DNA of 61,462 nucleotides, from the NCBI GenBank assembly GCA_947626285.1, contig CANQRR010000015.1, positions 1 to 61,462 on the forward strand. Reading direction: 5' to 3'. Shown piece by piece: positions 1 to 61,462 of this stretch. The stretch is from an uncultured Lachnospiraceae bacterium. GTDB taxonomy: Bacteria > Bacillota > Clostridia > Lachnospirales > Lachnospiraceae. The first letter of the stretch is position 1, and every line of letters begins with the position of its first letter. Under the pieces are notes generated by a model. The model made no database searches. It was given only the letters and a program-made list of their open reading frames with translations, and was not told the origin of the DNA. The translations under genes were made by a program, and so were the position numbers.

Positions 1-542
1 AGGAAGTTCAGCGGACGCGGACCGAAGCTTATGATCTTCAGGTTCTTGAGACCGACGATCGCGCGCGCGATCGGAACGAAGTCGTGGATCATGTCCGCGC
101 ACTCATCCGCCGTGCCCACCGGGTACTCCGGAATGTAAGCCCTGATATTTCTGAGCTTGAGGTTGTAGCTCGCGTTGAGCATGCCGCAGTAAGCGTCGCC
201 GCGGCCATCGCTCAAATCGTTCTGGCTCTCCTCAGCCGCCGCGATGAACATCGCCGGGCCATCGAAGTGCTTCGCCAGAAGCGTCTCGGAGATCTCCGGG
301 CCGAAGTTGCCAAGGTAAACGACCAGAGCCTCGCAGCCAGCCGCCTTGACGTCCTCAAGCGCCTGCACCATGTGGATCTCGCTCTCCACGATACAGATCG
401 GACACTCGTAGATATCGGACTCATCGTATTTCGCCTTGTAGGCGTCGATCAGAGCCTTTCTTCTGTTCACGGAAAGAGATTCCGGGAAGCAGTCACGGCT
501 CACAGCCACGATACCGATTTTTACTTTTGGAATGTTGTTCAT
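1..542 (-). CDS. L-fucose-isomerase-like sugar isomerase, cut by the left edge
   Basis: The ATG at 542 has a GGAGG site at 551-555. The first 180 codons are open to the window edge; the C-terminal part is missing. The protein begins MNNIPKVKIGIVAVSRDCFP and continues with alternating alpha/beta sequence typical of the N-terminal domain of the L-fucose/L-arabinose isomerase fold (AldoKetose isomerases). The metal-binding C-terminal residues are outside the window. It is the last visible gene of an operon with a xylulokinase-type kinase and a DUF4867-like protein, so it probably makes the ketose that the kinase phosphorylates. The true substrate (fucose, arabinose or another aldose) cannot be told from this part. 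Confidence 0.75.
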   Translation of the reverse strand, partial: MNNIPKVKIGIVAVSRDCFPESLSVNRRKALIDAYKAKYDESDIYECPICIVESEIHMVQALEDVKAAGCEALVVYLGNFGPEISETLLAKHFDGPAMFIAAAEESQNDLSDGRGDAYCGMLNASYNLKLRNIRAYIPEYPVGTADECADMIHDFVPIARAIVGLKNLKIISFGPRPLNF

Positions 543-577
543 TGCTTTATCCTCCTATAAATAAATTTTTATTTTGT

Positions 578-596
578 AAACAGCGTTGCGCTGTCA
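578..596 (-). other. Small hairpin in the isomerase leader
   Basis: The sequence 580-594 is a perfect inverted repeat, ACAGCG-TTG-CGCTGT, about 40 bases upstream of the isomerase start. On the minus strand an AT-rich run follows it. The 133-base gap between the DUF4867-like gene and the isomerase holds nothing else I recognise. It could be an RNA-processing or stability hairpin that sets the ratio of the two products; it is too short to call a terminator. Confidence 0.35.
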
Positions 597-675
597 CGAA
601 CTACGCTTGATGTCCGACGGTCTGCACTCCTGTCAGCTCGCAGGACGGGCAATCATCACCGGACATTTTCGGTCT

Positions 676-1296
676 TTACTTTAAGGAAATGTTCTCACCC
701 ACCAGCCCAAGCGGGGAGCCCTCTGGAAGTCCGCCCTCCGGATGGCCGATCAGCCATTTATTCTTTGCGGTCAGGCGCGCGTCCTCTCCGCCCGCGTGGT
801 CCTTATCAAGCGGCAGATTCGTGTCCTTCGGGAGCACGACCGCCACGCGGAACCCGCCGTCAGCGGCGTTGCACGGCGCGTAGTGGAGCGTCGTCGCGTA
901 CACCTCCACAGCCGTCCCCTTCGGGAGCAGGAAACCCTCGACCTTCGACGTGTCGTAGGTGCCGTCGTCCGCAATGTCCTGCTGCCAGCCGACGAGCAGG
1001 ATCGCGTCCGTCCCGGCCACATTAATCTCTGAGGAGCGATGGTATTCCAGCGCGTTGAGCTTGTAGTTGTTGCCGTTGCAGAAGCCGATCTGGATCGGCA
1101 GCTCGCCGTAGGTCTTCGTCTTCAGCTCCTCGAACACCGGGAGCGCCTCCAGAAGCGACGACGACGGCTCGTACACCGTGTCATCCGCCGGGCACGGCGT
1201 CTCGGCCAGCTTCTCCACAAGTCCCGTGAAATCCACGTTGTCGACGACGCGGCCATATTTGCGGAACGCCGCATCCGTCACTTTTTTGATCTCCAT
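676..1296 (-). CDS. DUF4867-like (cupin-type) protein of a sugar operon
   Basis: 206 residues, starting at an ATG with GGAGG seven bases upstream. No signal peptide or membrane segment. From memory the sequence fits the uncharacterised family DUF4867, a beta-rich cupin-like family seen beside fucose-isomerase-like genes in Lachnospiraceae. Segments such as LPKGTAVEVYATTLHYAPC (about residues 123-141) and the following FRVAVVLPKDTN strands resemble the cupin barrel of ureidoglycolate-lyase-type proteins, with a possible His-containing active site at LHYAPC. It lies between xylB and the isomerase in the same direction, so an accessory role in sugar handling (mutarotation, isomerisation or lactone chemistry) is likely. 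The exact reaction is unknown. Confidence 0.6.
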   Translation of the reverse strand: MEIKKVTDAAFRKYGRVVDNVDFTGLVEKLAETPCPADDTVYEPSSSLLEALPVFEELKTKTYGELPIQIGFCNGNNYKLNALEYHRSSEINVAGTDAILLVGWQQDIADDGTYDTSKVEGFLLPKGTAVEVYATTLHYAPCNAADGGFRVAVVLPKDTNLPLDKDHAGGEDARLTAKNKWLIGHPEGGLPEGSPLGLVGENISLK

Positions 1297-1333
1297 AATA
1301 AACCCTCCTTTATAAAAAAATCTCTATTTTTTT

Positions 1334-2803
1334 TCAATGAATAATCTCAAACAGCGGTTTGCAGGTCGGGTAGATCTCCTTGAACTGCGCGTAACGCGCC
1401 TCGTACTTCGCGACCAGCTCCGGCTCCGGCTCCACCGTGTCGATGATGTGCACGAGCTTCGCCGCCGCGTCCTCCACGGACGCGAACTCGCCGCAGGCCA
1501 CCGCCGCCAGCATCGCGCCGCCGAGCGCCGGGCCTTCTTCGCTCTCGATCACGTCCACCTTGAGATTCAGAACGTTCGCGATGATCTTTTTCCACAGCGG
1601 GCTCTTCGCGCCGCCACCGCAGATCTTCGTGCGCTCGATTTTGATCCCCAGAGCCTTCGCCACTTCAAGCGAATCCCTCAACGCAAACGCCACGCCCTCA
1701 AGCACCGCCTGCGTCATGTCGGCGCGCGTCGTGTCCATCGTCATGCCAATGAAGGTCGCGCGGGCGTTCGGATTGTTGTGCGGGGAACGCTCGCCCATCA
1801 GGTACGGCAGGAAGAAGACATGGTTCTCGCCAAGCTTCCCGATCGCCGCCTGCTCCGCCGCGTAGTCCTTCGTGCCGATGATCTCGTCCATCCACCATTT
1901 GTTGCAGGAAGCCGCGGAGAGCATGCAGCCCATCAGATGATAATGCCCGTCCGCGTGCGCGAACGCATGCAGCGCGTTGAACTTGTCCACGCCGAACTTC
2001 TCCGATGAGATGAAGATCGTCCCACTCGTGCCCAGAGAGATGTTGCACATACCGTCGCCGACCGTGCCCGTGCCGACCGCCGCAGCCGCGTTGTCGCCCG
2101 CGCCCGCCACGATCTTCACCGTCTCCGGGATCCCCAGCTGCGCCGCCACCTCCGGCAGGATCGTCCCGACCGCCTCGTAGCTCTCAAAGATCTTCGCCAT
2201 CTGCTCCTCTCTCACGCCGCAGATCTCCAGCATCTCCTTCGACCAGCAGCGGTTCCGCACGTCGAACATCAGCATGCCGGACGCGTCCGACACATCCGTG
2301 CAGTGCACGCCCGAAAGCTTGTACGCGATGTAATCCTTCGGCAGCATGATCTTCTCGATCTTCGCGAAATTCTCCGGCTCCTTATTCTTCACCCAGAGCA
2401 CCTTCGGCGCCGTAAATCCCGTAAAGGAAATGTTCGCCGTGTACTCGGAAAGCTTCTCCTTGCCGATGACATTGTTCAGGTAATCGCACTCCTCGTAGGT
2501 CCGGCCGTCGTTCCACAGAAGCGCCGGGCGGATCACGTTGTCATCCTTGTCCAGGATCACAAGCCCGTGCATCTGTCCGCCGAAGCTGATGCCCGCCACC
2601 TGGCTCTTGTCGCAGTCCGCGAACAGCTCCTTGAGCCCCTCGATCGTCTGCTCGTACCAGTCCTCCGGCTTCTGCTCCGACCAGCCCGGATTCGGAAAAT
2701 AGATCGGATACTCCCTCGACACGATCTTCCGGATCTTCCCCTTCTCGTCCATCAGCAGCAGCTTCACCGCCGACGTCCCAAGATCAATTCCCACATACAG
2801 CAT
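1334..2803 (-). CDS. xylB: Xylulokinase-type FGGY carbohydrate kinase
   Basis: 489 residues, the usual length for xylulokinase. Start ATG with GGAGG eight bases upstream. The N-terminal phosphate-binding motif is YVGIDLGTSAVKLLLMD; GQMHGLV (about residues 77-83) is the typical xylulokinase sugar-site segment. The second ATPase half has GAGDNAAAAVGTG, SLGTSGTIF and the C-terminal GGGAKSPLWKKI adenosine motif. It phosphorylates a ketose (D-xylulose in the reference enzymes) with ATP in the cytosol. It is first in an operon with the DUF4867-like gene and the fucose-isomerase-like gene rather than with xylA, so the natural substrate may be a ketose other than xylulose. I did not find a convincing promoter in 2804-2961. 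Confidence 0.88.
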   Translation of the reverse strand: MLYVGIDLGTSAVKLLLMDEKGKIRKIVSREYPIYFPNPGWSEQKPEDWYEQTIEGLKELFADCDKSQVAGISFGGQMHGLVILDKDDNVIRPALLWNDGRTYEECDYLNNVIGKEKLSEYTANISFTGFTAPKVLWVKNKEPENFAKIEKIMLPKDYIAYKLSGVHCTDVSDASGMLMFDVRNRCWSKEMLEICGVREEQMAKIFESYEAVGTILPEVAAQLGIPETVKIVAGAGDNAAAAVGTGTVGDGMCNISLGTSGTIFISSEKFGVDKFNALHAFAHADGHYHLMGCMLSAASCNKWWMDEIIGTKDYAAEQAAIGKLGENHVFFLPYLMGERSPHNNPNARATFIGMTMDTTRADMTQAVLEGVAFALRDSLEVAKALGIKIERTKICGGGAKSPLWKKIIANVLNLKVDVIESEEGPALGGAMLAAVACGEFASVEDAAAKLVHIIDTVEPEPELVAKYEARYAQFKEIYPTCKPLFEIIH

Positions 2804-2961
2804 ATACTTTTCCTCCGTTTCCTGTTGATTTCACATATTTCTATAAGTGCGCACCCGCACACTCAATTTCCCCGCGCTTTCGCAGATCCGCGCTTCGGCG
2901 TTGCCCGCCGCGCCTTCAAAACTGGCTCTGCGCAATGTCTGTCGCCGCTATAGCAGTACCG

Positions 2962-3882
2962 TCACGACATGATCTCATGCGCCACGGGCTCCAGCCCCGT
3001 GTCCACAATGATATCCAGCACCTGCTGCAGATTGATCAGCTCCACCTCCGTGTGCTCGCCGCCGTTCTCTCCGTCCCGCGTCCAGGCGATCGGCTCCTTT
3101 GAGAGGATCTTCAGCCGCTCCGTCTTGAAGCGCACGACCTTCCCGGACGACTCCTCGCGCGTCAGCACCGCCGTGATGATCTCCTGCCAGTCGATGAGGT
3201 TCTGAGGATTGCGCACCAGCGTCACCTCGAACAGCCCGTCGTTCAGCTCCACATTGTGCCCCGGAAGCCCCTTGAAGCCCCCGACCGAATTCGAATTCGT
3301 GATCATGCCGAACACGAACTCGCCCTCGTCGCAGAACTCCTCGCTCTCGAAGCGCATCCAGCGGCTCTTCCACGTCCCCATGCGCTTCATCGCCTCCAGC
3401 AGATAGGCCGCGTGCCCCAGCATATTCTTCATGTCCTGATTCGTCTGGTAAGACACGTCGGTAAACGCTCCGAACGCCGCCACATAGACGAAATACTCCT
3501 CATTAAACCGGCCGATGTCACAGGGAAAGATCTCCCCCTCCACGATCAGCCGCGCCGCCTGCTCCATCTGCTTCGGAATCCCCAGACTGTTCCCAAAATC
3601 ATTCGTGCTGCCCGCCGGGATATAGCCAATCGGCCGCTTCACCCCGCTGTCCATCAGCCCGGCGACAACCTCGTCCAGCGTACCGTCGCCGCCGCAGCAC
3701 GCGACCAGCTCAAAATCCTTCGCGCGCTCCTTCACCGTCTCCCGGGCGTCCTTCTCCCCGCTCGTCGGATGCACCGTCACCTCGTACCCTCCGGCGGTGA
3801 ACGTCTCTATTACCACCGAAAGATTGCTCCGGATCTGGCCCTTGCCCGACCGCGGATTGTATACAAACAACATCTTCTCCAT
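2962..3882 (-). CDS. Diacylglycerol-kinase-family lipid kinase (DagK/YegS type)
   Basis: 306 residues from the ATG at 3882; a start ten codons earlier exists, but a GGAG site lies 11 bases before 3882 and the promoter at 3932-3960 fits it. The N-terminus has VYNPRSGKGQ, the family nucleotide-binding signature. GGDGTLDEVVAG (about residues 75-86) is the DAGK catalytic GGDGT loop and IGYIPAGSTNDFGNSLG follows. These proteins phosphorylate membrane diacylglycerol or related lipids for recycling of polar lipid or cell-wall intermediates. It is monocistronic, with the next upstream gene ended by a terminator. Lipid specificity cannot be read from the sequence. Confidence 0.87.
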   Translation of the reverse strand: MEKMLFVYNPRSGKGQIRSNLSVVIETFTAGGYEVTVHPTSGEKDARETVKERAKDFELVACCGGDGTLDEVVAGLMDSGVKRPIGYIPAGSTNDFGNSLGIPKQMEQAARLIVEGEIFPCDIGRFNEEYFVYVAAFGAFTDVSYQTNQDMKNMLGHAAYLLEAMKRMGTWKSRWMRFESEEFCDEGEFVFGMITNSNSVGGFKGLPGHNVELNDGLFEVTLVRNPQNLIDWQEIITAVLTREESSGKVVRFKTERLKILSKEPIAWTRDGENGGEHTEVELINLQQVLDIIVDTGLEPVAHEIMS

Positions 3883-3931
3883 AGTTGTCGTTTCTCCAAA
3901 ATTTTGCTTCAAAAATCTGGTCTATTTGTAT

Positions 3932-3960
3932 ATTTTACTACGTTATCGTGTGAATCTCAA
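3932..3960 (-). promoter_or_regulatory. Sigma-A promoter of the lipid kinase
   Basis: Reading the minus strand, TTGAGA (3960-3955) and TAAAAT (3937-3932) are separated by 17 bases. It lies about 50 bases upstream of the start codon at 3882. Confidence 0.7.
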
Positions 3961-4034
3961 GCAAATAATTGCTGACCTGCACAATTATTTGTCCGGCCGG
4001 CGCCGAATAAGTCCCCGCGCCCAAAAGGCCGTCC

Positions 4035-4086
4035 GGCAAAATCAAATCAAGCCGGCTGATCTGCTCCGCGCAGCTTCAACCGGCTT
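4035..4086 (-). terminator. Terminator after the SARP-associated small gene
   Basis: On the minus strand AAGCCGG (4086-4080) and CCGGCTT (4055-4049) form a stem with an inner CTGC/GCAG pair, followed by GATTTGATTTT. It begins two bases after the stop at 4088 and closes the regulator/small-protein operon. Confidence 0.6.
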
Positions 4087-4087
4087 C

Positions 4088-4588
4088 CTAATCCTCTCTC
4101 ATATTGTCCATCAGCTTCAACATTTCCAGCTCGCTGTTAAAGCTCCTCGCCAGATTCTTCTCCAGCCACACAAGCTCACCCTGCCAGGTCGCGTACTGGC
4201 GGTACTGGATGCGCACCGCGTAAGTGGCGATCCCGCCCCGGTACTCCAAAAGCTCCGCCTGCTCCATCACCTTGTCCGGCCGCTCCTGCCGCGCGGCCAT
4301 CCGGCGCTCCACGCTCTCCGTCTGCTCCTCCGGTCTGCCCTTCTTTCTGCCCCCGTCCTTCGCGCCGTAATCGCGCAGCGCCACGGACGCCTGCGGGAAA
4401 TGGATGCGCTCCATCACCTCGTCCATCATCAGCAGGAGCTGGTACGGATCGTCGAACTCGGCGGGCTCTTTGCTGTAACAGCTGTACAGCCGTCCCGTCT
4501 CCTTCCCGTCGACGCTCGTATCGATACAAATCACCATCAAATTGGGGGCGGCAATGCCAATCTTATAAAAGCTCTGCGCGTCACTCAA
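4088..4588 (-). CDS. Small two-module protein of an unnamed family, in operon with the SARP regulator
   Basis: 166 residues from a TTG at 4588, chosen because AGGAGG sits eight bases upstream. I do not recognise a named family. The C-terminal module (about residues 122-162) reads TYAVRIQ...TWQGELVW...FNSELEMLKLMD. It matches a module in the small proteins at 20354-20626 and 22808-23254. An N-terminal copy (about 17-60; VICID...GRLY...FDDPYQLLLMMD) looks like a diverged duplicate and aligns well with the N-terminal module of the 22808 protein. The two modules are joined by a charged Lys/Arg/Glu-rich linker (75-110). No signal peptide or membrane segment, so probably cytosolic. It starts 66 bases after the regulator stop and shares its promoter and terminator, so a role with that regulator is inferred. 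Confidence 0.7.
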   Translation of the reverse strand: MSDAQSFYKIGIAAPNLMVICIDTSVDGKETGRLYSCYSKEPAEFDDPYQLLLMMDEVMERIHFPQASVALRDYGAKDGGRKKGRPEEQTESVERRMAARQERPDKVMEQAELLEYRGGIATYAVRIQYRQYATWQGELVWLEKNLARSFNSELEMLKLMDNMRED

Positions 4589-4654
4589 TCACGCTTCCTC
4601 CTCACTATCCTTCTGACCTTCCCGTCAGATCCTGCAACCTCTCCGTCCGCGAGC

Positions 4655-5932
4655 TCACACGTCCTTCTTATCCCCATCCACCGGGCGCCACGCCGTCTCG
4701 CTGTCACGGAACTTCGGTTTCTCGTTCATGGCGTCCTCGTCGATCTCCGCCACGGAAGCCACATAATAATTCACCTGAAAATCGCTCCGACGTACCTTTT
4801 TGCTGAACGCGCGGTCGATCCGCGCGGACACCTTCGCGCAGTTCTCCTGATTGATCTCCGGCAGCATGATCAGGTACTGCTGCGTATTGTAACGCGTGTA
4901 GAAATCCCCGCGCCTCAGCACCTCCATGATCGAATCGCGCAGCGCCTTGGAGACCGTCTGCTCCTTCTCCGCGGAACCCATATCGCCGCCCGTGTACTTG
5001 ATCGTGCACAGCATCAGATACACCGACATACCGCTTCGCTCCATCATACGGCTGATCACATGATAGATATCAACAAAACTCGGATAGGTGCAATAATACG
5101 CCCCCGGCATCTTCTCCCGCTCGCGTATCCGCTGCTTGATATCCTGAATGACCCCGGAGGACTGTGAGATCCGCTCCGCCATCAGGCGCGCGCGGCTTAA
5201 CATCTCCGGCGAAGGCGGCAGCCCAAGCTCGTCGAAAAACAGCTTCGTCACCTTCTCGTAGATCTCCATCGCCTCGCGGTAACGGGACATCGCGATCAGA
5301 CTGTCGATCTGCCACAGCGCCCAGTCGTCGAACGGGTAAATCGACGCGGCCGTCGTCGCCAGCTGGAGAATGTCGTCATAGCGCTCATCCTCCTGCAGCC
5401 AGCCGAACAGTTTCTGAAGGCTCTCCGTGTAGAGCTCCTGGTAGTGCACGCTGCGCACGGCCACCCAGTCCTCGCCGATCATGTTCGGGAGAAACTCGCC
5501 CGTGTACAGACGGCACGCCTCCAGATAGATCTCTGTCTTCGCCGCCTGATCCGGCTCCCTCCTGCCCTTCTCGATCAGCTTCTCAAACTCAATGGCGTCG
5601 ACCTGTACCGGGACCGCCTCATTCTCCCAGCGGCACATTCCCCGCTTGATCACCACGTAATTCGCTTCCGGGAACCCCGCCGCCCTGAACTGCTTCTTCA
5701 GGCGGAAGATCGTGTTATTCAGGCTTCCGTTTTTATTCTCGACCTCCTCGCGCCCGTACAGCGCGTCCGCCAGGCTCGTCTTCGCGATCCCACCGGCGTC
5801 AATGTTCATAAGGAGAATCTGCAGAAGCTGCATCGACTTCGACGTCGTGTTCCGATCCAGGGCAACCTCCCTTCCCTCATAGTAGAGGGAAAATCCTCCA
5901 AGCGTCTTCGCTTTCAGCACATGCTCAGCCAT
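4655..5932 (-). CDS. SARP/BTAD transcriptional regulator with a degenerate GGDEF-like C-terminal domain
   Basis: 425 residues. Residues 5-105 form an OmpR-type winged helix as in AfsR/SARP activators (LLQILLMN, SLADALYG, LNNTIFRLKKQF). Residues 110-255 form the bacterial transcriptional activator domain of TPR-like helices (YTGEFLPNM, ALWQIDSLIAMSRYREAMEIYE, ending DELGLPPSPEM). Residues 285-400 look like a GGDEF-fold domain: VYLMLCTIKY, then RRGDFYTRYNTQQYLIMLP, where diguanylate cyclases have a D-x(3)-RYGGDEF-type signature. Here the signature is NTQQY (349-353), so cyclase activity is not expected; it may be a sensing or dimerisation domain. It is first in a two-gene operon with the small protein at 4088-4588, from the promoter at 5991-6019. 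Confidence 0.85.
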   Translation of the reverse strand: MAEHVLKAKTLGGFSLYYEGREVALDRNTTSKSMQLLQILLMNIDAGGIAKTSLADALYGREEVENKNGSLNNTIFRLKKQFRAAGFPEANYVVIKRGMCRWENEAVPVQVDAIEFEKLIEKGRREPDQAAKTEIYLEACRLYTGEFLPNMIGEDWVAVRSVHYQELYTESLQKLFGWLQEDERYDDILQLATTAASIYPFDDWALWQIDSLIAMSRYREAMEIYEKVTKLFFDELGLPPSPEMLSRARLMAERISQSSGVIQDIKQRIREREKMPGAYYCTYPSFVDIYHVISRMMERSGMSVYLMLCTIKYTGGDMGSAEKEQTVSKALRDSIMEVLRRGDFYTRYNTQQYLIMLPEINQENCAKVSARIDRAFSKKVRRSDFQVNYYVASVAEIDEDAMNEKPKFRDSETAWRPVDGDKKDV

Positions 5933-5990
5933 ATCGTTCTCACCTCACCCTGCAAACCGCCGCATCCGCGCAACGGCATTTATCTTTTTC

Positions 5991-6019
5991 ATTATGCCAC
6001 AGAATCGCCGGAACCGCAA
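5991..6019 (-). promoter_or_regulatory. Sigma-A promoter of the SARP regulator operon
   Basis: Minus strand TTGCGG (6019-6014), 17 bases, CATAAT (5996-5991). It lies about 60 bases upstream of the regulator ATG. The 11-bp repeats seen at the adhesin promoter are not present here. Confidence 0.6.
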
Positions 6020-6076
6020 CATATATTTGTGACACATGGAATGAAAAGCCTCAAAATGTCAGACAAATCGGCCTGT

Positions 6077-6913
6077 TTAAGATAACCTGTGCAGTACTTC
6101 TTCAAAACACACCCCGTCCGTGAGCGGAAGATCCAGCTCGATCGACCGCTCGATGCAGCGCTTGATGAAAAGCGACGCCTTGCGCACCGAATCCTGGAAC
6201 GGCACGCCGTTGACCGCGTCCGCCGCGATGATCGCCGCGAAGATGTCCCCCGTGCCGGAGCGCTGCGTCCCCACCTTGTGCGTGCGCCGGATCTTCCCCG
6301 GCTGCCCCTGCTCGAAGCAGTAATTCGCGATAAACCCGCCCTGCGGGATCCCCGTGATCACCACCTTCGACGGTCCCAGCGCGCTCAGCTTCTCCGCCAG
6401 CGCCACAATCTCCCGCATCCGCCAGTGATCCGCGTGGTACGGCGTGTCCGTCAGGATACACGCCTCCGTCAGGTTCGGCGTGAGGATGTCCGCGAACGTC
6501 ACAAGCTTCTTCATCTCCTCGCACATCTGCGGCGTATAAGTCGGGTACGGCTTCCCGTAATCCCCCATCACCGGGTCGACGACAACGATCGTGTCCTCCC
6601 GCCGGAACTCCCGGAAAAAGCGAATCACGATCTGGATCTGCTCCTTCGAACCCAGGAATCCGCTGCTGATCCCCCGAAACTCCAGTCCCAGCTTCTTCCA
6701 CTCATCAATATACGCCTGCATCCGATCCGTGTAATCCTCAAAGAAAAAGCTTTCAAACCCGGTATGGTTCGAAAAGATCGACGTCGGCACCGGGCAGCAC
6801 TGAATCCCCATCGCGGAGATGATCGGCAGCGCCACCGCGATTGAACAGCGCCCGAACCCCGAGAAATCATTGATCACGGCAATCTTCTTTTGATGGTTGT
6901 GGTCTGGTCTCAT
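6077..6913 (-). CDS. Pyridoxal/pyridoxamine kinase-like protein (ribokinase superfamily)
   Basis: 278 residues, ATG with GAGGTG seven bases upstream. The N-terminus KKIAVINDFSGFGRCSIAVA and VDPVMGDYGKPYPTYTP (about residues 112-128) match PdxK/PdxY-type kinases. The C-terminal anion-hole/catalytic region reads GTQRSGTGDIFAAII, with the GTGD aspartate as catalytic base. The reaction would be ATP-dependent 5'-phosphorylation of pyridoxal, pyridoxamine or pyridoxine in B6 salvage. It is monocistronic from a strong promoter at 6951-6980. Related Lachnospiraceae proteins are often labelled pyridoxamine kinase; hydroxymethylpyrimidine kinase is a less likely alternative. Confidence 0.85.
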   Translation of the reverse strand: MRPDHNHQKKIAVINDFSGFGRCSIAVALPIISAMGIQCCPVPTSIFSNHTGFESFFFEDYTDRMQAYIDEWKKLGLEFRGISSGFLGSKEQIQIVIRFFREFRREDTIVVVDPVMGDYGKPYPTYTPQMCEEMKKLVTFADILTPNLTEACILTDTPYHADHWRMREIVALAEKLSALGPSKVVITGIPQGGFIANYCFEQGQPGKIRRTHKVGTQRSGTGDIFAAIIAADAVNGVPFQDSVRKASLFIKRCIERSIELDLPLTDGVCFEEVLHRLS

Positions 6914-6950
6914 GTATGTTCACCTCAATGAATTTCTATGCATCTGAACC

Positions 6951-6980
6951 ATCATAGCCTGTCGTTTCCGGTTCTGTCAA
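6951..6980 (-). promoter_or_regulatory. Sigma-A promoter of the pyridoxal-kinase-like gene
   Basis: Minus strand TTGACA (6980-6975), 18 bases, TATGAT (6956-6951), about 38 bases before the ATG. Confidence 0.75.
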
Positions 6981-7001
6981 TGCCATTCCGCGATTTTCCC
7001 C

Positions 7002-7033
7002 AAAAAGGGAGCGCCGCATCTCTGCGGCGCCCC
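7002..7033 (-). terminator. Terminator of the giant adhesin gene
   Basis: Minus strand GGGGCGCCGCA / TGCGGCGCTCCC around a GAGA loop, followed directly by TTTTT (7006-7002). It lies about 50 bases after the adhesin stop at 7086. Confidence 0.85.
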
Positions 7034-7085
7034 ATGTGTTACCTCTGTGTTACAGTATTCTGTTGCGTTCGGAGCCGTCCGTGCC

Positions 7086-10000
7086 TCAGCTGCGCTTTCT
7101 GCGCTTGAGCAGCAGTGCCAGGATCAGCAGTAGTGCCGCCGCTGCCAGCAGTCCGACATAGAGCATGATCGGCGTCTCGTCGCCCGTCTTCACGGACTTC
7201 GTCGAGCTCGGAACCACAAACTCTTCCGTCTCCTCGCTGCTCTCCTTGCGCACCTCGGTCTTCTCGGTCTCGGATTCAGATTCGCTCTCCTGCTCGCGCT
7301 CCTGGTTCGTGATCACCACGGAGCCCTTCAGGTTCTCCTCGTCCATCGTCACCGTCGCGCCGTCCACGGTCACATCGTACTGGAACGACGCCGCTCCTGC
7401 CACCGGCCTGCCGGCCGCGTCGACCTCGGCCACGTACACCGTCGTCCTGCCGCCCTCCGGTACCGTCACCTTCACGATATCCGATACCATCGACAGCCCG
7501 CTCATCGCCAGCGGCACGATGTTCTTCGAAACATCCTTCGAGAGCGTCGTCAGCTCCGCGTCCGCGAAGATCCCCGCGTAGAACGTCTCATTGCTCGGCT
7601 GCAGCGCGCCGCCCGCATTCAGCAGCTGCTTCGTCACCGTCAGCTCACCCTCGCGGTAGAACTCTCTCGGTACCTCCGTGAACTGGTTGCGGAAGTAGAT
7701 CGTCTTCGTCCCGTCGCCCTTCGCGACCTCCACGACGTTGCCATCGTAGAAGTCCACACTGAACATCTCGCCCGTCGCCAGCGCTCCGCCGAAGCTGTTC
7801 AGCGCGAAGCCGTCCTTCGTCGTCTCTGCCACGTAGTAGGTCTTGCCGACCTCCAGATCCTCAAACGTCGTCGAAGATGTGTTCATGTTCTTGAACTCGA
7901 TCGGCTGGATCTCGGATACCCGGCTCGTCAGGGCCTCATCCTCGAACAGCGCCACATAGAAGGTCGCGTCCACCGCGTTCCACAGCTCATTGTTGTAGAC
8001 CAGCTGCTTCGTCACCACCAGGTTCGTGTCGACCGCCTCCGGGGCGTTCATCACATCCAGAGCTACCTTTACCTCAGCCTGCGTCTTATCCTCGCCAAGC
8101 CCGATCGCGAACTCGTACTTCTTCGGCTCGCCGTTCTCATCCAGCTCGATCTCATATCCTTCCGGCGCCTGCGTCTCTACGAAGTAGTACTCATTCGCCT
8201 TCAGGCCGCCGATCGTCAGCGTGCCGTCCATCTCGGTCAGGTAGGCCGCGTTGTTGTACAGCGCGTATCCGCTCTCGGCCTCATCGGTCTTGTAGTACAG
8301 CTGGAACGCCGCGCCCGCGAGCAGGCTGCCCGTCTCCTGATCCGTCTTCGTCAGTGTCACGGAGCCAACGATCGGTGCATCCTCTACCAGATATACCGTA
8401 TTGCCGTTCTCATCCGTTACTGTCTGCGCGTCGGTCGTCACCTTGCCGTCCTTGTCGATCGAGAACTCGATGTCGTTCGTGTAAGCGTATCCGTCCGGAG
8501 CGACTGTCTCACGCATCACGTACTTGCCGCCTGCCTTCAGTTTGTCACCAAAGTCGTGCGTCTCGTCCTCCTTCGAGATCCAGCTGTCGACCTTCGTCTC
8601 CACCGTGTTGCCGTTCTCGTCCGTCGTAAGCTCGTATACCGTGATCTCCGCGCCCGCGACTTCCTTGCTGTTGTCGCCGACCTCAGTCTTGTTCACGTGG
8701 AAGTGCAGCTTCGAATCCTCTACTAGGTATACCGTGTTGCCGTCCGCATCCGTCGTCGTCGGCATACCCGACTGGATCTCTCCGTCTGCAGTTACGTTGA
8801 ACTCGATATCCGATACATAATTGTAGCCGTTCGGAGCAACTTCTTCACGGAGCAGGTAGCTTCCGCCTGCCTTCAGCTTGCCGCCGAAATCGTGTGTCTC
8901 ACCCTTCTTTGAGGTCCAGCTGTCAAGCGCCTCGCCGACGATCTCGCCGTTCTCGTCTACCGCGTACACCGTGATCTCCGCGCCTTCAACCTCTGCGCTC
9001 TCATCGCCAAGCTCCGTCTTGTTCACGTTGAACTTGACCTTCACGTCGTTTACAAACTTAATATCACCTGTGTAAGTCTCATTCTCTACAGTCACCGCTT
9101 TCTGTACATCCAGAGTACCATCGCCGTTGTCCTTCGGCGTAACGGTTACCGTGTAGATCGTCGTATCGAAGTAGTAATCATCACCCTCCGCGATCTCCTT
9201 CACGGTGTAGGTGAATGTCTTATCCACATCCTCGATACCGTATTCCACAATATCCTCAAACTTGATATTGCCCTGCTCGTCGTTCTGGACTCTCCCAACC
9301 TCTGCTCCGGTCTCATCCAATACCACGAACGAGAAAGTACCCATCGTCGTCTCCGGATTCTCCATCGCCTTGACCGCGTCAAGAGAGAGTGTGCCGGTCG
9401 CCGCATAAGTGTTCACAAACGCTGCCGTCGCTGTGCCGGTCGCCTCCTCAGTAACAGTCTGCGTAACGCCCTGTACCTCGCCATCCTTCTTCGTCACGAC
9501 ATCTGCAGTCAGAACGCCTTTGTGATCATCAATGATCGTTACTTCATAGGTATATACCGTATCATCGTAGGTCACGCCGTCAAGGACATTCCCGTTCTCC
9601 TTCGCTTCCTCAGGAATAACCTCTTGGATCGTATAGATATAAGTATAACCTCTGTCGGCCTTCTTAAAGGTGTGCTTCGCAAACTTTGCAAGCGCACGGA
9701 TTGCTCCGTCTTCACCAGCGTCTTCAAGAGTCAGCGTCTTCGTCTCAGTCCAGCCGCCGTCTGCTACGATGTTACCTTCCGCGTCCCTCTTCTCAACCGT
9801 CAGCTCGAAGGTGTACGTCTCGCCGTCCGCCTTAGGAGCCGGACGTCCGTTCACGGTCTTCGTCACCTCAGGCTGGAAGTCCACATCGTTTGTCTCGTAG
9901 GTGTTGACATACTCGACACTGATCGTCGGCGTTGTTGCGCTGATCGTGCCGCTGGCGACTGTACCATTAACTACACCATCAGAATCCTTAATTGTAGTGG

Positions 10001-13000
10001 TGTACGGATCGTCTTCCGTCTTGATCTCCTCTACCGTATACGCAGTGCCATAGTAGATGTCACCAATCGTCGCGGTCTGGCCGCCCTTCAGAGTAAGCCT
10101 GCCATTTTCAATCGTTACAGTCGAACCGTCCTCACGCGTTACCATACCGTTGTACAGGCTGCCGCCCAACGTCACCTCAAACGTAAAGCTGTCATCCTCA
10201 GAACCGTCAATATTGGTCTTCTTAATCTGCAGACTACCCTTCCTGTTCTTATTGACAAAGGTTGCCTCAACTTCGTCTGAATGTTTCGGAAGCGTCACAG
10301 TCCATGCGCCGGTCGCAGTCTTCTTCAACGTCGCACCGCTTACTGTTACCTCTTCGCCGGTTCCATCCTCTGCCATAACCGTAGCAGATTCAATCGTATA
10401 TTGCGAACCGGACTTCTCTACCTTAACGGTCGCCGTATATACAGTCGTATCGTAAATCACGTTCGGATCTTCTTCTTCGTTTTTCTGCTCCTCACGAATC
10501 GTGAAGTGATACGTGCCCGCCTGATTGAACGTGATATCTTCGAACTTGAACGTGCCAACCTTGGTACCGTCCGCCTCCTCTGTGATCTCATTCTCAATTC
10601 TCAGGCTGCCGCCTGCTGTTCCGTTAATGATCGCCTTAGGATCATCCGTCGACTCCTCCTCCAAAATGAAGGTGAAGTCATCCTCTGTCAGATCACGTCC
10701 CACCAGCTTCTTATCGCCATCGAAGCTCAAGGTGATCGTATCCGGGTAGGTATTTGTCACGGTCACGCTCTGCGACGTTGCATCGCCGAGCGGTATGCCC
10801 GCATCCAAGTCGACGTTGCTTCCATCTACCGTGTAAGTATACGCCGCTACATAGTTGCCTTCCGACGTCTCAGTAACCGTATAATTGCCCTTCTTCAGCC
10901 CAGTGATCGTCACGGTATTATCAGCATTCATCTTGAAGATGATCGTCTTGCCGTCGTCACTTACGGAGAAAGAACCTGCAATCTCGCCATCTACATCAGC
11001 GCCCGACACGTCTTCTTCGTCTGTTCCGGCTACCTCGATCTCATATACATCCGTTGTATAGAGATCCTTCGTCTCGCCCGTCACAACCTTTTTAATCTTC
11101 AGCTCGCCGATCTCCGGATAGGTGTTCTTCACTTCCACAGATGTGGACTTATTGTTCTCGATTTCTACCTTAGGAGCGTCCGTGCGGTCTTTCATATCTC
11201 CCTCAGCATCCTCCGCAACCTCACCATTCACCTTCACAGAATAGGTCGCTGCAAAGTTTGCATCCTCCGGCAGTTCCTCAGTCACAATGTAATCACCTGG
11301 CATCAGTCCGCTGATCTTCACCGTCACATCCTTCGGCATATGAAGAACAATTCTATCCTTGTTCTTCTGTACTTGTTCACTTGTAGCCAGTATGCCATCA
11401 AAGGTTACTTCGATCTCGTCAGAAGACAAATCCGCGCCCTTCGGTCCTCCGGTCACAGTGATCGTATACGTCTCAGAGGTCGGAGCCCATGTGCCGTCTG
11501 TCTTCTTGACAATCGAAAGCTCGCCCTCGTTCGTGTAGGTGTTCGTAATCTTCACACTGCCGTCTTTTGCGGTCGGAGTGAGTTTCACGGTTGCACCAGT
11601 GCTATCTGTTCCGCTTTCTTCGCCGCCTGTCACATTGTAGGTCGCCCCATAGTTTACACCATCCGACGTTTCCTCCGTCACGGTATAGCTACCCACCGGA
11701 AGCTCCGTGAACTCAACCACATCGTTTGCACCCAGCGTGAAGGTATAGGAATACATGCCATCCTTCTCTTTTACGTCATTCTCTTCAAACGACGTCGGCT
11801 CGCCACTATTGATCTGCACTTTCGCTTTCGCAAAGTTCTTCGTACTGCTCACAGTGACTCTGTATTCCTCACCTTCCGGAGCTCTGCCGGACACTACCTT
11901 CTGCACGGACAGACTACCGTAGGTGTATGTGTTCGTGAAATTGAAATTGGTATTGTCTACATCTGTCTTCGTAGCAACCAGCTCGTTAGTCACTTCATCC
12001 TTTGTGACAACTACTGTAATCTTGTGCAGTCTGGTATCGTTCGTGAAGCCGCCGTCACCGTCCGTCACCGTCACAGTTTCCTTGATTACATAATAATGAG
12101 TGCCTACATCCGTGTAACCAATCGAGTCAAAGCTGAAGTTTTTGCTGCCTGCTGCTGTCAGATCGTTGATAGACGCGCTGCCTATCGACGTAGCGCCATC
12201 CAGACTATACTCATCATCCGTCTCGTACAGCTCGAATGTAAACGTCGCCTGCGGCGCCGTCGTGCCACCTACAACATTGAGCGTCTTCGTACCGCCGAAA
12301 TCTACGCTTGCCTTAGTCGGGTAGGTATTCGTCACGATCACTTTAACCGTATCGCCATCCTCTACCGTCACGGTTCCGCCTACGACGCCTTCCGTCGATT
12401 CTGCGTCTTCTGTTACGCCATCGACCGTTGCCGTATACAGAGCAGCCGTCTCCCCAGTCGGAAGGATCTCCTCCACCGTATACTCACCGATCGGCAGCCC
12501 GCTAAACGTCACGATCTCGTCCCTCGCGATTGTGAACTGCCTGCCAATCTCCACATTATTACCCGCAGCGTCAGTTCCGTACACAGACGTCGTGGTCTTC
12601 GGAGCTCCCACAGGAGACTCTATCTTGATCTTCTCGTCGTTCCAGTTTATCTTATCATTTGTCACTCTGACGGTGTACTCATCCGATGTATGCGCAGCAA
12701 TCGTATACGAATCGCCGGCAACGATTTTCTCTACTTCAAGCGTGCCGCGCTTCTCGCGGTTCGTGAAGGTCTTATCCGGAAGCGTAAACGCGTTGTCCGC
12801 CGGAAGATTCTCTGCGCCCTCATCCGCGCCGCCGTAGACCTCAGTAGCAATCACTTGCGGGATCTCACTGCCGTCCTCAGCCTTGACTGTCTTGATCGTC
12901 TCAATCTTCGCCTCGGTAATCTCATAAGTCGTGCCATCATCGGTCTTCGCAACCGTTATGGTCACGCGATATTTTGTCTTATCATACTCGATACCACTGT

Positions 13001-16000
13001 TATCCTCATCCTCTACTTCGGATACCTCGAACACATAAGTACCTGCCGCGCTGAAGGTGATACCATTGAAGGTGAACGTTTCACCTGCATTCTGCACCGT
13101 CAGACTGCCGTCTGCATCCGCCGCATCAATAGCAACACCGTCCGGCCCATCCACCTTAATCAGCTTGAAGCTGTACGTCCCGAGCAAACCATCCTCAACC
13201 TGCTTCGTACCCTCCAGGCTCATAGACACATTCTTCGGGTAGGTATTCGTGATTGCAATGGTCTTCTTGTCCTGATATCCAAGAACGACCTTCTCATTGC
13301 TTTCGCCCGCAACCGTCGCGCCGTCCTTGCTCACTACATAGCTCGCCACATATCCTGTGCCGGACTCCTCCGTTACCGTATAGGTTCCCACCGGAAGATT
13401 ATTCAGCGTAACCGTCTCATCGCCCTTGATCTTGAAGGACTTGCCGACGACTACATCTTCTTCGCCTTCCTTGGTTTCCGTAATATCGGTCGATTCCGCA
13501 CCATCTACAGTCACATGGCTCCAGTCAACATCAGCCGTCACATTGACTGTATAAGTAGTGTTCGGATCTACGTCCACATTGCCTTTGATAACCGTCTTGC
13601 TCACAAGGAGCGTGCCGGTCTTCACATCGTTGATGAAGGAAGCTGTCGCGCCGTCCTTCTCATATTCCGGAAGCCCAAACAGCTCGCCATCCTCAGGCCA
13701 CTCGCCGTCCTCTGCATTCTTATCGTAGGTCTTGCTCTCGCCACTCTTGCTGTTCGTAATCTCAACCTTGGTAATCTGGTAATCGCCGTTGACATTATCC
13801 ACATTCACAATTACCGTGTAGATGATGTCGTCCTTATTCACATCCGTATCATCAGGATCATTCTCACCTATTTTAAACGTGTACTCCCCATTCTTCGTGA
13901 AGGTGATTGAACCAAAGTCGATTTCCGTATCGCTATTGTAAATCTTTTCTTCATGTTCAAGCGTTGCACCGTCTTTGTTTCCTTCCGGTACAGTGGATTC
14001 CAGATTAATATAGAAGCTATATTTCTGACTCTCCAGCTTCTTGCCGACTACTGCCTTGGTGCCCTTCAGCGTCATAGAAGTCTTGTTCGGGTAATGGTTG
14101 TTGACCGTTACCGTGCCCTCGGTCTTCTCGCCGCTCAGATTCACCGTTGCAGACTCCGAGCCTTCCGTTGCCGGATCCACCGTAAACTTCTTCGTGAAGC
14201 CGCTTCCTGCCTCTGTTACCGCATAATTGCCTGCCGGCAGATTCTTAAACCTCACACTGCCATCCTTACGCAGCTTGAAGGTAACCTTGCTTCCATCATT
14301 GCTCGGCACACCGGGCTCATATTTCTCGTTAGACTCGCCTACGTTCTCTGTCGTAAACGCACCTGCCGGGCCTTCCACCGTGATCTTATACCACGTCTCT
14401 TGCTCTGCCTCGTCACTCGGAGCCGTAGTGCCATCAACCTTCTTCGTGATCTCCAGTGCGCCCTTGTTCTTATAGTCGTTCTGAACCTCGACACTGACAG
14501 TATCCTTGTAACCGAAGTAGAACTCTACCTTTGCACCTGGCGTCGTTGTCGCCTCGTTCTCCGTCACAGTCACCTGTGTCGTGAACGCCTCGTTCTGCGT
14601 CGTCTCCTCTACAACGTAATTGCCCGGAGCAAGATTCCTAACAACAATCTCCTCGCCAGCTTTCAGCTTAACCGTAATCTTCAAACCATCCGCCGCAAGA
14701 GCGCCTTCTACCTCAGTCTCTACAGACGTATTGTCCGCACCGACCGCAACCTTATAAACCTCTGCGCCGGTCATAGTCGCTCCGTCTTTACGGGAGATCT
14801 CAATCTCATATTCCGTCGTATCAGCATCCGGAAGCCACGTGCCGGTCACCTTCTTGCGCACACGAAGCTCACCCTGATTCGGGTATGTGTTCGTCACGGT
14901 CACACTGCCGCTCGTCGTCTTACCTTCGCCCTGTTCAAGCTCAACGTTCACGCCATTCTCGTCCACGACCGCAACTCCGCCTTTATACGTGGCGCTGTAG
15001 TCACCTGTCTCAGCCACCGGGATAATCTCTTCTACATGATAAGTCCCGAGCGGAAGCTGCGTGATCTTCGCCTTCTGGGAACCCTTCAGCTTCAGAACAA
15101 TAACCGTATTGTCCAACGTAAGCTGAGCCGCAGTCACGGCCTGTGCCTCGCCAAACTCACCGTCATCCCCTGTAACGGCTACCATCGCGCCGCTGAGATC
15201 CTTGTCCTCCATATTGGTGACATAGATCGTATATTCTTTATTCGGATCTGCAACATCCTCGGACGCCAAGACAGCCTTCTCGACTACAAGATCTCCGTAC
15301 GTATAGGTGTTTGTAAAGTCAAGACCGTAGAATATACCGTCCTCCGCTTTTCTAAGCGTTTTAGCCTTTTCAGTCGGAGAGACAATAGACACTGCCGCCT
15401 CCAGATCCTTGCCATCCACAGACTTTGTCACATCAACCTTAATGACATACGTCGTGCCGTCATAGGTGAAACCTTTCTCCTCATCCGTCACTGTCTCCTT
15501 GACGATATAATAATACGTGTTCGCTTCCTTATAGGTAAGAGCACCCTTTACAGCTTCCCCAAGCGAAGCCTCATTAAATACAAAGCTTCCGTCCTCACCG
15601 TTCTCCAGAGGCATCGTTACATCTACAGACTTGATTGCATCGCCGTTTGTCTCATATTTACCATCCTCTGTCTTAACCGCATTGTAAAGCTCGAACGTAA
15701 ATGTCGCGTTCGGATATACCGTATTCTCGTCAACACCCGTGCCCTTTACTTCCACATGCTTCTTGCCGCCAAAGGCCACGCTCACCTCGTTCGGATAGGT
15801 GTTCGTAATCTTGACCGTATGGCCGTCAGGAATTTCCTTTTCATCCGGCACTTCTACATCAATGCCACCAGTCTTTTTCGTTTCACCTGCGTCTACCACA
15901 TAGGACGCCTCGTAAGCAACCTCGTCCTCAATAAACTCCTCTACATGGTAAACTCCGATCGGAAGTTTATCGATCATTACAATATCATCTTTGCTGATAG

Positions 16001-19000
16001 AGAACTGCAAACCGATCACTTCATCAGGATTTTCTTTTGAGCACAACAAGCCAAGGCTCTTTCCAGCATTGTCTTTAAGAACCTCATCCCACTGCTCTTT
16101 TGTGAGGCTGCCCGTCACATGAACAGTGTATATTGCTTTATCGTCCGCCGTATTACCAAGTACTTCCTTCGTGACAGACAGTTTGCCCTTCTTCACGCGG
16201 TTCACGAAGGTGTTATCGGAATTAATCGTGTAAACGTCACCTTCAACCGCGATAATTGCATCAGTCACTGCGCTCTCCGCGTCACTCTTATCCGCTTTCT
16301 TCGTTGCGGTCACGCTCTCTACCTTATACTGATACGGCGTTACAGACTTATCCAGCACAACCACGACTGTTATCGTATATTCCGCAGCATCATATTCAAT
16401 ACCGTCATCCTCTGATTCCGGAATGTTCTCAGACAGCGTGAACGTATACGTTCCTTCCTTACTGAACGTAAATCCGTCAAACAGAATTTCACCGCTTGCA
16501 TTATTGCCGCGCACAATACCCGCGTTCTTCAGATCATCTGTCAGATCGTTACCTTCAACATCCTTCACAACAAGCCCCGCAGAATCGCTGGTCAGCTTCA
16601 ATGTGAAGTTGTAATCACCAGCACCAAGCGTTCCGTTCGTCAGAGCCTTGTTCGCTTTCAGGCTCATCTCTGCATCCGTCGGATAGGTATTCGTCACGCC
16701 CACAGATGCAGACGTCACGTCTTTCGTTATCTCGACAGTCACCGGGGCGTTCTGCTTATCTGTCGAACCGCCAACCGTGTACTCCTTGATAAATTTTCCG
16801 CTCGACGTTTCTTCAACCACATACTTGCCCTTCGGCAGCTTGCTCAGAGTAACCGTCTCTCCGGTCTTGAAGGAGAACTTCACGGAATTCGCTGTAATCT
16901 TCGCCTGCGTTGTAATATCCTGATCGCCCTTCTTCACCTTCACACCGCTCATGTCGATGCCGGTCTGACCCTCAACCGGTTTAACCGTCACTTCATAAGA
17001 AGCATCCGACGGCTCTACGCCGGACACTGTCTTGGTGACAGAAAGCTCGCCAAGACGCTCATTGTTGAAGAGTACATTTTCGAAGGATTCAAGCTCATCC
17101 ACCTTGGAGAGATCAATATTCCCACTACTGAAGACATTGTTCTTATTTGCATCTGTGTCATTCTTGACCTTATAATAGGTAATCTTTGTCTTAAGCGGGC
17201 GAAGACTGCCATCTATCTCCACATGCGCAATGTACTGATCTGTTGCATAAATATAATTACCGTCACCAACTTTCTCCTCAATCAGATACCATGCATCCGC
17301 CTGTGTCCAAAGATTCTCAAGCTTAAGACCGCTAAAAATAATCTCTCCGCCGTTGTTGTTCGTTTTATCAACGATTTGCCACGTTTCCCCATTAAACTTT
17401 TTCAGCGTAAAGGTAAACGTTTCCCCCTCAGCGGGGATATCTGTGGTATCGATCGTCTTTGTACCTTTAAGATCAAATGAACCATCAATCACTATGTTAT
17501 TCGTAAATTCTGCCGTTGGAACTTCAGTCGTGTTCCCTGCAGTCACCGTCCCTGTCCAGATTCCGAAAGAAGGCGCAGTCACTTCAATATCGCTTTCTTT
17601 ATCCAAGACCTCTGTTACGGTATACTCACCCGGCGTCAAATTATCAAGCTGAACCCAACTTGATTCTCCGTTCTTAATTTGAATCGAAATCGATTCTTCG
17701 TATCCATTCGGGCCTTCCACTTTGAACGTATACGTTCCATCTGCAAGCGTACCCTCTGTCGGATTGCCGTTAATCGTTACGTTTTTCTTAATCTTGAGGC
17801 TGCCCGTCTCCTCTCCGGTAGTGTTGTTGAAAATAACTTCATCCTCAGGAATAGACTCACCTAAAAGATTCTCATTAATAGAATTATCTGCGTCAATAAG
17901 AGCTTTCGGAGATTCAGCACTCGTCTTGTAATACTTCTTCTCCGTGACAAACCATTCCGTCGTAGTCGTACCATTAATAGTTTCGCTCTTTTTTTCTACA
18001 TGTACTTTTACTACATAAAGAATCTTTGAAATCTCATATCCATCAATCGGAGTCCAATCTTCACGAATCAAATACCAGTGATCGCCCTCCGAATTTTCAC
18101 CATATTCTTGATCCTCAAAGGCAATCTTCGCGCCATCATTCGTTACATTATCAATATTGTCCCATATTCCATTGGCTAACTTATCTAAGTAAAATATAAA
18201 TTTCCCATTTTCCTCAGCGCTTGGAGCCTGCCCGTCTACATACTTCGAGGCATGGAATCCCTCCTGATCCGGAATCAAAGTCTCACCAGTATATGGCCAC
18301 ATATGCCCTTCGCCATTAAGTGTGACACTCTTACCAATCAAGCAACCACTATAATTACCGTTCCCAGTTATGATATCTGCATAAGGAGCAATCACATGAC
18401 CGAACATCGGAGCATCAGACATCAACACTTTTGTCGCATTCGGAAATGTGAATACGATTGACGTACCTGTTGCGTCGCCCTCTGTAGTATTAAGTGTTAC
18501 CCCATTAACAGACTTGATTATCGGAACATGAACTTCCCCTGAATCCTCGATATTGATAATTGTTTTTGTATTATGAATCGAACCGTCTCCGATTAATTCA
18601 ATATGAAAGCCATTATTATCAATATGGCATTTATCTCCCAGTGTCAATGATACTTTAGAACCCAGCTCTATTTGAAATGGGGCTCCATTTTGTCCATACC
18701 AGTTTCCATTTGGTGCCGTCTCTGGTATCTCTTTTGTCTCTGTATCACCAACTAAATAATTCATACCAGATACAACAGCATTTCTTAAAGTATTCCAATC
18801 AACATATTTATCTGTTCTATAGATTGGTGCACTTCCACCACTACTCCCGGCTCCTCCTACGCCAATCTCGTTGTATATACTCGTAGAGTTGTTTAAATAC
18901 TTTCCACCGTTTGCACCGTTTTCACCGTCAGGAATATCACAACGATCTGTAACAGTATTATTAGTGCTTCCTACATACAAGGGCTTCCAATAGTATGTGT

Positions 19001-20228
19001 GGCGTCCATTCAGTTTTCCGCCGACAAGTCCCGTACCTTGCTTCTCCTGCCCGTTTTCCTTCCATGTCAAATTACCGGTTTCGACCAGCCCAGCAATATA
19101 AGATGGGTTCACTAGTGGAGAATCCGCATATCCTGCTCCACTCGTACCCTTAAGATTCCCCTGCGCCAGAATACCACCCATGGTATGCTGGTTCATCTCA
19201 ATATCGCCACCATTGCCCTCATCATCCTTAATGGCAACCGCGTTATAACCCTCCAACAAATACTTTAGGGAATAGCTCGGGATAGTATCTGTTGTCTCAT
19301 AGTTATTCCCTGCACCGGCGCTTGCACCATAAAGTGAAAAACTATCCGTCGAGAACTCTACAGCCTTGACCTCGTCCTTCCTGTTCAAATTGACCTCATC
19401 CGTCACATCTTCCAGTTCGCCGTTGTCCTGAATATGGCTCACAACCGCAACCGGATCACCGGATACATCTTCAACCTCTGTCTTAAGAGGATCTTTGAAT
19501 GTCATCTGTACAGACACATCCCCACCGACAGGTTCTACTTCTACGCCATCTTTCGTAACGAAGTAAATATCGTAAAAAACATGTTCGCTAAATACAACAT
19601 CCGGATTGGCAGCCTCTACCGCTTCTACCGCTTCCGCATATTCCTTGGAATCCTCCGGCACCGGCTCAGCCTTCATCTCTACGCCATAGGGAAGCTCCAC
19701 ACCTTCCGGCACAGTAACTTCGATCGTTACTTTTCCGTCTTCATATGTATAGGTCTGCGGCTCTGCAATCTCTGGCAGCTCCGTCTCGCTTTCGCTCTCG
19801 GTCTCCTCGACGATCTCTTCGGTCTCAGTTTCAGTCTCCGCCTCAGTGAGCGCTTCCGTGACAACCTCGGTCTCGCTTTCCGTCTCCGTGACTGCCTCGG
19901 TCTCCGTCTCGGCTTCCGTTGCCGCTTCCGTCTCTGCCGGAGTCAGGGCGTCGGGATCACTCTCGAGCTCGATCTCACTCTGAGCAGCTGTCTCCGTTTG
20001 AGGAGCTTCCGTCTGTACCGCCTCCGTCTGCGGAGCCTCGGTCTGTGCCTCCTCCGTCTCCGGGGCTTCCGTCTGCACCGCTTCAGTCTGCGGAGCTTCC
20101 GTCTGCCGCTTGCTGCCTGTCACGCTGCCGATCACCGCTGCCATCGACGTCATTCCCTGCGAATTGACGAGCATGGCCAGCGCCAACAGCATTGCCAGCA
20201 TTCTGCTAAAACGATTTGTCTTCTTCAT
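7086..20228 (-). CDS. Giant cell-wall-anchored adhesin with Cna-B/pilin-type isopeptide repeats
   Basis: 4380 residues. A signal peptide (about 1-31) is followed by a Thr/Glu-rich stretch of QTEAP-like repeats (about 40-165), then a beta domain (about 166-310) shared with the secreted protein at 20893-21579. Residues about 320-640 resemble the choice-of-anchor-A adhesive fold (MGGILAQGNL near the start, FGHVIAPYADIITGNGNYSG near 610). From about residue 800 come some 25 beta domains of about 100 residues, mixing Cna-B/DUF5979-like units (SVTKTVSG ... VTNTYP) with Spy0128/FctA-like pilin units; Lys near the start and Asn near the end fit self-made isopeptide bonds. The C-terminus has KSVKTGDETP, a hydrophobic span and KRRKRS, a sortase signal without a classical LPXTG. 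SD AAAGGGG precedes the ATG. It probably forms a long surface stalk presenting a head domain. Confidence 0.9.
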   Translation of the reverse strand: MKKTNRFSRMLAMLLALAMLVNSQGMTSMAAVIGSVTGSKRQTEAPQTEAVQTEAPETEEAQTEAPQTEAVQTEAPQTETAAQSEIELESDPDALTPAETEAATEAETETEAVTETESETEVVTEALTEAETETETEEIVEETESESETELPEIAEPQTYTYEDGKVTIEVTVPEGVELPYGVEMKAEPVPEDSKEYAEAVEAVEAANPDVVFSEHVFYDIYFVTKDGVEVEPVGGDVSVQMTFKDPLKTEVEDVSGDPVAVVSHIQDNGELEDVTDEVNLNRKDEVKAVEFSTDSFSLYGASAGAGNNYETTDTIPSYSLKYLLEGYNAVAIKDDEGNGGDIEMNQHTMGGILAQGNLKGTSGAGYADSPLVNPSYIAGLVETGNLTWKENGQEKQGTGLVGGKLNGRHTYYWKPLYVGSTNNTVTDRCDIPDGENGANGGKYLNNSTSIYNEIGVGGAGSSGGSAPIYRTDKYVDWNTLRNAVVSGMNYLVGDTETKEIPETAPNGNWYGQNGAPFQIELGSKVSLTLGDKCHIDNNGFHIELIGDGSIHNTKTIINIEDSGEVHVPIIKSVNGVTLNTTEGDATGTSIVFTFPNATKVLMSDAPMFGHVIAPYADIITGNGNYSGCLIGKSVTLNGEGHMWPYTGETLIPDQEGFHASKYVDGQAPSAEENGKFIFYLDKLANGIWDNIDNVTNDGAKIAFEDQEYGENSEGDHWYLIREDWTPIDGYEISKILYVVKVHVEKKSETINGTTTTEWFVTEKKYYKTSAESPKALIDADNSINENLLGESIPEDEVIFNNTTGEETGSLKIKKNVTINGNPTEGTLADGTYTFKVEGPNGYEESISIQIKNGESSWVQLDNLTPGEYTVTEVLDKESDIEVTAPSFGIWTGTVTAGNTTEVPTAEFTNNIVIDGSFDLKGTKTIDTTDIPAEGETFTFTLKKFNGETWQIVDKTNNNGGEIIFSGLKLENLWTQADAWYLIEEKVGDGNYIYATDQYIAHVEIDGSLRPLKTKITYYKVKNDTDANKNNVFSSGNIDLSKVDELESFENVLFNNERLGELSVTKTVSGVEPSDASYEVTVKPVEGQTGIDMSGVKVKKGDQDITTQAKITANSVKFSFKTGETVTLSKLPKGKYVVEETSSGKFIKEYTVGGSTDKQNAPVTVEITKDVTSASVGVTNTYPTDAEMSLKANKALTNGTLGAGDYNFTLKLTSDSAGLVVKDVEGNDLTDDLKNAGIVRGNNASGEILFDGFTFSKEGTYTFTLSENIPESEDDGIEYDAAEYTITVVVVLDKSVTPYQYKVESVTATKKADKSDAESAVTDAIIAVEGDVYTINSDNTFVNRVKKGKLSVTKEVLGNTADDKAIYTVHVTGSLTKEQWDEVLKDNAGKSLGLLCSKENPDEVIGLQFSISKDDIVMIDKLPIGVYHVEEFIEDEVAYEASYVVDAGETKKTGGIDVEVPDEKEIPDGHTVKITNTYPNEVSVAFGGKKHVEVKGTGVDENTVYPNATFTFELYNAVKTEDGKYETNGDAIKSVDVTMPLENGEDGSFVFNEASLGEAVKGALTYKEANTYYYIVKETVTDEEKGFTYDGTTYVIKVDVTKSVDGKDLEAAVSIVSPTEKAKTLRKAEDGIFYGLDFTNTYTYGDLVVEKAVLASEDVADPNKEYTIYVTNMEDKDLSGAMVAVTGDDGEFGEAQAVTAAQLTLDNTVIVLKLKGSQKAKITQLPLGTYHVEEIIPVAETGDYSATYKGGVAVVDENGVNVELEQGEGKTTSGSVTVTNTYPNQGELRVRKKVTGTWLPDADTTEYEIEISRKDGATMTGAEVYKVAVGADNTSVETEVEGALAADGLKITVKLKAGEEIVVRNLAPGNYVVEETTQNEAFTTQVTVTENEATTTPGAKVEFYFGYKDTVSVEVQNDYKNKGALEITKKVDGTTAPSDEAEQETWYKITVEGPAGAFTTENVGESNEKYEPGVPSNDGSKVTFKLRKDGSVRFKNLPAGNYAVTEAGSGFTKKFTVDPATEGSESATVNLSGEKTEGTVTVNNHYPNKTSMTLKGTKAVVGKKLESQKYSFYINLESTVPEGNKDGATLEHEEKIYNSDTEIDFGSITFTKNGEYTFKIGENDPDDTDVNKDDIIYTVIVNVDNVNGDYQITKVEITNSKSGESKTYDKNAEDGEWPEDGELFGLPEYEKDGATASFINDVKTGTLLVSKTVIKGNVDVDPNTTYTVNVTADVDWSHVTVDGAESTDITETKEGEEDVVVGKSFKIKGDETVTLNNLPVGTYTVTEESGTGYVASYVVSKDGATVAGESNEKVVLGYQDKKTIAITNTYPKNVSMSLEGTKQVEDGLLGTYSFKLIKVDGPDGVAIDAADADGSLTVQNAGETFTFNGITFSAAGTYVFEVSEVEDEDNSGIEYDKTKYRVTITVAKTDDGTTYEITEAKIETIKTVKAEDGSEIPQVIATEVYGGADEGAENLPADNAFTLPDKTFTNREKRGTLEVEKIVAGDSYTIAAHTSDEYTVRVTNDKINWNDEKIKIESPVGAPKTTTSVYGTDAAGNNVEIGRQFTIARDEIVTFSGLPIGEYTVEEILPTGETAALYTATVDGVTEDAESTEGVVGGTVTVEDGDTVKVIVTNTYPTKASVDFGGTKTLNVVGGTTAPQATFTFELYETDDEYSLDGATSIGSASINDLTAAGSKNFSFDSIGYTDVGTHYYVIKETVTVTDGDGGFTNDTRLHKITVVVTKDEVTNELVATKTDVDNTNFNFTNTYTYGSLSVQKVVSGRAPEGEEYRVTVSSTKNFAKAKVQINSGEPTSFEENDVKEKDGMYSYTFTLGANDVVEFTELPVGSYTVTEETSDGVNYGATYNVTGGEESGTDSTGATVKLTPTAKDGSVKITNTYTNEGELSIVKKTDGTWAPTSETYTITVTGGPKGADLSSDEIEVTFDGILATSEQVQKNKDRIVLHMPKDVTVKISGLMPGDYIVTEELPEDANFAATYSVKVNGEVAEDAEGDMKDRTDAPKVEIENNKSTSVEVKNTYPEIGELKIKKVVTGETKDLYTTDVYEIEVAGTDEEDVSGADVDGEIAGSFSVSDDGKTIIFKMNADNTVTITGLKKGNYTVTETSEGNYVAAYTYTVDGSNVDLDAGIPLGDATSQSVTVTNTYPDTITLSFDGDKKLVGRDLTEDDFTFILEEESTDDPKAIINGTAGGSLRIENEITEEADGTKVGTFKFEDITFNQAGTYHFTIREEQKNEEEDPNVIYDTTVYTATVKVEKSGSQYTIESATVMAEDGTGEEVTVSGATLKKTATGAWTVTLPKHSDEVEATFVNKNRKGSLQIKKTNIDGSEDDSFTFEVTLGGSLYNGMVTREDGSTVTIENGRLTLKGGQTATIGDIYYGTAYTVEEIKTEDDPYTTTIKDSDGVVNGTVASGTISATTPTISVEYVNTYETNDVDFQPEVTKTVNGRPAPKADGETYTFELTVEKRDAEGNIVADGGWTETKTLTLEDAGEDGAIRALAKFAKHTFKKADRGYTYIYTIQEVIPEEAKENGNVLDGVTYDDTVYTYEVTIIDDHKGVLTADVVTKKDGEVQGVTQTVTEEATGTATAAFVNTYAATGTLSLDAVKAMENPETTMGTFSFVVLDETGAEVGRVQNDEQGNIKFEDIVEYGIEDVDKTFTYTVKEIAEGDDYYFDTTIYTVTVTPKDNGDGTLDVQKAVTVENETYTGDIKFVNDVKVKFNVNKTELGDESAEVEGAEITVYAVDENGEIVGEALDSWTSKKGETHDFGGKLKAGGSYLLREEVAPNGYNYVSDIEFNVTADGEIQSGMPTTTDADGNTVYLVEDSKLHFHVNKTEVGDNSKEVAGAEITVYELTTDENGNTVETKVDSWISKEDETHDFGDKLKAGGKYVMRETVAPDGYAYTNDIEFSIDKDGKVTTDAQTVTDENGNTVYLVEDAPIVGSVTLTKTDQETGSLLAGAAFQLYYKTDEAESGYALYNNAAYLTEMDGTLTIGGLKANEYYFVETQAPEGYEIELDENGEPKKYEFAIGLGEDKTQAEVKVALDVMNAPEAVDTNLVVTKQLVYNNELWNAVDATFYVALFEDEALTSRVSEIQPIEFKNMNTSSTTFEDLEVGKTYYVAETTKDGFALNSFGGALATGEMFSVDFYDGNVVEVAKGDGTKTIYFRNQFTEVPREFYREGELTVTKQLLNAGGALQPSNETFYAGIFADAELTTLSKDVSKNIVPLAMSGLSMVSDIVKVTVPEGGRTTVYVAEVDAAGRPVAGAASFQYDVTVDGATVTMDEENLKGSVVITNQEREQESESESETEKTEVRKESSEETEEFVVPSSTKSVKTGDETPIMLYVGLLAAAALLLILALLLKRRKRS
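8375..9040 (-). repeat. Tandem duplicated domain near the adhesin C-terminus
   Basis: Two consecutive units of about 110 codons have nearly parallel sequence. One runs from FNVNKTELG to YLVEDSK, the other from FHVNKTEVG to YLVEDAP. Both contain a THDFG...KLKAGG...RE.VAP.GY core. They are SpaA/prealbumin-like Cna-B domains with a recent common origin. Boundaries are approximate. Confidence 0.7.
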
Positions 20229-20353
20229 GATGTTCCCCTTTCCATTTCTTGGTTTTTGGAATCGACATTCCTGTCTCGATCTTGTTGTCAGTTGCTGTAA
20301 TCTATCTATATTTATATTCGTCTATTCCGGAATCTGTTTCCGGTTGCATCAAA

Positions 20354-20626
20354 TCAATCGTCCGGAATTCCCATGGCCGGGACTCCCGGAATCGCTGCGT
20401 CGCCCGGACTTGCGCCTCTCCATTCCGCGGGCAGATCACCCGGCCCGCTCGCGACGCTTCCGGCGGAGGCAGCCTCCTCTTCTCCCACTGCTGAATCGAT
20501 CAGGCGCAGCAGCTCGATCACGCTTCGAAAGCTCTGCTTGCTGTCCCCCTGGATCCACTTTACCTGACCCTGCCAGCTGTGGTCCTGTGTATCGTTGACT
20601 TCCAATATGAACATTTGCTTTTTCAC
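20354..20626 (-). CDS. Small single-module protein of the unnamed family, upstream of the adhesin
   Basis: 90 residues from a GTG at 20626, supported by AGGAGG ten bases upstream. Residues 5-45 form the module: MFILEVN, SWQGQVKW (WQG at 18-20), FRSVIELLRLID. It lines up residue by residue with the C-terminal modules of the proteins at 4088-4588 and 22808-23254. Residues 50-90 are a Gly/Ala/Pro/Ser-rich tail with no predicted fold. No signal peptide, so cytosolic. It is the first gene behind the promoter at 20704-20735, and the giant adhesin starts 125 bases after its stop, so the two are likely co-transcribed. Function unknown; a role in controlling or assembling the adhesin is inference. Confidence 0.7.
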   Translation of the reverse strand: MKKQMFILEVNDTQDHSWQGQVKWIQGDSKQSFRSVIELLRLIDSAVGEEEAASAGSVASGPGDLPAEWRGASPGDAAIPGVPAMGIPDD

Positions 20627-20703
20627 AGATGTAATTCCTCCTCATGGTCTGCGCCCTACGCGCAGGATCCCCAGAGTACAGTACGATATTATAAGATAAC
20701 ATG

Positions 20704-20735
20704 ATTATACAACACGTTGGTCACATTTTGGTAAC
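20704..20735 (-). promoter_or_regulatory. Activator-type promoter of the adhesin operon with 11-bp-spaced direct repeats
   Basis: On the minus strand GTTACCAA (20735-20728) and GTGACCAA (20724-20717) are direct repeats with exactly 11 bp between starts. Seven bases after the second comes a perfect TATAAT (20709-20704). No TTGACA-like hexamer stands at the usual distance; the repeats occupy that place. SARP activators are known to bind heptamer repeats with 11-bp spacing next to a -10 box, and a SARP gene lies at 4655-5932. Binding by that protein is inferred. Confidence 0.6.
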
Positions 20736-20837
20736 AAAAACGTGCTTTTTGGAAAAAAAGTCAAAAAAATTTTTAAAAACGCTCAATTTTTTATATCTAC
20801 TTTAGAGTTGCTGTTTTTTAAGTTGAAAATCATTTTT

Positions 20838-20868
20838 CAAAAACAGGGGCTACGCTCCGTAACCCCTG
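20838..20868 (-). terminator. Terminator of the secreted Glu/Thr-rich protein gene
   Basis: Minus strand CAGGGGTTACG / CGTAGCCCCTG with a GAG loop, followed by TTTTTG. It follows the stop at 20893 and separates this gene from the adhesin operon. A further inverted repeat, TTGAAAA/TTTTCAA, lies at 20823-20840. Confidence 0.85.
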
Positions 20869-20892
20869 GCTGATTTCCTATTCAATTCTTTC

Positions 20893-21579
20893 TCAGATCG
20901 TAAAGCTTACGGAGCTCATGTTGCTTCCTGCTGCGGTCTGCGCTGTCACATCGCTCGCACCGTTCTCGTCGATCTTCAGGATATTCTGGACATCTGCCGT
21001 TCCGATCTGAACTGTTTTGAACTGAATCTGGATCGTCGCCTCGCTGTCCGCTATCTCTGCGCCGTCTACCGTGAAGGTCACATCGTAGAAGCTGTACTGT
21101 GCTTCGTCGTCCGCCTCGGTGCTCGCCGCTGCGATCTGCTTCGCTGCCTCATACTCCTCGCTGCCTGCCTCAAGCTTTCTCACCTGCATCTGTGCGTTTT
21201 CCGGGAGGTTTGCCTGCGCGGTGATGATCACTTCTTCGTTCTCAAAGCTGAACTCTCTCGCTGCCTCGGCCGGAACTGCCTCAGTCTCAATCGCCTCGGT
21301 CTCGACTGCCTCAGTCTCGATCGTCGCCTCTGCGTTTTCCTCAGTCTCGGCTGCCTGCGCTTCCTGCGCTGTCTCTACCGGAACCTCTTCCGCCGCGATC
21401 GTCTCGAATCCGACAACCTCGATCTCGATGTCCGAAATCACTGTCTCTGCTGCGATCTCTTCTGCTTCCTCGAAGGACTCCTCCACGATGATCTCTTCTT
21501 CTGCCATTGCCGGAGCGCTTACCATGAATGCTGCCATCGCTGCCGCAAGGATCATTTTTTTCAGGTTTGCCTTCATCAT
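20893..21579 (-). CDS. Secreted Glu/Thr-rich protein sharing a domain with the giant adhesin
   Basis: 228 residues, ATG with GGAGG eight bases upstream. A signal peptide ends near APAMA (about residue 26). Residues 27-110 are Glu/Ala/Thr-rich with repeats such as ETEAVETEA, like the adhesin linker. Residues about 115-228 parallel the adhesin domain at its residues 166-310: polar start, LPENAQMQVRKL versus VPEGVELPYGVEMKAE, SEEYEAA versus SKEYAEA, SFYDVTFTVDG versus VFYDIYFVTKDG, and an end of VSFTI versus AVEFST. It lacks a sortase signal and membrane anchor, so it is probably released or held non-covalently. It has its own terminator and an AT-rich upstream region with TATACT at the -10 position. 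I know no function for the shared domain. Confidence 0.75.
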   Translation of the reverse strand: MMKANLKKMILAAAMAAFMVSAPAMAEEEIIVEESFEEAEEIAAETVISDIEIEVVGFETIAAEEVPVETAQEAQAAETEENAEATIETEAVETEAIETEAVPAEAAREFSFENEEVIITAQANLPENAQMQVRKLEAGSEEYEAAKQIAAASTEADDEAQYSFYDVTFTVDGAEIADSEATIQIQFKTVQIGTADVQNILKIDENGASDVTAQTAAGSNMSSVSFTI

Positions 21580-21714
21580 TTCGTTGTCCTCCTTCTTTTT
21601 TGCTGTCTATATTCGAAATCGTTTTCGTTCTTTCTGATTCGAGTATAGCATGCAAACTCTTTCGCAAATTATTTCGTCAGGAGGATTTTTTGTTTTTTTC
21701 GCGCTACTGCAAAA

Positions 21715-21759
21715 TTTTTTTGAAATAAAATGCCGCCGGAGCGGTATCGTCCCAGCGGC
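21715..21759 (-). terminator. Probable terminator after the Rpn fragment
   Basis: Minus strand GCCGCTGG (21759-21752) and CCGGCGGC (21739-21732) pair with one G-U, followed by ATTTTATTT. It lies about 40 bases past the stop at 21799. Confidence 0.55.
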
Positions 21760-21798
21760 TGCATAAGGAATATCAATATAACACAACTCTTCGGAGAG

Positions 21799-22104
21799 TC
21801 AGACTTTTATCTGGCACATCAACTCATCCAGAATTTTCCTTTCGTCGTATTCCGGCGCATACTTCTTCGCGATCTCTATGATTCGGCTGATCTTCTCCTC
21901 CGATTCTTCCAGAGCCTCTGCGATTTGTGCCATGGTATAGGATTTCTTCAGCTTCTTCACTACTTGTTGAACTAATTTTAGCTCGGCTCCCCAATCTATT
22001 CCCTTTTCAATCCCACGTTCTTCTACCAGATCAGATAAGTTACACATTTTCGCTGTCGCCTCCTTTAACTCATGGCTCATTGGGATTTTGTATGTACCTT
22101 CCAA
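21799..22104 (-). pseudogene. Remnant of an Rpn-family (PD-(D/E)XK) nuclease/transposase
   Basis: The open frame encodes 101 residues that match only the C-terminal part of Rpn-family recombination-promoting nucleases: LEGTYKIPMSHEL, MCNLSDLVEERGIEKG, and a helical tail. Intact proteins are about 300 residues and carry the nuclease core upstream. Here an in-frame TAA stands just three codons before the first usable TTG, and the next gene ends only about 20 bases away, so the catalytic part is gone. The stretch is AT-richer than its neighbours, as expected for a decayed mobile gene. Expression as a short protein is possible but there is no good ribosome site. Confidence 0.7.
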
Positions 22105-22123
22105 GCCAGTTTATGTTTCCTTA

Positions 22124-22741
22124 TCAGTCCTCCCACGGGCGGATGCGGTAGCGCACGCCCAGCTGTTCACAGATCGCGCGGCATTGGTCTTCTTCCTGCG
22201 TGGTCAGCGTGGTAGCTACGGTCGTCATCACCACGTTCGGCACGTATTTTACGCACTCCTTCGCGAAGTCAAGCATCGCGTCGAACGACTGCTCGCCGAA
22301 CTTCGGGCGCACAAGCTCGTAATATTTCTTCGGATTCGGCGTGTTCAGGCTGATCGATACCGTGTCGACGAGCCCCTCGAAGAGCGGCGCGATGTCCTTT
22401 CCGTTCACCAGATTGCCCAGACCGTTTGTGTTGATGCGGATGAGCTTTCCGTAGCGCTCTTTCACGAAGCGCGCGGTCTCCAGCAGCACGTCCAGCGCCT
22501 CGGTCGGCTCGCCGAAACCGCAGAAGACCACCTCCCCGTACTTGTCCAGGTCGAATTTCCCGAATTCCGCCAGCACCTCTTCGAGTGTCGGCGTGCGTTC
22601 CAGCCACAGCGACCCGGACTCCTCCATGCTCTCGCGCGTCTGCCGCAGGCAGAACGTGCACGCGCACGGGCATTTGTTTGTCAGGTTCACGTAGAGGTTG
22701 TCGTGTACCTCGTATAAGATCGTCATTGCAGTGTGTTTCAT
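22124..22741 (-). CDS. Radical SAM protein, TatD-linked subfamily
   Basis: 205 residues from the ATG at 22741, chosen over an earlier ATG because AAGGAG lies nine bases before it. The cluster motif C-x3-C-x2-C is seen in NKCPCACTFCLRQT. GFGEPTEALD (about residues 77-86) is the SAM-binding GGE-like motif, followed by IRINTNGLGN and SISLNTP beta strands. Length and sequence fit the small radical SAM family associated with TatD nucleases; no tatD gene is present here. The chemistry is unknown. It is downstream of prfA and the small gene at 22808 in the same direction and may be read from the same transcript. Confidence 0.85.
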   Translation of the reverse strand: MKHTAMTILYEVHDNLYVNLTNKCPCACTFCLRQTRESMEESGSLWLERTPTLEEVLAEFGKFDLDKYGEVVFCGFGEPTEALDVLLETARFVKERYGKLIRINTNGLGNLVNGKDIAPLFEGLVDTVSISLNTPNPKKYYELVRPKFGEQSFDAMLDFAKECVKYVPNVVMTTVATTLTTQEEDQCRAICEQLGVRYRIRPWED

Positions 22742-22807
22742 GGTATTGCGCTCCTTTACAACCGTCGCCTGATGGGATCTGGTCCCTGTCAAGCGGCGCT
22801 GTTCTTT

Positions 22808-23254
22808 TTATATCTCGTGCCGCCGCATCTCCGCGTCGATTTCTTTCAGCAGCTCCATCTCGCTGCGGTACTCGTGCATGATCCCGTCCGCGCCGAGCAG
22901 GACGCCCTGCCAGCCGGCCCTGCGGCGGCTCTGCACCAGAATGTCAAAGGTTCTGCGCTCGCCCCGCTGCGCAAGGATCTCAGCGTCGCCCAGCAAGATC
23001 TCCGGCGCGGCATAGTGTCCCGCCCCGGCTGCCGTGCCTCGGAAGCTGCGCTTCTCCTGGAAGGTCTGCGGATAGCCCCGCTTGTCAAACAGCTTATCCG
23101 CCAGCACGATCAACTCGCCAAAATCGCGGAAATGGATCGCTTCCGGATTCATTTTGCTGTAGAACCTGCCCCGAAACGCGTCCGCGGCGTCGCCATCCAC
23201 ACAGACGCGAATGCTGTTCGCCGGATAGGTTCGTTCTTTTTTCATCTCTTCCAT
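22808..23254 (-). CDS. Small two-module protein of the unnamed family, next to prfA
   Basis: 148 residues, ATG at 23254 with GGAG nine bases upstream. Module 1 (about 14-56): IRVCVDG, FRGRFYS, FRDFGELIVLADKL. Module 2 (about 102-142): TFDILVQ, GWQGVLLG (WQG 115-117), YRSEMELLKEID. Both align with the two modules of the protein at 4088-4588, and module 2 with the single module at 20354-20626. The linker (58-100) is unlike the other proteins. No signal peptide or membrane segment. It starts 12 bases after prfA ends, so it is in the prmC-prfA operon. Function unknown; its place beside translation-termination genes may be only operon history. Confidence 0.7.
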   Translation of the reverse strand: MEEMKKERTYPANSIRVCVDGDAADAFRGRFYSKMNPEAIHFRDFGELIVLADKLFDKRGYPQTFQEKRSFRGTAAGAGHYAAPEILLGDAEILAQRGERRTFDILVQSRRRAGWQGVLLGADGIMHEYRSEMELLKEIDAEMRRHEI

Positions 23255-23266
23255 ACAGCCACTCTC

Positions 23267-24337
23267 CTACTCGTTCATCTTCGCCAGCTTCGCCGCCTGG
23301 TCCGCCGCGATGCAGCTGTCGATGATCTCCTGAATGTCGCCGTCCATAATTTTTTCCAGCTTGTAGAGCGTCAGGTTGATCCGGTGATCCGTCACACGCC
23401 CCTGCGGGAAATTGTAGGTGCGGATCTTCTCGGAACGATCCCCGGTACCCACCTGGCTCCTGCGCAGCTCCGCCTCCGCGTCGTGCGCCTTCTGCTGCTC
23501 GATGTCATACAGCTTCGCCCGCAGCAGCGCGAACGCTTTCGCCTTATTTTGAAGCTGCGATTTTTCGGTCTGGCTGTAGACGACGATCCCCGTCGGGTAA
23601 TGCGTCAGCCGCACCGCCGAATCCGTCGTGTTGACGCACTGGCCACCGTTGCCCGACGCGCGCATCACGTCGATGCGGATGTCTTTCTCGTCGATCACGA
23701 CCTCAAACTCCTCCGCCTCCGGCATCACGGCAACCGTGATCGTCGACGTGTGGATCCTGCCGCCCGACTCTGTCTCCGGCACGCGCTGCACACGATGCAC
23801 GCCGGACTCATATTTCAGCTTTGAGTACGCGCCCTGCCCCGTGATCATGAAACTGACGTATTTCATGCCACCGATGCCGATCTCCTCGGCGTCCATCGTC
23901 TCGACCTTCCAGCGCTGGCTCTCCGCGTAATGCACATACATGCGGTAGATCTCGGCCGCGAACAGCGCCGCCTCGTCCCCGCCCGCGCCCGCGCGGATCT
24001 CCACGATCACGTTCTTGTCGTCGTTCGGATCCTTCGGAAGCAACAGGATCTTCAGCTTCTGCTCCAGTTCTTCGACTTGCTTGCGCGCGTCCGCAAGCTC
24101 CTCCTTGAGCATCTCGCGCATCTCCTCGTCGGACTCCTCCTCAAGCAGCGCAAGGCTGTCGTCGATCGTCTCTTTGCACTTGCGGTACTCCCGGTACGCG
24201 TCAACGATCGGCTGCAGACTCCCCTGCTCCTTCATGAGCTTCTGGAACTTCGCCTGGTCCGCGATCACCGCCGGATCGTTGAGCATATTCAGGATCTCCT
24301 CGAACCGCATCAGCAGGTCATCCAATTTATCAAACAT
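23267..24337 (-). CDS. prfA: Peptide chain release factor 1
   Basis: 356 residues, normal for RF1. ATG with GGGAGG seven bases upstream. The GGQ loop that enters the peptidyl-transferase centre reads SGNGGQCVN (about residues 230-238), and the stop-codon-reading tripeptide region is [17 protein letters not shown] (PxT type as in RF1; RF2 would have SPF). The C-terminal [22 protein letters not shown] is family-typical. It releases peptides at UAA and UAG. The upstream gene prmC methylates the GGQ glutamine, so the two belong together functionally as well as in the operon. Confidence 0.96.
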
Positions 24338-24433
24338 GGAATTTCCTCCCTGTCCCTTATTTTTCTCAGATACCCCGGAAATAATACCTTTCCTTCCGGC
24401 ATCCTTCTCGGTGTTTCACCTTGCTCCGGCATT

Positions 24434-25603
24434 TCAGCGGCATCCGCTCCACTTGCCGGTGACAACACGGTCGTGCCCGGCCAGATCCCGAATCACTTCG
24501 ATCTCCGTGAAACCGGCCTCCGCCATCAGCGCGCGCACTGCTTCCGCCTGATCGTACCCGATCTCAAAAAGCAGCTGGCCTCCGTCTGTCAAATACATCA
24601 AACTTTGTCGAACAATCTCCCGGTAAAAATGCAGCCCGTCCTCCGCGCCGTCAAGCGCCAGCGTCGGCTCATGCAGCCGCACTTCCTCTGCCAATTCTCC
24701 GATTACCGCCGTGCGGACGTAAGGTGGATTCGAAACGATCATGTCGTATCGTCCAGCGATCCCGTCTGCTCCGATAACACGGTTCGCTTCAACTATTCTA
24801 TCAGACTTGCCTGTCCCAGCAAATCTATCTGCTTTGATCTCGCCGTCAAACTCATCCGTTCCGGAAGTACCGAACATTCTGGCAATCCCGGCGAACAGGT
24901 CGCTCTCTATAAACCGCACTTGCGCGCCCAGCCGCTGCGCGTTCTCCCGCGCCACCGCAAGGGCCTCCGGGGAAATATCGGAGGCGTCCACGCAAACCTT
25001 CCGCTTCTCTACCGCGCTCTCTCCATTATCCCATAACTCTGAAACAGATTTGTTGACGGGCTTGCTGTCGTCTGTACAGCTCACGTTTTGCCGCGCAATA
25101 TACTCCGGCCCCAATTTCGCCAGACTCACCGCGATGCAGCCGGAGCCGGTACACAAGTCAAGTATCCGCATGCCCGGGCGCAACCGTTTTAGCGCCTCCT
25201 CCACAAGCGTCTCCGTGTCCTGCCGCGGAACCAGCACATGCTCGTTCACCAGAAACGAAAGACCCATGAACTCCTGCTCCCCGGTCAGATGCTGCAGGGG
25301 GATGTGAAGACTCCGCCGCTTCAACAGCTCGCGGTATCTCTGAAGCGCATCTTCTGCGGAGACGAATTTCATCTTCGGTTTTCCCTCATCCGAAGAACAA
25401 TCCTGCGCCTGCATGCCGGAATCTGCCGCCATCCGCAGAATGGCGCAGACTTTTTCCAACGGTTCTGTCGCGTGCGCCAGATATTCCGCGCGGCTGAGTC
25501 CCGTCACATGCTCCAGAAGCAGCCATGCGTCCACGGACGCATCCGCGACGTCATGCTCTTTCAAGTATTCCTCTCCGGACCGTAGCAATTCCCTCAGCGT
25601 CAT
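24434..25603 (-). CDS. prmC: Release-factor glutamine methyltransferase, enlarged by insertions
   Basis: 389 residues against about 280 in typical PrmC/HemK. Core motifs are all present: IPLQHLTGEQEFMGLSFLV (about 101-119), SAM motif DLCTGSGCIAVSLA (149-162), catalytic NPPY (292-295), and LFEIGYDQ near the end. The extra length lies in three places: about 52-82 (Ala/Ser/Lys-rich, between the N-terminal helices), 166-202 and 239-284 (either side of motif II). Their codons look AT-richer than the core. All three fall between core elements, so the enzyme is probably active. It methylates the GGQ glutamine of RF1/RF2. It overlaps the upstream yqhQ-like gene by four bases and precedes prfA by 96. 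Confidence 0.92.
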   Translation of the reverse strand: MTLRELLRSGEEYLKEHDVADASVDAWLLLEHVTGLSRAEYLAHATEPLEKVCAILRMAADSGMQAQDCSSDEGKPKMKFVSAEDALQRYRELLKRRSLHIPLQHLTGEQEFMGLSFLVNEHVLVPRQDTETLVEEALKRLRPGMRILDLCTGSGCIAVSLAKLGPEYIARQNVSCTDDSKPVNKSVSELWDNGESAVEKRKVCVDASDISPEALAVARENAQRLGAQVRFIESDLFAGIARMFGTSGTDEFDGEIKADRFAGTGKSDRIVEANRVIGADGIAGRYDMIVSNPPYVRTAVIGELAEEVRLHEPTLALDGAEDGLHFYREIVRQSLMYLTDGGQLLFEIGYDQAEAVRALMAEAGFTEIEVIRDLAGHDRVVTGKWSGCR

Positions 25604-26736
25604 CCTTCCGCCTGCGCCTCCGGCTTCTGCTCGTCTGCTTCCGTCTGCTCTGCCGTCTTCTTGTTCAACTCATAGTGCGTCCCGAACTCCCGGTTCTCGA
25701 ATTCTCTCCAGTCAAACACCGCCTCGACCGACGCGATCGCCACCTCGATCATGGAGTCGTCCGGCTCCTTCGTCGTCATGTGCTGCAGCATCATGCCCGG
25801 TTTGCTCAAGATATTCACGATCTTGCTGTCGCTCATGCCGGCCAGCCGGATAAACTCATACGAAACGCCCGCGATCAGCGGCAGCAGCGCCAGCCGCAGC
25901 ACGACGCGCCAGAATCCCGTGTGCACATGGATCAGCGCAAAGAGCGGGATGCTCACCACCATGATGAACACGATGCTCACAAACATCACGATAAACAGAA
26001 AACTCGTGCCGCAGCGCTTATGCTCACGCGAGCTCACGCGCACATTCTCCACGTTCAGCTCCAGCCCGTGCTCGATGCAGTTGATGCACTTGTGCTCCGC
26101 GCCGTGGTACATGAAGTTGCGCTGAATATCTTTCATCCGAGAGACCAGATACAGGTAACCGAAAAAGATCAGCAGCTTCACAATGCCTTCCGCCACCAGG
26201 ATCAAGGTCTCGGATGCGATCACGCCCCGCAGGAAACGCGAAAGGAAATATGGCAGCAAAATAAACAGCGCCACCGAAAACGCGAGCGAAATGACCACCG
26301 TCGCCGTCATCAGCGCGTCGTCCCCGGACGAATCCGGATTCTCGACCGCCTTCTTCAGCTTCTCCTCGCATTTGTCGAGCACCCTCTGCGCCTCGGCGTC
26401 CTTTCCTTTCGCCCTGAGCTTCTGCGCTTTCGCCTGCGCCTTCTCGCGCGCCTTGCTCTCGCGCTCCTCCCTCTCCTCGTCGGTTTCCTCTGCGAAGAGC
26501 GTCGCGGAATACATCAGCGATTTCATGCCGAGCACCAGGGAGTCGATGAAATTCACTACGCCACGGATGATCGGAAGCTTAAAAAACTTCTGGTGCTTCC
26601 ATTTCGAACTCTTGCAGTCCTGCACGTCCACCACGATCTGCTTGTCCGGCGTCCGCACCGCCACCGCGTACTTGCCGCCGTTGCGCATCATGACGCCCTC
26701 GATCACCGCCTGCCCGCCTATCCCGGATGGCTTCAT
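25600..26736 (-). CDS. DUF1385 membrane protein (YqhQ family)
   Basis: 378 residues from the ATG at 26736, which has GGAGG seven bases upstream; an in-frame extension of 30 codons lacks a site and does not match the family. The N-terminus GIGGQAVIEGVMMRNG is the DUF1385 signature, followed by a charged coiled segment (about 90-140) and at least four membrane spans. MYHGAEHKCINCIEHG and SREHKRCGTSFLF hold conserved His/Cys/Glu residues that could bind metal. The function of YqhQ proteins is not established. Its pairing with prmC-prfA is common in clostridia. The last codons overlap prmC (ATGA), implying coupled translation. Confidence 0.88.
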   Translation of the reverse strand: MKPSGIGGQAVIEGVMMRNGGKYAVAVRTPDKQIVVDVQDCKSSKWKHQKFFKLPIIRGVVNFIDSLVLGMKSLMYSATLFAEETDEEREERESKAREKAQAKAQKLRAKGKDAEAQRVLDKCEEKLKKAVENPDSSGDDALMTATVVISLAFSVALFILLPYFLSRFLRGVIASETLILVAEGIVKLLIFFGYLYLVSRMKDIQRNFMYHGAEHKCINCIEHGLELNVENVRVSSREHKRCGTSFLFIVMFVSIVFIMVVSIPLFALIHVHTGFWRVVLRLALLPLIAGVSYEFIRLAGMSDSKIVNILSKPGMMLQHMTTKEPDDSMIEVAIASVEAVFDWREFENREFGTHYELNKKTAEQTEADEQKPEAQAEG

Positions 26737-26757
26737 TGTACTTCCTCCTTCACCACA

Positions 26758-26868
26758 AATAAAAGCCCGATGAATCGCTTCATGCTCATACATGTTAGCG
26801 TCTCTCATGCAAAGCCAGTCCGGCAAATGAACTTGTCACCTGTCTTCGCATGGAGACCGGGCTTTATT
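26758..26868 (-). other. Possible structured leader of the yqhQ-like gene
   Basis: Two arms, AATAAAGCCCG (26868-26858, minus strand) and CGGGCTTTTATT (26769-26758), can close a roughly 110-base RNA just before the ribosome site. Between them are smaller pairings such as GTCT/AGAC and a GCGA-capped stem ATGAA/TTCAT. A TATAAT at 26871-26866 overlaps the first arm, so the full structure would form only on read-through RNA from rpmE. I recognise no known riboswitch class. Confidence 0.3.
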
Positions 26869-26878
26869 ATAAATAAAT

Positions 26879-26931
26879 GGGACTGTCGCAAAACAGCCCG
26901 TACCTCGCGAGCTCTACTTGACGACAGTCCC
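26879..26931 (-). terminator. Terminator of rpmE
   Basis: Minus strand GGGACTGTCG (26931-26922) pairs with CGACAGTCCC (26888-26879), followed by ATTTATTTAT. The loop contains a further CTCGCGAG palindrome. It begins about 15 bases after the rpmE stop. Confidence 0.7.
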
Positions 26932-26945
26932 GTATGATCTCTAAA

Positions 26946-27152
26946 CTATTTGGATTCAATTCCGTACTTCTTATTGAATCGCTCAATACGGCCGCGGGCG
27001 GCTGCAGTCTTCTGCTGACCCGTGTAGAACGAGTGGCACTTGGAGCAGATTTCCACGTGGATATCCTTCTTCGTGGAACCTGTCACGAATGTGTTGCCAC
27101 AGTTGCATGTCACAGTTGCCTGATAATACTCCGGATGGATTCCTTCTTTCAT
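26946..27152 (-). CDS. rpmE: 50S ribosomal protein L31
   Basis: 68 residues from the ATG at 27152, which has AAGAGG eight bases upstream; a GTG three codons earlier lacks spacing. It begins [20 protein letters not shown] and carries the zinc-ribbon cysteines TCNCGN and [10 protein letters not shown], so it is the C+ (zinc-binding) type of L31. The tail [11 protein letters not shown] is typical. It has its own strong promoter (27338-27366) and terminator. It follows rho on the minus strand, a common Bacillota arrangement. Confidence 0.96.
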
Positions 27153-27337
27153 AATCTTCACCTCTTCTTCTTTGATCGTGAACTGCGGCCCGGCAGATCC
27201 CTGCGGCCCATCCGCCGCTTTCCGCCCCGGCCCGTTTCCGGTCGATGCCGCTCAGATATTACCGCGGCAAGCCTTCCCGGACTATCCCTGCAAGTCCCTG
27301 CAGTTCGCGTCCCTCGTGTTTATAGAACAGCTTATAG

Positions 27338-27366
27338 ATGATAGCACATTTTCGCCGAAAATGCAA
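27338..27366 (-). promoter_or_regulatory. Sigma-A promoter of rpmE
   Basis: Minus strand TTGCAT (27366-27361), 17 bases, TATCAT (27343-27338). An imperfect palindrome of 21 bases (27363-27383, GCAAC ... GTTGC) overlaps the -35 box. The leader to the ATG is about 175 bases; I see no recognisable motif in the rest of the 27153-27396 gap. Confidence 0.75.
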
Positions 27367-27396
27367 CCAAAAAATTTTGTTGCTAAGCTATTCCTT

Positions 27397-28926
27397 TTAT
27401 ACAAACTTCTGCCTGCGGACACGCTGCACAAGCTCGCGGTTGTCACGGGTGTGCACAAACATGTTCAGGATGTTCTCGACGGCCTCATCGGACTTCAGGC
27501 CGTTCAGCGCGCGGCGCATGATATAGACCGCCTCCTGCTCCTCACGGTCCAGCAACAGATCCTCGCGACGCGTGCCGGATTTCGGGATGTCGATGGCGGG
27601 GAACACTCTCCGCTCGGAGAGCTTGCGGTCCAGCACAAGCTCCATGTTGCCGGTGCCCTTGAATTCCTCGTAGACGACGTCATCCATCTTGCTGCCCGTG
27701 TCCACAAGCGCCGTCGCCAGGATCGTCAGACTGCCGCCCTCGCGCATGTTCCGCGCCGCGCCGAAGAAGCGCTTCGGCATGTGCAGCGCCGCCGGATCCA
27801 GGCCGCCGGAAAGCGTCCGGCCGCTCGGCGGAACCGTGAGATTGTACGCACGGGCCAGGCGCGTGATGCTGTCAAGCAGGATCGTCACGTCCTCATTCTG
27901 CTCCACAAGGCGCTTCGCGCGCTCGATCACCATCTCGGACACGCGCTTATGGTGCTCCGGCAGCTCGTCGAAGGTCGAATAGATGACCTCCACGTTCTCG
28001 CCGCAGATCGCCTCCTTGATGTCCGTGACCTCCTCCGGCCGCTCGTCGATCAGCAGGATCAGCAGCTTCATATTCGGATCATTCTCCAGGATCGACCGCG
28101 CCACGTCCTTCAGAAGCGTCGTCTTGCCGGCCTTCGGCGGCGACACGATCATACCCCTCTGCCCCTTGCCGATCGGCGAAAAAAGATCCACGATCCGCAT
28201 CGCGATCGCGCGGGACGCGCGCTCCATGCGCAGGCGCTCGTTCGGGAAGATCGGCGTCATGTCCTCGAAATTACAGCGCTTCATCGCCTCGGACGGCGTC
28301 TTGCCGTTGATCGTCCTCAGATACAGCAGCGCGCCGAACTTTTCCTGCTGCGCCCGGATCCTCGTGTTGCCGGAGATGATATCGCCGGTCTTGAGATTAA
28401 ATTTGCGGATCTGCGACGGGGAGACGTACACGTCGTTCTCGCCCGGCAGATAGTTGTCGCTGCGGATAAAGCCGAAGCCGTCCTGCATGACCTCCAGAAT
28501 GCCGGTCGCCACCTGTCCGCTGTCCAGCTGGGAAAGCTCCGCCGGCGGCTTGTCACGGTTGTCCTGTCTGGGCGCACCCTCATCTCCCGGATTCGTCCCG
28601 GCTCCCGTCGAAACGTTTTCCTCCGGCTGTGCCTCCCGCGCATCGTATCTTCTGCCCGTTCCGGCAGGCGTTCTCTGGGCTCTCCTGTTCGGTCTCTCCT
28701 GTTCGCCTCCTGCAGTTCTTCCCCGATTCGGCAGAACCTCTCCCTCAGACCTTCCGCGATTCGACTGCGGCGCGGCGACGGTCTGCGCTTTTTTGTCCGC
28801 CTCGTCCTGCGCAAGCATCGCCTCGATCAGCTCGCCCTTCTTCATCGTCGAAATGCCCTTCATGCCCCTCGCCTTCGCCAGATCCTTCAATATGACCAAG
28901 GACAGCGATTCATACTTTTCTCTCAT
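27397..28926 (-). CDS. rho: Transcription termination factor Rho
   Basis: 509 residues from the ATG at 28926 with GAGG just upstream; a GTG two codons earlier is less likely. Residues 1-45 are the Rho N-terminal helical domain (LSLVILKDLAKARGMKGIS). Residues about 48-135 are an Arg/Gly/Pro/Asn-rich insertion of low complexity. The RNA-binding cold-shock-like domain follows (GFGFIRSDNYLPGENDVYVSPSQIRKF in two parts), then the ATPase with Walker A PPKAGKTTLLKD, Walker B LLILLIDERPEEVTD, and the Q/R-loop region. Rho is the hexameric helicase that ends untranslated transcripts. Insertions of this kind occur in several Bacillota and Actinomycetota and add RNA affinity. Confidence 0.96.
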   Translation of the reverse strand: MREKYESLSLVILKDLAKARGMKGISTMKKGELIEAMLAQDEADKKAQTVAAPQSNRGRSEGEVLPNRGRTAGGEQERPNRRAQRTPAGTGRRYDAREAQPEENVSTGAGTNPGDEGAPRQDNRDKPPAELSQLDSGQVATGILEVMQDGFGFIRSDNYLPGENDVYVSPSQIRKFNLKTGDIISGNTRIRAQQEKFGALLYLRTINGKTPSEAMKRCNFEDMTPIFPNERLRMERASRAIAMRIVDLFSPIGKGQRGMIVSPPKAGKTTLLKDVARSILENDPNMKLLILLIDERPEEVTDIKEAICGENVEVIYSTFDELPEHHKRVSEMVIERAKRLVEQNEDVTILLDSITRLARAYNLTVPPSGRTLSGGLDPAALHMPKRFFGAARNMREGGSLTILATALVDTGSKMDDVVYEEFKGTGNMELVLDRKLSERRVFPAIDIPKSGTRREDLLLDREEQEAVYIMRRALNGLKSDEAVENILNMFVHTRDNRELVQRVRRQKFV

Positions 28927-29061
28927 ATTCACCTCATGAAATTTTTATATATAAATTTAATTGAAAACCCATCGAAAAAAATAAACTTGCAAATGGAATA
29001 TCCGGTTGGAATAATTGTCTGAATCGACAGAAACGAATTCCCGATAAATATCGTTTTTCTT

Positions 29062-29090
29062 ATCTTACCACAGGCCCTGCAAAATGAAAA
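29062..29090 (-). promoter_or_regulatory. Probable promoter of rho
   Basis: Minus strand TTTTCA (29090-29085), 17 bases, TAAGAT (29067-29062), with TGTG just before the -10 that may act as an extended -10. The rho leader is about 130 bases and AT-rich. Apart from this and the terminator at 29112-29147, I see nothing in the 300-base gap 28927-29226. Confidence 0.5.
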
Positions 29091-29111
29091 GGGGCATTTT
29101 TACATCATTTG

Positions 29112-29147
29112 AGAAAAAAGAGGGGATCCCTTTCCGGAATGCCCTCT
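29112..29147 (-). terminator. Terminator of the four-span membrane protein gene
   Basis: Minus strand AGAGGG (29147-29142) pairs with CCCTCT (29124-29119), with an inner TTCCGGAA palindrome, followed by TTTTT. It lies about 80 bases past the stop at 29227. Confidence 0.6.
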
Positions 29148-29226
29148 CATGCATGTTACGATATCGCCTTCTTGTGTCTGTTCCGGCTTCTCGCCGCCAG
29201 AATAAAAACAGCATCCGGTGTCTGGT

Positions 29227-29604
29227 CTAACGCGCCAGCATACCGCCAAGCATACCGCCGCCCGCGCAGATCACAAGCGCGGTCAGGCTCTGCAGAAGCC
29301 CGGACTGCACGGCGCGGTCGCCCATCCCGGAGATCAGAAAGAGCAGGAGGAAATACAGGACGCCAAGCAGCGCGCCCCAGAGAAATTTCCTGCGCTCCGT
29401 CTTTCTGCCGCAGTACCAGCCGCCCAGCAGACACGACAGCGCGTATGTCACCAAGATCGAAGTCTCCATGACGCCGGTTCCCGGCTGCAGCTTTAGCATC
29501 ACAAACGCCAGGATCAGCAGGATCGCCGTCGTCGCCAGACACGCGAACACAAGCCCCAGAAGCATCCCCGCCGCCGTCTTTCCTTTTACACGCAATTGTT
29601 CCAT
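29227..29604 (-). CDS. Small membrane protein, TIGR04086 family
   Basis: 125 residues, ATG with GGAGG nine bases upstream. Four hydrophobic spans: about 10-36, 45-65, 72-93 and 103-122. The last has a Gly-rich end, CAGGGMLGGMLAR. The charged loop CGRKTERRKFLWG separates spans 2 and 3. Length and layout fit TIGR04086, a clostridial family of unknown function. It stands alone, divergent from the CBS-domain gene at 29842. Confidence 0.75.
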   Translation of the reverse strand: MEQLRVKGKTAAGMLLGLVFACLATTAILLILAFVMLKLQPGTGVMETSILVTYALSCLLGGWYCGRKTERRKFLWGALLGVLYFLLLFLISGMGDRAVQSGLLQSLTALVICAGGGMLGGMLAR

Positions 29605-29718
29605 TCTTCATATCCTCCCGCCATAATCTTCTTTAAAGCCGGTCACCACGCCCCTGCAGACGCGCTCGTCCCGGCTCCCCTCTGTCCATATATATGCGCC
29701 CGGGGCCGTGATTATTTA

Positions 29719-29747
29719 TTGCATTTTCCACAGATATATTGTATAGT
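29719..29747 (+). promoter_or_regulatory. Sigma-A promoter of the CBS-domain membrane protein
   Basis: TTGCAT (29719-29724), 17 bases, TATAGT (29742-29747). It lies about 95 bases before the chosen TTG start. Confidence 0.7.
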
Positions 29748-29841
29748 CTCATTAATTACTTCAAAGCCTGTGTCTGAAACGGTTATCTGTTTCCGGACAG
29801 GACTTTCCGGAAGCCTGTATTCGACAAAGGAGATGATTTTT

Positions 29842-31116
29842 TTGGCTTCGGACGACGCCATATTATTGCTGATACTGCTCGTGCTCGTGCTGCTGTCCGC
29901 GTTCTTTTCTTCCGCGGAGACGGCGCTCACCACGGTGAACCGCATCCGGCTCCAGACGCTCGCGGAGGAGGGCGACCGGCGCGCGGCTGTCGTGCTGAAG
30001 GTGACGGAGAACAAGCCCAAGATGCTGAGCTCGATCCTGATCGGCAACAATCTGGTCAACAATTTCTCGGCGGCGCTCGCCACCGCGCTCGCGATCAAGT
30101 TTTTCGGAAACGGAGCCGTCGGTGTGGTGACCGGGATCCTCACGATCCTAATCCTGATCTTCGGTGAGATCACGCCCAAGACCTTCGCGACCGTGAACGC
30201 GGAAAAGCTCTCGCTCGTGTACGCCTCAGTCATTTTGTTTCTGATGAGGCTTTTGACGCCGGTGATCTTCATCATCAACCACATCTGCCGCTTCTTCCTG
30301 CGCCTTCTGCACGTGAACGCGGACGCTTCGCTCAACACGATCACGGAACAGGAACTGCGCACGATCGTGGACGTCAGCCACAAAGAGGGCGTCATTGAGA
30401 AGGAAGAGCGCCAGATGATCTACAACGTCGTAGATTTCGGAGATTCACAGGCAAAGGATATCATGGTGCCGCGCGCGGACATCGCGTCCGTCAGTGAAGA
30501 CGCTTCCTATGAGGAAGTCAAGGAAATGTTCCAAGCGGAAAAATATTCCCGCCTCCCGGTCTACAGGGAAGACCGCGACAACATCACGGGAATACTGAAC
30601 ATTAAGGATTTTCTCTTCTGCGACCCCGGAAACTTCCGAGCGACCGACGTGATGTACGAACCTTACTATACGTACGAATACAAAAAGACCTCCGAGCTTC
30701 TGATCGACATGCGGAAGAATTCCGTCACTTTATCGATCGTCCTCGACGAATACGGGGCGGCGGTCGGACTGATCTCCCTGGAGGATCTGTTGGAGGAGAT
30801 CGTCGGTGAGATCCGGGACGAATACGACGATGATGAAAAGGATCTGATCCAGAAACTCAGCGATCGGGAGTACCGGATCGAAGGTTCCGTCAAGCTCGAC
30901 GACATCAACGACGCGCTCGATCTTGCGTTGCACTCAGAGGACTACGATTCCATCGGCGGACTGCTGATCGAAATGCTCGACCACCTGCCAACAGAAGGCG
31001 AAGCCATGACGACGGACAGCGGAATTCAGCTCATCGCCGATCATATGGACAACCATCGAATTGAGACTGTTCGCCTGATCCTGCCAGAGCCGGAAGCACC
31101 CGCCGCCGACAAATAG
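29842..31116 (+). CDS. CNNM/CBS-domain transporter-like membrane protein (hemolysin family, CorC/HlyC)
   Basis: 424 residues from a TTG at 29842. AAGGAG (29827-29832) touches the ATG at 29833 with no spacing, but stands nine bases from this TTG, so the TTG decides the start. Residues 1-190 are a DUF21/CNNM membrane domain with about four spans and the motif LLSAFFSSAETALTTVNRIR. A CBS pair follows (VPRADIASVSEDASYEEV and RLPVYREDRDNITGILNIKDFL), then VLDEYGAAVGLISLEDLLEEI. The C-terminal CorC_HlyC domain ends the protein. Relatives move or sense Mg2+/Co2+; the hemolysin name is historical. It ends at a bidirectional terminator shared with the NlpC/P60 gene. Confidence 0.9.
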   Translation: MASDDAILLLILLVLVLLSAFFSSAETALTTVNRIRLQTLAEEGDRRAAVVLKVTENKPKMLSSILIGNNLVNNFSAALATALAIKFFGNGAVGVVTGILTILILIFGEITPKTFATVNAEKLSLVYASVILFLMRLLTPVIFIINHICRFFLRLLHVNADASLNTITEQELRTIVDVSHKEGVIEKEERQMIYNVVDFGDSQAKDIMVPRADIASVSEDASYEEVKEMFQAEKYSRLPVYREDRDNITGILNIKDFLFCDPGNFRATDVMYEPYYTYEYKKTSELLIDMRKNSVTLSIVLDEYGAAVGLISLEDLLEEIVGEIRDEYDDDEKDLIQKLSDREYRIEGSVKLDDINDALDLALHSEDYDSIGGLLIEMLDHLPTEGEAMTTDSGIQLIADHMDNHRIETVRLILPEPEAPAADK

Positions 31117-31185
31117 AAAACAGATTTTTCGCGGTCCTCTCCTGCGTCTCCAAGCAGTATCGCCGCGCATACAAACCAGCATTTT

Positions 31186-31226
31186 GAAAAAAGAGGTTGC
31201 CGCACTTTGCAGCAACCTCAAATTTT
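31186..31226. terminator. Bidirectional terminator between converging genes
   Basis: GAGGTTGC (31193-31200) and GCAACCTC (31212-31219) form the stem. T-rich tails lie on both sides: AAATTTTATT on plus and TTTTTT on minus. It serves the CBS gene ending at 31116 and the NlpC/P60 gene ending at 31245. Confidence 0.85.
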
Positions 31227-31244
31227 ATTCTTTTCATGCAATTC

Positions 31245-32948
31245 TCAATCGTGTATCACGCGCGTCGCCCAGACCGCGTTCCCGTTGATGCCGGAGATGA
31301 TGATTCCTACTTTTCTGCCGGCGGCCTCGATAACCTTGCCTTCCCCGATGTACATGCTGACGTGGTAGACGTAGCCGTTTCTCGCGTAGAAGATCAGGTC
31401 TCCCGGCTCGGCGGATTCGATCGGGATCTGCATCCCGTAATGTGACTGATCCTCCGCCACACGCGGAAGGGAGTATCCGAAGTAGGAGTAAATGCTCTGC
31501 ACGAAACCGGAACAGTCTGCGCCCTGCGTCAGGCTGGTCCCGCCCCAGACATACGGGTTCCCGAGGAACTGCTTCGCGAAGCTGACCATCGCCTCGCGGG
31601 TCTTGGCCGCCTGCGACGCCTCCTGCACAGAAGTGAGCGTGTAGTAGCACGCCTTGTTCTCCTCCGGCTCCACCAGGACCTCCGCAAGCTGCATGTTTTT
31701 CTCGCCGGTCTCCGACACGATAGCCTCGACCTTCGAGCCGGTCGCCAGATCCGACCGCTTTACAAAACCTCTCGCATCTCCGGACTCGACGAACACCCAG
31801 TCTGCGTCGGCGTCCGCCAGTATGTAACAGAGGGCATTCTCAGACATCGTGCCGATCACCCTCGCGGATTCTTTTTTCTGCTCGTAGATGTTCACGCTCC
31901 CGGACGCAAGCGCATAATCCGGGGAAGCCATAACTTTCTGGACCGTCGTATGCGTGTGCGTGAACGCTTCGTTCTCGGTGCGCGCCACCAGAAGCCGCGC
32001 CGCGGAGAGATCTTCCATCCCCTTGATCTTGACGATCCGGTCCGCCACCGCATCCGTGACGACGTCCTCGTCCCGGACAAATCCGCGCACGTTCCCGGAC
32101 TCTATGTAATACCAGCCGTCGTCCTGATCCTCGAGCACATAACAGTAACCGTAATAGTCCAGCGTGCCTACTTTCCGCGCGTCCTCGGACTTCTGCTCGT
32201 AGATCTGAGCCCCTTCCGGATTCCGGACGATCGCGTAGCGCTTCTCGATCCTCGTGAAGCGGAATTCCTTTTCGATATCCGGCGGGATCACGATCGTCTG
32301 CCGGGCGATCAACTCCTCGTTCGAGATTTCTTCCGTCTCAGACTCTGTCCCGCTCTCTTCCTCCGTCACGGTCTCCTCCGTCGGCGCTTCCGTCGGAGCG
32401 GTCTCCGCGGGAGGCGGAGCCACCGGCGCTGCTTCGGTCGGAGCAGTCTCTGTCGGAACGGTCTCCCCAGGCGTCTCGGACTGCGAGCTCTCGGTCGCCT
32501 CCGTCTCTGAAGGCGGCGTCTCCGTCGGAGCGGTCTCGGACGACGTCGACGATTCTGTCGGCGTCGACGTCACTGGCTCCGTTGGCTGCGTTTCCGGCGC
32601 TGGCGTCGTTGGCGTCGGCTCCGGCGTCGACGGCTCTGTCGGCGTCGGCGGACTCGTCTCCGGTTCGGGCTTCGGCTCCGGTGCCGACGTCGTTGGTTCC
32701 GGTGGTGTTGACTCCGTCGGCGGCTGCGTTTCCGGCGCTGACGTCGGCGGTTCCGTTGGCGTCTCCGACGGCGGCTGCGTCTCCGGCGGCGCATCTGTGC
32801 CGCTCGGATTCGTCGTCACCTCAGATGTCCCCGCATCGAGTCCTTCTGCCTTCACATATGTTAAACTATGAAATTCACTGCTGACGCTCTGTGATGCCAC
32901 GGCAAGTACCATGCACAGCACAGCAGTGAGCAATGTCTTTCTTCGCAT
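31245..32948 (-). CDS. Secreted NlpC/P60 peptidoglycan hydrolase with SH3-like domains
   Basis: 567 residues. A signal peptide (about 1-24) is followed by a long Pro/Thr/Glu/Ser linker (about 45-215) that probably spans the wall. Two bacterial SH3-like domains follow (NPEGAQIYEQ ... ESGNVRGFV and GSVNIYEQ ... ESGDARGFV, near-parallel copies). The C-terminal NlpC/P60 domain has the catalytic Cys in GADCSGFVQSIYSYF, the His in YVYHVSMYIGEG, and PGDLIFYARNG. Such enzymes cut D-Glu-meso-DAP type peptide bonds. No sortase signal or membrane anchor. Its Thr/Glu/Pro-rich linker resembles in style those of the adhesin and the protein at 20893. It has its own promoter at 33010-33038. Confidence 0.92.
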   Translation of the reverse strand: MRRKTLLTAVLCMVLAVASQSVSSEFHSLTYVKAEGLDAGTSEVTTNPSGTDAPPETQPPSETPTEPPTSAPETQPPTESTPPEPTTSAPEPKPEPETSPPTPTEPSTPEPTPTTPAPETQPTEPVTSTPTESSTSSETAPTETPPSETEATESSQSETPGETVPTETAPTEAAPVAPPPAETAPTEAPTEETVTEEESGTESETEEISNEELIARQTIVIPPDIEKEFRFTRIEKRYAIVRNPEGAQIYEQKSEDARKVGTLDYYGYCYVLEDQDDGWYYIESGNVRGFVRDEDVVTDAVADRIVKIKGMEDLSAARLLVARTENEAFTHTHTTVQKVMASPDYALASGSVNIYEQKKESARVIGTMSENALCYILADADADWVFVESGDARGFVKRSDLATGSKVEAIVSETGEKNMQLAEVLVEPEENKACYYTLTSVQEASQAAKTREAMVSFAKQFLGNPYVWGGTSLTQGADCSGFVQSIYSYFGYSLPRVAEDQSHYGMQIPIESAEPGDLIFYARNGYVYHVSMYIGEGKVIEAAGRKVGIIISGINGNAVWATRVIHD

Positions 32949-33009
32949 TCTTTACCCCTCTTGTGTCTCTTCTGCCTCTTTACCCTTTATCCCCAAAAAC
33001 TGTTCTGTT

Positions 33010-33038
33010 ATTCTAACACACAATTCCCGCGTTGTAAA
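33010..33038 (-). promoter_or_regulatory. Sigma-A promoter of the NlpC/P60 gene
   Basis: Minus strand TTTACA (33038-33033), 17 bases, TAGAAT (33015-33010). Confidence 0.7.
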
Positions 33039-33082
33039 GCTTCCGCGCAGAATTGGTTAACATTTCCGTAATATTTTCCCTC

Positions 33083-34519
33083 CTACTTCGACCAGGTGCG
33101 CCGCGCGAAGAGCACCAGCATCGGGAACAGCTCCAGCCTGCCGGCCAGCATATCGAAGGTCAGAACCAGCTTGGAGAAATTCGAAAACGCCGCGAAGTTT
33201 CCGGTCGGTCCGACGACCTCCAGGCCCGGGCCGATGTTGTTGATCGTCGCGGCCACCGCCGTGAAGTTCGTCGTGAAGTCGAAGTTGTCGATGGAGATCA
33301 GCAGCACCGAAAGCGCGAAGATGATCACGTAGGACGCCAGGAACACGTTCACGGAGCGGATCACGTTGTGCTCCACGACTCTCCCGTCCATCTTGACCTT
33401 TTTTATGTGGTGCGGGTGCACGACCACGTCAAGCTCCTTCGTGATCGACTTGAAGAGAAGGATGACGCGCGACACCTTCATGCCGCCGCCCGTGCTCCCC
33501 GCGCAGGCGCCGATGAACATGAGCATCACCAAGATCGTCTTGGAAAAGGAAGGCCACAGGTTGAAATCGGTCGTGGCGAAACCGGTCGTCGTGATGATGG
33601 ACCCCACCTGGAACGCCGCCTGCTGGAACGCCTTCGCCGCGTTCTCAAACATTCCGGAGATGTTGATCGTGATCAGTACGATCGACGCAAAAATGATGCC
33701 AAGGTACACGCGCACCTCGCTCATCTTGAACACTTCCTTCGGCTTGCGGCACGCGATGAAATAGTAGGCGTTGAAGTTGACGCCGAAGAGGATCATGAAG
33801 ACGGTGACGACCACCTGCAGGTAGGTCGAATAGCCGCCGATGCTGTCGTTGCGGACGCCGAAACCGCCGGTGCCGGCTGTGCCGAACACGGTCGTCAGCG
33901 CGTCGAACACCGGCATCCCGCCGATCAACAGGAAAAAGAGCTGCGCGACGCTCAGCACCAGATACATCTTGTAGAGGAGCACCGCGGTCGACTTTACCTT
34001 CGGGACCAGCTTGCCCACGGACGGACCCGGGCTCTCCGCTTTCATCATGTACATGTTCGTGCCGCCGGACAGGGGCAGCAGCGCCATCAGAAACACCAAC
34101 ACGCCCATGCCGCCGATCCAGTGCGTGAAGCTGCGCCAGAACAGCAGGCAGTGCGGCATCGATTCCACCTCGGGCAGAATGCTCGACCCGGTCGTCGTGA
34201 AGCCGGATACCGTCTCGAAGAGCGCGTCGATGTAGGACGGGATCGCGCCCGACACCACGAACGGCAGCGCCCCGAACATACTGAGCACGACCCAGCAGAG
34301 CGCGACCACCACGAAGCCTTCCTTCGCGTACATGCTCTTGTCCGCCAGCTTTTTCCGCGTGAGCAGGAAACCGCACAGCAGGCAGAGCAGGGTGCAGAAC
34401 AGCATGGGAAAGCCCGCCTTCTCCCGGTAGACCACCGCGACCAGACACGCCGGCGCCATGAACGCCGCCTCGATCACCAGCACCCAGCCTATGATATTTT
34501 TGATGAGTTTGTAATTCAT
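33083..34519 (-). CDS. trkH: Potassium uptake protein TrkH (channel subunit)
   Basis: 478 residues with about ten membrane spans. The four selectivity-loop regions of the Trk/Ktr/HKT superfamily can be seen: SGFTTTGSS, GTAGTGGFGVR, ITTTGFATTDF and NIGPGL. GGMGVLVFLMALLP and ACAGSTGGGMKVSRV are family hallmarks. It forms the membrane pore for K+ uptake and works with the cytosolic TrkA ring. It follows trkA by 22 bases and is last in the aminotransferase-trkA-trkH operon. Confidence 0.95.
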   Translation of the reverse strand: MNYKLIKNIIGWVLVIEAAFMAPACLVAVVYREKAGFPMLFCTLLCLLCGFLLTRKKLADKSMYAKEGFVVVALCWVVLSMFGALPFVVSGAIPSYIDALFETVSGFTTTGSSILPEVESMPHCLLFWRSFTHWIGGMGVLVFLMALLPLSGGTNMYMMKAESPGPSVGKLVPKVKSTAVLLYKMYLVLSVAQLFFLLIGGMPVFDALTTVFGTAGTGGFGVRNDSIGGYSTYLQVVVTVFMILFGVNFNAYYFIACRKPKEVFKMSEVRVYLGIIFASIVLITINISGMFENAAKAFQQAAFQVGSIITTTGFATTDFNLWPSFSKTILVMLMFIGACAGSTGGGMKVSRVILLFKSITKELDVVVHPHHIKKVKMDGRVVEHNVIRSVNVFLASYVIIFALSVLLISIDNFDFTTNFTAVAATINNIGPGLEVVGPTGNFAAFSNFSKLVLTFDMLAGRLELFPMLVLFARRTWSK

Positions 34520-34541
34520 ATCTGCCGTCCTATTTTAGTAT

Positions 34542-35897
34542 CTATTTCTCTAAAATATCTTGAATGTCGTTCAGCCCGCTGAACTGTGTGATCACGACGA
34601 CTCCGTCGCCTTCCTGCAGCATGTCCGAACCGCGCGGGATGATGACCTGCCCTTTTCTGCTGATGCTCGCGATCAGAATGCCTTTGCGGATCCTCATGTC
34701 CTGAAGTGGGGTGTCCGTCACGCGGGATTTTCCGCGGATCATGAACTCCAGCGCTTCCGCCTTGCCGTTGATGATCTTGTGCAGGGTCTCGACGTTGCTG
34801 CCGGACGCGTTTTTCATGGAGCGGACGTAGCGGACGATGTGCTCCGCCGTGATGTCCTTCGGATGGATCACCGTATCCAGATTCAGCTCGCTGATCACCT
34901 CGTCGAACACGGCGCGGTTGATCTTCGTGACCTGCTTCATGTTGCCGATCTTCCGGGCAAACAGGGAGATCAGGATGTTCTCTTCATCGATATTCGTCAA
35001 AGCCGCAAAGCTGTCGTATTTTTCAATTTTTTCTTCCAGGAGAAGCTCTTTGTCCGTGCCGTCCCCGTGGACGATCGTCGCCTTCGGGAGCATGTCGGAG
35101 AGCTGCTCGCAGCGCTTCAAGTCTTTTTCGATCATCTTGACACGCACGCCAAGGGACAGCATCATCTTCGCCAGATAGTAGGCGACCGCGCTTCCGCCGA
35201 CGATCATCAGGCTCTTCACCTGGTTTGCGGCGATCGCCGCCCGGCGGAAGAACTCGTTGGCGTCCGCCGTCGCGCCGACGATGGATACCAGGTCCCGCGC
35301 CTGGAGGACAAATTTGCCGTCCGGGATGAATACCTCTTCTCCGCGCTCCACCACGCAGATCAGGATCTTCTGCCCGTCGGCGAACAGGTCGGATATCTTC
35401 GCGTTGTTCAGGGCGGACTGCTCTGAGACGCGGAATTTCAGCAGATCGACGCGGCTCTTCGGGAAGGAGTTGACCTCGATCGCCGATGGGAATTTCAGCA
35501 CCTGGGCGATCTCGCGCGCCGCCGTGAATTCCGGGTTGATCACCATGGCAAGCCCCAGCTCTTCCTTGATGAAGCCAAGCTCCTTGCCGTATTCCGGAGT
35601 GCGCACGCGGGCAATCGTGTGACAGTTACCGGCTTTCCTCGCGATCAGGCAGCAGAGCAGGTTCAGCTCGTCGGAGCCGGTCACGGCGATCAGCAGGTCG
35701 GCTTTCTCAATGCCGGCCTCCATCTGCACGGAATAGCTCGCGCCGTTCCCCACGATCCCCATCAGGTCGTAGATGCTGGAGATCTCTCCCACGACGTCGT
35801 CGCGCCGGTCGATCACCGTGATGTCGTTGCCCTCGCGGCTCAGCTCGATCGCAAGCGACTGGCCGACTTTGCCAAGGCCTACAATGATTATCTTCAT
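34542..35897 (-). CDS. trkA: Trk system potassium regulator TrkA
   Basis: 451 residues from the ATG at 35897 (GGAG eight bases upstream); a 100-codon open extension upstream overlaps the aminotransferase in another frame and is not real. It has two RCK_N/RCK_C repeats. The first begins MKIIIVGLGKVGQSLAIELS with a Rossmann GxGxxG for NAD(H); the second begins SLMIVGGSAVAYYLAKMM, where the glycine pattern is weaker. The C-terminal RCK_C has MRIRKGILIASISRKG. It gates TrkH in response to nucleotides. Its ATG overlaps the aminotransferase stop (ATGA), so the two are translationally coupled. Confidence 0.95.
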   Translation of the reverse strand: MKIIIVGLGKVGQSLAIELSREGNDITVIDRRDDVVGEISSIYDLMGIVGNGASYSVQMEAGIEKADLLIAVTGSDELNLLCCLIARKAGNCHTIARVRTPEYGKELGFIKEELGLAMVINPEFTAAREIAQVLKFPSAIEVNSFPKSRVDLLKFRVSEQSALNNAKISDLFADGQKILICVVERGEEVFIPDGKFVLQARDLVSIVGATADANEFFRRAAIAANQVKSLMIVGGSAVAYYLAKMMLSLGVRVKMIEKDLKRCEQLSDMLPKATIVHGDGTDKELLLEEKIEKYDSFAALTNIDEENILISLFARKIGNMKQVTKINRAVFDEVISELNLDTVIHPKDITAEHIVRYVRSMKNASGSNVETLHKIINGKAEALEFMIRGKSRVTDTPLQDMRIRKGILIASISRKGQVIIPRGSDMLQEGDGVVVITQFSGLNDIQDILEK

Positions 35898-37081
35898 AAG
35901 CGATACTCCTTTGCAAGTTTCCCGAATTCCGGCAATGCATTCTGGATCGTCTCGTAGGAGACGCAGTATGCAAGCCGCACGTAGCCGGGGCAGGCGAACG
36001 AACTGCCCGGCACCATCAGGATGTGGTATTTCTTCGCGGCCTCCACAAAGGCTTTCTCGTCCTCCGCCGGGGACTTGAGCCACAGGTAGAAGGCGCCTTC
36101 CGGCCGCACGCAGGTGAAGCCGAAGCCGGTCAGACCGTCGTAGAGGGCCTTGCGGTTCCGGTCGTAATAGTCCAGATCCACTTCCGCGTCGACACACTTC
36201 GCGACGGCCAGTTGGATCAGGGACGGCGCGTTCACGCAGCCGCTGATGCGGTTCGCGATCGTCGCCGCGGTGATCGTGTCCTCGCTGTCCTCCACCTCGT
36301 CCGGGATCACGACGTAGCCGATGCGCTCACCCGGCAGGGAGAGAGATTTGCTGTAGGAATAGACCATCATCGTATTGTCATAGTATTTCGTCACGAACGG
36401 CACCTGCGCGCCGTCGAACGCAAGCTCGCGGTATGGCTCGTCTGAGAGCAGGTAGATCGCGTGCCCGTATTCCTGCTGTTTCTTCGTCAGAATCGCGGCC
36501 AGCGCTTTTATGGTCTCCTCGGAAAAAACGACGCCCGTCGGGTTGTGCGGATTGTTGATGATGACCGCTTTGGTCTTCGGGGAGAGCTTGCGCTCGAAGT
36601 CCGTGAGGTTCAGCTGGAAGGTCTCCGTGTCCGGATCCACCTGCACAAGCACGCCGTCGTAGTTGCCGATATACGCGCCATACTCCAGGAAATACGGGGC
36701 GAAGACGACTACCTCGTCGCCCGGGTTCACAAGCGTCTTCAGGCAGACGTTAAGTCCGCTGCCCGCGCCCACGGTCATGATGAGATTGTTCTCCGTGAAA
36801 CGCGTCCCGAAACGCGCGTTTAAATTGTCCGCAATTGCTTTCCGAACATGCGGAAATCCGGCATTGCTCATATATCCATGCACAAATACCGGATCCTCTT
36901 CGTCAAGAATGGAGACGATCGCGTCCCGAATCTTCGCCGGAGCCGGAACATTCGGGTTCCCAAGGCTGAAATCGTAGACCTTGTTCGCGCCGAACTCGGC
37001 CGCCATTCTTTTTCCCTCTTCAAACATCGCCCGAATCGCAGAGTTGTTCTGCAGGAAGGGCTTCATCTTTTCCGAAATCAT
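35894..37081 (-). CDS. Class I/II pyridoxal-phosphate aminotransferase (aspartate aminotransferase type)
   Basis: 395 residues. Fold-type I features in order: VYDFSLGNPNVPAP near the N-terminus, NNPHNPTGVVFSEE (about 175-188), the LLSDEPYRELAFDG strand, and the PLP lysine in YSYSKSLSLPGERIGYV (Lys about 234). The arginine of EGAFYLWLKSP and the VPGSSFACPGYVRLAYC end are also typical. It transfers amino groups between an amino acid and a keto acid in the cytosol; aspartate/alanine specificity is a guess. It is the first gene of an operon with trkA-trkH, an odd functional mix that may link nitrogen or osmolyte pools to K+ uptake. Two promoters and a leader hairpin lie upstream. Confidence 0.88.
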   Translation of the reverse strand: MISEKMKPFLQNNSAIRAMFEEGKRMAAEFGANKVYDFSLGNPNVPAPAKIRDAIVSILDEEDPVFVHGYMSNAGFPHVRKAIADNLNARFGTRFTENNLIMTVGAGSGLNVCLKTLVNPGDEVVVFAPYFLEYGAYIGNYDGVLVQVDPDTETFQLNLTDFERKLSPKTKAVIINNPHNPTGVVFSEETIKALAAILTKKQQEYGHAIYLLSDEPYRELAFDGAQVPFVTKYYDNTMMVYSYSKSLSLPGERIGYVVIPDEVEDSEDTITAATIANRISGCVNAPSLIQLAVAKCVDAEVDLDYYDRNRKALYDGLTGFGFTCVRPEGAFYLWLKSPAEDEKAFVEAAKKYHILMVPGSSFACPGYVRLAYCVSYETIQNALPEFGKLAKEYRL

Positions 37082-37108
37082 TTGTTTGTTCCTCGCTTCT
37101 ATATTTAT

Positions 37109-37258
37109 CTAAATCATTATAATCTCGGCTTCTTGTACTGTCAACTGTCTTGTGCAGTTACGCTCCAATACCAAACGGTTCACCTCTCCGCAGAAGAGGA
37201 AGAGACCCCGAATGTAGTAGCGTACATCCGGGGTCTCGCCTTTTGAGCATATGAACAT
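37109..37258 (-). CDS. Possible 49-residue leader peptide
   Basis: An ATG at 37258 with AAAGG six bases upstream opens a 49-codon frame ending in TAG at 37111-37109. It starts about 16 bases after the likely transcript start of promoter P1. The frame runs straight through the hairpin at 37202-37237. Translation would open that hairpin, a classic attenuation layout. The peptide matches nothing I know, and a chance frame cannot be excluded. Confidence 0.35.
   Translation of the reverse strand: MFICSKGETPDVRYYIRGLFLFCGEVNRLVLERNCTRQLTVQEAEIIMI
37116..37144 (-). promoter_or_regulatory. Consensus sigma-A promoter P2 of the aminotransferase-trk operon
   Basis: Minus strand TTGACA (37144-37139), 17 bases, TATAAT (37121-37116): both boxes match the consensus exactly. 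It lies about 35 bases before the aminotransferase ATG. Confidence 0.85.
37202..37237 (-). promoter_or_regulatory. Strong hairpin in the aminotransferase-trk leader
   Basis: GAGACCCCG (37202-37210) pairs with CGGGGTCTC (37229-37237), and ATGTA/TACAT extend the stem after one mismatch. The loop has six bases. On the minus strand TTCCTCTTC follows, so it could be a weak terminator or an attenuator between promoters P1 and P2. On plus it is followed by GCCTTTTG. Confidence 0.6.
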
Positions 37259-37280
37259 TTCTCACCTTTTGTCTGTCGAC

Positions 37281-37309
37281 ATTATAGCATATGCCATTTT
37301 GAATTGCAA
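37281..37309 (-). promoter_or_regulatory. Sigma-A promoter P1 of the aminotransferase-trk operon
   Basis: Minus strand TTGCAA (37309-37304), 17 bases, TATAAT (37286-37281). Four CATATG palindromes (37248, 37288, 37330, 37343) surround it and might be binding sites. The rest of the 37082-37391 gap is taken by P2, the hairpin and the possible leader peptide. Confidence 0.7.
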
Positions 37310-37391
37310 TATACAAATTTGTGCTTTTCCATATGCCTTTTTCATATGCGTTATCACATATACAATCATTCCCTTAAAAATTCGTATCGGA

Positions 37392-38504
37392 TTACTCGAA
37401 CGGGAAACGGAACTGCATGAGCCCGAAGCGGTCGCGCAGCCCGATGAGCTCTTTCTGGACAGCTTCGCCGACCGGTACGCCCTTGTCTTTGCGGAACTGC
37501 CAGACCTCGTACTCCTTCTCGCCAGCCGTGTAGATGCGGTCACAGTCCGGCGCCTTCTCGGACGCGCGCAGCTCGCGCAGGATGTTTCCGGCGGTCTTTT
37601 TAAAGGAATCGGCGCCCATGAAGGCCTCCGTGTCGATCGCGATGAAAAAGTGACCAAGCGGGTACGGAATCTTCTTTCCGGCCGCGTCGAAGCCGGAGAG
37701 CATACGCAGGTAGCTGCCGGCCTGCAGCGCCGCGGAGAGGATCTCCACCACGGTCGCGTAGCCGTAGCCCTTGTAGCCCGCCAGCTCGTCTCCAATCCCG
37801 CCAAGCGGCGCAAGCGCGGCGCGCTTCTCATTGAGCGCCTTCAGAATGTCCTCACTGTCCGTCATCGGCTTCCCGTCACGGCCAATCACCATGCCCGCAG
37901 GCGTCGGGAGCCCGGCGCGCGCGAAGTATTCAATCTTGCCCCTCTGGGAGATCGAGGTCGCGCAGTCCAGCACGAACGGGAATTCCTCGTCCGTCGGCAT
38001 GCCGAAGGTGATTGGGTTTGTCCCCAGCATATTTTCCACGCCGAAGGTCGGCGCGATCGACGGGCGCGCGTTCGTGCCCGTGATGCCGATCATATCGTTC
38101 TTCGTCGCCATCGTCGCGTAGTAGCCCGCGATCCCGTAATGTGTCGAATTGCGCACGGCCACCATACCCATGCCGTACTGCTTCGCCTTGTCGATCGCCA
38201 TCTGCATCGACTTCGTTCCGACGACCATGCCCATGCCGTTGTGCCCGTCCACGACCGCTGTGGTCGGCGTCTCGCGTACGATCTCAAACTCCGTGACCGG
38301 ATTCAGGATGCCCGCGTCGATGCGGTCGATGTAGATTGGCTTGAAGCGGTTGCAACCGTGGCTCTCGATGCCGCGGCGGTCGCTCTCTAAGAGCACCTCG
38401 GCGCAGACCTTCGCGTCCGCCTCCGGTACTCCCTCTTTCTGAAATACTTGCTCCATGAAATCCCGCATCATCTCCCACGGAACGAAAGGTCTGGTTTCCT
38501 GCAT
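37392..38504 (-). CDS. Ldh/Mdh type-2 family NAD(P)-dependent oxidoreductase
   Basis: 370 residues, ATG with GGAGG seven bases upstream. The family (malate/L-lactate dehydrogenase type 2, including AllD, YlbC, ComC) is shown by ESDRRGIESHGCNRF near residue 42, VVDGHNGMGMVVG, AVRNSTHYGIAGYYA with the catalytic His (about 125), and GTNPITFGMP. It has no classical Rossmann motif, as expected for this fold. It would reduce a 2-keto acid or oxidise a 2-hydroxy acid with NAD(P)H; the substrate is not identifiable. It appears monocistronic. Confidence 0.87.
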   Translation of the reverse strand: MQETRPFVPWEMMRDFMEQVFQKEGVPEADAKVCAEVLLESDRRGIESHGCNRFKPIYIDRIDAGILNPVTEFEIVRETPTTAVVDGHNGMGMVVGTKSMQMAIDKAKQYGMGMVAVRNSTHYGIAGYYATMATKNDMIGITGTNARPSIAPTFGVENMLGTNPITFGMPTDEEFPFVLDCATSISQRGKIEYFARAGLPTPAGMVIGRDGKPMTDSEDILKALNEKRAALAPLGGIGDELAGYKGYGYATVVEILSAALQAGSYLRMLSGFDAAGKKIPYPLGHFFIAIDTEAFMGADSFKKTAGNILRELRASEKAPDCDRIYTAGEKEYEVWQFRKDKGVPVGEAVQKELIGLRDRFGLMQFRFPFE

Positions 38505-38626
38505 GTAAGTTCCTCCTGTATATTCTTACTTCGAATCAACGTGAAATACTCTTCCGGATATTTTCCCAAAAAATCAGCTATGCAGTCTTCTCGAAAAATG
38601 CCCCGGAAATCCACGCGCTTTCTATA

Positions 38627-39064
38627 TTAATTACATAAGGATGCGACGACCTGATTGATCACTTTGCCGTCCGCCTTGCCCTTGAGCTCCGCCATGACCG
38701 TTTTCATGATCTGACCCTTGTTCTTCGTCGCAAGCAGATCCGCGAACTTCTCCTGCAGATACGCCTTCACCTCTTCCGCCGACATCAGCTTCGGCGCGTA
38801 CTCCGCGATCACGTCGTAGCGGAGCTGGTACTCCGCCTTCAGGTCCGCGCGCGCGTCCGGGCAGGTGTCGATCTGCTCCTTGACCGTCTTCATCTCCTTG
38901 AGGATCACGCGGTTGCAGAGCTCCTCCGAAATGTCGTCCCTGCTGCCCTCGTCGATCGCGACCTTCTTGATCGCGGAAATCAGCGAAGAGATCGCCTCCT
39001 TGCGCGGCTTATCCTTCGCTTTCATCGCCGCCACCATATCTTTTCTCAAAAGTTCGATATCCAT
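38627..39064 (-). CDS. GatB/YqeY domain protein
   Basis: 145 residues, ATG with AGGAGG upstream. It begins MDIELLRKDMVAAMKAKDKPRKEAISSL in the usual YqeY manner. All-helical throughout, with NKGQIMKTVMAELKGKADGKVINQVV at the C-terminus matching the tRNA-amidotransferase GatB tail-like domain. It is a stand-alone version of the domain that in GatB contacts tRNA; its role is unproven. Confidence 0.9.
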   Translation of the reverse strand: MDIELLRKDMVAAMKAKDKPRKEAISSLISAIKKVAIDEGSRDDISEELCNRVILKEMKTVKEQIDTCPDARADLKAEYQLRYDVIAEYAPKLMSAEEVKAYLQEKFADLLATKNKGQIMKTVMAELKGKADGKVINQVVASLCN

Positions 39065-39093
39065 GTTCTACCTCCTGTGATCTTATCTAAAAT

Positions 39094-39507
39094 TTATCGA
39101 ATACCTCTTTTCCATATCTGCTGATACCACGCTTCAATCTTCTCATAATAATTTTCAAGACTCGTTATCCTGACAGAAAAGTGCATATCATAACGCCCAC
39201 TCGCTTCCCAATCCGTAATCATCAACGCATTATCTCTGATAGGTTGCGGTACGCTAAAATCAAAGTCCAATTGATCCGCATAATTTATCAGCCGCGTCAG
39301 ATTATGGACATATAATTCTCTGTTATCATAATCCTTGCCTGACTGATAAATTTGAATTTTAATCAACTTCTCTGCCGCCTGTTGCAAATGATACGCCACA
39401 AGGTTCTTTATCTGTTTTATGTTGCAGTTCCGATATTGCTCTATTCCCTGCTTCGCCATGATCAGGTCAGCCCTGATCAACCCCATTGACAGCTCGATTT
39501 GGATCAC
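39094..39507 (-). CDS. HEPN-domain protein of an MNT/HEPN pair
   Basis: 137 residues from a GTG at 39507 that overlaps the stop of the partner gene (GTGTGA), implying coupled translation. It is helical, with LVAYHLQQAAEKLIKIQIYQ and the R-x4-H motif in RELYVHNL (about residues 67-74), the RNase active site of HEPN toxins. Paired with the nucleotidyltransferase upstream, it fits the MNT/HEPN type of toxin-antitoxin system, in which the MNT partner modifies and silences the HEPN RNase. The pair is clearly AT-richer than yqeY and rpoD on either side, suggesting acquisition. Confidence 0.78.
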   Translation of the reverse strand: MIQIELSMGLIRADLIMAKQGIEQYRNCNIKQIKNLVAYHLQQAAEKLIKIQIYQSGKDYDNRELYVHNLTRLINYADQLDFDFSVPQPIRDNALMITDWEASGRYDMHFSVRITSLENYYEKIEAWYQQIWKRGIR

Positions 39508-39869
39508 ACCCTTTCATAAAGAACAGCGCCATTTTCAATGTCGGTCATGATCATATCGTTTTTTTGTTTTGTTGTATCAAAATATAACACATCATAATCC
39601 TGCCACTTTCCGAAAGAAACGACAGCATTTACAAAATCACGATAGCTTTTTAAACGGAACATGGCATTCTTTTCATACTTTCCAAAAACTGCAATATCAA
39701 TATCTGAGTTTTCCTGACACCTTTCCTCAAGCGCCGAACCGAATAAAATGATTTTCTCTATCTTGCTGCAAAGATGCGCATTACTGATAATATTTTCAAT
39801 ACATTCCTTTTTTATATCTGCAACCTTAATCTCTCGTTTTCCAATCTTCAGATCAACCAATTCGCACAC
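39504..39869 (-). CDS. MNT-type nucleotidyltransferase (antitoxin) of an MNT/HEPN pair
   Basis: 121 residues from a GTG at 39869. This start is preferred to ATGs further upstream because AAAGGAGGG sits seven bases before it and because the promoter at 39922-39949 covers the upstream ATGs. The minimal nucleotidyltransferase motif is FGSALEERCQENSDIDIAVFG, with GS and the two catalytic Asp residues (DID), and a later YDVLYFD supplies the third acidic residue. It would add nucleotides to the HEPN toxin or another target. Low GC and lack of other neighbours in the operon suggest a mobile two-gene module. Confidence 0.78.
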   Translation of the reverse strand: MCELVDLKIGKREIKVADIKKECIENIISNAHLCSKIEKIILFGSALEERCQENSDIDIAVFGKYEKNAMFRLKSYRDFVNAVVSFGKWQDYDVLYFDTTKQKNDMIMTDIENGAVLYERV

Positions 39870-39921
39870 GCACATCCCTCCTTTTCGAAGCGTTATTTCC
39901 TGCGTCCGGTACTTGTCATAC

Positions 39922-39949
39922 ATTATCATCTTTTTCAATTATAAGTCAA
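39922..39949 (-). promoter_or_regulatory. Promoter of the MNT/HEPN pair
   Basis: Minus strand TTGACT (39949-39944), 16 bases, GATAAT (39927-39922). It places the transcript start downstream of the early ATG codons, supporting the GTG start at 39869. Confidence 0.55.
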
Positions 39950-40049
39950 AAAAGTCAGTTTGTATACCAGAATCTCCGCCAATTATCCTCACCTTCGTTT
40001 AAAACTCCTCAGAAATCATGATCTTCTACAATCTCACCAGACACCGAAA

Positions 40050-40086
40050 ACAGGCAAGGCGGCACCCGATACCTGGCGCCGCCCTA
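40050..40086 (-). terminator. Terminator of rpoD
   Basis: Minus strand GGGCGGCGCC pairs with GGGTGCCGCC (40085-40059), followed by TTGCCTGTTTTC. About 40 bases past the stop at 40126. Confidence 0.6.
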
Positions 40087-40125
40087 CTTATCTCTCATTT
40101 TTGAAAATCCGGTCCTGCGACCGGT

Positions 40126-41253
40126 CTATGTAAGAAAATCCTTCAGCCGCTTGCTGCGCGACGGATGGCGCAGCTTGCGCAGCGCTTTCGCCTCGATCTG
40201 GCGGATGCGCTCACGCGTGACGTTGAACTCCTTGCCGACTTCCTCAAGGGTCCGCGCCCGGCCGTCCTCAAGGCCGAAGCGCAGCCGCACGACCTGGCGT
40301 TCGCGGTCGGTCAGCGACTCAAGCGCCGTGCCAAGCTCCTCGCGCAGCATCGAAAACGCCGCGGAATCCGCCGGTGAGAGCGCCGTGTCGTCCTCGATGA
40401 AATCTCCCAGATGGGAATCGTCCTCCTCGCCGATCGGCGTGTCAAGCGACACCGGATCCCTGGAGATCTTGAGCACTTCGCGCACCCGGCTCACCGGGAC
40501 GTTCAGACGCTCCGCCACCTCCTCCGGGGTCGGCTCGCGGCCGAACTCCTGCAGCAGTGTCCTCGTCATGCGCAACGTCTTGTTGATCGTCTCGACCATA
40601 TGTACCGGCACGCGGATCGTCCTGCCCGTGTCCGCGATGCCGCGCGTGATCGCCTGACGGATCCACCACGTCGCGTAGGTGCTGAATTTGTAGCCCTTCG
40701 TGTAATCAAATTTGTCGACGGCCTTCATCAGACCCATGTTGCCCTCCTGGATCAGGTCAAGGAACGGCATGCCTCTGCCGACGTACTTTTTGGCAATGCT
40801 GACGACCAGACGCAGGTTCGCCTCCGTGAGCGCCTTCTTCGCCTCCTCGTCTCCCGCCTCCACGCGCTTCGCGAGCTCGACCTCCTCCTCGCCGGAGAGC
40901 AGCGGCACATTGCCAATCTCCTTTAAGTACATCCGCACCGGATCCTCCGTGCTGACGCCCTCGAGGACGTCCACGTCGTTGATCAGCTCGATCTCGTCGT
41001 TGTCGGACAGCAGAATGTCTTCCTCGGACTCCAGAAGAAGATCGTCCGGAGCGTCCTCCTCAGACTTCACCTGCATGACGTCGATATGATTCTTCTCAAG
41101 GTAATCGAAGATCATATCCATCTTGTTCTCTGTCAACTCAATCCCTTCAAAAGCCTTGAGTATCTCGTCGTAGTCCAGCGTGTTTTTCTTTGCCTTGGCA
41201 GTTTCTTTCAGGCTTTCCAGAACTTTTACAAATTGCTCCAGTGCTTCATTCAT
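40126..41253 (-). CDS. rpoD: Primary sigma factor RpoD/SigA
   Basis: 375 residues, ATG with AGGAG nine bases upstream. Region 1.1-like acidic N-terminus (1-95), region 1.2 [21 protein letters not shown], region 2 [27 protein letters not shown] with [17 protein letters not shown] for -10 recognition, region 3, and region 4 with [21 protein letters not shown] for -35 recognition. The length is that of Bacillota SigA. Unusually for this group dnaG is not directly upstream; clpX is. The gene has its own promoter and an upstream palindrome. Confidence 0.97.
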
Positions 41254-41331
41254 CCACGATCTCTCCTCATACTTTTGCGGTCTTGCAGCACTTGCTTCGA
41301 CCTGTTCTGAACAGTCACTTTCGTATTCTTT

Positions 41332-41360
41332 AACATATCATTTTTGTCAAACGCTGTCAA
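41332..41360 (-). promoter_or_regulatory. Sigma-A promoter of rpoD
   Basis: Minus strand TTGACA (41360-41355), 17 bases, TATGTT (41337-41332), about 80 bases before the rpoD ATG. Confidence 0.75.
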
Positions 41361-41394
41361 CGTCTGCGGGAATATTGTCAGAAAAATCCCGCTC

Positions 41395-41411
41395 CTGTCA
41401 CATTGTGACAG
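41395..41411. promoter_or_regulatory. Perfect 17-bp palindrome upstream of the rpoD promoter
   Basis: CTGTCACA-T-TGTGACAG is an exact inverted repeat with a one-base centre. It stands 34 bases upstream of the rpoD -35 box and 21 bases after the clpX stop. The form suits a dimeric regulator. As an RNA hairpin it would be short and no T-run follows, so a terminator is less likely. Confidence 0.5.
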
Positions 41412-41432
41412 TTCCGTCCGCAGACAGCGGCG

Positions 41433-42980
41433 TCAAGCGTTTCCCGCGGGCATCTCGGCCTGCGCCAGACGGTAGCCGGAATCCCGGAGCGTGATCACCG
41501 GACCGCCGGTATGCTCGATGTACTCGCGCGTGATCGTCACCTTCCCAATGTTGTCGTCCTTCGGAATCTCGTACATGATATCCAGCATGAACTCCTCAAG
41601 GATCGAGCGCAGCGCGCGCGCACCCGTCTTCTTCTCGAGCGCCTTCTCCGCGATCGCCTCCAGCGCCCCTTCGTCTATGTCAAGCTGCACCTCATCGAGC
41701 GCGAGCAGCTTCTGGTACTGCTTGAGGATCGCGTTGCGCGGCTCTTTCAGAATGCGCACCAGCATCTCCTTCGTCAGCGCCTCCAATGAAAAGATGATCG
41801 GGAGACGCCCGATAAACTCCGGGATCATGCCGAAAGTCCGCAGATCCTCGACCGTCACTTTCGTGAGAAGGTTCGGATCGTCGTCGTATTTGTCCTTGAG
41901 ATCCGCCAGGAAGCCGACGGACGCTTGCTTGTTCAGCCGCTCCTTGATGATGTCGTCGAGACCCGGAAACGCGCCGCCGCAGATGAAGAGAATGTTCTGC
42001 GTGTTTACGGTCACCATCGGCACCATCGCGTTCTTGCTCGCCGCACCGACCGGCACCTCCACCTCGCTGCCCTCCAGCAGCTTCAGCATGCCCTGCTGCA
42101 CCGCTTCGCCGCTGACATCGCGCTGATTCGCGTTGCGCTTCTTGGCGATCTTGTCGATCTCATCGATGAACACGATCCCCTGCTCCGCGCGCTCCACGTC
42201 GTTGTCCGCCGCAGTCAGAAGCCGTGAGATCACGCTCTCAATGTCGTCGCCGATGTAACCGGCCTCGGTCAGCGAAGTCGCATCCGCCATCGCCAGCGGC
42301 ACATCCAAAAGCCGCGCCATCGTCTTCACCAGATAGGTCTTGCCGCAACCGGTCGGGCCAAGCATCAGCATATTTGACTTCTCGATCTCGACGTCATCCG
42401 TGCCGGAAGCGATCCGCTTGTAGTGATTGTAGACCGCGACGGAGATCACCTTCTTCGCGTGCTCCTGCCCGATCACGTACTCGTCCAGACTCGCTTTGAT
42501 CTTGTGCGGCGCCGGGATGTTGTTGATGTCAAGCTCCTTCGCCGGCTTCTTTTCTTTGTCCTTTTTCTTTTTGATCTGCTGACGCGGGACGCCCATCCCC
42601 ATGCCGCCTAAGATATCGGACAGGTTGATCATGCCGATCGTCGGGATCCCGCCCGGGCGGTTCCCCTTGTTCTCCTTTTCCTTCTTCTCCGGGTCATCCG
42701 GATCCGAACCTCCCTCGACGACCTCCTGCTTCGTCCCGTCGCCCTTCGAAGCTCCGCCGTTATTCTCCGCCGCATTCCCGCCCTTGGAAAAATCCGGCAT
42801 AAAATTCATAAAATCATTGTACGAAATTCCGGAAAATTTCATGGAATCGACCGCCTTCTGCAGACACTCCTGGCAGATGCAGACGTCGTTCCCCATCTCC
42901 AGCATCTTTCCGGCGCTCCGCTCCGGTCTCCTGCACATGAAACAAATTTTCTCGTACTCGTCTTTTCTGTCTTCTCCCAT
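41433..42980 (-). CDS. clpX: ATP-dependent Clp protease ATPase subunit ClpX, long form
   Basis: 515 residues from the ATG at 42980 (GGAG six bases upstream). The N-terminal zinc-binding domain has C-x2-C at 13/16 and 36/39 (CFMC, CQEC). Residues about 60-160 form an expanded linker rich in Gly/Asp/Lys, so the protein is about 95 residues longer than usual. The AAA+ core has Walker A LGPTGCGKTYLVK, pore loop EAGYIGDD, Walker B GIVFIDEIDKIAKK and GRLPIIFSLEAL. The ClpP-docking loop reads KQASVGFLADLK, with VGF in place of the usual IGF. It unfolds tagged proteins for ClpP; no clpP is nearby. Confidence 0.93.
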   Translation of the reverse strand: MGEDRKDEYEKICFMCRRPERSAGKMLEMGNDVCICQECLQKAVDSMKFSGISYNDFMNFMPDFSKGGNAAENNGGASKGDGTKQEVVEGGSDPDDPEKKEKENKGNRPGGIPTIGMINLSDILGGMGMGVPRQQIKKKKDKEKKPAKELDINNIPAPHKIKASLDEYVIGQEHAKKVISVAVYNHYKRIASGTDDVEIEKSNMLMLGPTGCGKTYLVKTMARLLDVPLAMADATSLTEAGYIGDDIESVISRLLTAADNDVERAEQGIVFIDEIDKIAKKRNANQRDVSGEAVQQGMLKLLEGSEVEVPVGAASKNAMVPMVTVNTQNILFICGGAFPGLDDIIKERLNKQASVGFLADLKDKYDDDPNLLTKVTVEDLRTFGMIPEFIGRLPIIFSLEALTKEMLVRILKEPRNAILKQYQKLLALDEVQLDIDEGALEAIAEKALEKKTGARALRSILEEFMLDIMYEIPKDDNIGKVTITREYIEHTGGPVITLRDSGYRLAQAEMPAGNA

Positions 42981-43136
42981 TTTGTACTCCTGCAATTATC
43001 GCGTGAATCATCTATTCCCGGTTTGTCGCCCAGCGACCAACCTTCGCCGGCACCAAGGCGCTCATATCTACCCCGGAAACCTTCTCACCATTCCACTGCG
43101 ACCGGCCTTCGCCTGGGCCAGGACGCCCGCATTCCG
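42981..43136. repeat. Short direct repeat in the glmS-clpX gap
   Basis: A 16-base sequence, GCGACCnnCCTTCGCC, occurs at 43033-43048 (AA in the middle) and at 43098-43113 (GG), 65 bases apart. I see no convincing terminator for glmS or consensus promoter for clpX in this 156-base gap, apart from a GATAAT at the clpX side. Confidence 0.4.
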
Positions 43137-44969
43137 CTACTCCACCGTGACCGACTTCGCCAGGTTCCTCGGCTTATCCACGTCGCAGCCCTTCCCGATT
43201 GCCACATAGTAGGCGAAAAGCTGCAGCGGAATCACCGCCAGCGACGCCGTAAAATATTTGTGCGTTTCCGGCACATAGATCACGTAGTCCGCGGCCTTCT
43301 CCACCTCGGTGTTCCCGACGTTCGTCACCGCCAGCAGGAACGCGCCGCGCGTTTTGACCTCGACCATGTTGCTGATCATCTTCTTGTAGAGATCCTCCTG
43401 CGTCAGCACCGCTGCCACCAGCGTGCCGTCCTCGATCAGCGAGATCGTTCCATGCTTGAGCTCGCCCGCCGCGTACGCCTCGGAATGAATATAGGAAACC
43501 TCCTTGAGCTTCAGCGAACCCTCAAGCGAGATCGCGTAGTCGATGCCACGCCCAATGAAGAACACGTCGCGTGCTGCAATGTATCTGTTTGCAAATCTCT
43601 GTATCTTCTCTTTATGTCCCAGCAGCAGATCGATCTGCTCCGGAAGCCTGCGGAGTTCCTCGATCATCTCTCCTACTTCTGCCTCGCTGACCGTCCCGCG
43701 CGCCTGCGCAAAGCGGATCGCGAGCAGGTACTCCGCGATCAGCTGCGTGCTGTACGCCTTCGTCGTCGCCACCGCGATCTCCGGACCGGCCCAGGTGTAC
43801 ATGACGTTGTCCGCCTCGCGCGCGATCGAACTGCCGACCACGTTTACGATTCCAAGCACCTTCACGCCCTGTTTCTGCGCCTCACGCAGCGCCGCCAGCG
43901 TGTCGGCCGTCTCGCCGGACTGGCTGACCACGATCACAAGCGTCCCCTCGTCCAGGATCGGATTGCGGTAACGGAACTCCGACGCAAGATCCGTCTCGAC
44001 CGGAATCCTCGTCAATTCCTCAAACACGTATTTCGCTACAACCCCTGTGTGGTAAGCGGAACCACAGGCCACAATATAGATCTTCTTCAGCGCCCGGATC
44101 TCCTCGTCCGTCATGCCAAGCTCCTCGATCTCAATCCTGCCGTCCACGATCCTCGGATTCAGCGTGTCGGTCACAGCCTTCGGCTGCTCGTAGATCTCCT
44201 TGAGCATAAAGTGCTCGTAGCCCGCCTTCTCCGCCGCCGTCACGTCCCACTGGATCGTCACGGACTCCTTCTCGATCTGCTCCCCGTCAACGTTGTAGAA
44301 GCGAATGCTCTCCTCGTCCATGCAGACGATCTCTTCATTCTGGATAAAATAGACGTCTCGCGTGTACTTCAGGATCGCCGGCACGTCGGAGGCGATCAGG
44401 TTGCCGTCCGCCGCCTTGCCTGTGATCAGCGGACTGTCCTTGCGCACCGCGTAAAGCTGCCCCGGATGATCCTTGAAAATGATCCCCAGCGCATAAGAAC
44501 CCTCCACCCGGTTCATCGTCCGGATGATCGTTCGAAGCGGATCGCCTTCAGATCTGTAATAGTAATCCAGCAGATGCGCGACGACCTCGGTGTCCGTGTC
44601 TGACGCGAACTTATAACCTTTCTCGCTCAGGCGGTTCCGCAGCTTCTGGAAATTCTCGATGATCCCGTTGTGCACGACCGCGATCGTGCCCTCCTCGTTG
44701 AAATGCGGATGCGCGTTCTCGTTGGACGGAACGCCGTGCGTCGCCCAGCGCGTGTGCCCGATTCCGCAGGTTCCCGGAAGGATCTGCCCGTCATGCGTCA
44801 TCTCGCGCAGGATTTTCAGCCTGCCTCTGGCCTTCATCCACTGGATCTTCTCGCCGTCAAAGACCGCGACGCCCGCCGAATCGTACCCCCGGTACTCCAG
44901 CTTGTCAAGACCGTCCAAAAGGATCGGCGCGGCCTGATCTTTTCCTGTATATCCTACAATTCCGCACAT
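43137..44969 (-). CDS. glmS: Glutamine-fructose-6-phosphate aminotransferase
   Basis: 610 residues. The N-terminal glutaminase starts MCGIVGYTG with the nucleophile Cys directly after the start Met; HTRWATHGVPSNENAHPH and GNGI-type loops follow. Two SIS domains (about 285-420 and 455-590) have VACGSAYHTG, VVSQSGETADT and the C-terminal DKPRNLAKSVTVE. It makes glucosamine-6-phosphate from fructose-6-phosphate and glutamine, the entry to UDP-GlcNAc. It starts seven bases after the glycosyltransferase stop, whose last codons hold its GGAGG site. So it is the last gene of the polysaccharide operon, and there is no room for a glmS ribozyme. Confidence 0.97.
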   Translation of the reverse strand: MCGIVGYTGKDQAAPILLDGLDKLEYRGYDSAGVAVFDGEKIQWMKARGRLKILREMTHDGQILPGTCGIGHTRWATHGVPSNENAHPHFNEEGTIAVVHNGIIENFQKLRNRLSEKGYKFASDTDTEVVAHLLDYYYRSEGDPLRTIIRTMNRVEGSYALGIIFKDHPGQLYAVRKDSPLITGKAADGNLIASDVPAILKYTRDVYFIQNEEIVCMDEESIRFYNVDGEQIEKESVTIQWDVTAAEKAGYEHFMLKEIYEQPKAVTDTLNPRIVDGRIEIEELGMTDEEIRALKKIYIVACGSAYHTGVVAKYVFEELTRIPVETDLASEFRYRNPILDEGTLVIVVSQSGETADTLAALREAQKQGVKVLGIVNVVGSSIAREADNVMYTWAGPEIAVATTKAYSTQLIAEYLLAIRFAQARGTVSEAEVGEMIEELRRLPEQIDLLLGHKEKIQRFANRYIAARDVFFIGRGIDYAISLEGSLKLKEVSYIHSEAYAAGELKHGTISLIEDGTLVAAVLTQEDLYKKMISNMVEVKTRGAFLLAVTNVGNTEVEKAADYVIYVPETHKYFTASLAVIPLQLFAYYVAIGKGCDVDKPRNLAKSVTVE

Positions 44970-44976
44970 TTCACAT

Positions 44977-45885
44977 CTACCTCCAATACTCCTGATTCAT
45001 GGTACATTTCCGGATCAGCCAACCCGGAAGCCTCCGGTAACTTTTCCCAAGCCGGTAGCCCAGGTATTTCGCCCCACTCTGGACGATGAGCTTTGGGAGC
45101 AGCCAGATCCTTCCGCTCCGGCACAGCCAGCCCGCCGTCCGGCTCACCATGCGAACGCCCTCGCCCTCCGACTTCACGTTCTCAAACACCTCCGGGTGTT
45201 CCGCCTGGGAGACGCCCAGATCGAAATTCCGGTGAAACTGCTGCGCGCTGCTGTAGTTGTGCGAATGGATCACCCGCGCGTCCGCGCAGTAGGCGATCGC
45301 CCAGCCGTTTTCGATCAGCTTCGCCGCAAAGATCATATCCTCATTGAATATCGTATGACGCACAAACCCGCCCTGTTCATCATATGCGCTCTTCCGGTAC
45401 ATGGCGCATACATTCGAACAAAAAAATGTCTTGATACCAAGCTCCGGCAGATCCTCCGCCGTCTTGATCCGGCTCTCCGCCCCGTAATTGAACCCCCGCG
45501 CGTAGCGCTCCAACGCTCCACAGTCCCTCGACGGAAGCTGCCTGGCGTAGGAAACGCCGACCTGCTCCCGCTCAAAAGGCTCGAGCAGCTTCTCGATCAG
45601 GTGTGCGTCCAACGGCAGCGCGTCCTGCGTCATGAACAACAGGAACTCCCCCGCGCACATCTGCGCCGCCATGTGCCGCGTCCCGCCGTGGTCGAACTCC
45701 TCCTTGCGGATGTGCACGACCTCCACGTCCGGGATTCCCTCAATCAAGCTCTCATCGAAAAATGCCCGCTCCGTATTCACAAGCAGGATCCGCGCCGGCT
45801 TTACCGTCTGCTTCTCCAGCCGTTCCAGAATCGCCCGCAGCTCCCCGCCCGGCTTGTATACCGGTATCACCACATCAATATCCAT
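44977..45885 (-). CDS. Family 2 glycosyltransferase (rhamnosyltransferase-like)
   Basis: 302 residues with no N-terminal extension. The GT-A fold begins MDIDVVIPVYKPGGEL; the metal/nucleotide segment is MTQDALPLD (DxA variant of DXD), and an acidic acceptor-site motif FNEDMIFAAKLI follows. HGGTRHMAA and YARQLPSRDCG are seen in rhamnosyltransferases of the RfbN/WchL kind. The C-terminal 60 residues are basic and amphipathic and may bind the membrane. Its ATG overlaps the LCP stop (TAATG). It adds one sugar to the lipid-linked repeat unit. Confidence 0.88.
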   Translation of the reverse strand: MDIDVVIPVYKPGGELRAILERLEKQTVKPARILLVNTERAFFDESLIEGIPDVEVVHIRKEEFDHGGTRHMAAQMCAGEFLLFMTQDALPLDAHLIEKLLEPFEREQVGVSYARQLPSRDCGALERYARGFNYGAESRIKTAEDLPELGIKTFFCSNVCAMYRKSAYDEQGGFVRHTIFNEDMIFAAKLIENGWAIAYCADARVIHSHNYSSAQQFHRNFDLGVSQAEHPEVFENVKSEGEGVRMVSRTAGWLCRSGRIWLLPKLIVQSGAKYLGYRLGKSYRRLPGWLIRKCTMNQEYWR

Positions 45886-47186
45886 TACTGTATCCCCGTA
45901 TCAGCGATAATCTTATTGCTGATCTCCTGCACGGTCTGTGACGGCGTATACCCCTCGTCCCCGAACAGATACGCGTGCAGCTGCGAGACGTTCGCCGCCA
46001 GGTTCACCGGCACGACGCAGTCCCCCGCCGCGATGTTCGCAGCCGTCTGGTTGAATGGGAATCCTGTCGTCTCCTCGATTCGGTATCGCCCGATCTGCGC
46101 CGCCAGCGCAAGCAGCTCCGTGTTGCCCATGCTCGTCGAGACATAGTCCATCATCGTCGTCACCATCGGGATCAACCCCGTGACGCCCTTGGCTTTCGCC
46201 TTCTCAAAGAGCTTCTCTAGCACAATCCGCTGACGCTCTGTACGCTTGAAATCCCAGCCCTCCGTGTAGCGGATGCGGCAGTACGCCATCGCCTGGATGC
46301 CGGTCACCTGCTGCGTCCCGGCATATTCGATCTCCGTGTACGGGACGCCCGTCACCTGCGAAGTCTCCACCAGATAGCCGTTCAGCCACTGGCGCTCTTC
46401 CTCCGTGATGTCCAGCTCAATGCCGCCGAGCAGATCCACCGCCTCGATGATACCGTTGAAATCTACGGTCATGAAATCCTTGATGTCAAGGTCAAGGTTC
46501 TTGTTCAGCATGTTCACCGCGCGCTCCGCGCCGCCGCCCGCAAAACACTCCGTCGCCTTGCGGTACTCGCCGTTTGTGTTGTCAAGGTAGGTGTCGCGGT
46601 ATACGGACACCAGCTTCACATCGCCGGTACGCTTGTTGATGCTGGCGATCATGATCGTGTCGCTGTTCGTGCCGCTCTCAAGCTGCCCCTCGCGCGAATC
46701 CACGCCGAAGAGCGCAATGTTGCGATAGCCAGACGAACCGATCCCCGTATTGATCAGGATATCTTTCAGGCCGACGCGGTCGATCCTTCCAAGCTGCGCA
46801 AACACAAACAACCCCACTCCCAGTATGATCAGGAGAATGATCTCCAGAATAAATTTCAGCTTTCTATGCTTCTTTTTCTTTTTCCGTCTCTCGTTTCGCG
46901 GATCGCCATACGGTCCCCGCGGATCATAATATCCCTGCGGGCCGCCGTACTGTCTCCGCGGATCATAATATCCCTGCGGACCGCCCTGTCCCTGCGGATC
47001 GTAGTATCCCTGCGGGCCACCCTGTCCCTGCGGATCATAGTATCCCTGCGGACCACCCTGTCCCTGCGGACCACCGCGCTGTCCCCGCGGGTCGCTTTGA
47101 TAATTCTGCCGACCGTCATAGTATCTCTGCCGATCATCGTAATATTCCCGCGGATCGTTTCCGCGGCTGTTCTTTTTCCCCTTCAT
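45885..47186 (-). CDS. LytR-CpsA-Psr (LCP) family glycopolymer-wall transferase
   Basis: 433 residues. The cytosolic N-terminus (1-107) is Arg/Gly/Gln/Tyr-rich with tandem GGPQGYYDPQGQ repeats and a run of lysines. One membrane span (111-130) follows. The extracellular LCP domain has NIALFGVDSREGQLESGTNSD, MIASINKRTGDVKLVSVYRDT and YCRIRYTEGWDFKRTERQR, which carry the Asp and Arg residues that hold the polyprenyl-pyrophosphate. It would attach the finished polysaccharide to peptidoglycan outside the membrane. It lies inside the polysaccharide operon, between the initiating transferase and a glycosyltransferase. Confidence 0.92.
   Translation of the reverse strand: MKGKKNSRGNDPREYYDDRQRYYDGRQNYQSDPRGQRGGPQGQGGPQGYYDPQGQGGPQGYYDPQGQGGPQGYYDPRRQYGGPQGYYDPRGPYGDPRNERRKKKKKHRKLKFILEIILLIILGVGLFVFAQLGRIDRVGLKDILINTGIGSSGYRNIALFGVDSREGQLESGTNSDTIMIASINKRTGDVKLVSVYRDTYLDNTNGEYRKATECFAGGGAERAVNMLNKNLDLDIKDFMTVDFNGIIEAVDLLGGIELDITEEERQWLNGYLVETSQVTGVPYTEIEYAGTQQVTGIQAMAYCRIRYTEGWDFKRTERQRIVLEKLFEKAKAKGVTGLIPMVTTMMDYVSTSMGNTELLALAAQIGRYRIEETTGFPFNQTAANIAAGDCVVPVNLAANVSQLHAYLFGDEGYTPSQTVQEISNKIIADTGIQ
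46917..47057 (-). repeat. 36-bp tandem repeats in the LCP gene
   Basis: About four units of 12 codons (GGPQGYYDPQGQ and variants) encode residues 44-90 of the LCP protein. The number can be expected to vary between strains through slippage. Confidence 0.8.
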
Positions 47187-47247
47187 AATACCCCCTGCGG
47201 CAATAAACTGCCTGCGCCTATACCTGCACGGAACAGGTATGCCTTCT

Positions 47248-48648
47248 TCAATACGCGTTCTTGTTGATAAACCCCTTGAATACGGTCAGGATCAGTATCT
47301 TGATGTCCAGTCCCACCGTCCAGTTTTCGATGTAATACAGGTCGCACTCGATCCTCTTGCGGATCGATGTGTTCCCGCGATAGCCGTTGACCTGCGCCCA
47401 ACCGGTCATGCCGGGGCGCACCTGGTGCTTCACCATGTAACGCGGGATCTCCTCCCGGAATTTCTCCACGAACTGCGGGCGCTCCGGGCGTGGTCCCACC
47501 AGACTCATGTCTCCCTTGAGCACGTTGAAGAGCTGCGGAAGCTCGTCGATGCTGGTCTTTCGTATAAACTTCCCGACCGGCGTGACGCGCGGATCGTTTT
47601 TCACGGTCCAGCCGCTGCGCTCCTTCTTGCGCGTCTGCACCTCCATGGAACGGAATTTGTACATCTGGAACGGCTTATTGTGAAGCCCCACGCGCTCCTG
47701 CCGGAAGATCAGCGGCCCTTTGGATGTCAGCTTGATCAGGATCGCCGCGAACAGCATAACCGGAGAAAACAGGATGATCGCCGCAGTCGCGCCGACAATA
47801 TCCATCACACGCTTCACCATCATGTTGAAGGTGTTCGACAGCGGAACGTGGCGGATGTTGATGACCGGCAGCCCCAGGATGTCCTCGGTGTAGGGCTTGG
47901 TCGGAATAATATTGCCGTAGTCCGGGATGAATTTCGTGTGCACGCCGGATTTCTCGCACATCGCGACGATGCGCTCCAGCTTGTCGTACTCTTCCAGGCC
48001 GAGCGTGATCGCGATCTCGTCCGGCCGGTTTCCTTCCAGGATATAGCTGAGACTCTCGATGAAGCCGAGCACCTCCACGTTCTGGTAGAGCGTGCCGGGC
48101 GCCACGTTGTCATCTAAGATCCCCATCACACGGTAGCCCCACTGCGGATTCTGCACGATGCGGTCAATGTACTCCTCCGCCGCGCGGCTGTAGCCCACGA
48201 GAATGATGTGCTTCTGGTTCAGCCCGATCCTGCGCGCGTTCATCAATACGATGCGCACGATGTTGCGCTCAACAAAAGTCAGCGTAATGTTGAGAAGCAG
48301 AAACAGGATCAGAAGCATACGGGACGCGTCCATCTGATGAAGCAGATAGAGCACAGCCATCGCGGACAGGCCTCCGATGATGTTTGCCTTCAGAATGTTG
48401 CCGCCCTCAAGGCGCCTTCCCTGCATGCGCATCGGAGTGTAGAGATTGCACGCATAGTACAGCAACAGGAAAAACGGTACGATCACCACAAGCACCAGCA
48501 TGTAGATCTCCGGGGGCAGAACGCCCACTTCCCTGCTGTCGATGCTCGCCATCATGACATACCATGCCACCAGATAGGAAAGTATGATCACGCCGGCGTC
48601 CAGGATCAGCTGGAGCCGGGTAAAATATTTCTGGTTATCCTTGATCAA
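47248..48648 (-). CDS. Initiating polyprenyl-phosphate sugar-1-phosphate transferase (WbaP/WcaJ type)
   Basis: 466 residues: about four N-terminal membrane spans, a nucleotide-binding-like middle domain ([27 protein letters not shown]), one more span near 285, and the bacterial sugar transferase domain. The last has [46 protein letters not shown] and [13 protein letters not shown]. It transfers hexose-1-phosphate from a UDP-sugar to undecaprenyl phosphate, the first step of the repeat unit. The donor (glucose or galactose) cannot be told from the sequence. It is 61 bases upstream of the LCP gene. Confidence 0.93.
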
Positions 48649-48673
48649 AGTTTTTCACCCTTCTGCGCGCGTC

Positions 48674-49630
48674 TCATGCGCCGAGCCTCCGGAACATATT
48701 GATCCAGAGTTCCCACTGTATTCTCAGGTAATGGGGCAGATTCTTTCCGTGAAACGGCACCTTCTTGTCCCTGTGGCACAGGCGGAATCCTTTCCCGAGA
48801 CCTGCGGCGTATTCCTTCAGATAGCCCCTGCGCGCGAAAAAGATCATCTTCACCAGAAAACCGACCGTCAAAAACGGCAGATTCAGGATGATCTGCGGCA
48901 AAGGCATATTCTTGTATATCAGATAAATGCTGTTCCGTGAGGAATAGCGCGTCTTAAACTCATTGTAAATGGAGCCGCTCGTGGCGCTGCCCACATGGCG
49001 CACAATGGCCTCCGGAATATAATAGTTCCGGTAACCCGCGATCCGGGCGCGGTACGCGATGTCGACATCCTCCAGATAGGCGAAGTGCTCCTCGTCAAAC
49101 AGCCCGATTTCGTCGAACACGGCTCTGCGGTAGATCGCGGCTCCCGCGCACGCCGAAAAGATCGCGCGCTTCGTCCGGTAATCCTCCGCCGGCTTTCCCT
49201 TCCCGCGCGCAAACGCCCAGCCAAGCGCGCAGTAATAGTCGCCCGCGTTGTCCAGGTACTCCGGCTCGCTCATCTTCACCATCCGCGACGCGCAGGAAAA
49301 GCACTTTGGCCTGGCGGCGATCGCATGGACCAGCGCTTCCGCAAACGTGGGATCACACACCGTGTCGTTGTTCAGCAGAATCACATACGGCGTCTGCGCC
49401 ATGCGAATGCCCTCGTTCACCGCCACACAAAATCCCCGGTTCGTATCGAAGCGGCGCAGCACGACCTCAGGGTAACGCTCCTCCACAAAGTCTGCGCTCC
49501 CGTCGTCAGAGCCGTTGTCGATCAAAATCACGGGAAAATCCCGCAAAGTCTGCGTCCTGAGGGAATCCAGGCAGGCCGCCAGAAAGCTCATTCCATTGTA
49601 ATTCGGTATGACAACCGTAACCTCCGCCAT
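48674..49630 (-). CDS. Family 2 glycosyltransferase (rhamnosyltransferase type)
   Basis: 318 residues. GT-A core: VTVVIPNYNGMSFLAACLDSL, LIDNGSDDGS, NRGFCVAVNEGI and the DXD-like LLNNDTVCDP. ACAGAAIYRRAVFDEIG and EEHFAYLEDVDIAYRARIAG form the acceptor site. It most resembles WbbL/RfbF-type rhamnosyltransferases. The C-terminal end has a hydrophobic segment (LPFLTVGFLVKMIFFARRG) that may contact the membrane. It works in the cytosol on the lipid-linked oligosaccharide. Confidence 0.9.
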   Translation of the reverse strand: MAEVTVVIPNYNGMSFLAACLDSLRTQTLRDFPVILIDNGSDDGSADFVEERYPEVVLRRFDTNRGFCVAVNEGIRMAQTPYVILLNNDTVCDPTFAEALVHAIAARPKCFSCASRMVKMSEPEYLDNAGDYYCALGWAFARGKGKPAEDYRTKRAIFSACAGAAIYRRAVFDEIGLFDEEHFAYLEDVDIAYRARIAGYRNYYIPEAIVRHVGSATSGSIYNEFKTRYSSRNSIYLIYKNMPLPQIILNLPFLTVGFLVKMIFFARRGYLKEYAAGLGKGFRLCHRDKKVPFHGKNLPHYLRIQWELWINMFRRLGA

Positions 49631-49680
49631 TGTCGCTCCCTCGTCGCATCCGCCCGACGCGTTTTCCGCACCGACCGGCT

Positions 49681-51483
49681 CTATTTTTTCTTCAGCGAAT
49701 AATCGCAGGTCATCAGCGAAAAATTCGGATTGTAGTAAGGGTCGCCGGCGTCCAGAAACTTCTGCCAGCGTTTTTTCATAAAATCGATCTCGCCCTTGAA
49801 GCGCAGCTGCTTCTCCGGCGTGTCCTCGTAGCCGCGGGTCTTCGACTCGTAGTGGTACATCTCCACGTTCGGCTCGTAGACGACCAGATAGCCCTTTTCC
49901 CGCACCCGCAGACAGAAATCAATGTCATTGAACGCGATCGCAAGCTTCTCGTCAAAGCCGCCCGCCGCCTCCCACGCGCGCCGGTCCACCATCATACAGG
50001 CCGCCGTCACGGCGCTCAAGTCCTGCTGCAGGATCGCCTTGCGCAGATAACCGCTGCGCTCCCTGGGCATGCCGACAAACAGCGCGCCGGCCACGCCGCC
50101 GATCCCAACGATCACGCCCGCGTGCTGGATCGTATTGTCCGGGAAATACAGTCTCGCCCCGACGATCCCCACCCGGCTGCGCATGCACTGCCCAAGCAGA
50201 AGCTCCAGCCAGTCCGGCGTGATGACCGTGATGTCGTTGTTCAGGCAGACGATATAATCGCCCTTCGCGTGCGCGTATCCGAAATTGTTGAGGGCGGAAT
50301 AGTTGAAGCCCTCTTTCCAATATAATACCCGAATACCGTCTTTTCCGTCAATCTCTTTGTAATAGGCAAAAGTTTCCGGCTCGGTGCTGTTGTTCTCTAT
50401 GATCAGAATTTCATAATTGCGGTAGGTACTCTTGCTCCGGATCGAATCCAGACAGCTTTTCAGCGTCTCGACCTCGTCCTTGTTCGGGATCACGATCGAA
50501 ACCAGCGGCTCGCCGGGCAGGACATACTTCACGCGGTAGAAGCCCGGGAACTTCGTGTCCGTCACCTCCGCATCCTCCCCGCAGCGCCGGATGTGCGCAA
50601 GCACCGCCCGCTTTCCGGCGTCGTAAGCGTATTTCTTGCTCAACGGGTTGTCCGCGGTAGAGGCCGCGTGCACTCTCCAGTGGTAGAGCACTTTCGGAAT
50701 GTGCGCGATCTTTTGCGCCTGCTCCACGCAGCGGAACAGAAACTCGTGATCCTGCGCCCCGTCGAACGCGTCGTCCAGGCCGCCCACCTGGTCGATCAGC
50801 GCGCGCCGCACCGTCAGAAGATGACAGATATAGTTGTTCGCGCGCAACAGGTCCAGATTGAAATCCGGCTTCAGATTCGGCTGATAGCGCTCACCCGTTT
50901 CACCCTTGATCTTGTCCTCGTCCGTGTAGATAAGATCCGCGCCGGAGCGCGCGATCTCCGATGCAACTTCGTACAGGGCGTCCTCTGTCAGGAGATCGTC
51001 GTGGTCGAAAAACGTGATGTAATCGCCGGACGCCATCCCTATGGCGATGTTCGTGTTGCCCGAAAGGCCCAGATTTTTTTCCAGCTTCTGATAGCGGATC
51101 CTCTCATCCGAAAGGTACTCGGCGACCGTCTTCTGCGTCGCCGCGGAATCGGAGCTTCCGTCCGCCAGGCAGAGCTCCCAGTGCGGATAAGTCTGCCCCT
51201 GCACCGACGCGATCATCTCGCGCAGAAAGTTCTCCGGCGTGTTGTAGAGCGGGACGACGACGCTGATCCGCGGCGGGTCCGCCCATTTCTTCTTTCTCTG
51301 GGCTTCCAGCTGCGCGGGTGTCGGCGCATTCTGCTCACACCACTGTGTGTAGTCGGCCTCGACCTCCTCCATGCGCTCGGCAAGCCGCACGCGAAACTCC
51401 CGGAAGCCGTATTGCTTCAGATAAGAAAGCCCTTTTTTTACGGTATAGAAATTTAAACTTTTCAGCACTTTCCGGACGTCCAT
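49681..51483 (-). CDS. Two-domain family 2 glycosyltransferase
   Basis: 600 residues holding two GT-A domains. The first (about 68-300) has PRISVVVPLYNTPENFLREM, DHDDLLTEDALYEV and DLIYTDEDKI. The second (about 325-560) has PLVSIVIPNKDEVETLKSC, IENNSTEPET, CLNNDITVITPDWLE and FNDIDFCLRVREKGY. Residues 1-65 are a helical, charged lead. Such tandem enzymes can add two sugars in turn, or use one domain only for binding; both domains here keep acidic metal-site residues. It is followed by the gene at 48674 and preceded by the wecE-like gene in the operon. Confidence 0.88.
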   Translation of the reverse strand: MDVRKVLKSLNFYTVKKGLSYLKQYGFREFRVRLAERMEEVEADYTQWCEQNAPTPAQLEAQRKKKWADPPRISVVVPLYNTPENFLREMIASVQGQTYPHWELCLADGSSDSAATQKTVAEYLSDERIRYQKLEKNLGLSGNTNIAIGMASGDYITFFDHDDLLTEDALYEVASEIARSGADLIYTDEDKIKGETGERYQPNLKPDFNLDLLRANNYICHLLTVRRALIDQVGGLDDAFDGAQDHEFLFRCVEQAQKIAHIPKVLYHWRVHAASTADNPLSKKYAYDAGKRAVLAHIRRCGEDAEVTDTKFPGFYRVKYVLPGEPLVSIVIPNKDEVETLKSCLDSIRSKSTYRNYEILIIENNSTEPETFAYYKEIDGKDGIRVLYWKEGFNYSALNNFGYAHAKGDYIVCLNNDITVITPDWLELLLGQCMRSRVGIVGARLYFPDNTIQHAGVIVGIGGVAGALFVGMPRERSGYLRKAILQQDLSAVTAACMMVDRRAWEAAGGFDEKLAIAFNDIDFCLRVREKGYLVVYEPNVEMYHYESKTRGYEDTPEKQLRFKGEIDFMKKRWQKFLDAGDPYYNPNFSLMTCDYSLKKK

Positions 51484-51559
51484 GCAGTCCTCCGCGATCT
51501 GATGTCTTCCGCGAACTCTGCCCGCTCACCCGGCAGGTACGCGTATGTACAAAACAGCG

Positions 51560-52687
51560 TTACGAAAAGAATCCGTGGATCGCGTCCACGACCTTTTCGC
51601 GCTCCTCCTGCTTCAGCCCGTAGAACATCGGGAGCCTAAGCAGACGCTCGCTGTCCTTCGTCGTGTAGCGGTCCTCGCCGTGGAAACGGCCGAACTGCCG
51701 GCCGGCCGGAGCCGAATGCAGCGGCACGTAGTGGAACACCGAATGGATCTCCCGCTCGCGCAGGTAGTCGATCAGAGCAGCCCTCGTGGGCTCGTCCTTC
51801 AGCTTAATGTAATACATATGCGCGTTGTGCTTCGCGTAGTCCGGCACAAACGGCTGCTCCAGATACTCCTTGTCCGCCAGGTCCTTCAGGTTCGCATGGT
51901 AGAAGTCATACGTCGCCATGCGGTCCGCGTTGATCGCTTCGGCGCACTCAAGCTGCGCCCAGAGATACGCCGCGTTCATGTCGCTCGGCAGATAGGAAGA
52001 GCCGTAGCTGACCCAGGTGTATTTGTCGATCTGCCCGCGGAAGAATTTGCTCCGGTTCGTTCCCTTCTCCCGGAGGATCTCCGCCTCCTCGATCTTGTCG
52101 TCCCGGTTGAATACGACGGCGCCGCCCTCGCCCATTGAAAAATTCTTCGTCTCGTGGAAGCTGTAGCAGCCGAAGTCGCCGATCGTGCCAAGGGCCCGTC
52201 CCTTGTAATACGCGTCCACGCCCTGCGCCGCGTCCTCCACGACCTGCAGGCCGTGCCGCTTCGCGATGTCCATGATCTCATCCATCGCGCATGCGACCCC
52301 CGCGTAATGGACGGGGGCGATCACCTTTGTGCGCTCGGTGATGGCGTCCTCGATCAGCTTCTCGTCGATGTTCATTGTGTCCGGACGGACGTCCACGAAC
52401 ACCAGCGTCGCCCCGCGCTGTACAAAGGCGTCCGCGGTCGAACAGAAGGTGTACGACGGCAGGATCACCTCGTCCCCCGGGCCGATCCCGGTCAGGTGCG
52501 CGGCCATCTCCAGCCCGTGCGTGCACGACGTCGTCAGCAGCACATGCTTCACATGGAAGCGCTCCGACATCCAGGCGGAGCACTGCCTCGTAAATCTGCC
52601 GTCCCCGCTGATCTTGCCCGCGTCGACGGCCTGCTTCATATATTCAAATTCTTTCCCCGTGAACGGGGGCGCGTTAAAATACAGCAT
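51560..52687 (-). CDS. wecE: dTDP-4-amino-4,6-dideoxyhexose transaminase (WecE/RffA type)
   Basis: 375 residues from the ATG at 52687. DegT/DnrJ/EryC1/StrS fold: FNAPPFTGKEFEYM at the start, SCTHGLEMAAHLTGIGPGDEVILPSYTFCSTA, VEDAAQGVDAYYKG, and the PLP lysine in CYSFHETKNFSMGEGGAVV. The FNAPP/GKE start and EKGTNRSKFFRGQIDKYTWV are characteristic of WecE/RffA, which make dTDP-Fuc4N from the 4-keto sugar with glutamate. It is the first gene of the operon and suggests that the polymer contains a 4-amino-4,6-dideoxyhexose. The dTDP-glucose synthesis genes are not in the window. Confidence 0.88.
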   Translation of the reverse strand: MLYFNAPPFTGKEFEYMKQAVDAGKISGDGRFTRQCSAWMSERFHVKHVLLTTSCTHGLEMAAHLTGIGPGDEVILPSYTFCSTADAFVQRGATLVFVDVRPDTMNIDEKLIEDAITERTKVIAPVHYAGVACAMDEIMDIAKRHGLQVVEDAAQGVDAYYKGRALGTIGDFGCYSFHETKNFSMGEGGAVVFNRDDKIEEAEILREKGTNRSKFFRGQIDKYTWVSYGSSYLPSDMNAAYLWAQLECAEAINADRMATYDFYHANLKDLADKEYLEQPFVPDYAKHNAHMYYIKLKDEPTRAALIDYLREREIHSVFHYVPLHSAPAGRQFGRFHGEDRYTTKDSERLLRLPMFYGLKQEEREKVVDAIHGFFS

Positions 52688-52780
52688 TTTCCTCTTCTCC
52701 CGAACGACGCGCGGCAAACGCGCGTCTTTTTCTCAAATACTGAAAATAAGAATAAAAGTAAACATAAATCGACAACTACA

Positions 52781-52809
52781 ATAATAGTAAAAGAACGCTT
52801 TTCTGTCAA
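52781..52809 (-). promoter_or_regulatory. Sigma-A promoter of the polysaccharide operon
   Basis: Minus strand TTGACA (52809-52804), 17 bases, TATTAT (52786-52781). It stands about 95 bases upstream of wecE and can serve the seven-gene run wecE to glmS. Confidence 0.75.
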
Positions 52810-52875
52810 GTCGTTACTGTTCACTCCGTTCACAGCAACAAGCGCTTTGGCCGGTCTGAACAGCAACGTCAAGTC
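52805..52875. promoter_or_regulatory. Repeated motifs between the divergent wecE and yfhO promoters
   Basis: Three related 11-mers occur: GTTACTGTTCA (52813-52823; minus reading TGAACAGTAAC), TTCACAGCAAC (52829-52839) and TGAACAGCAAC (52857-52867). A direct repeat GTCAAGTC stands at 52805-52812 and 52868-52875. The arrangement suggests an operator cluster for one regulator acting on both divergent promoters. Confidence 0.5.
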
Positions 52876-52879
52876 AATC

Positions 52880-52908
52880 TTTCCATTTCCATTATTCCAT
52901 GATAAAAT
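52880..52908 (+). promoter_or_regulatory. Probable promoter of the YfhO-like gene
   Basis: TTTCCA (52880-52885), 17 bases, TAAAAT (52903-52908). The -35 box is poor. A strong hairpin, GCGGTTTCC / GGAAGCCGC (52950-52975), follows in the leader just before the AAGGAG site. Confidence 0.5.
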
Positions 52909-52997
52909 ACACATATCGTTCAAATAATTGACATGCACAGCGATCCGCCGCGGTTTCCCTTCCGGCGGAAGCCGCCCGTACATAGAAGGAGATCCAT

Positions 52998-55736
52998 ATG
53001 CCAAAGACAAAGCGACTGATCCACTCCCGGAATATCCGCTCGCTCCTGATCCTGTGGGGAGCTACCGCGATCAGCATTCTCATCATTTTCCGCCCGTTCC
53101 TGTTCGGGGACAGCCTCGTCGTCTTCAACGACGCGGGTTCTGACACCAGGCAGCAGTATCTGATGCAGCACGCCACGATCGTGAATCACCTGAGGGAAGG
53201 CAATCTCTCTTTCTGGGACATGGGGCTCGGCTTCGGGGCCAGCATGTTCGCGCTGAACCTGTTTAACATCTTTCTGATCCCGGTCTACGCGGCGGGGGCG
53301 CTGCTCGGGAGCGGGCATATCCCGACTTTCCTGCTCTTCATGATGATTGCGCAGTTCTTTCTTGCGGGCACGTTCTGTTACCTGTTTCTGAACTGTTTTT
53401 CCCTGTCGGAGCCCGGCAAGGTCATCGCCTCCTATCTGTACGCGTTTTGCGGTTATCTGCTCGTATGGGGGCAGCACTATCACTTCGGCGCTTACGTGGT
53501 GTTCCTGCCGTTCCTGCTATTCCTGCTGGAGCGCGCGATGCGGCGAAAACGCTTCAGCCCGGCCGTGCCGCTTTTTGTTGCGGTCATGATCTGCAGCGGC
53601 ACCTACATGTCCTACATGTCGTTCCTGATGGCGGGAGCTTACCTCCTGTATCGGGCGATTCTCGAAGACGGGACGCCCGCGCGGCGCGTGCGGCTCTTTC
53701 TGGCGCGCTGCGGAGAGATCCTGCTCGGGCTGGGACTCGGCGCGGTCATTTTTCTTCCGTCCGCGCGTTTCCTCACCTCGGTGAGCTCGCGGCTGAGCTC
53801 TGGCAGCTCCCTTGCGGAACGCGTTTTGCAGTACTGTTCTTTGTTCCCGGCTGATTTTTACAAGACCGCTTTTCTGCGCTTCTTCTCGACCGCGTTTGAG
53901 GGCATCGCGCAGTACGGCGGCTACTCGAATTTCTATGAGGCGCCGGTGCTGTTTTTCTCCGTGCTGTTCGTGATCCTCCTGCCGCAGTATGTCGTCTCGA
54001 TCCGCAGGCAGAACGTTTCCCGGAAGGCAAAGGCGCTCCAGTATCTCGCCGTTCTGTTTTTCGTATTCTGCATGTTCGTACGGCTGGGATCGGCTGTGTT
54101 CAACGCCTTCGCCTACCCGTTCTCGCGGCACTCGTTTGTCTTCATGCCGCTGTTCGCGCTCGTGACGGCGCGGACACTCGACGACATCCGACTTCGCCGG
54201 CGCATCAGCATCCCGGCGCTCGTCCTATCCGCCGCGCTCATCGTGTGCGCTTGCGCTGTGGCGCTTCCCCGGCTCTCCGCCGCGGAACCGTACGGCTGGG
54301 ACATCGTGACCGACGTGATCGTCACAGGGGCGCTCGGCGCTGTGATGATCGTGCTGCTTGTGCTGCTCTCCCGCAGGAGCCATAGTTCAGAAAACATGAA
54401 ACACGACCGGATTTGCCGCATCGTCACGGCCCTGCTCTTTCTCTGCGTTATGACAAACGTCATCGGAGAGGGCCTGCTCTGCTACGACGCGCGGGACGCG
54501 CTCACCACTACGAACGCGGATTACTGGGGGCCTCTGTATGATCCCGATGTGGACTCCGCGCTCGCCTGGCTCAAGGAAAACGATCCGACTTTCTGGCGAC
54601 TGGAAAAAGACTACTACGCCGGGAGCTACTGCATGGACGGCCTGGAGCAGGGATACCGCGGCATCAGCGCTTACAACTCCACGCCCAACCGCAACATTGA
54701 GGAGTTTGTCAATCTCGTGATCCCGAATTTCCCACTCATGGCGCGCTATGAGTACACGTTCCGCCAGATCGGTTACTACGGCGGCCACAGCACCCTGTTC
54801 GGCATCAAATACCTGCTCTCGCGGGATTCCGCCCCCAGGCTGGACGACTTCCGGCAGATCGGCCGGTTCGGGAATCTCTATCTCTACCAAAACGACGACG
54901 TGTCCTCCTTCGCCCGCTTCTATACGAAGACCGGCGACAGCGCGGTGCTAAAGGGTGCGTACGGAAAGGCGGATTTGGAGACGATGCTGCTGGATGTAGC
55001 GCTGCTGGATGCGGATGCTGACGACAATACTTTCCTCAGCCCCGATGAACTGCTCACGCAGTACGCTCTGACAGAGATCGCCGCGCTCGACGATATCACG
55101 GCGGACGGAAGTACGGATTCCGTACCTCTGAGCCTCGATCCGATGGATCTTACCGGTTATGAACATGTGTATCTGGAGTTTGACATCGAAACCCCGGCTG
55201 TCTGCGACTTTGCGCTGAACCCCGGAAGCACGATGGAATACCTCTTCCGAACCAAGGCGGGAGAAATCACACACGTGCAGATGCCGGTGCCTTCCTTCTG
55301 CAGGACCTTCCGGCTGCACAGCTACAGCGGCCCATTCTCCGCGCAGATCAGCCACATCCGTCTGCTCGGCTCGAAGACTGCTCCGTCAGAAACGCCGCAG
55401 GCCGACATCGTTGTCAACGACACGGCAAACGATTCGCAGCTCTCCGGCACCGTCTCGACTAAAGAAGACGGCCTCCTCTTCCTCCCGCTCCCGTATGAAG
55501 ACGGCTGGACCGCCGCCGTGGACGGAACTGAAACAGAGCTTCTGCCTACGGACGTCGGCTTCATCAGCATCCCCGTGACTGCAGGCGACCACAGCTTCAC
55601 GCTCACCTATCGCCAGCCGTGGATGCGGGAAGGGCTCTGCGTCAGCATTTTCTCGTTTGTTCTCTGGGCAATACTTGTTATTCTTCAAAAGCGGAAAATA
55701 AAGCACACTACAAAAAATGGGCGGACTACAGCATAA
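52998..55736 (+). CDS. YfhO-family integral membrane protein
   Basis: 912 residues, ATG preceded by AAGGAG. About a dozen membrane spans fill residues 18-480, with the family segments FNDAGSDTRQQYLMQH, LSFWDMGLGFGASMFA and CGYLLVWGQHYHFGAYVVFLP. A large extracytoplasmic domain (about 490-880) of beta-rich sequence follows, then a last span (IFSFVLWAILVILQKRK). YfhO proteins are GT-C-like and take part in glycosylating lipoteichoic acid or other surface polymers with polyprenyl-linked sugars. The divergent position from the polysaccharide operon supports that role. The stop codon lies in the loop of the terminator. Confidence 0.87.
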   Translation: MPKTKRLIHSRNIRSLLILWGATAISILIIFRPFLFGDSLVVFNDAGSDTRQQYLMQHATIVNHLREGNLSFWDMGLGFGASMFALNLFNIFLIPVYAAGALLGSGHIPTFLLFMMIAQFFLAGTFCYLFLNCFSLSEPGKVIASYLYAFCGYLLVWGQHYHFGAYVVFLPFLLFLLERAMRRKRFSPAVPLFVAVMICSGTYMSYMSFLMAGAYLLYRAILEDGTPARRVRLFLARCGEILLGLGLGAVIFLPSARFLTSVSSRLSSGSSLAERVLQYCSLFPADFYKTAFLRFFSTAFEGIAQYGGYSNFYEAPVLFFSVLFVILLPQYVVSIRRQNVSRKAKALQYLAVLFFVFCMFVRLGSAVFNAFAYPFSRHSFVFMPLFALVTARTLDDIRLRRRISIPALVLSAALIVCACAVALPRLSAAEPYGWDIVTDVIVTGALGAVMIVLLVLLSRRSHSSENMKHDRICRIVTALLFLCVMTNVIGEGLLCYDARDALTTTNADYWGPLYDPDVDSALAWLKENDPTFWRLEKDYYAGSYCMDGLEQGYRGISAYNSTPNRNIEEFVNLVIPNFPLMARYEYTFRQIGYYGGHSTLFGIKYLLSRDSAPRLDDFRQIGRFGNLYLYQNDDVSSFARFYTKTGDSAVLKGAYGKADLETMLLDVALLDADADDNTFLSPDELLTQYALTEIAALDDITADGSTDSVPLSLDPMDLTGYEHVYLEFDIETPAVCDFALNPGSTMEYLFRTKAGEITHVQMPVPSFCRTFRLHSYSGPFSAQISHIRLLGSKTAPSETPQADIVVNDTANDSQLSGTVSTKEDGLLFLPLPYEDGWTAAVDGTETELLPTDVGFISIPVTAGDHSFTLTYRQPWMREGLCVSIFSFVLWAILVILQKRKIKHTTKNGRTTA

Positions 55737-55752
55737 TAGTAGTCCGCCTTTT
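55720..55752. terminator. Bidirectional terminator between yfhO and the large glycosyltransferase
   Basis: GGCGGACTAC (55720-55729) pairs with GTAGTCCGCC (55739-55748). TTTT follows on plus, and on minus the stem is followed by CATTTTTTG. The two converging genes share it. Confidence 0.85.
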
Positions 55753-55769
55753 GGAAACCTTCTATCCTT

Positions 55770-58583
55770 TTACTTCTTCTGCAACACTTTCTTCGCCTGC
55801 TTCTTGATCTGCTCCTTGAACGGGATGTTCGCGTCCGCGATCTTCCGCGCGACGCGGTAGGCCGATGTCCCTTTCATCACCTCAATGGATGACTTGAGCG
55901 CCGCGTTCTGCTGGCGCAGGCGGTTCATCTCTGCGACGCCGCCCCGGCCGGCCACAGTCGGATTCGCAAGCGCAAGCCCCTGGAAAATAAAATCGTAGTC
56001 CACCTCGCCATAGTGTGCCTCGTTCACCTGCTGTTTCCCGGTCCGCTCGGCTTCGACATCTCGTTTTTCGTCGCATACAGAACCGACCTTTTGCACAGAC
56101 TCATCTTCCTGCGCGGATTCTGTATTCAAAATATTTCCCTCTCCTTCCAATAGCTCCGCGTATAGCGCGCGGTACTCGCCGCACATTTCCGCAACACTCT
56201 TCAATTTAATCTGCGCGACCGCCGCCTTCTTTCGCGCGTAATCCTCCGGATCATTTTTGATCTTGTGCAGCAGCTCCAACACTTCTTCCGGCTTCGCGTC
56301 GGGCTTCACCAGCCAGCCGCCGCCCGTTTTGCGAATGCGCTCTCCCACCGCGCCGATGTCGGTGCCAAGCACCGGGATGCCGTTCATCCATGCCTCGGAG
56401 ACCGTGTAGCAGAACGTCTCCGGCCAGACCGGCGGGATGCAGACCACATCGATCTCGTTGTCCGATAGAAGCTGCGGAAGCTCCTCTTTTTTATAGGTTG
56501 AACTGAAGAAACAGTTGTCCTGACGGATCTCTCCGACGCGCTTGTCGCCGATCACCCCCAGCACAAACCAGTTGATCTCCGTCTTGTCCAACGGAATCAA
56601 ACCCAGAGCCATTAAACTGCCCTTCTGCGGCACCATGCCGCCAAGGAACGCCACGTTGAGCCGCCCTTCTTTTCCGAACCTGCGCCGGTAGACGCTCTTC
56701 GCGCTCTTGCCGTCCGTGTAGACTTTGCCCGCGTGCTTCACGTAGACGTTGACCCGCACCGGGCCGTCGGAGAGCACATCCGAACTGACGCGCAGATTGA
56801 TCCCGCACATCAGCGCGTCCGGATTTCCAAACGCGTCCACGATGTCCGGCCTCGCCTTTTTATGCACAAGGAAGCAATCCTTCCTGCCGCCCGCGTCCGC
56901 AAGCTCCACAAAGATCTCCGTCTCCGTGTTCGGCACGCCCTCCAGATAAGCCCAGCCCTCAATGTCGTTCAACCCCTGCTCCGCGCTGAGCACCCGGTCC
57001 AGACGCACCTTCAGTTTTGAATTTTTCACCGCGCCCTCCGGAGAAGACACATGGGTCACCTCGCGCTCCAGCTTGTCCTCACCGTGCTCGATCACGCGAC
57101 AGTTCTCCAAATCCGGGAAGTACTGCAGAAAAATATCCTTCGCGCTCTCGGACGGGAAGATCAGCTCCCGGCACATGCGCAGCGCGCTGCCGTGCTCTCT
57201 GCGCCAGAGCTTCAGATAATCTTCCTGCGGCACGATCCCACGCTTCTTCCACAGGCAGGCCGCGCAGCGCTCCCTGCGCTCCTCGTCGGTCATGGCCGCA
57301 TCCTGCGGCGCGCAAAATTTCCCCTCCGCATCCAGCAGAAGGATCGTCGGGCAGGCATAGTAATAGTCATGCATCGTCGCGATCACCGGGATCCCAAGCG
57401 CTCGCGCCGCGTCGTAGATCTCCAGCGAAAGATCCTGCGTGTGGTGCACGTGGATCAGATCGATGGAAAACGCCCGCAGCACCTGCTCGCAGATCCTGCG
57501 GATCTCCTTGTCGTGGAATACCGGGAACTTCGGAGCCTCTCCGATCTGAAATTTCAGCAGGATCTCCTCCCGGTCCGTGTAGGTCGTCACGCACAGCGCA
57601 TCGTCGTCCCGCGCCATCACGAACACGTTGTACTCGTCGCGCAGCCCTTCCATCAGCTCGCGCACATGGATCTGCGTGCCTCCAATGCTGTTGAACGCAT
57701 GCTCCCGGAAATCAAGGTGCAGGAAGTACAGCAGGTTCTTTTTCCCGTTGTGCAGCTTCATGTAAAGGATGATATTGTCTCGAATCTCCTGATCCGGATT
57801 TTCCATGCAGTACAGATGATTTGCCCGCATCTGCTCCGGGTAACGCTCCTCAAGGATCGCCGTGTGCGCGTCCAGAAGCGCCTGTTTCTCCGCCGTGTCG
57901 AACGAAGCCGTCCCCTTGTGGTAAACAAAAGTATCGTCGCACATCACATGATGATAGCCCGCCTGCTCTGCGCGGTTGCAGAAATCGTTCTCCTCGCCGT
58001 AACCGCGCCCGAAGGTCTCCGCGTCAAAGTTCCCGATGTCGTCGATCACGCAGCGTTTGATGAACATGCAGAAACCCACCGCGACCGTAATCCGGGGATA
58101 ACGCCTGAGGCTGCAGCGCTCGATCAGCGCCGCGTACTCGTCGATCGTCAGCCCCTCCGGCAACGGATTGTCCTGACACATCACTGGCACCGAACAGAGC
58201 GTCGCGCTGTTAGACAGCGGCGTCACTGTCGCGATGCTCTCGTCACGGTACGCGCATTCGACGATCTTGTCCAGCCATCCCGCCGTGACGACTGTATCGG
58301 CGTTCAGCAGAAGGACGTCCCGGTCCTGCGTGAGCGCCATGCCCTTGTTCACGTTCCCGGAAAAACCCAGATTTTTCTCGTTGTGCAACACCAGCGTGTG
58401 CTCGTCCGCAAATGAATCAAGATACGGCCGGATGCGCTCGTCCGGACTGCAGTCGTTGATCAGGACCAGCCTGTGTTTCGCAAGGTCCGTGTGCTTCTTT
58501 ATGCTCGGGATGCAGCGCTGCAGGTCCTCATATCCGTTATAAACGGGGACGATGATGTCCACCGCGTCTGTTTTTCTGTTCAT
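55770..58583 (-). CDS. Large glycosyltransferase with family 2 and family 4 domains
   Basis: 937 residues from the ATG at 58583, which has GGAGG six bases upstream. Residues 1-265 are a GT-A/family 2 domain: VDIIVPVYNGYEDLQRC, EKNLGFSGNVNKGM, LLNADTVVTAGWLD, GYGEENDFCNRAEQAGY. Residues 285-500 form the first half of a GT-B/family 4 enzyme (HAFNSIGGTQIHVRELM, IDLIHVHHTQD, ATMHDYYYACP). A beta-rich segment (about 525-650) interrupts it. The second half (650-800) has FLGGMVPQKGSLMAL and the donor-site EAWMNGIPVLGTDIGAVGERI. A coiled-coil-like tail ends the protein. It can probably add two different sugars to a surface polymer. It is preceded by the AbiE genes and followed by the shared terminator. 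Confidence 0.87.
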   Translation of the reverse strand: MNRKTDAVDIIVPVYNGYEDLQRCIPSIKKHTDLAKHRLVLINDCSPDERIRPYLDSFADEHTLVLHNEKNLGFSGNVNKGMALTQDRDVLLLNADTVVTAGWLDKIVECAYRDESIATVTPLSNSATLCSVPVMCQDNPLPEGLTIDEYAALIERCSLRRYPRITVAVGFCMFIKRCVIDDIGNFDAETFGRGYGEENDFCNRAEQAGYHHVMCDDTFVYHKGTASFDTAEKQALLDAHTAILEERYPEQMRANHLYCMENPDQEIRDNIILYMKLHNGKKNLLYFLHLDFREHAFNSIGGTQIHVRELMEGLRDEYNVFVMARDDDALCVTTYTDREEILLKFQIGEAPKFPVFHDKEIRRICEQVLRAFSIDLIHVHHTQDLSLEIYDAARALGIPVIATMHDYYYACPTILLLDAEGKFCAPQDAAMTDEERRERCAACLWKKRGIVPQEDYLKLWRREHGSALRMCRELIFPSESAKDIFLQYFPDLENCRVIEHGEDKLEREVTHVSSPEGAVKNSKLKVRLDRVLSAEQGLNDIEGWAYLEGVPNTETEIFVELADAGGRKDCFLVHKKARPDIVDAFGNPDALMCGINLRVSSDVLSDGPVRVNVYVKHAGKVYTDGKSAKSVYRRRFGKEGRLNVAFLGGMVPQKGSLMALGLIPLDKTEINWFVLGVIGDKRVGEIRQDNCFFSSTYKKEELPQLLSDNEIDVVCIPPVWPETFCYTVSEAWMNGIPVLGTDIGAVGERIRKTGGGWLVKPDAKPEEVLELLHKIKNDPEDYARKKAAVAQIKLKSVAEMCGEYRALYAELLEGEGNILNTESAQEDESVQKVGSVCDEKRDVEAERTGKQQVNEAHYGEVDYDFIFQGLALANPTVAGRGGVAEMNRLRQQNAALKSSIEVMKGTSAYRVARKIADANIPFKEQIKKQAKKVLQKK

Positions 58584-58649
58584 GGCTTCCCTCCGGGTGC
58601 TTTCGTCCAATTATAGCGGCCTTGGAATGAAAAATCAATCTTCATATCT

Positions 58650-59546
58650 CTATTTCCAGCTTTGCTTCCTGCAATCCCAGACAAAATGGTATTCTGTATC
58701 TTTTTTTATACTCTCGACGATTGGCATTAGAAACTTTTTTATCAAATCTATGATTTCTTCAAAGTCTACATGCAGCAATGTCTTTTTCTTTTTCATAAAT
58801 GCATTCCAACGCTTCCAATGAATCTCACTCTTTAAAAAATCGTCTTCAAAAGCAACGATATCATCAAATCCCGTTACGCGATGCTCAAAAGTCTCCCTGA
58901 CTGCCTCTTTCAGTTTCTCTCCATCAAATTCATACCTGTCAGCCAGAATATAAATATCGTAAAAATCTTTGTATCTGCTATTCGCATTGCCTAGTGACAC
59001 GATCGCTTCAAACTTTTCAGATACCACAGAATAGAGTGAATACACGTAAACGAACGGGGCTTCCATATCCAACAAAACAGGAAATTTTATCTTTACCCTG
59101 TCCGGATAGATCACATCGCCAAAACCGATGTCAATGGATATCGGAATTTTTGTCCTGTCCAAATACGCCAGAATAGATACATTCACGCCGTGGTATTCCT
59201 TAAACTCCGTAATGGCTCTGGTCTCCAAAGTGTCCAGATCATACCTCAGGGCATCGTCATATTCTATTGAAAAAATACCCTTAAATACCTCCCGTATATT
59301 CTCAACATTATTTGATATATTTTTCGCCAAAAGGTCGATATCCCTGGTTGCCCTGGTAAACTCGCCATCGAAAAGCGCATAGAGGAAAATACCTCCTTTC
59401 AGAGTAAATCTTTCTGCATATTCAGAAGCCGATAGCCTATACATGGTTCTTTCCATTCCGTACACTGTCAATGCTTCCTGCATTGTTTTCCCGCTTGCCG
59501 CCGCCTGATTTTTCAACCTGGCCTTTACGGATACTGCGCTCGTCAT
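58650..59546 (-). CDS. AbiEii-type nucleotidyltransferase toxin
   Basis: 298 residues; the ATG overlaps the antitoxin stop (ATGA). The family core is seen in FTLKGGIFLYALFDG and RATRDIDLLAKNI (the DID of the polymerase-beta fold), then ISIDIGFGDVIYP and EKFEAIVSLGNANSRYKDFYDIYIL, the conserved Lys/Asp segment of AbiEii/AbiGii proteins. In characterised systems the toxin adds nucleotides to tRNA ends and stops growth, giving phage protection by abortive infection. The pair is much AT-richer than the polysaccharide genes on its left, so it was probably acquired. Confidence 0.88.
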   Translation of the reverse strand: MTSAVSVKARLKNQAAASGKTMQEALTVYGMERTMYRLSASEYAERFTLKGGIFLYALFDGEFTRATRDIDLLAKNISNNVENIREVFKGIFSIEYDDALRYDLDTLETRAITEFKEYHGVNVSILAYLDRTKIPISIDIGFGDVIYPDRVKIKFPVLLDMEAPFVYVYSLYSVVSEKFEAIVSLGNANSRYKDFYDIYILADRYEFDGEKLKEAVRETFEHRVTGFDDIVAFEDDFLKSEIHWKRWNAFMKKKKTLLHVDFEEIIDLIKKFLMPIVESIKKDTEYHFVWDCRKQSWK

Positions 59547-60130
59547 ACAAGTACCTCCAGATACTGTTTCATAATTTTATCGCATTTCATACACTTAGCA
59601 TACCGCAAAAGCCGATTCAGATTTCTCTCCTTCCTCTGCAGATACGTCACCAGAATTTCTTTTGTCTCTTCGATTCCTACCTTTTCTCTGTAAAGTACAA
59701 TGTCTGCAACTGTCTTTTCCATATCATAGATCCGAAATTCATTCTTTCCTTCTTTGATCTTCACAATTCCCAACTCATGCCGATCATCCGTATAGTGATG
59801 AACGTTCATTTGCGGCCGCTCCGGCATCGTGGATACCTTCGCTTTTCGCGGTATTGCTACATCCACAGCATCCGGAATGAACGTCGTCAGATGATAATAA
59901 ACCGCGGCGCTAAGCAGGCAGATCACACCATTCGGCGCATAGACCCCTGCATAATAAAAATCGGACTCTTCCCCGCAATATTCTGTATTCTCATAATACC
60001 GTTTGTTTAATTTTATAAGTTTTCCCTCATCGATCAGTTTACTGACCTTATACTGTGAAAAGCCCATTTCTTTCAATTCCTGTATGGAAAAAATCTTTTG
60101 GTCTTCAGGAAGTGTTATTGTATTCGCCAT
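59543..60130 (-). CDS. AbiEi-type antitoxin/transcriptional repressor
   Basis: 195 residues, ATG with a weak GGGGATGAG site. An N-terminal winged helix (residues about 10-60: FSIQELKEMGFSQYKVSKLIDEGKLIKLNKRYY) is followed by the AbiEi middle domain (PNGVICLLSAAVYYHLT, VDVAIPRKAK) and a helical C-terminus (RIYDMEKTVADIVLYREKVG). In known type IV AbiE systems this protein neutralises the toxin indirectly and represses its own promoter by binding inverted repeats. Such repeats are present at 60203-60235 and 60255-60283. Confidence 0.88.
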   Translation of the reverse strand: MANTITLPEDQKIFSIQELKEMGFSQYKVSKLIDEGKLIKLNKRYYENTEYCGEESDFYYAGVYAPNGVICLLSAAVYYHLTTFIPDAVDVAIPRKAKVSTMPERPQMNVHHYTDDRHELGIVKIKEGKNEFRIYDMEKTVADIVLYREKVGIEETKEILVTYLQRKERNLNRLLRYAKCMKCDKIMKQYLEVLV

Positions 60131-60202
60131 ATCTCATCCCCGTCCCAATCAATCCAAGTGGATGCTCCGCAGACAAATAGTACTCTCAAATTTAATTTGG
60201 TT

Positions 60203-60283
60203 AAAATTCGGCATCTGTCTGTTTTGCCGAATTTTAATTAAATAATAAAACAAAGTCTGTTTCTTGTCAACCAAAAAACAGAC
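60203..60283. promoter_or_regulatory. AbiE promoter with two inverted repeats
   Basis: Minus-strand promoter: TTGACA (60270-60265), 17 bases, TATTAT (60247-60242). Inverted repeat 1, AAAATTCGGCA (60203-60213) / TGCCGAATTTT (60225-60235), is perfect and covers the transcript start region. Inverted repeat 2, GTCTGTTT (60255-60262) / AAACAGAC (60276-60283), encloses the -35 box. GTCTGTTT also occurs inside repeat 1 at 60217-60224. The layout fits negative autoregulation by AbiEi. Confidence 0.75.
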
Positions 60284-60392
60284 CCTCTACATATTTTTCG
60301 AAAAAATAACATTTTATATCCTTGACCTTTATAAATAGTTAAATATCCCTATTCTATTACACGCCGTCTATCCCCTTAAATATCAATAGGTT

Positions 60393-61462
60393 TTAAGGAG
60401 ACATCCGTAGAAACGGAAGTTTGCGGTGTATCCTTGAGAGGATCGCGTTCGCGCGCTCCAACGCTTCCTCCACTGACAAGATCGCGATCTCCCCACAGAC
60501 AGCGATCCGCTCCGGCACAGGGTTCAGCTTTACCTGATAGATCGGGTCAACCGTGAGGAAGAGGTCGCCCTCCGGGACGGACGCCGCCGCGTTCTCCGCC
60601 TGCAGCTTGCCCGTCGTCTGCGCGGCATTAATTCGGCAGACGCAGGGGCGTCCCTCCAGCGGATCGAAGCGCACCGCGCGCACGTTCTGGTATGCGCTCA
60701 GGTCGAAAGCGACAGAGAATTTTCCGTCCTCAAGCTTCGCCTCTTCTACCAGCTTCTGCTCCTCGGAGAAACCTTCCCCGGTGTCCACGAAAAGCTGACT
60801 CACCATGTATTCTTTCTCCCGCAGCTTCCGGCGGAACTCCTCAAGTGAGACCCAGAGCTCCGGTGTGCTGTGGTTCAGCAGCCGATTCGCCCCGACGTAC
60901 TGCTCCGCGAAGTGCGTAGACCACGCCCAGAAAACCTCGTCCATCTCCGCGCTGATCCCGAACTCGGCCATAAATTCTGCTTTCTCGCAGAGCTGATGCA
61001 GCACCGGCTGGCTGCTATACAGCTCGTTGATCGCGCGCCAGAGCAGGAACGGCGTCGGCACCGGAAAATCAAAGATCCACTCGCAGTCAATCACCTGATA
61101 CTTCCCGTCGATCTCAAATATGTTATCAAGGATCAGGTCGATGTTCGCCGGGCACACACAGGCGACGTCCGCCGAAAACTCCCGTGGGCCGAACACCTCG
61201 CGGAAACGTGCACGCTCATCCGCGGTCATGTCACTGGTTCTACCCGTATTCCCGAATATCTCTGAAATATTGTCGTTGTCCGTGTTAATCGCTTTGGTGG
61301 TACCGGAAATATCTTCTCTGTTTTCATCTGTCTTCTCAAAATTTACAGAAGATTTCGTGCACTCCTCATACAGCGCGGCTGCCTGCTTCACCAGCGCCTT
61401 CACCGCCGCAAGATCCCCCTCGCGTATAGCGTCCGCCGCCTGCTGCGCCAGACTCTTCTGCG
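60393..61462 (-). CDS. C-terminal part of a large protein, possibly kinase-like, cut by the right edge
   Basis: The frame is open to the window edge, so the N-terminus is missing; at least 356 codons are visible. No membrane span. Residues after about 95 read CPANIDLILDNIFEIDGKYQ then VIDCEWIFDFPVPTPFLLWR. The spacing of the D...DN and later ID-E-W recalls the catalytic and metal loops of kinase-like folds (aminoglycoside phosphotransferase or O-antigen terminator kinases), but the match is weak. The last 130 residues are beta-rich (FDLSAYQNVRAVRFDPLEG). Its place beyond the glycosyltransferases suggests a role in polysaccharide capping or modification. A stem CCTTAAA/TTTAAGG follows the stop without a clear T-run. 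Confidence 0.55.
   Translation of the reverse strand, partial: QKSLAQQAADAIREGDLAAVKALVKQAAALYEECTKSSVNFEKTDENREDISGTTKAINTDNDNISEIFGNTGRTSDMTADERARFREVFGPREFSADVACVCPANIDLILDNIFEIDGKYQVIDCEWIFDFPVPTPFLLWRAINELYSSQPVLHQLCEKAEFMAEFGISAEMDEVFWAWSTHFAEQYVGANRLLNHSTPELWVSLEEFRRKLREKEYMVSQLFVDTGEGFSEEQKLVEEAKLEDGKFSVAFDLSAYQNVRAVRFDPLEGRPCVCRINAAQTTGKLQAENAAASVPEGDLFLTVDPIYQVKLNPVPERIAVCGEIAILSVEEALERANAILSRIHRKLPFLRMSP

What the first reader, a model, noticed from the sequence alone, without database searches (positions are those of the whole stretch)
4088..23254. An unnamed WQG module shared by three small proteins
The proteins at 4088-4588, 20354-20626 and 22808-23254 share a module of about 45 residues. 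Side by side: TWQGELVW...SFNSELEMLKLMD, SWQGQVKW...SFRSVIELLRLID, GWQGVLLG...EYRSEMELLKEID. The fixed pattern is W-Q-G-x-[VL], then [FY]-x-S-x-x-E-[LM]-L-[KR]-x-[IM]-D, preceded by a beta strand (YAVRIQ, FILEVN, FDILVQ). I know of no named domain for it. One copy sits with a SARP regulator, one with the giant adhesin, one with prfA. That suggests a family spread across functions in one genome, perhaps a sensor or adaptor.
Basis: partly seen in the sequence, partly recalled or inferred. Interest (0 to 1): 0.75.

Follow-up and report, generated by a model that had tools for sequence, protein, structure and literature searches.

The report
WQG proteins lead regulated adhesin operons
Three small bacterial proteins share an unnamed building block that belongs to a large, undescribed family found beside one type of gene activator and its giant surface-adhesion proteins, so it probably helps gut bacteria control when they make those adhesins.

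Summary
The three ORFs (all on the minus strand) share a ~45-residue module that Pfam and NCBIfam do not name. It is a large clostridial family. The two longer proteins carry two diverged copies (local profile-profile E 1e-7), the short one carries one. AlphaFold gives beta-beta-beta-alpha per copy.

The family is not scattered over functions. 63 of 82 full-length copies from genome contigs have a BTAD/SARP-type activator with a degenerate GGDEF domain within 1.5 kb upstream, and signal-bearing proteins usually follow. The prfA neighbour is a displacement: P0005's nearest relatives sit behind such an activator, and those activators resemble this genome's second SARP on another contig.

New here: WQG promoters carry perfect direct repeats spaced 11 or 12 bp just upstream of the -10 box (43 of 165, against 11 of 1276 other genes), close to the published SARP promoter layout. 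The window holds two such sites.

Reading: WQG genes are SARP targets or SARP co-products, encoding a modulator that couples SARP activity to adhesin output. Family, association and repeats are shown; SARP binding and the modulator role are inferred.

The parts
4088..4588 (-). P0003, two-module WQG protein (166 aa); N-module about residues 16-62, C-module about 118-166
   Evidence: E17-26 E29-36 E43-45 H48-61; E121-131 E134-141 E146-150 H153-165; 66 bp behind the SARP gene, no repeat operator found between them
4655..5932 (-). SARP-type activator (425 aa): N-terminal regulator/BTAD region and a C-terminal degenerate GGDEF domain
   Evidence: BTAD E 1.5e-13; GGDEF E 0.0047, below Pfam's cut-off; family profile matches AfsR 4e-11 over positions 7-253 and a diguanylate cyclase 5e-6 over 300-393 among PDB sequences
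6077..6913 (-). pyridoxal-kinase-like gene upstream of the SARP (name recalled from the sequence, not scanned); promoter-like site at 6980-6951 in front of it
   Evidence: also found in three of the related loci (L079, L094, L118)
7086..20228 (-). giant surface adhesin (4380 aa): FctA x8, DUF7601 x8, DUF5979 x5, SpaA x3, pAdhesive_15
   Evidence: terminator-like site 7033-7008 behind it
20354..20626 (-). P0004, single-module WQG protein (90 aa, GTG start, AGGAGG ahead), directly before the adhesin
   Evidence: (E6-12 E19-24 E29-33 H36-55)
20704..20735 (-). proposed operator 1 with -10 box: GTTACC-N5-GTGAC-N10-TATAAT (11-bp direct repeat)
   Evidence: 11 sites in 10 of 47 genus genomes, 0 with the pattern reversed; each of the 11 lies before a mini-WQG or a SARP
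20844..20868 (-). terminator-like hairpin between the small secreted gene and the P0004 promoter
   Evidence: such sites are about as frequent as in shuffles there: 6 found, mean 4.6
20893..21579 (-). small secreted protein (228 aa), sharing a stretch with the adhesin N-terminal region; downstream of operator 2
   Evidence: (27.6% over 76 aa, E 2.8e-4)
21642..21676 (-). proposed operator 2 with -10 box: CGAAA-N7-CGAAA-N12-TATACT (12-bp direct repeat)
   Evidence: 22 sites in 9 of 47 genus genomes (5 with the pattern reversed)
22808..23254 (-). P0005, two-module WQG protein (148 aa), 12 bp behind prfA; apparently displaced from its cognate SARP (contig C6:10994-12193)

Best explanation
WQG proteins are a new family of small proteins (no signal peptide that I can see by eye), built from one or two beta-beta-beta-alpha modules, and they belong to a SARP-type activation circuit for surface adhesins. 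SHOWN by computation: homology of the three; internal duplication; tie to SARPs with a degenerate GGDEF domain; signal-bearing or surface protein genes downstream; direct repeats of 11 or 12 bp just upstream of the -10 box of WQG promoters. INFERRED, likely: the SARP binds those repeats and switches on WQG-plus-adhesin operons, in cis or in trans. INFERRED, less sure: the WQG protein acts back on the SARP. The two-module form often follows the SARP closely enough to be co-transcribed; the one-module form is often made as first gene of the activated operon, and a shared module could compete for the same SARP surface and so set (most simply, limit) adhesin output.
For: Homology. Duplication: (local alignment, prob 94, E 1.1e-7). 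SARP within 1.5 kb upstream on the same strand: 63 of 82 full-length copies from 79 contig loci (5 lack room), 4 of 5 full-length and 23 of 39 single-module copies in the phylum sample (7 of the 39 lack room). Co-occurrence: 29 of 33 WQG genomes carry a full-length SARP against 52 of about 397 genomes overall. Signal-like downstream genes: 52 of 78 and 30 of 35 against 250 of 694 and 125 of 267 other ORFs, by a crude regex. Promoters: 43 of 165 WQG, 2 of 108 SARP, 11 of 1276 other genes; 31 of 106 after clustering; peaks at period 11-12 and at 9-12 bp from the -10 box. Published SARP layout: direct repeats 11 or 22 bp apart, the 3' one 8 bp from the -10 (PMC10936776, passages read). Two gene orders: SARP-WQG gap under 60 bp, 0 of 26 with operator; gap 150 bp or more, 10 of 31 with operator and 28 of 31 followed by a signal-like gene. 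Eight loci have SARP-WQG followed by a holB-like gene (name recalled) and no secreted protein, which an adhesin-only role does not explain. Cognate pairs stay matched when split: C6 SARP is closest to the SARPs of P0005-type WQGs.
Against: No binding, expression or interaction data. Most WQG promoters (122 of 165) lack a perfect repeat; the window's own operator 1 is only a 5-of-6 repeat. The commonest spacing here is 12 bp, not the published 11 or 22. 35 of 60 full-length SARPs in the phylum sample have no WQG listed within 2.6 kb downstream (an upper bound, since some lie at contig ends and one, L183, does have a WQG-like fragment), so the SARP does not need a WQG. SARPs without WQG also sit beside surface-protein genes. 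In the 27 loci, tblastn saw a same-strand SARP upstream in 16, a divergent one in 2, none in 9. Which SARP reads which operator is guilt by association. Nothing shows that WQG touches the SARP. Repeat length and spacing were chosen after seeing the window and one other genus; dropping those five prompting sites and one microsatellite (L197) from the 43 leaves 37.
Confidence: 0.5

Rival explanations
1. WQG is a dedicated cytosolic chaperone or export pilot for the giant adhesin, encoded just ahead of its substrate so that it is made first.
For: Single-module WQG genes lie directly before giant or signal-bearing ORFs, also where no SARP was found within 1.5 kb (window; L132, L199-L202, L062, L080). 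Small proteins encoded beside huge secreted clients are a known chaperone layout (recalled).
Against: Eight loci carry SARP-WQG followed by a holB-like gene and no secreted protein; the module is tied to SARP across many families with quite different downstream proteins.
Confidence: 0.2
2. WQG is a second-messenger or ligand receptor that works in the place of PilZ, reading c-di-GMP or a related signal for the adhesin operons.
For: In genus g151 the same promoter pattern stands before mini-WQG-adhesin operons (5 of 10 sites) and before PilZ-plus-secreted-protein operons (3 of 10). The SARP carries a degenerate GGDEF domain; the same C-terminal domain ends HD-GGDEF proteins of this genome, one of them behind operator 2.
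Against: No PilZ match among 24 members, and the PilZ signature RxxxR/[DN]xSxxG (recalled) is not evident in the conserved columns.
Confidence: 0.15
3. WQG is a DNA- or RNA-binding co-regulator, or a HicB-like antitoxin fold recruited for regulation.
Against: All Z are below the level the tool calls telling; profile comparison with 7 HicB relatives gave probability 0.2, score 10 against a shuffled mean of 9. Toxin genes beside WQG were not searched for.
Confidence: 0.1
4. One reading: one module scattered over unrelated functions (SARP, adhesin, prfA) as a general adaptor.
For: The three neighbours in the window differ.
Against: Most relatives share one setting; the prfA copy looks displaced.
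Confidence: 0.05

Closest known systems
SARP activators (AfsR, EmbR) and their promoters
   Same: The partner regulator has BTAD and matches AfsR and EmbR by profile. WQG promoters show direct repeats 11 or 12 bp apart ending mostly 9-12 bp before the -10 box, close to the published SARP layout.
   Different: Here in Clostridia, with a degenerate GGDEF in place of NOD/TPR or FHA, commonest repeat spacing 12 bp, surface-protein rather than antibiotic genes downstream; WQG itself is not a SARP.
PilZ single-domain c-di-GMP receptors
   Same: Occupy the same first-gene position behind the same promoter pattern in one genus.
   Different: No sequence match between WQG and PilZ.
HicB-type antitoxin fold (2yzt, 6u0i, 6hpb; that 2yzt is HicB-like is recalled)
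   Same: Weak likeness of the beta-beta-beta-alpha module.
   Different: No profile similarity, tandem duplication, SARP context.

Membership tests
SARP family (window ORF 4655-5932) | BTAD domain | tested here: met
   PF03704 E 1.5e-13; 47 of 47 members of A7
SARP family (window ORF 4655-5932) | N-terminal OmpR-type winged helix | tested here: inconclusive
   Trans_reg_C found in 37 of 47 A7 members at E <= 0.01, not in the window member itself; profile aligns to AfsR over positions 7-253
SARP family (window ORF 4655-5932) | activates promoters with 11- or 22-bp direct repeats near the -10 box | tested here: inconclusive
   repeats of 11-12 bp enriched at WQG promoters; binding not tested
active diguanylate cyclase (SARP C-terminus) | GG[DE]EF catalytic motif (recalled) | tested here: not met
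   domain homology found but the window sequence reads RYNTQQY where the motif is expected, consensus RYSxxQ
HicB antitoxins (for WQG) | sequence-profile similarity to HicB | tested here: not met
   hhalign probability 0.2 on only 7 HicB sequences; no Pfam HicB match in the scan of 24 members
HicB antitoxins (for WQG) | HicB N-terminal fold | tested here: inconclusive
PilZ (for WQG) | match to PF07238 | tested here: not met
   not among the families matched by 24 members at E up to 1
any Pfam or NCBIfam family (for WQG) | match above curated cut-off | tested here: not met
   P0003-P0005; in the 24-member scans no family was matched by more than 2 members; cut-offs are printed only for the first member, best single E 0.00086

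The most novel reading that the evidence does not exclude
An undescribed clostridial regulatory system: SARP activators with a degenerate GGDEF sensor, each with its own direct-repeat operator, switch on surface-adhesin operons whose first gene encodes a WQG module. That single-module protein reports adhesin transcription back to the SARP by competing with the SARP's own two-module WQG partner, and the circuit is wired to c-di-GMP through shared GGDEF-like domains and PilZ genes in the regulon.
Probability: 0.3. Interest if true: 0.82.

Novelty: new variant of a known kind. Interest (0 to 1): 0.7.

Why it matters
How commensal Lachnospiraceae and relatives control their giant surface adhesins is little described (own knowledge). 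Six of the eight paper searches run were aimed at the motif, at BTAD or SARP in Clostridia/Firmicutes, or at adhesins there: four returned no paper, two unrelated ones, and one search matched 544 papers of which I saw only the first 10 listed, none on this by title. If right, this gives a named family, a likely regulator, explicit operator candidates and a list of target genes, so the question becomes directly testable, and it offers a marker for genes now called hypothetical.

Tried and rejected

Dropped rows:'s 30 genomes, two (G008, G112) rest on unrelated proteins (L032, L033, read) and were set aside. One search left out three double-cassette proteins (L021, L026, L029); A2 has 24 rows, leaving out those three, two fragments (L027, L031) and P0004. 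A7 kept 46 neighbouring SARPs of 395-440 aa plus the window one. In one search, two of the 26 'gap under 60' rows (L056, L068) are mis-assigned copies lying upstream of the SARP. One search was typed in from the lists (398 and 396 genomes, taken as about 397; weak rows were not all listed). One search kept 165 WQG promoters after removing near-duplicates (167). In one search, 17 of 22 sites precede the secreted-protein family by BLAST, one a mini-WQG, one an HD-GGDEF gene, three could not be assigned.
Full report
1. The observation. All three ORFs are on the minus strand and contain the quoted module. Pfam-A and NCBIfam do not name them, and scans of 24 members gave only scattered weak matches. 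A single-sequence search with P0005 gave matches in 30 of 150 genomes of the family at E <= 0.01, two of them resting on unrelated proteins. A profile of 24 full-length members finds six places in this genome: P0003 and P0005 (both in the profile), P0004 (E 2.3e-10, not in it), a P0004 twin on contig C75 (87% identical) and two near-identical short copies on C39 and C43.

2. Anatomy. An alignment of 84 full-length proteins shows P65, G118, R130 and W135-Q136-G137 (P0003 numbering) invariant. The N-terminal half (CVD..GR.Y..F...L...D) is a diverged copy of the C-terminal WQG half: local profile-profile alignment gives probability 79, E 1.5e-5 (a forced global alignment only 12.5), and 94, E 1.1e-7 with a larger module set. 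AlphaFold2 models of P0003 (mean pLDDT 79.5, pTM 0.73) and P0004 (75.9, pTM 0.47) give strand-strand-strand-helix for each copy. P0005 was not modelled. In the phylum sample, tandem single-module genes occur, an N-type followed by a C-type (L136, L147, L158), so the two-module protein may be a fusion of two such genes (inference). Proteins of about 270-300 aa carry the pair twice (L021, L026, L029; L205).

3. Distribution. A5 profile matches in 56 of 392 genomes of the order at E <= 1e-5 and in 33 of 398 of the phylum at E <= 1e-4, many of the latter single-module. A pattern scan of genome contigs gave 225 confirmed stretches, of which the best 80 (79 loci) were kept, mostly titled Lachnospiraceae with some other Clostridia. 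Other phyla were not searched.

4. Neighbours. In the 79 loci, 59 held a gene of a cluster typified by a SARP and 35 a gene of a large surface-protein-like cluster (SARP labels by BLAST). By HMM, 63 of 82 full-length WQG copies have a SARP within 1.5 kb upstream on the same strand (54 within 0.6 kb), 3 have one elsewhere, 11 none, 5 lack room. For single modules the counts are 9 of 15 in these loci and 23 of 39 in the phylum sample (7 of those 39 lack room). In the earlier set of 27 family loci, tblastn with the window SARP found one upstream on the same strand in 16, divergent in 2, none in 9. All 47 SARPs scanned have BTAD, 37 Trans_reg_C, 17 GGDEF at E <= 0.01; the PDB-sequence search aligns the C-terminus to a diguanylate cyclase at 5e-6, while the GGDEF motif itself is not there. 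The next gene downstream looks signal-bearing in 52 of 78 (controls 250 of 694) and 30 of 35 (125 of 267) cases by a crude regex. SARPs also occur without WQG: 35 of 60 full-length ones in the phylum sample. That is an upper bound: of the 20 regions then fetched, one (L183) has a WQG-like fragment and several end close behind the SARP. Some of them stand beside a MucBP protein (Pfam, L177) or genes that I read by eye as sortase (L179, L187) or TasA-like (L182, L184); Pfam gave no match for L182.

5. The prfA copy. P0005's near relatives L006, L007, L008, L010, L017 and L020 have a SARP directly upstream. This genome's second SARP, on contig C6 with no WQG recognised beside it, is closest to just those SARPs (33-42% identity). 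In G489, of the same genus, two loci read mini-WQG, SARP, WQG, giant ORF, with parts 65-70% like P0004, 48-50% like the C6 SARP and 42-54% like P0005. The window therefore seems to hold displaced pieces of such a locus (inference).

6. Operators (proposed). P0004 has an AGGAGG site and a TATAAT box preceded by GTTACC-N5-GTGACC. In the genus, GTTACC-N5-GTGAC-N10-TATNAT occurs 11 times in 10 of 47 genomes, never reversed: 8 before mini-WQG with an adhesin behind, 2 before mini-WQG with a SARP behind, 1 before a SARP. All three of those SARPs are C6-type (47-48% identity) rather than window-type (24-25%). The eight adhesin sites are orthologous or twin promoters, so they are not independent. A second motif, CGAAA-N7-CGAAA-N12-TATANT, taken from the window and C43 promoters, occurs 22 times in 9 of 47 genomes (5 reversed): before the 228-aa secreted-protein family (17), a mini-WQG (1), an HD-GGDEF protein (1), 3 unassigned; in 13 of 22 a WQG-like ORF lies within 1.3 kb downstream. 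It also stands before WQG in two Diplocloster loci, whose SARPs are 47-49% like the window's. In another genus, TATGAT-N6-TATGAT-N(9,13)-TATAAT gave 10 sites in 7 of 15 chosen genomes, 0 reversed: five before mini-WQG-adhesin operons, three before PilZ plus secreted proteins (PilZ by Pfam for two), one before a secreted protein, one before a gene that I read as polysaccharide-related. Nine of the 15 genomes were searched for SARPs: eight have one, G489 two.

7. General test. Perfect 6-bp direct repeats of period 11 or 12, 8-12 bp upstream of a -10-like box: 43 of 165 WQG promoters, 2 of 108 SARP promoters, 11 of 1276 other genes, Fisher 5.6e-33; other periods from 6 to 17 give at most 2 each for WQG. 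After clustering similar promoters, 31 of 106 first members. Without fixing the distance, it peaks at 9-12 bp, and 7-mer repeats peak at periods 11, 12 and 22. For WQG and SARP promoters together (276, periods 10-12), 17.8% were positive against a mean of 0.8% in Markov-shuffled copies. Published SARP promoters have repeats 11 or 22 bp apart, the 3' one 8 bp from the -10 (PMC10936776, passages only). The test was designed after seeing the window and genus g151; without those five sites and one microsatellite 37 positives remain.

8. Two layouts. Full-length WQG with a gap under 60 bp behind the SARP: 26 rows, none with operator (two of the rows mis-assigned). Gap 60-150: 2 of 11. Gap of 150 bp or more: 10 of 31 with operator, 28 of 31 followed by a signal-like gene. 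Single modules: 8 of 33 with operator. The window shows both: P0003 close behind its SARP, P0004 behind an operator and ahead of the adhesin. A protein made either with the activator or from the activated operon is most simply a modulator of the activator; the eight loci with a holB-like gene behind SARP-WQG (name recalled) speak against a purely adhesin-bound role. This step is inference.

9. What is known. No fold match reached E <= 0.001 in PDB or viral models (P0003 only); HicB likeness is weak and unsupported by profile. Eight paper searches ran (one search was rejected for a bad term). The motif search returned nothing; the listed titles and abstract starts of the others held nothing on this family, with only 10 of 544 and 6 of 14 listed.

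Noticed in passing
G000:C8:56903-57322, C4:69865-70278, C45:9626-10051 (L172, L173, L174): The degenerate GGDEF-like C-terminal domain of the SARP also ends HD-GGDEF signalling proteins of the same genome, after their regular GGDEF domain; two of them (L172, L173) also have a receiver domain.
   Followed up: partly
window 20893-21579 and G000:C39 (L130 11357-12049): A small secreted protein family resembling a stretch of the adhesin N-terminal region, often followed by a mini-WQG within 1.3 kb and preceded by operator 2.
   Followed up: partly
G000:C75 (L132): A twin of P0004 (87% identical) with its operator and the start of a second giant adhesin (51% identical over a 317-residue alignment from its start), cut by the contig end.
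   Followed up: partly
L237, L239, L241: PilZ proteins of about 105 aa plus a secreted protein behind the same direct-repeat promoter pattern as mini-WQG-adhesin operons.
   Followed up: partly
L069, L071, L075, L081, L083, L090, L091, L098: SARP-WQG pairs with a holB-like gene (name recalled) and other housekeeping genes downstream, a recurrent chromosomal place without an adhesin.
   Followed up: no
MT836211.1 156-805, MT837964.1 31-153: Two unannotated faecal 'Bacteriophage sp.' records encode WQG relatives; possibly bacterial contigs.
   Followed up: no
window 22124-22792: A short radical SAM protein sits 15 bp behind P0005, in the same direction as prfA and P0005.
   Followed up: no
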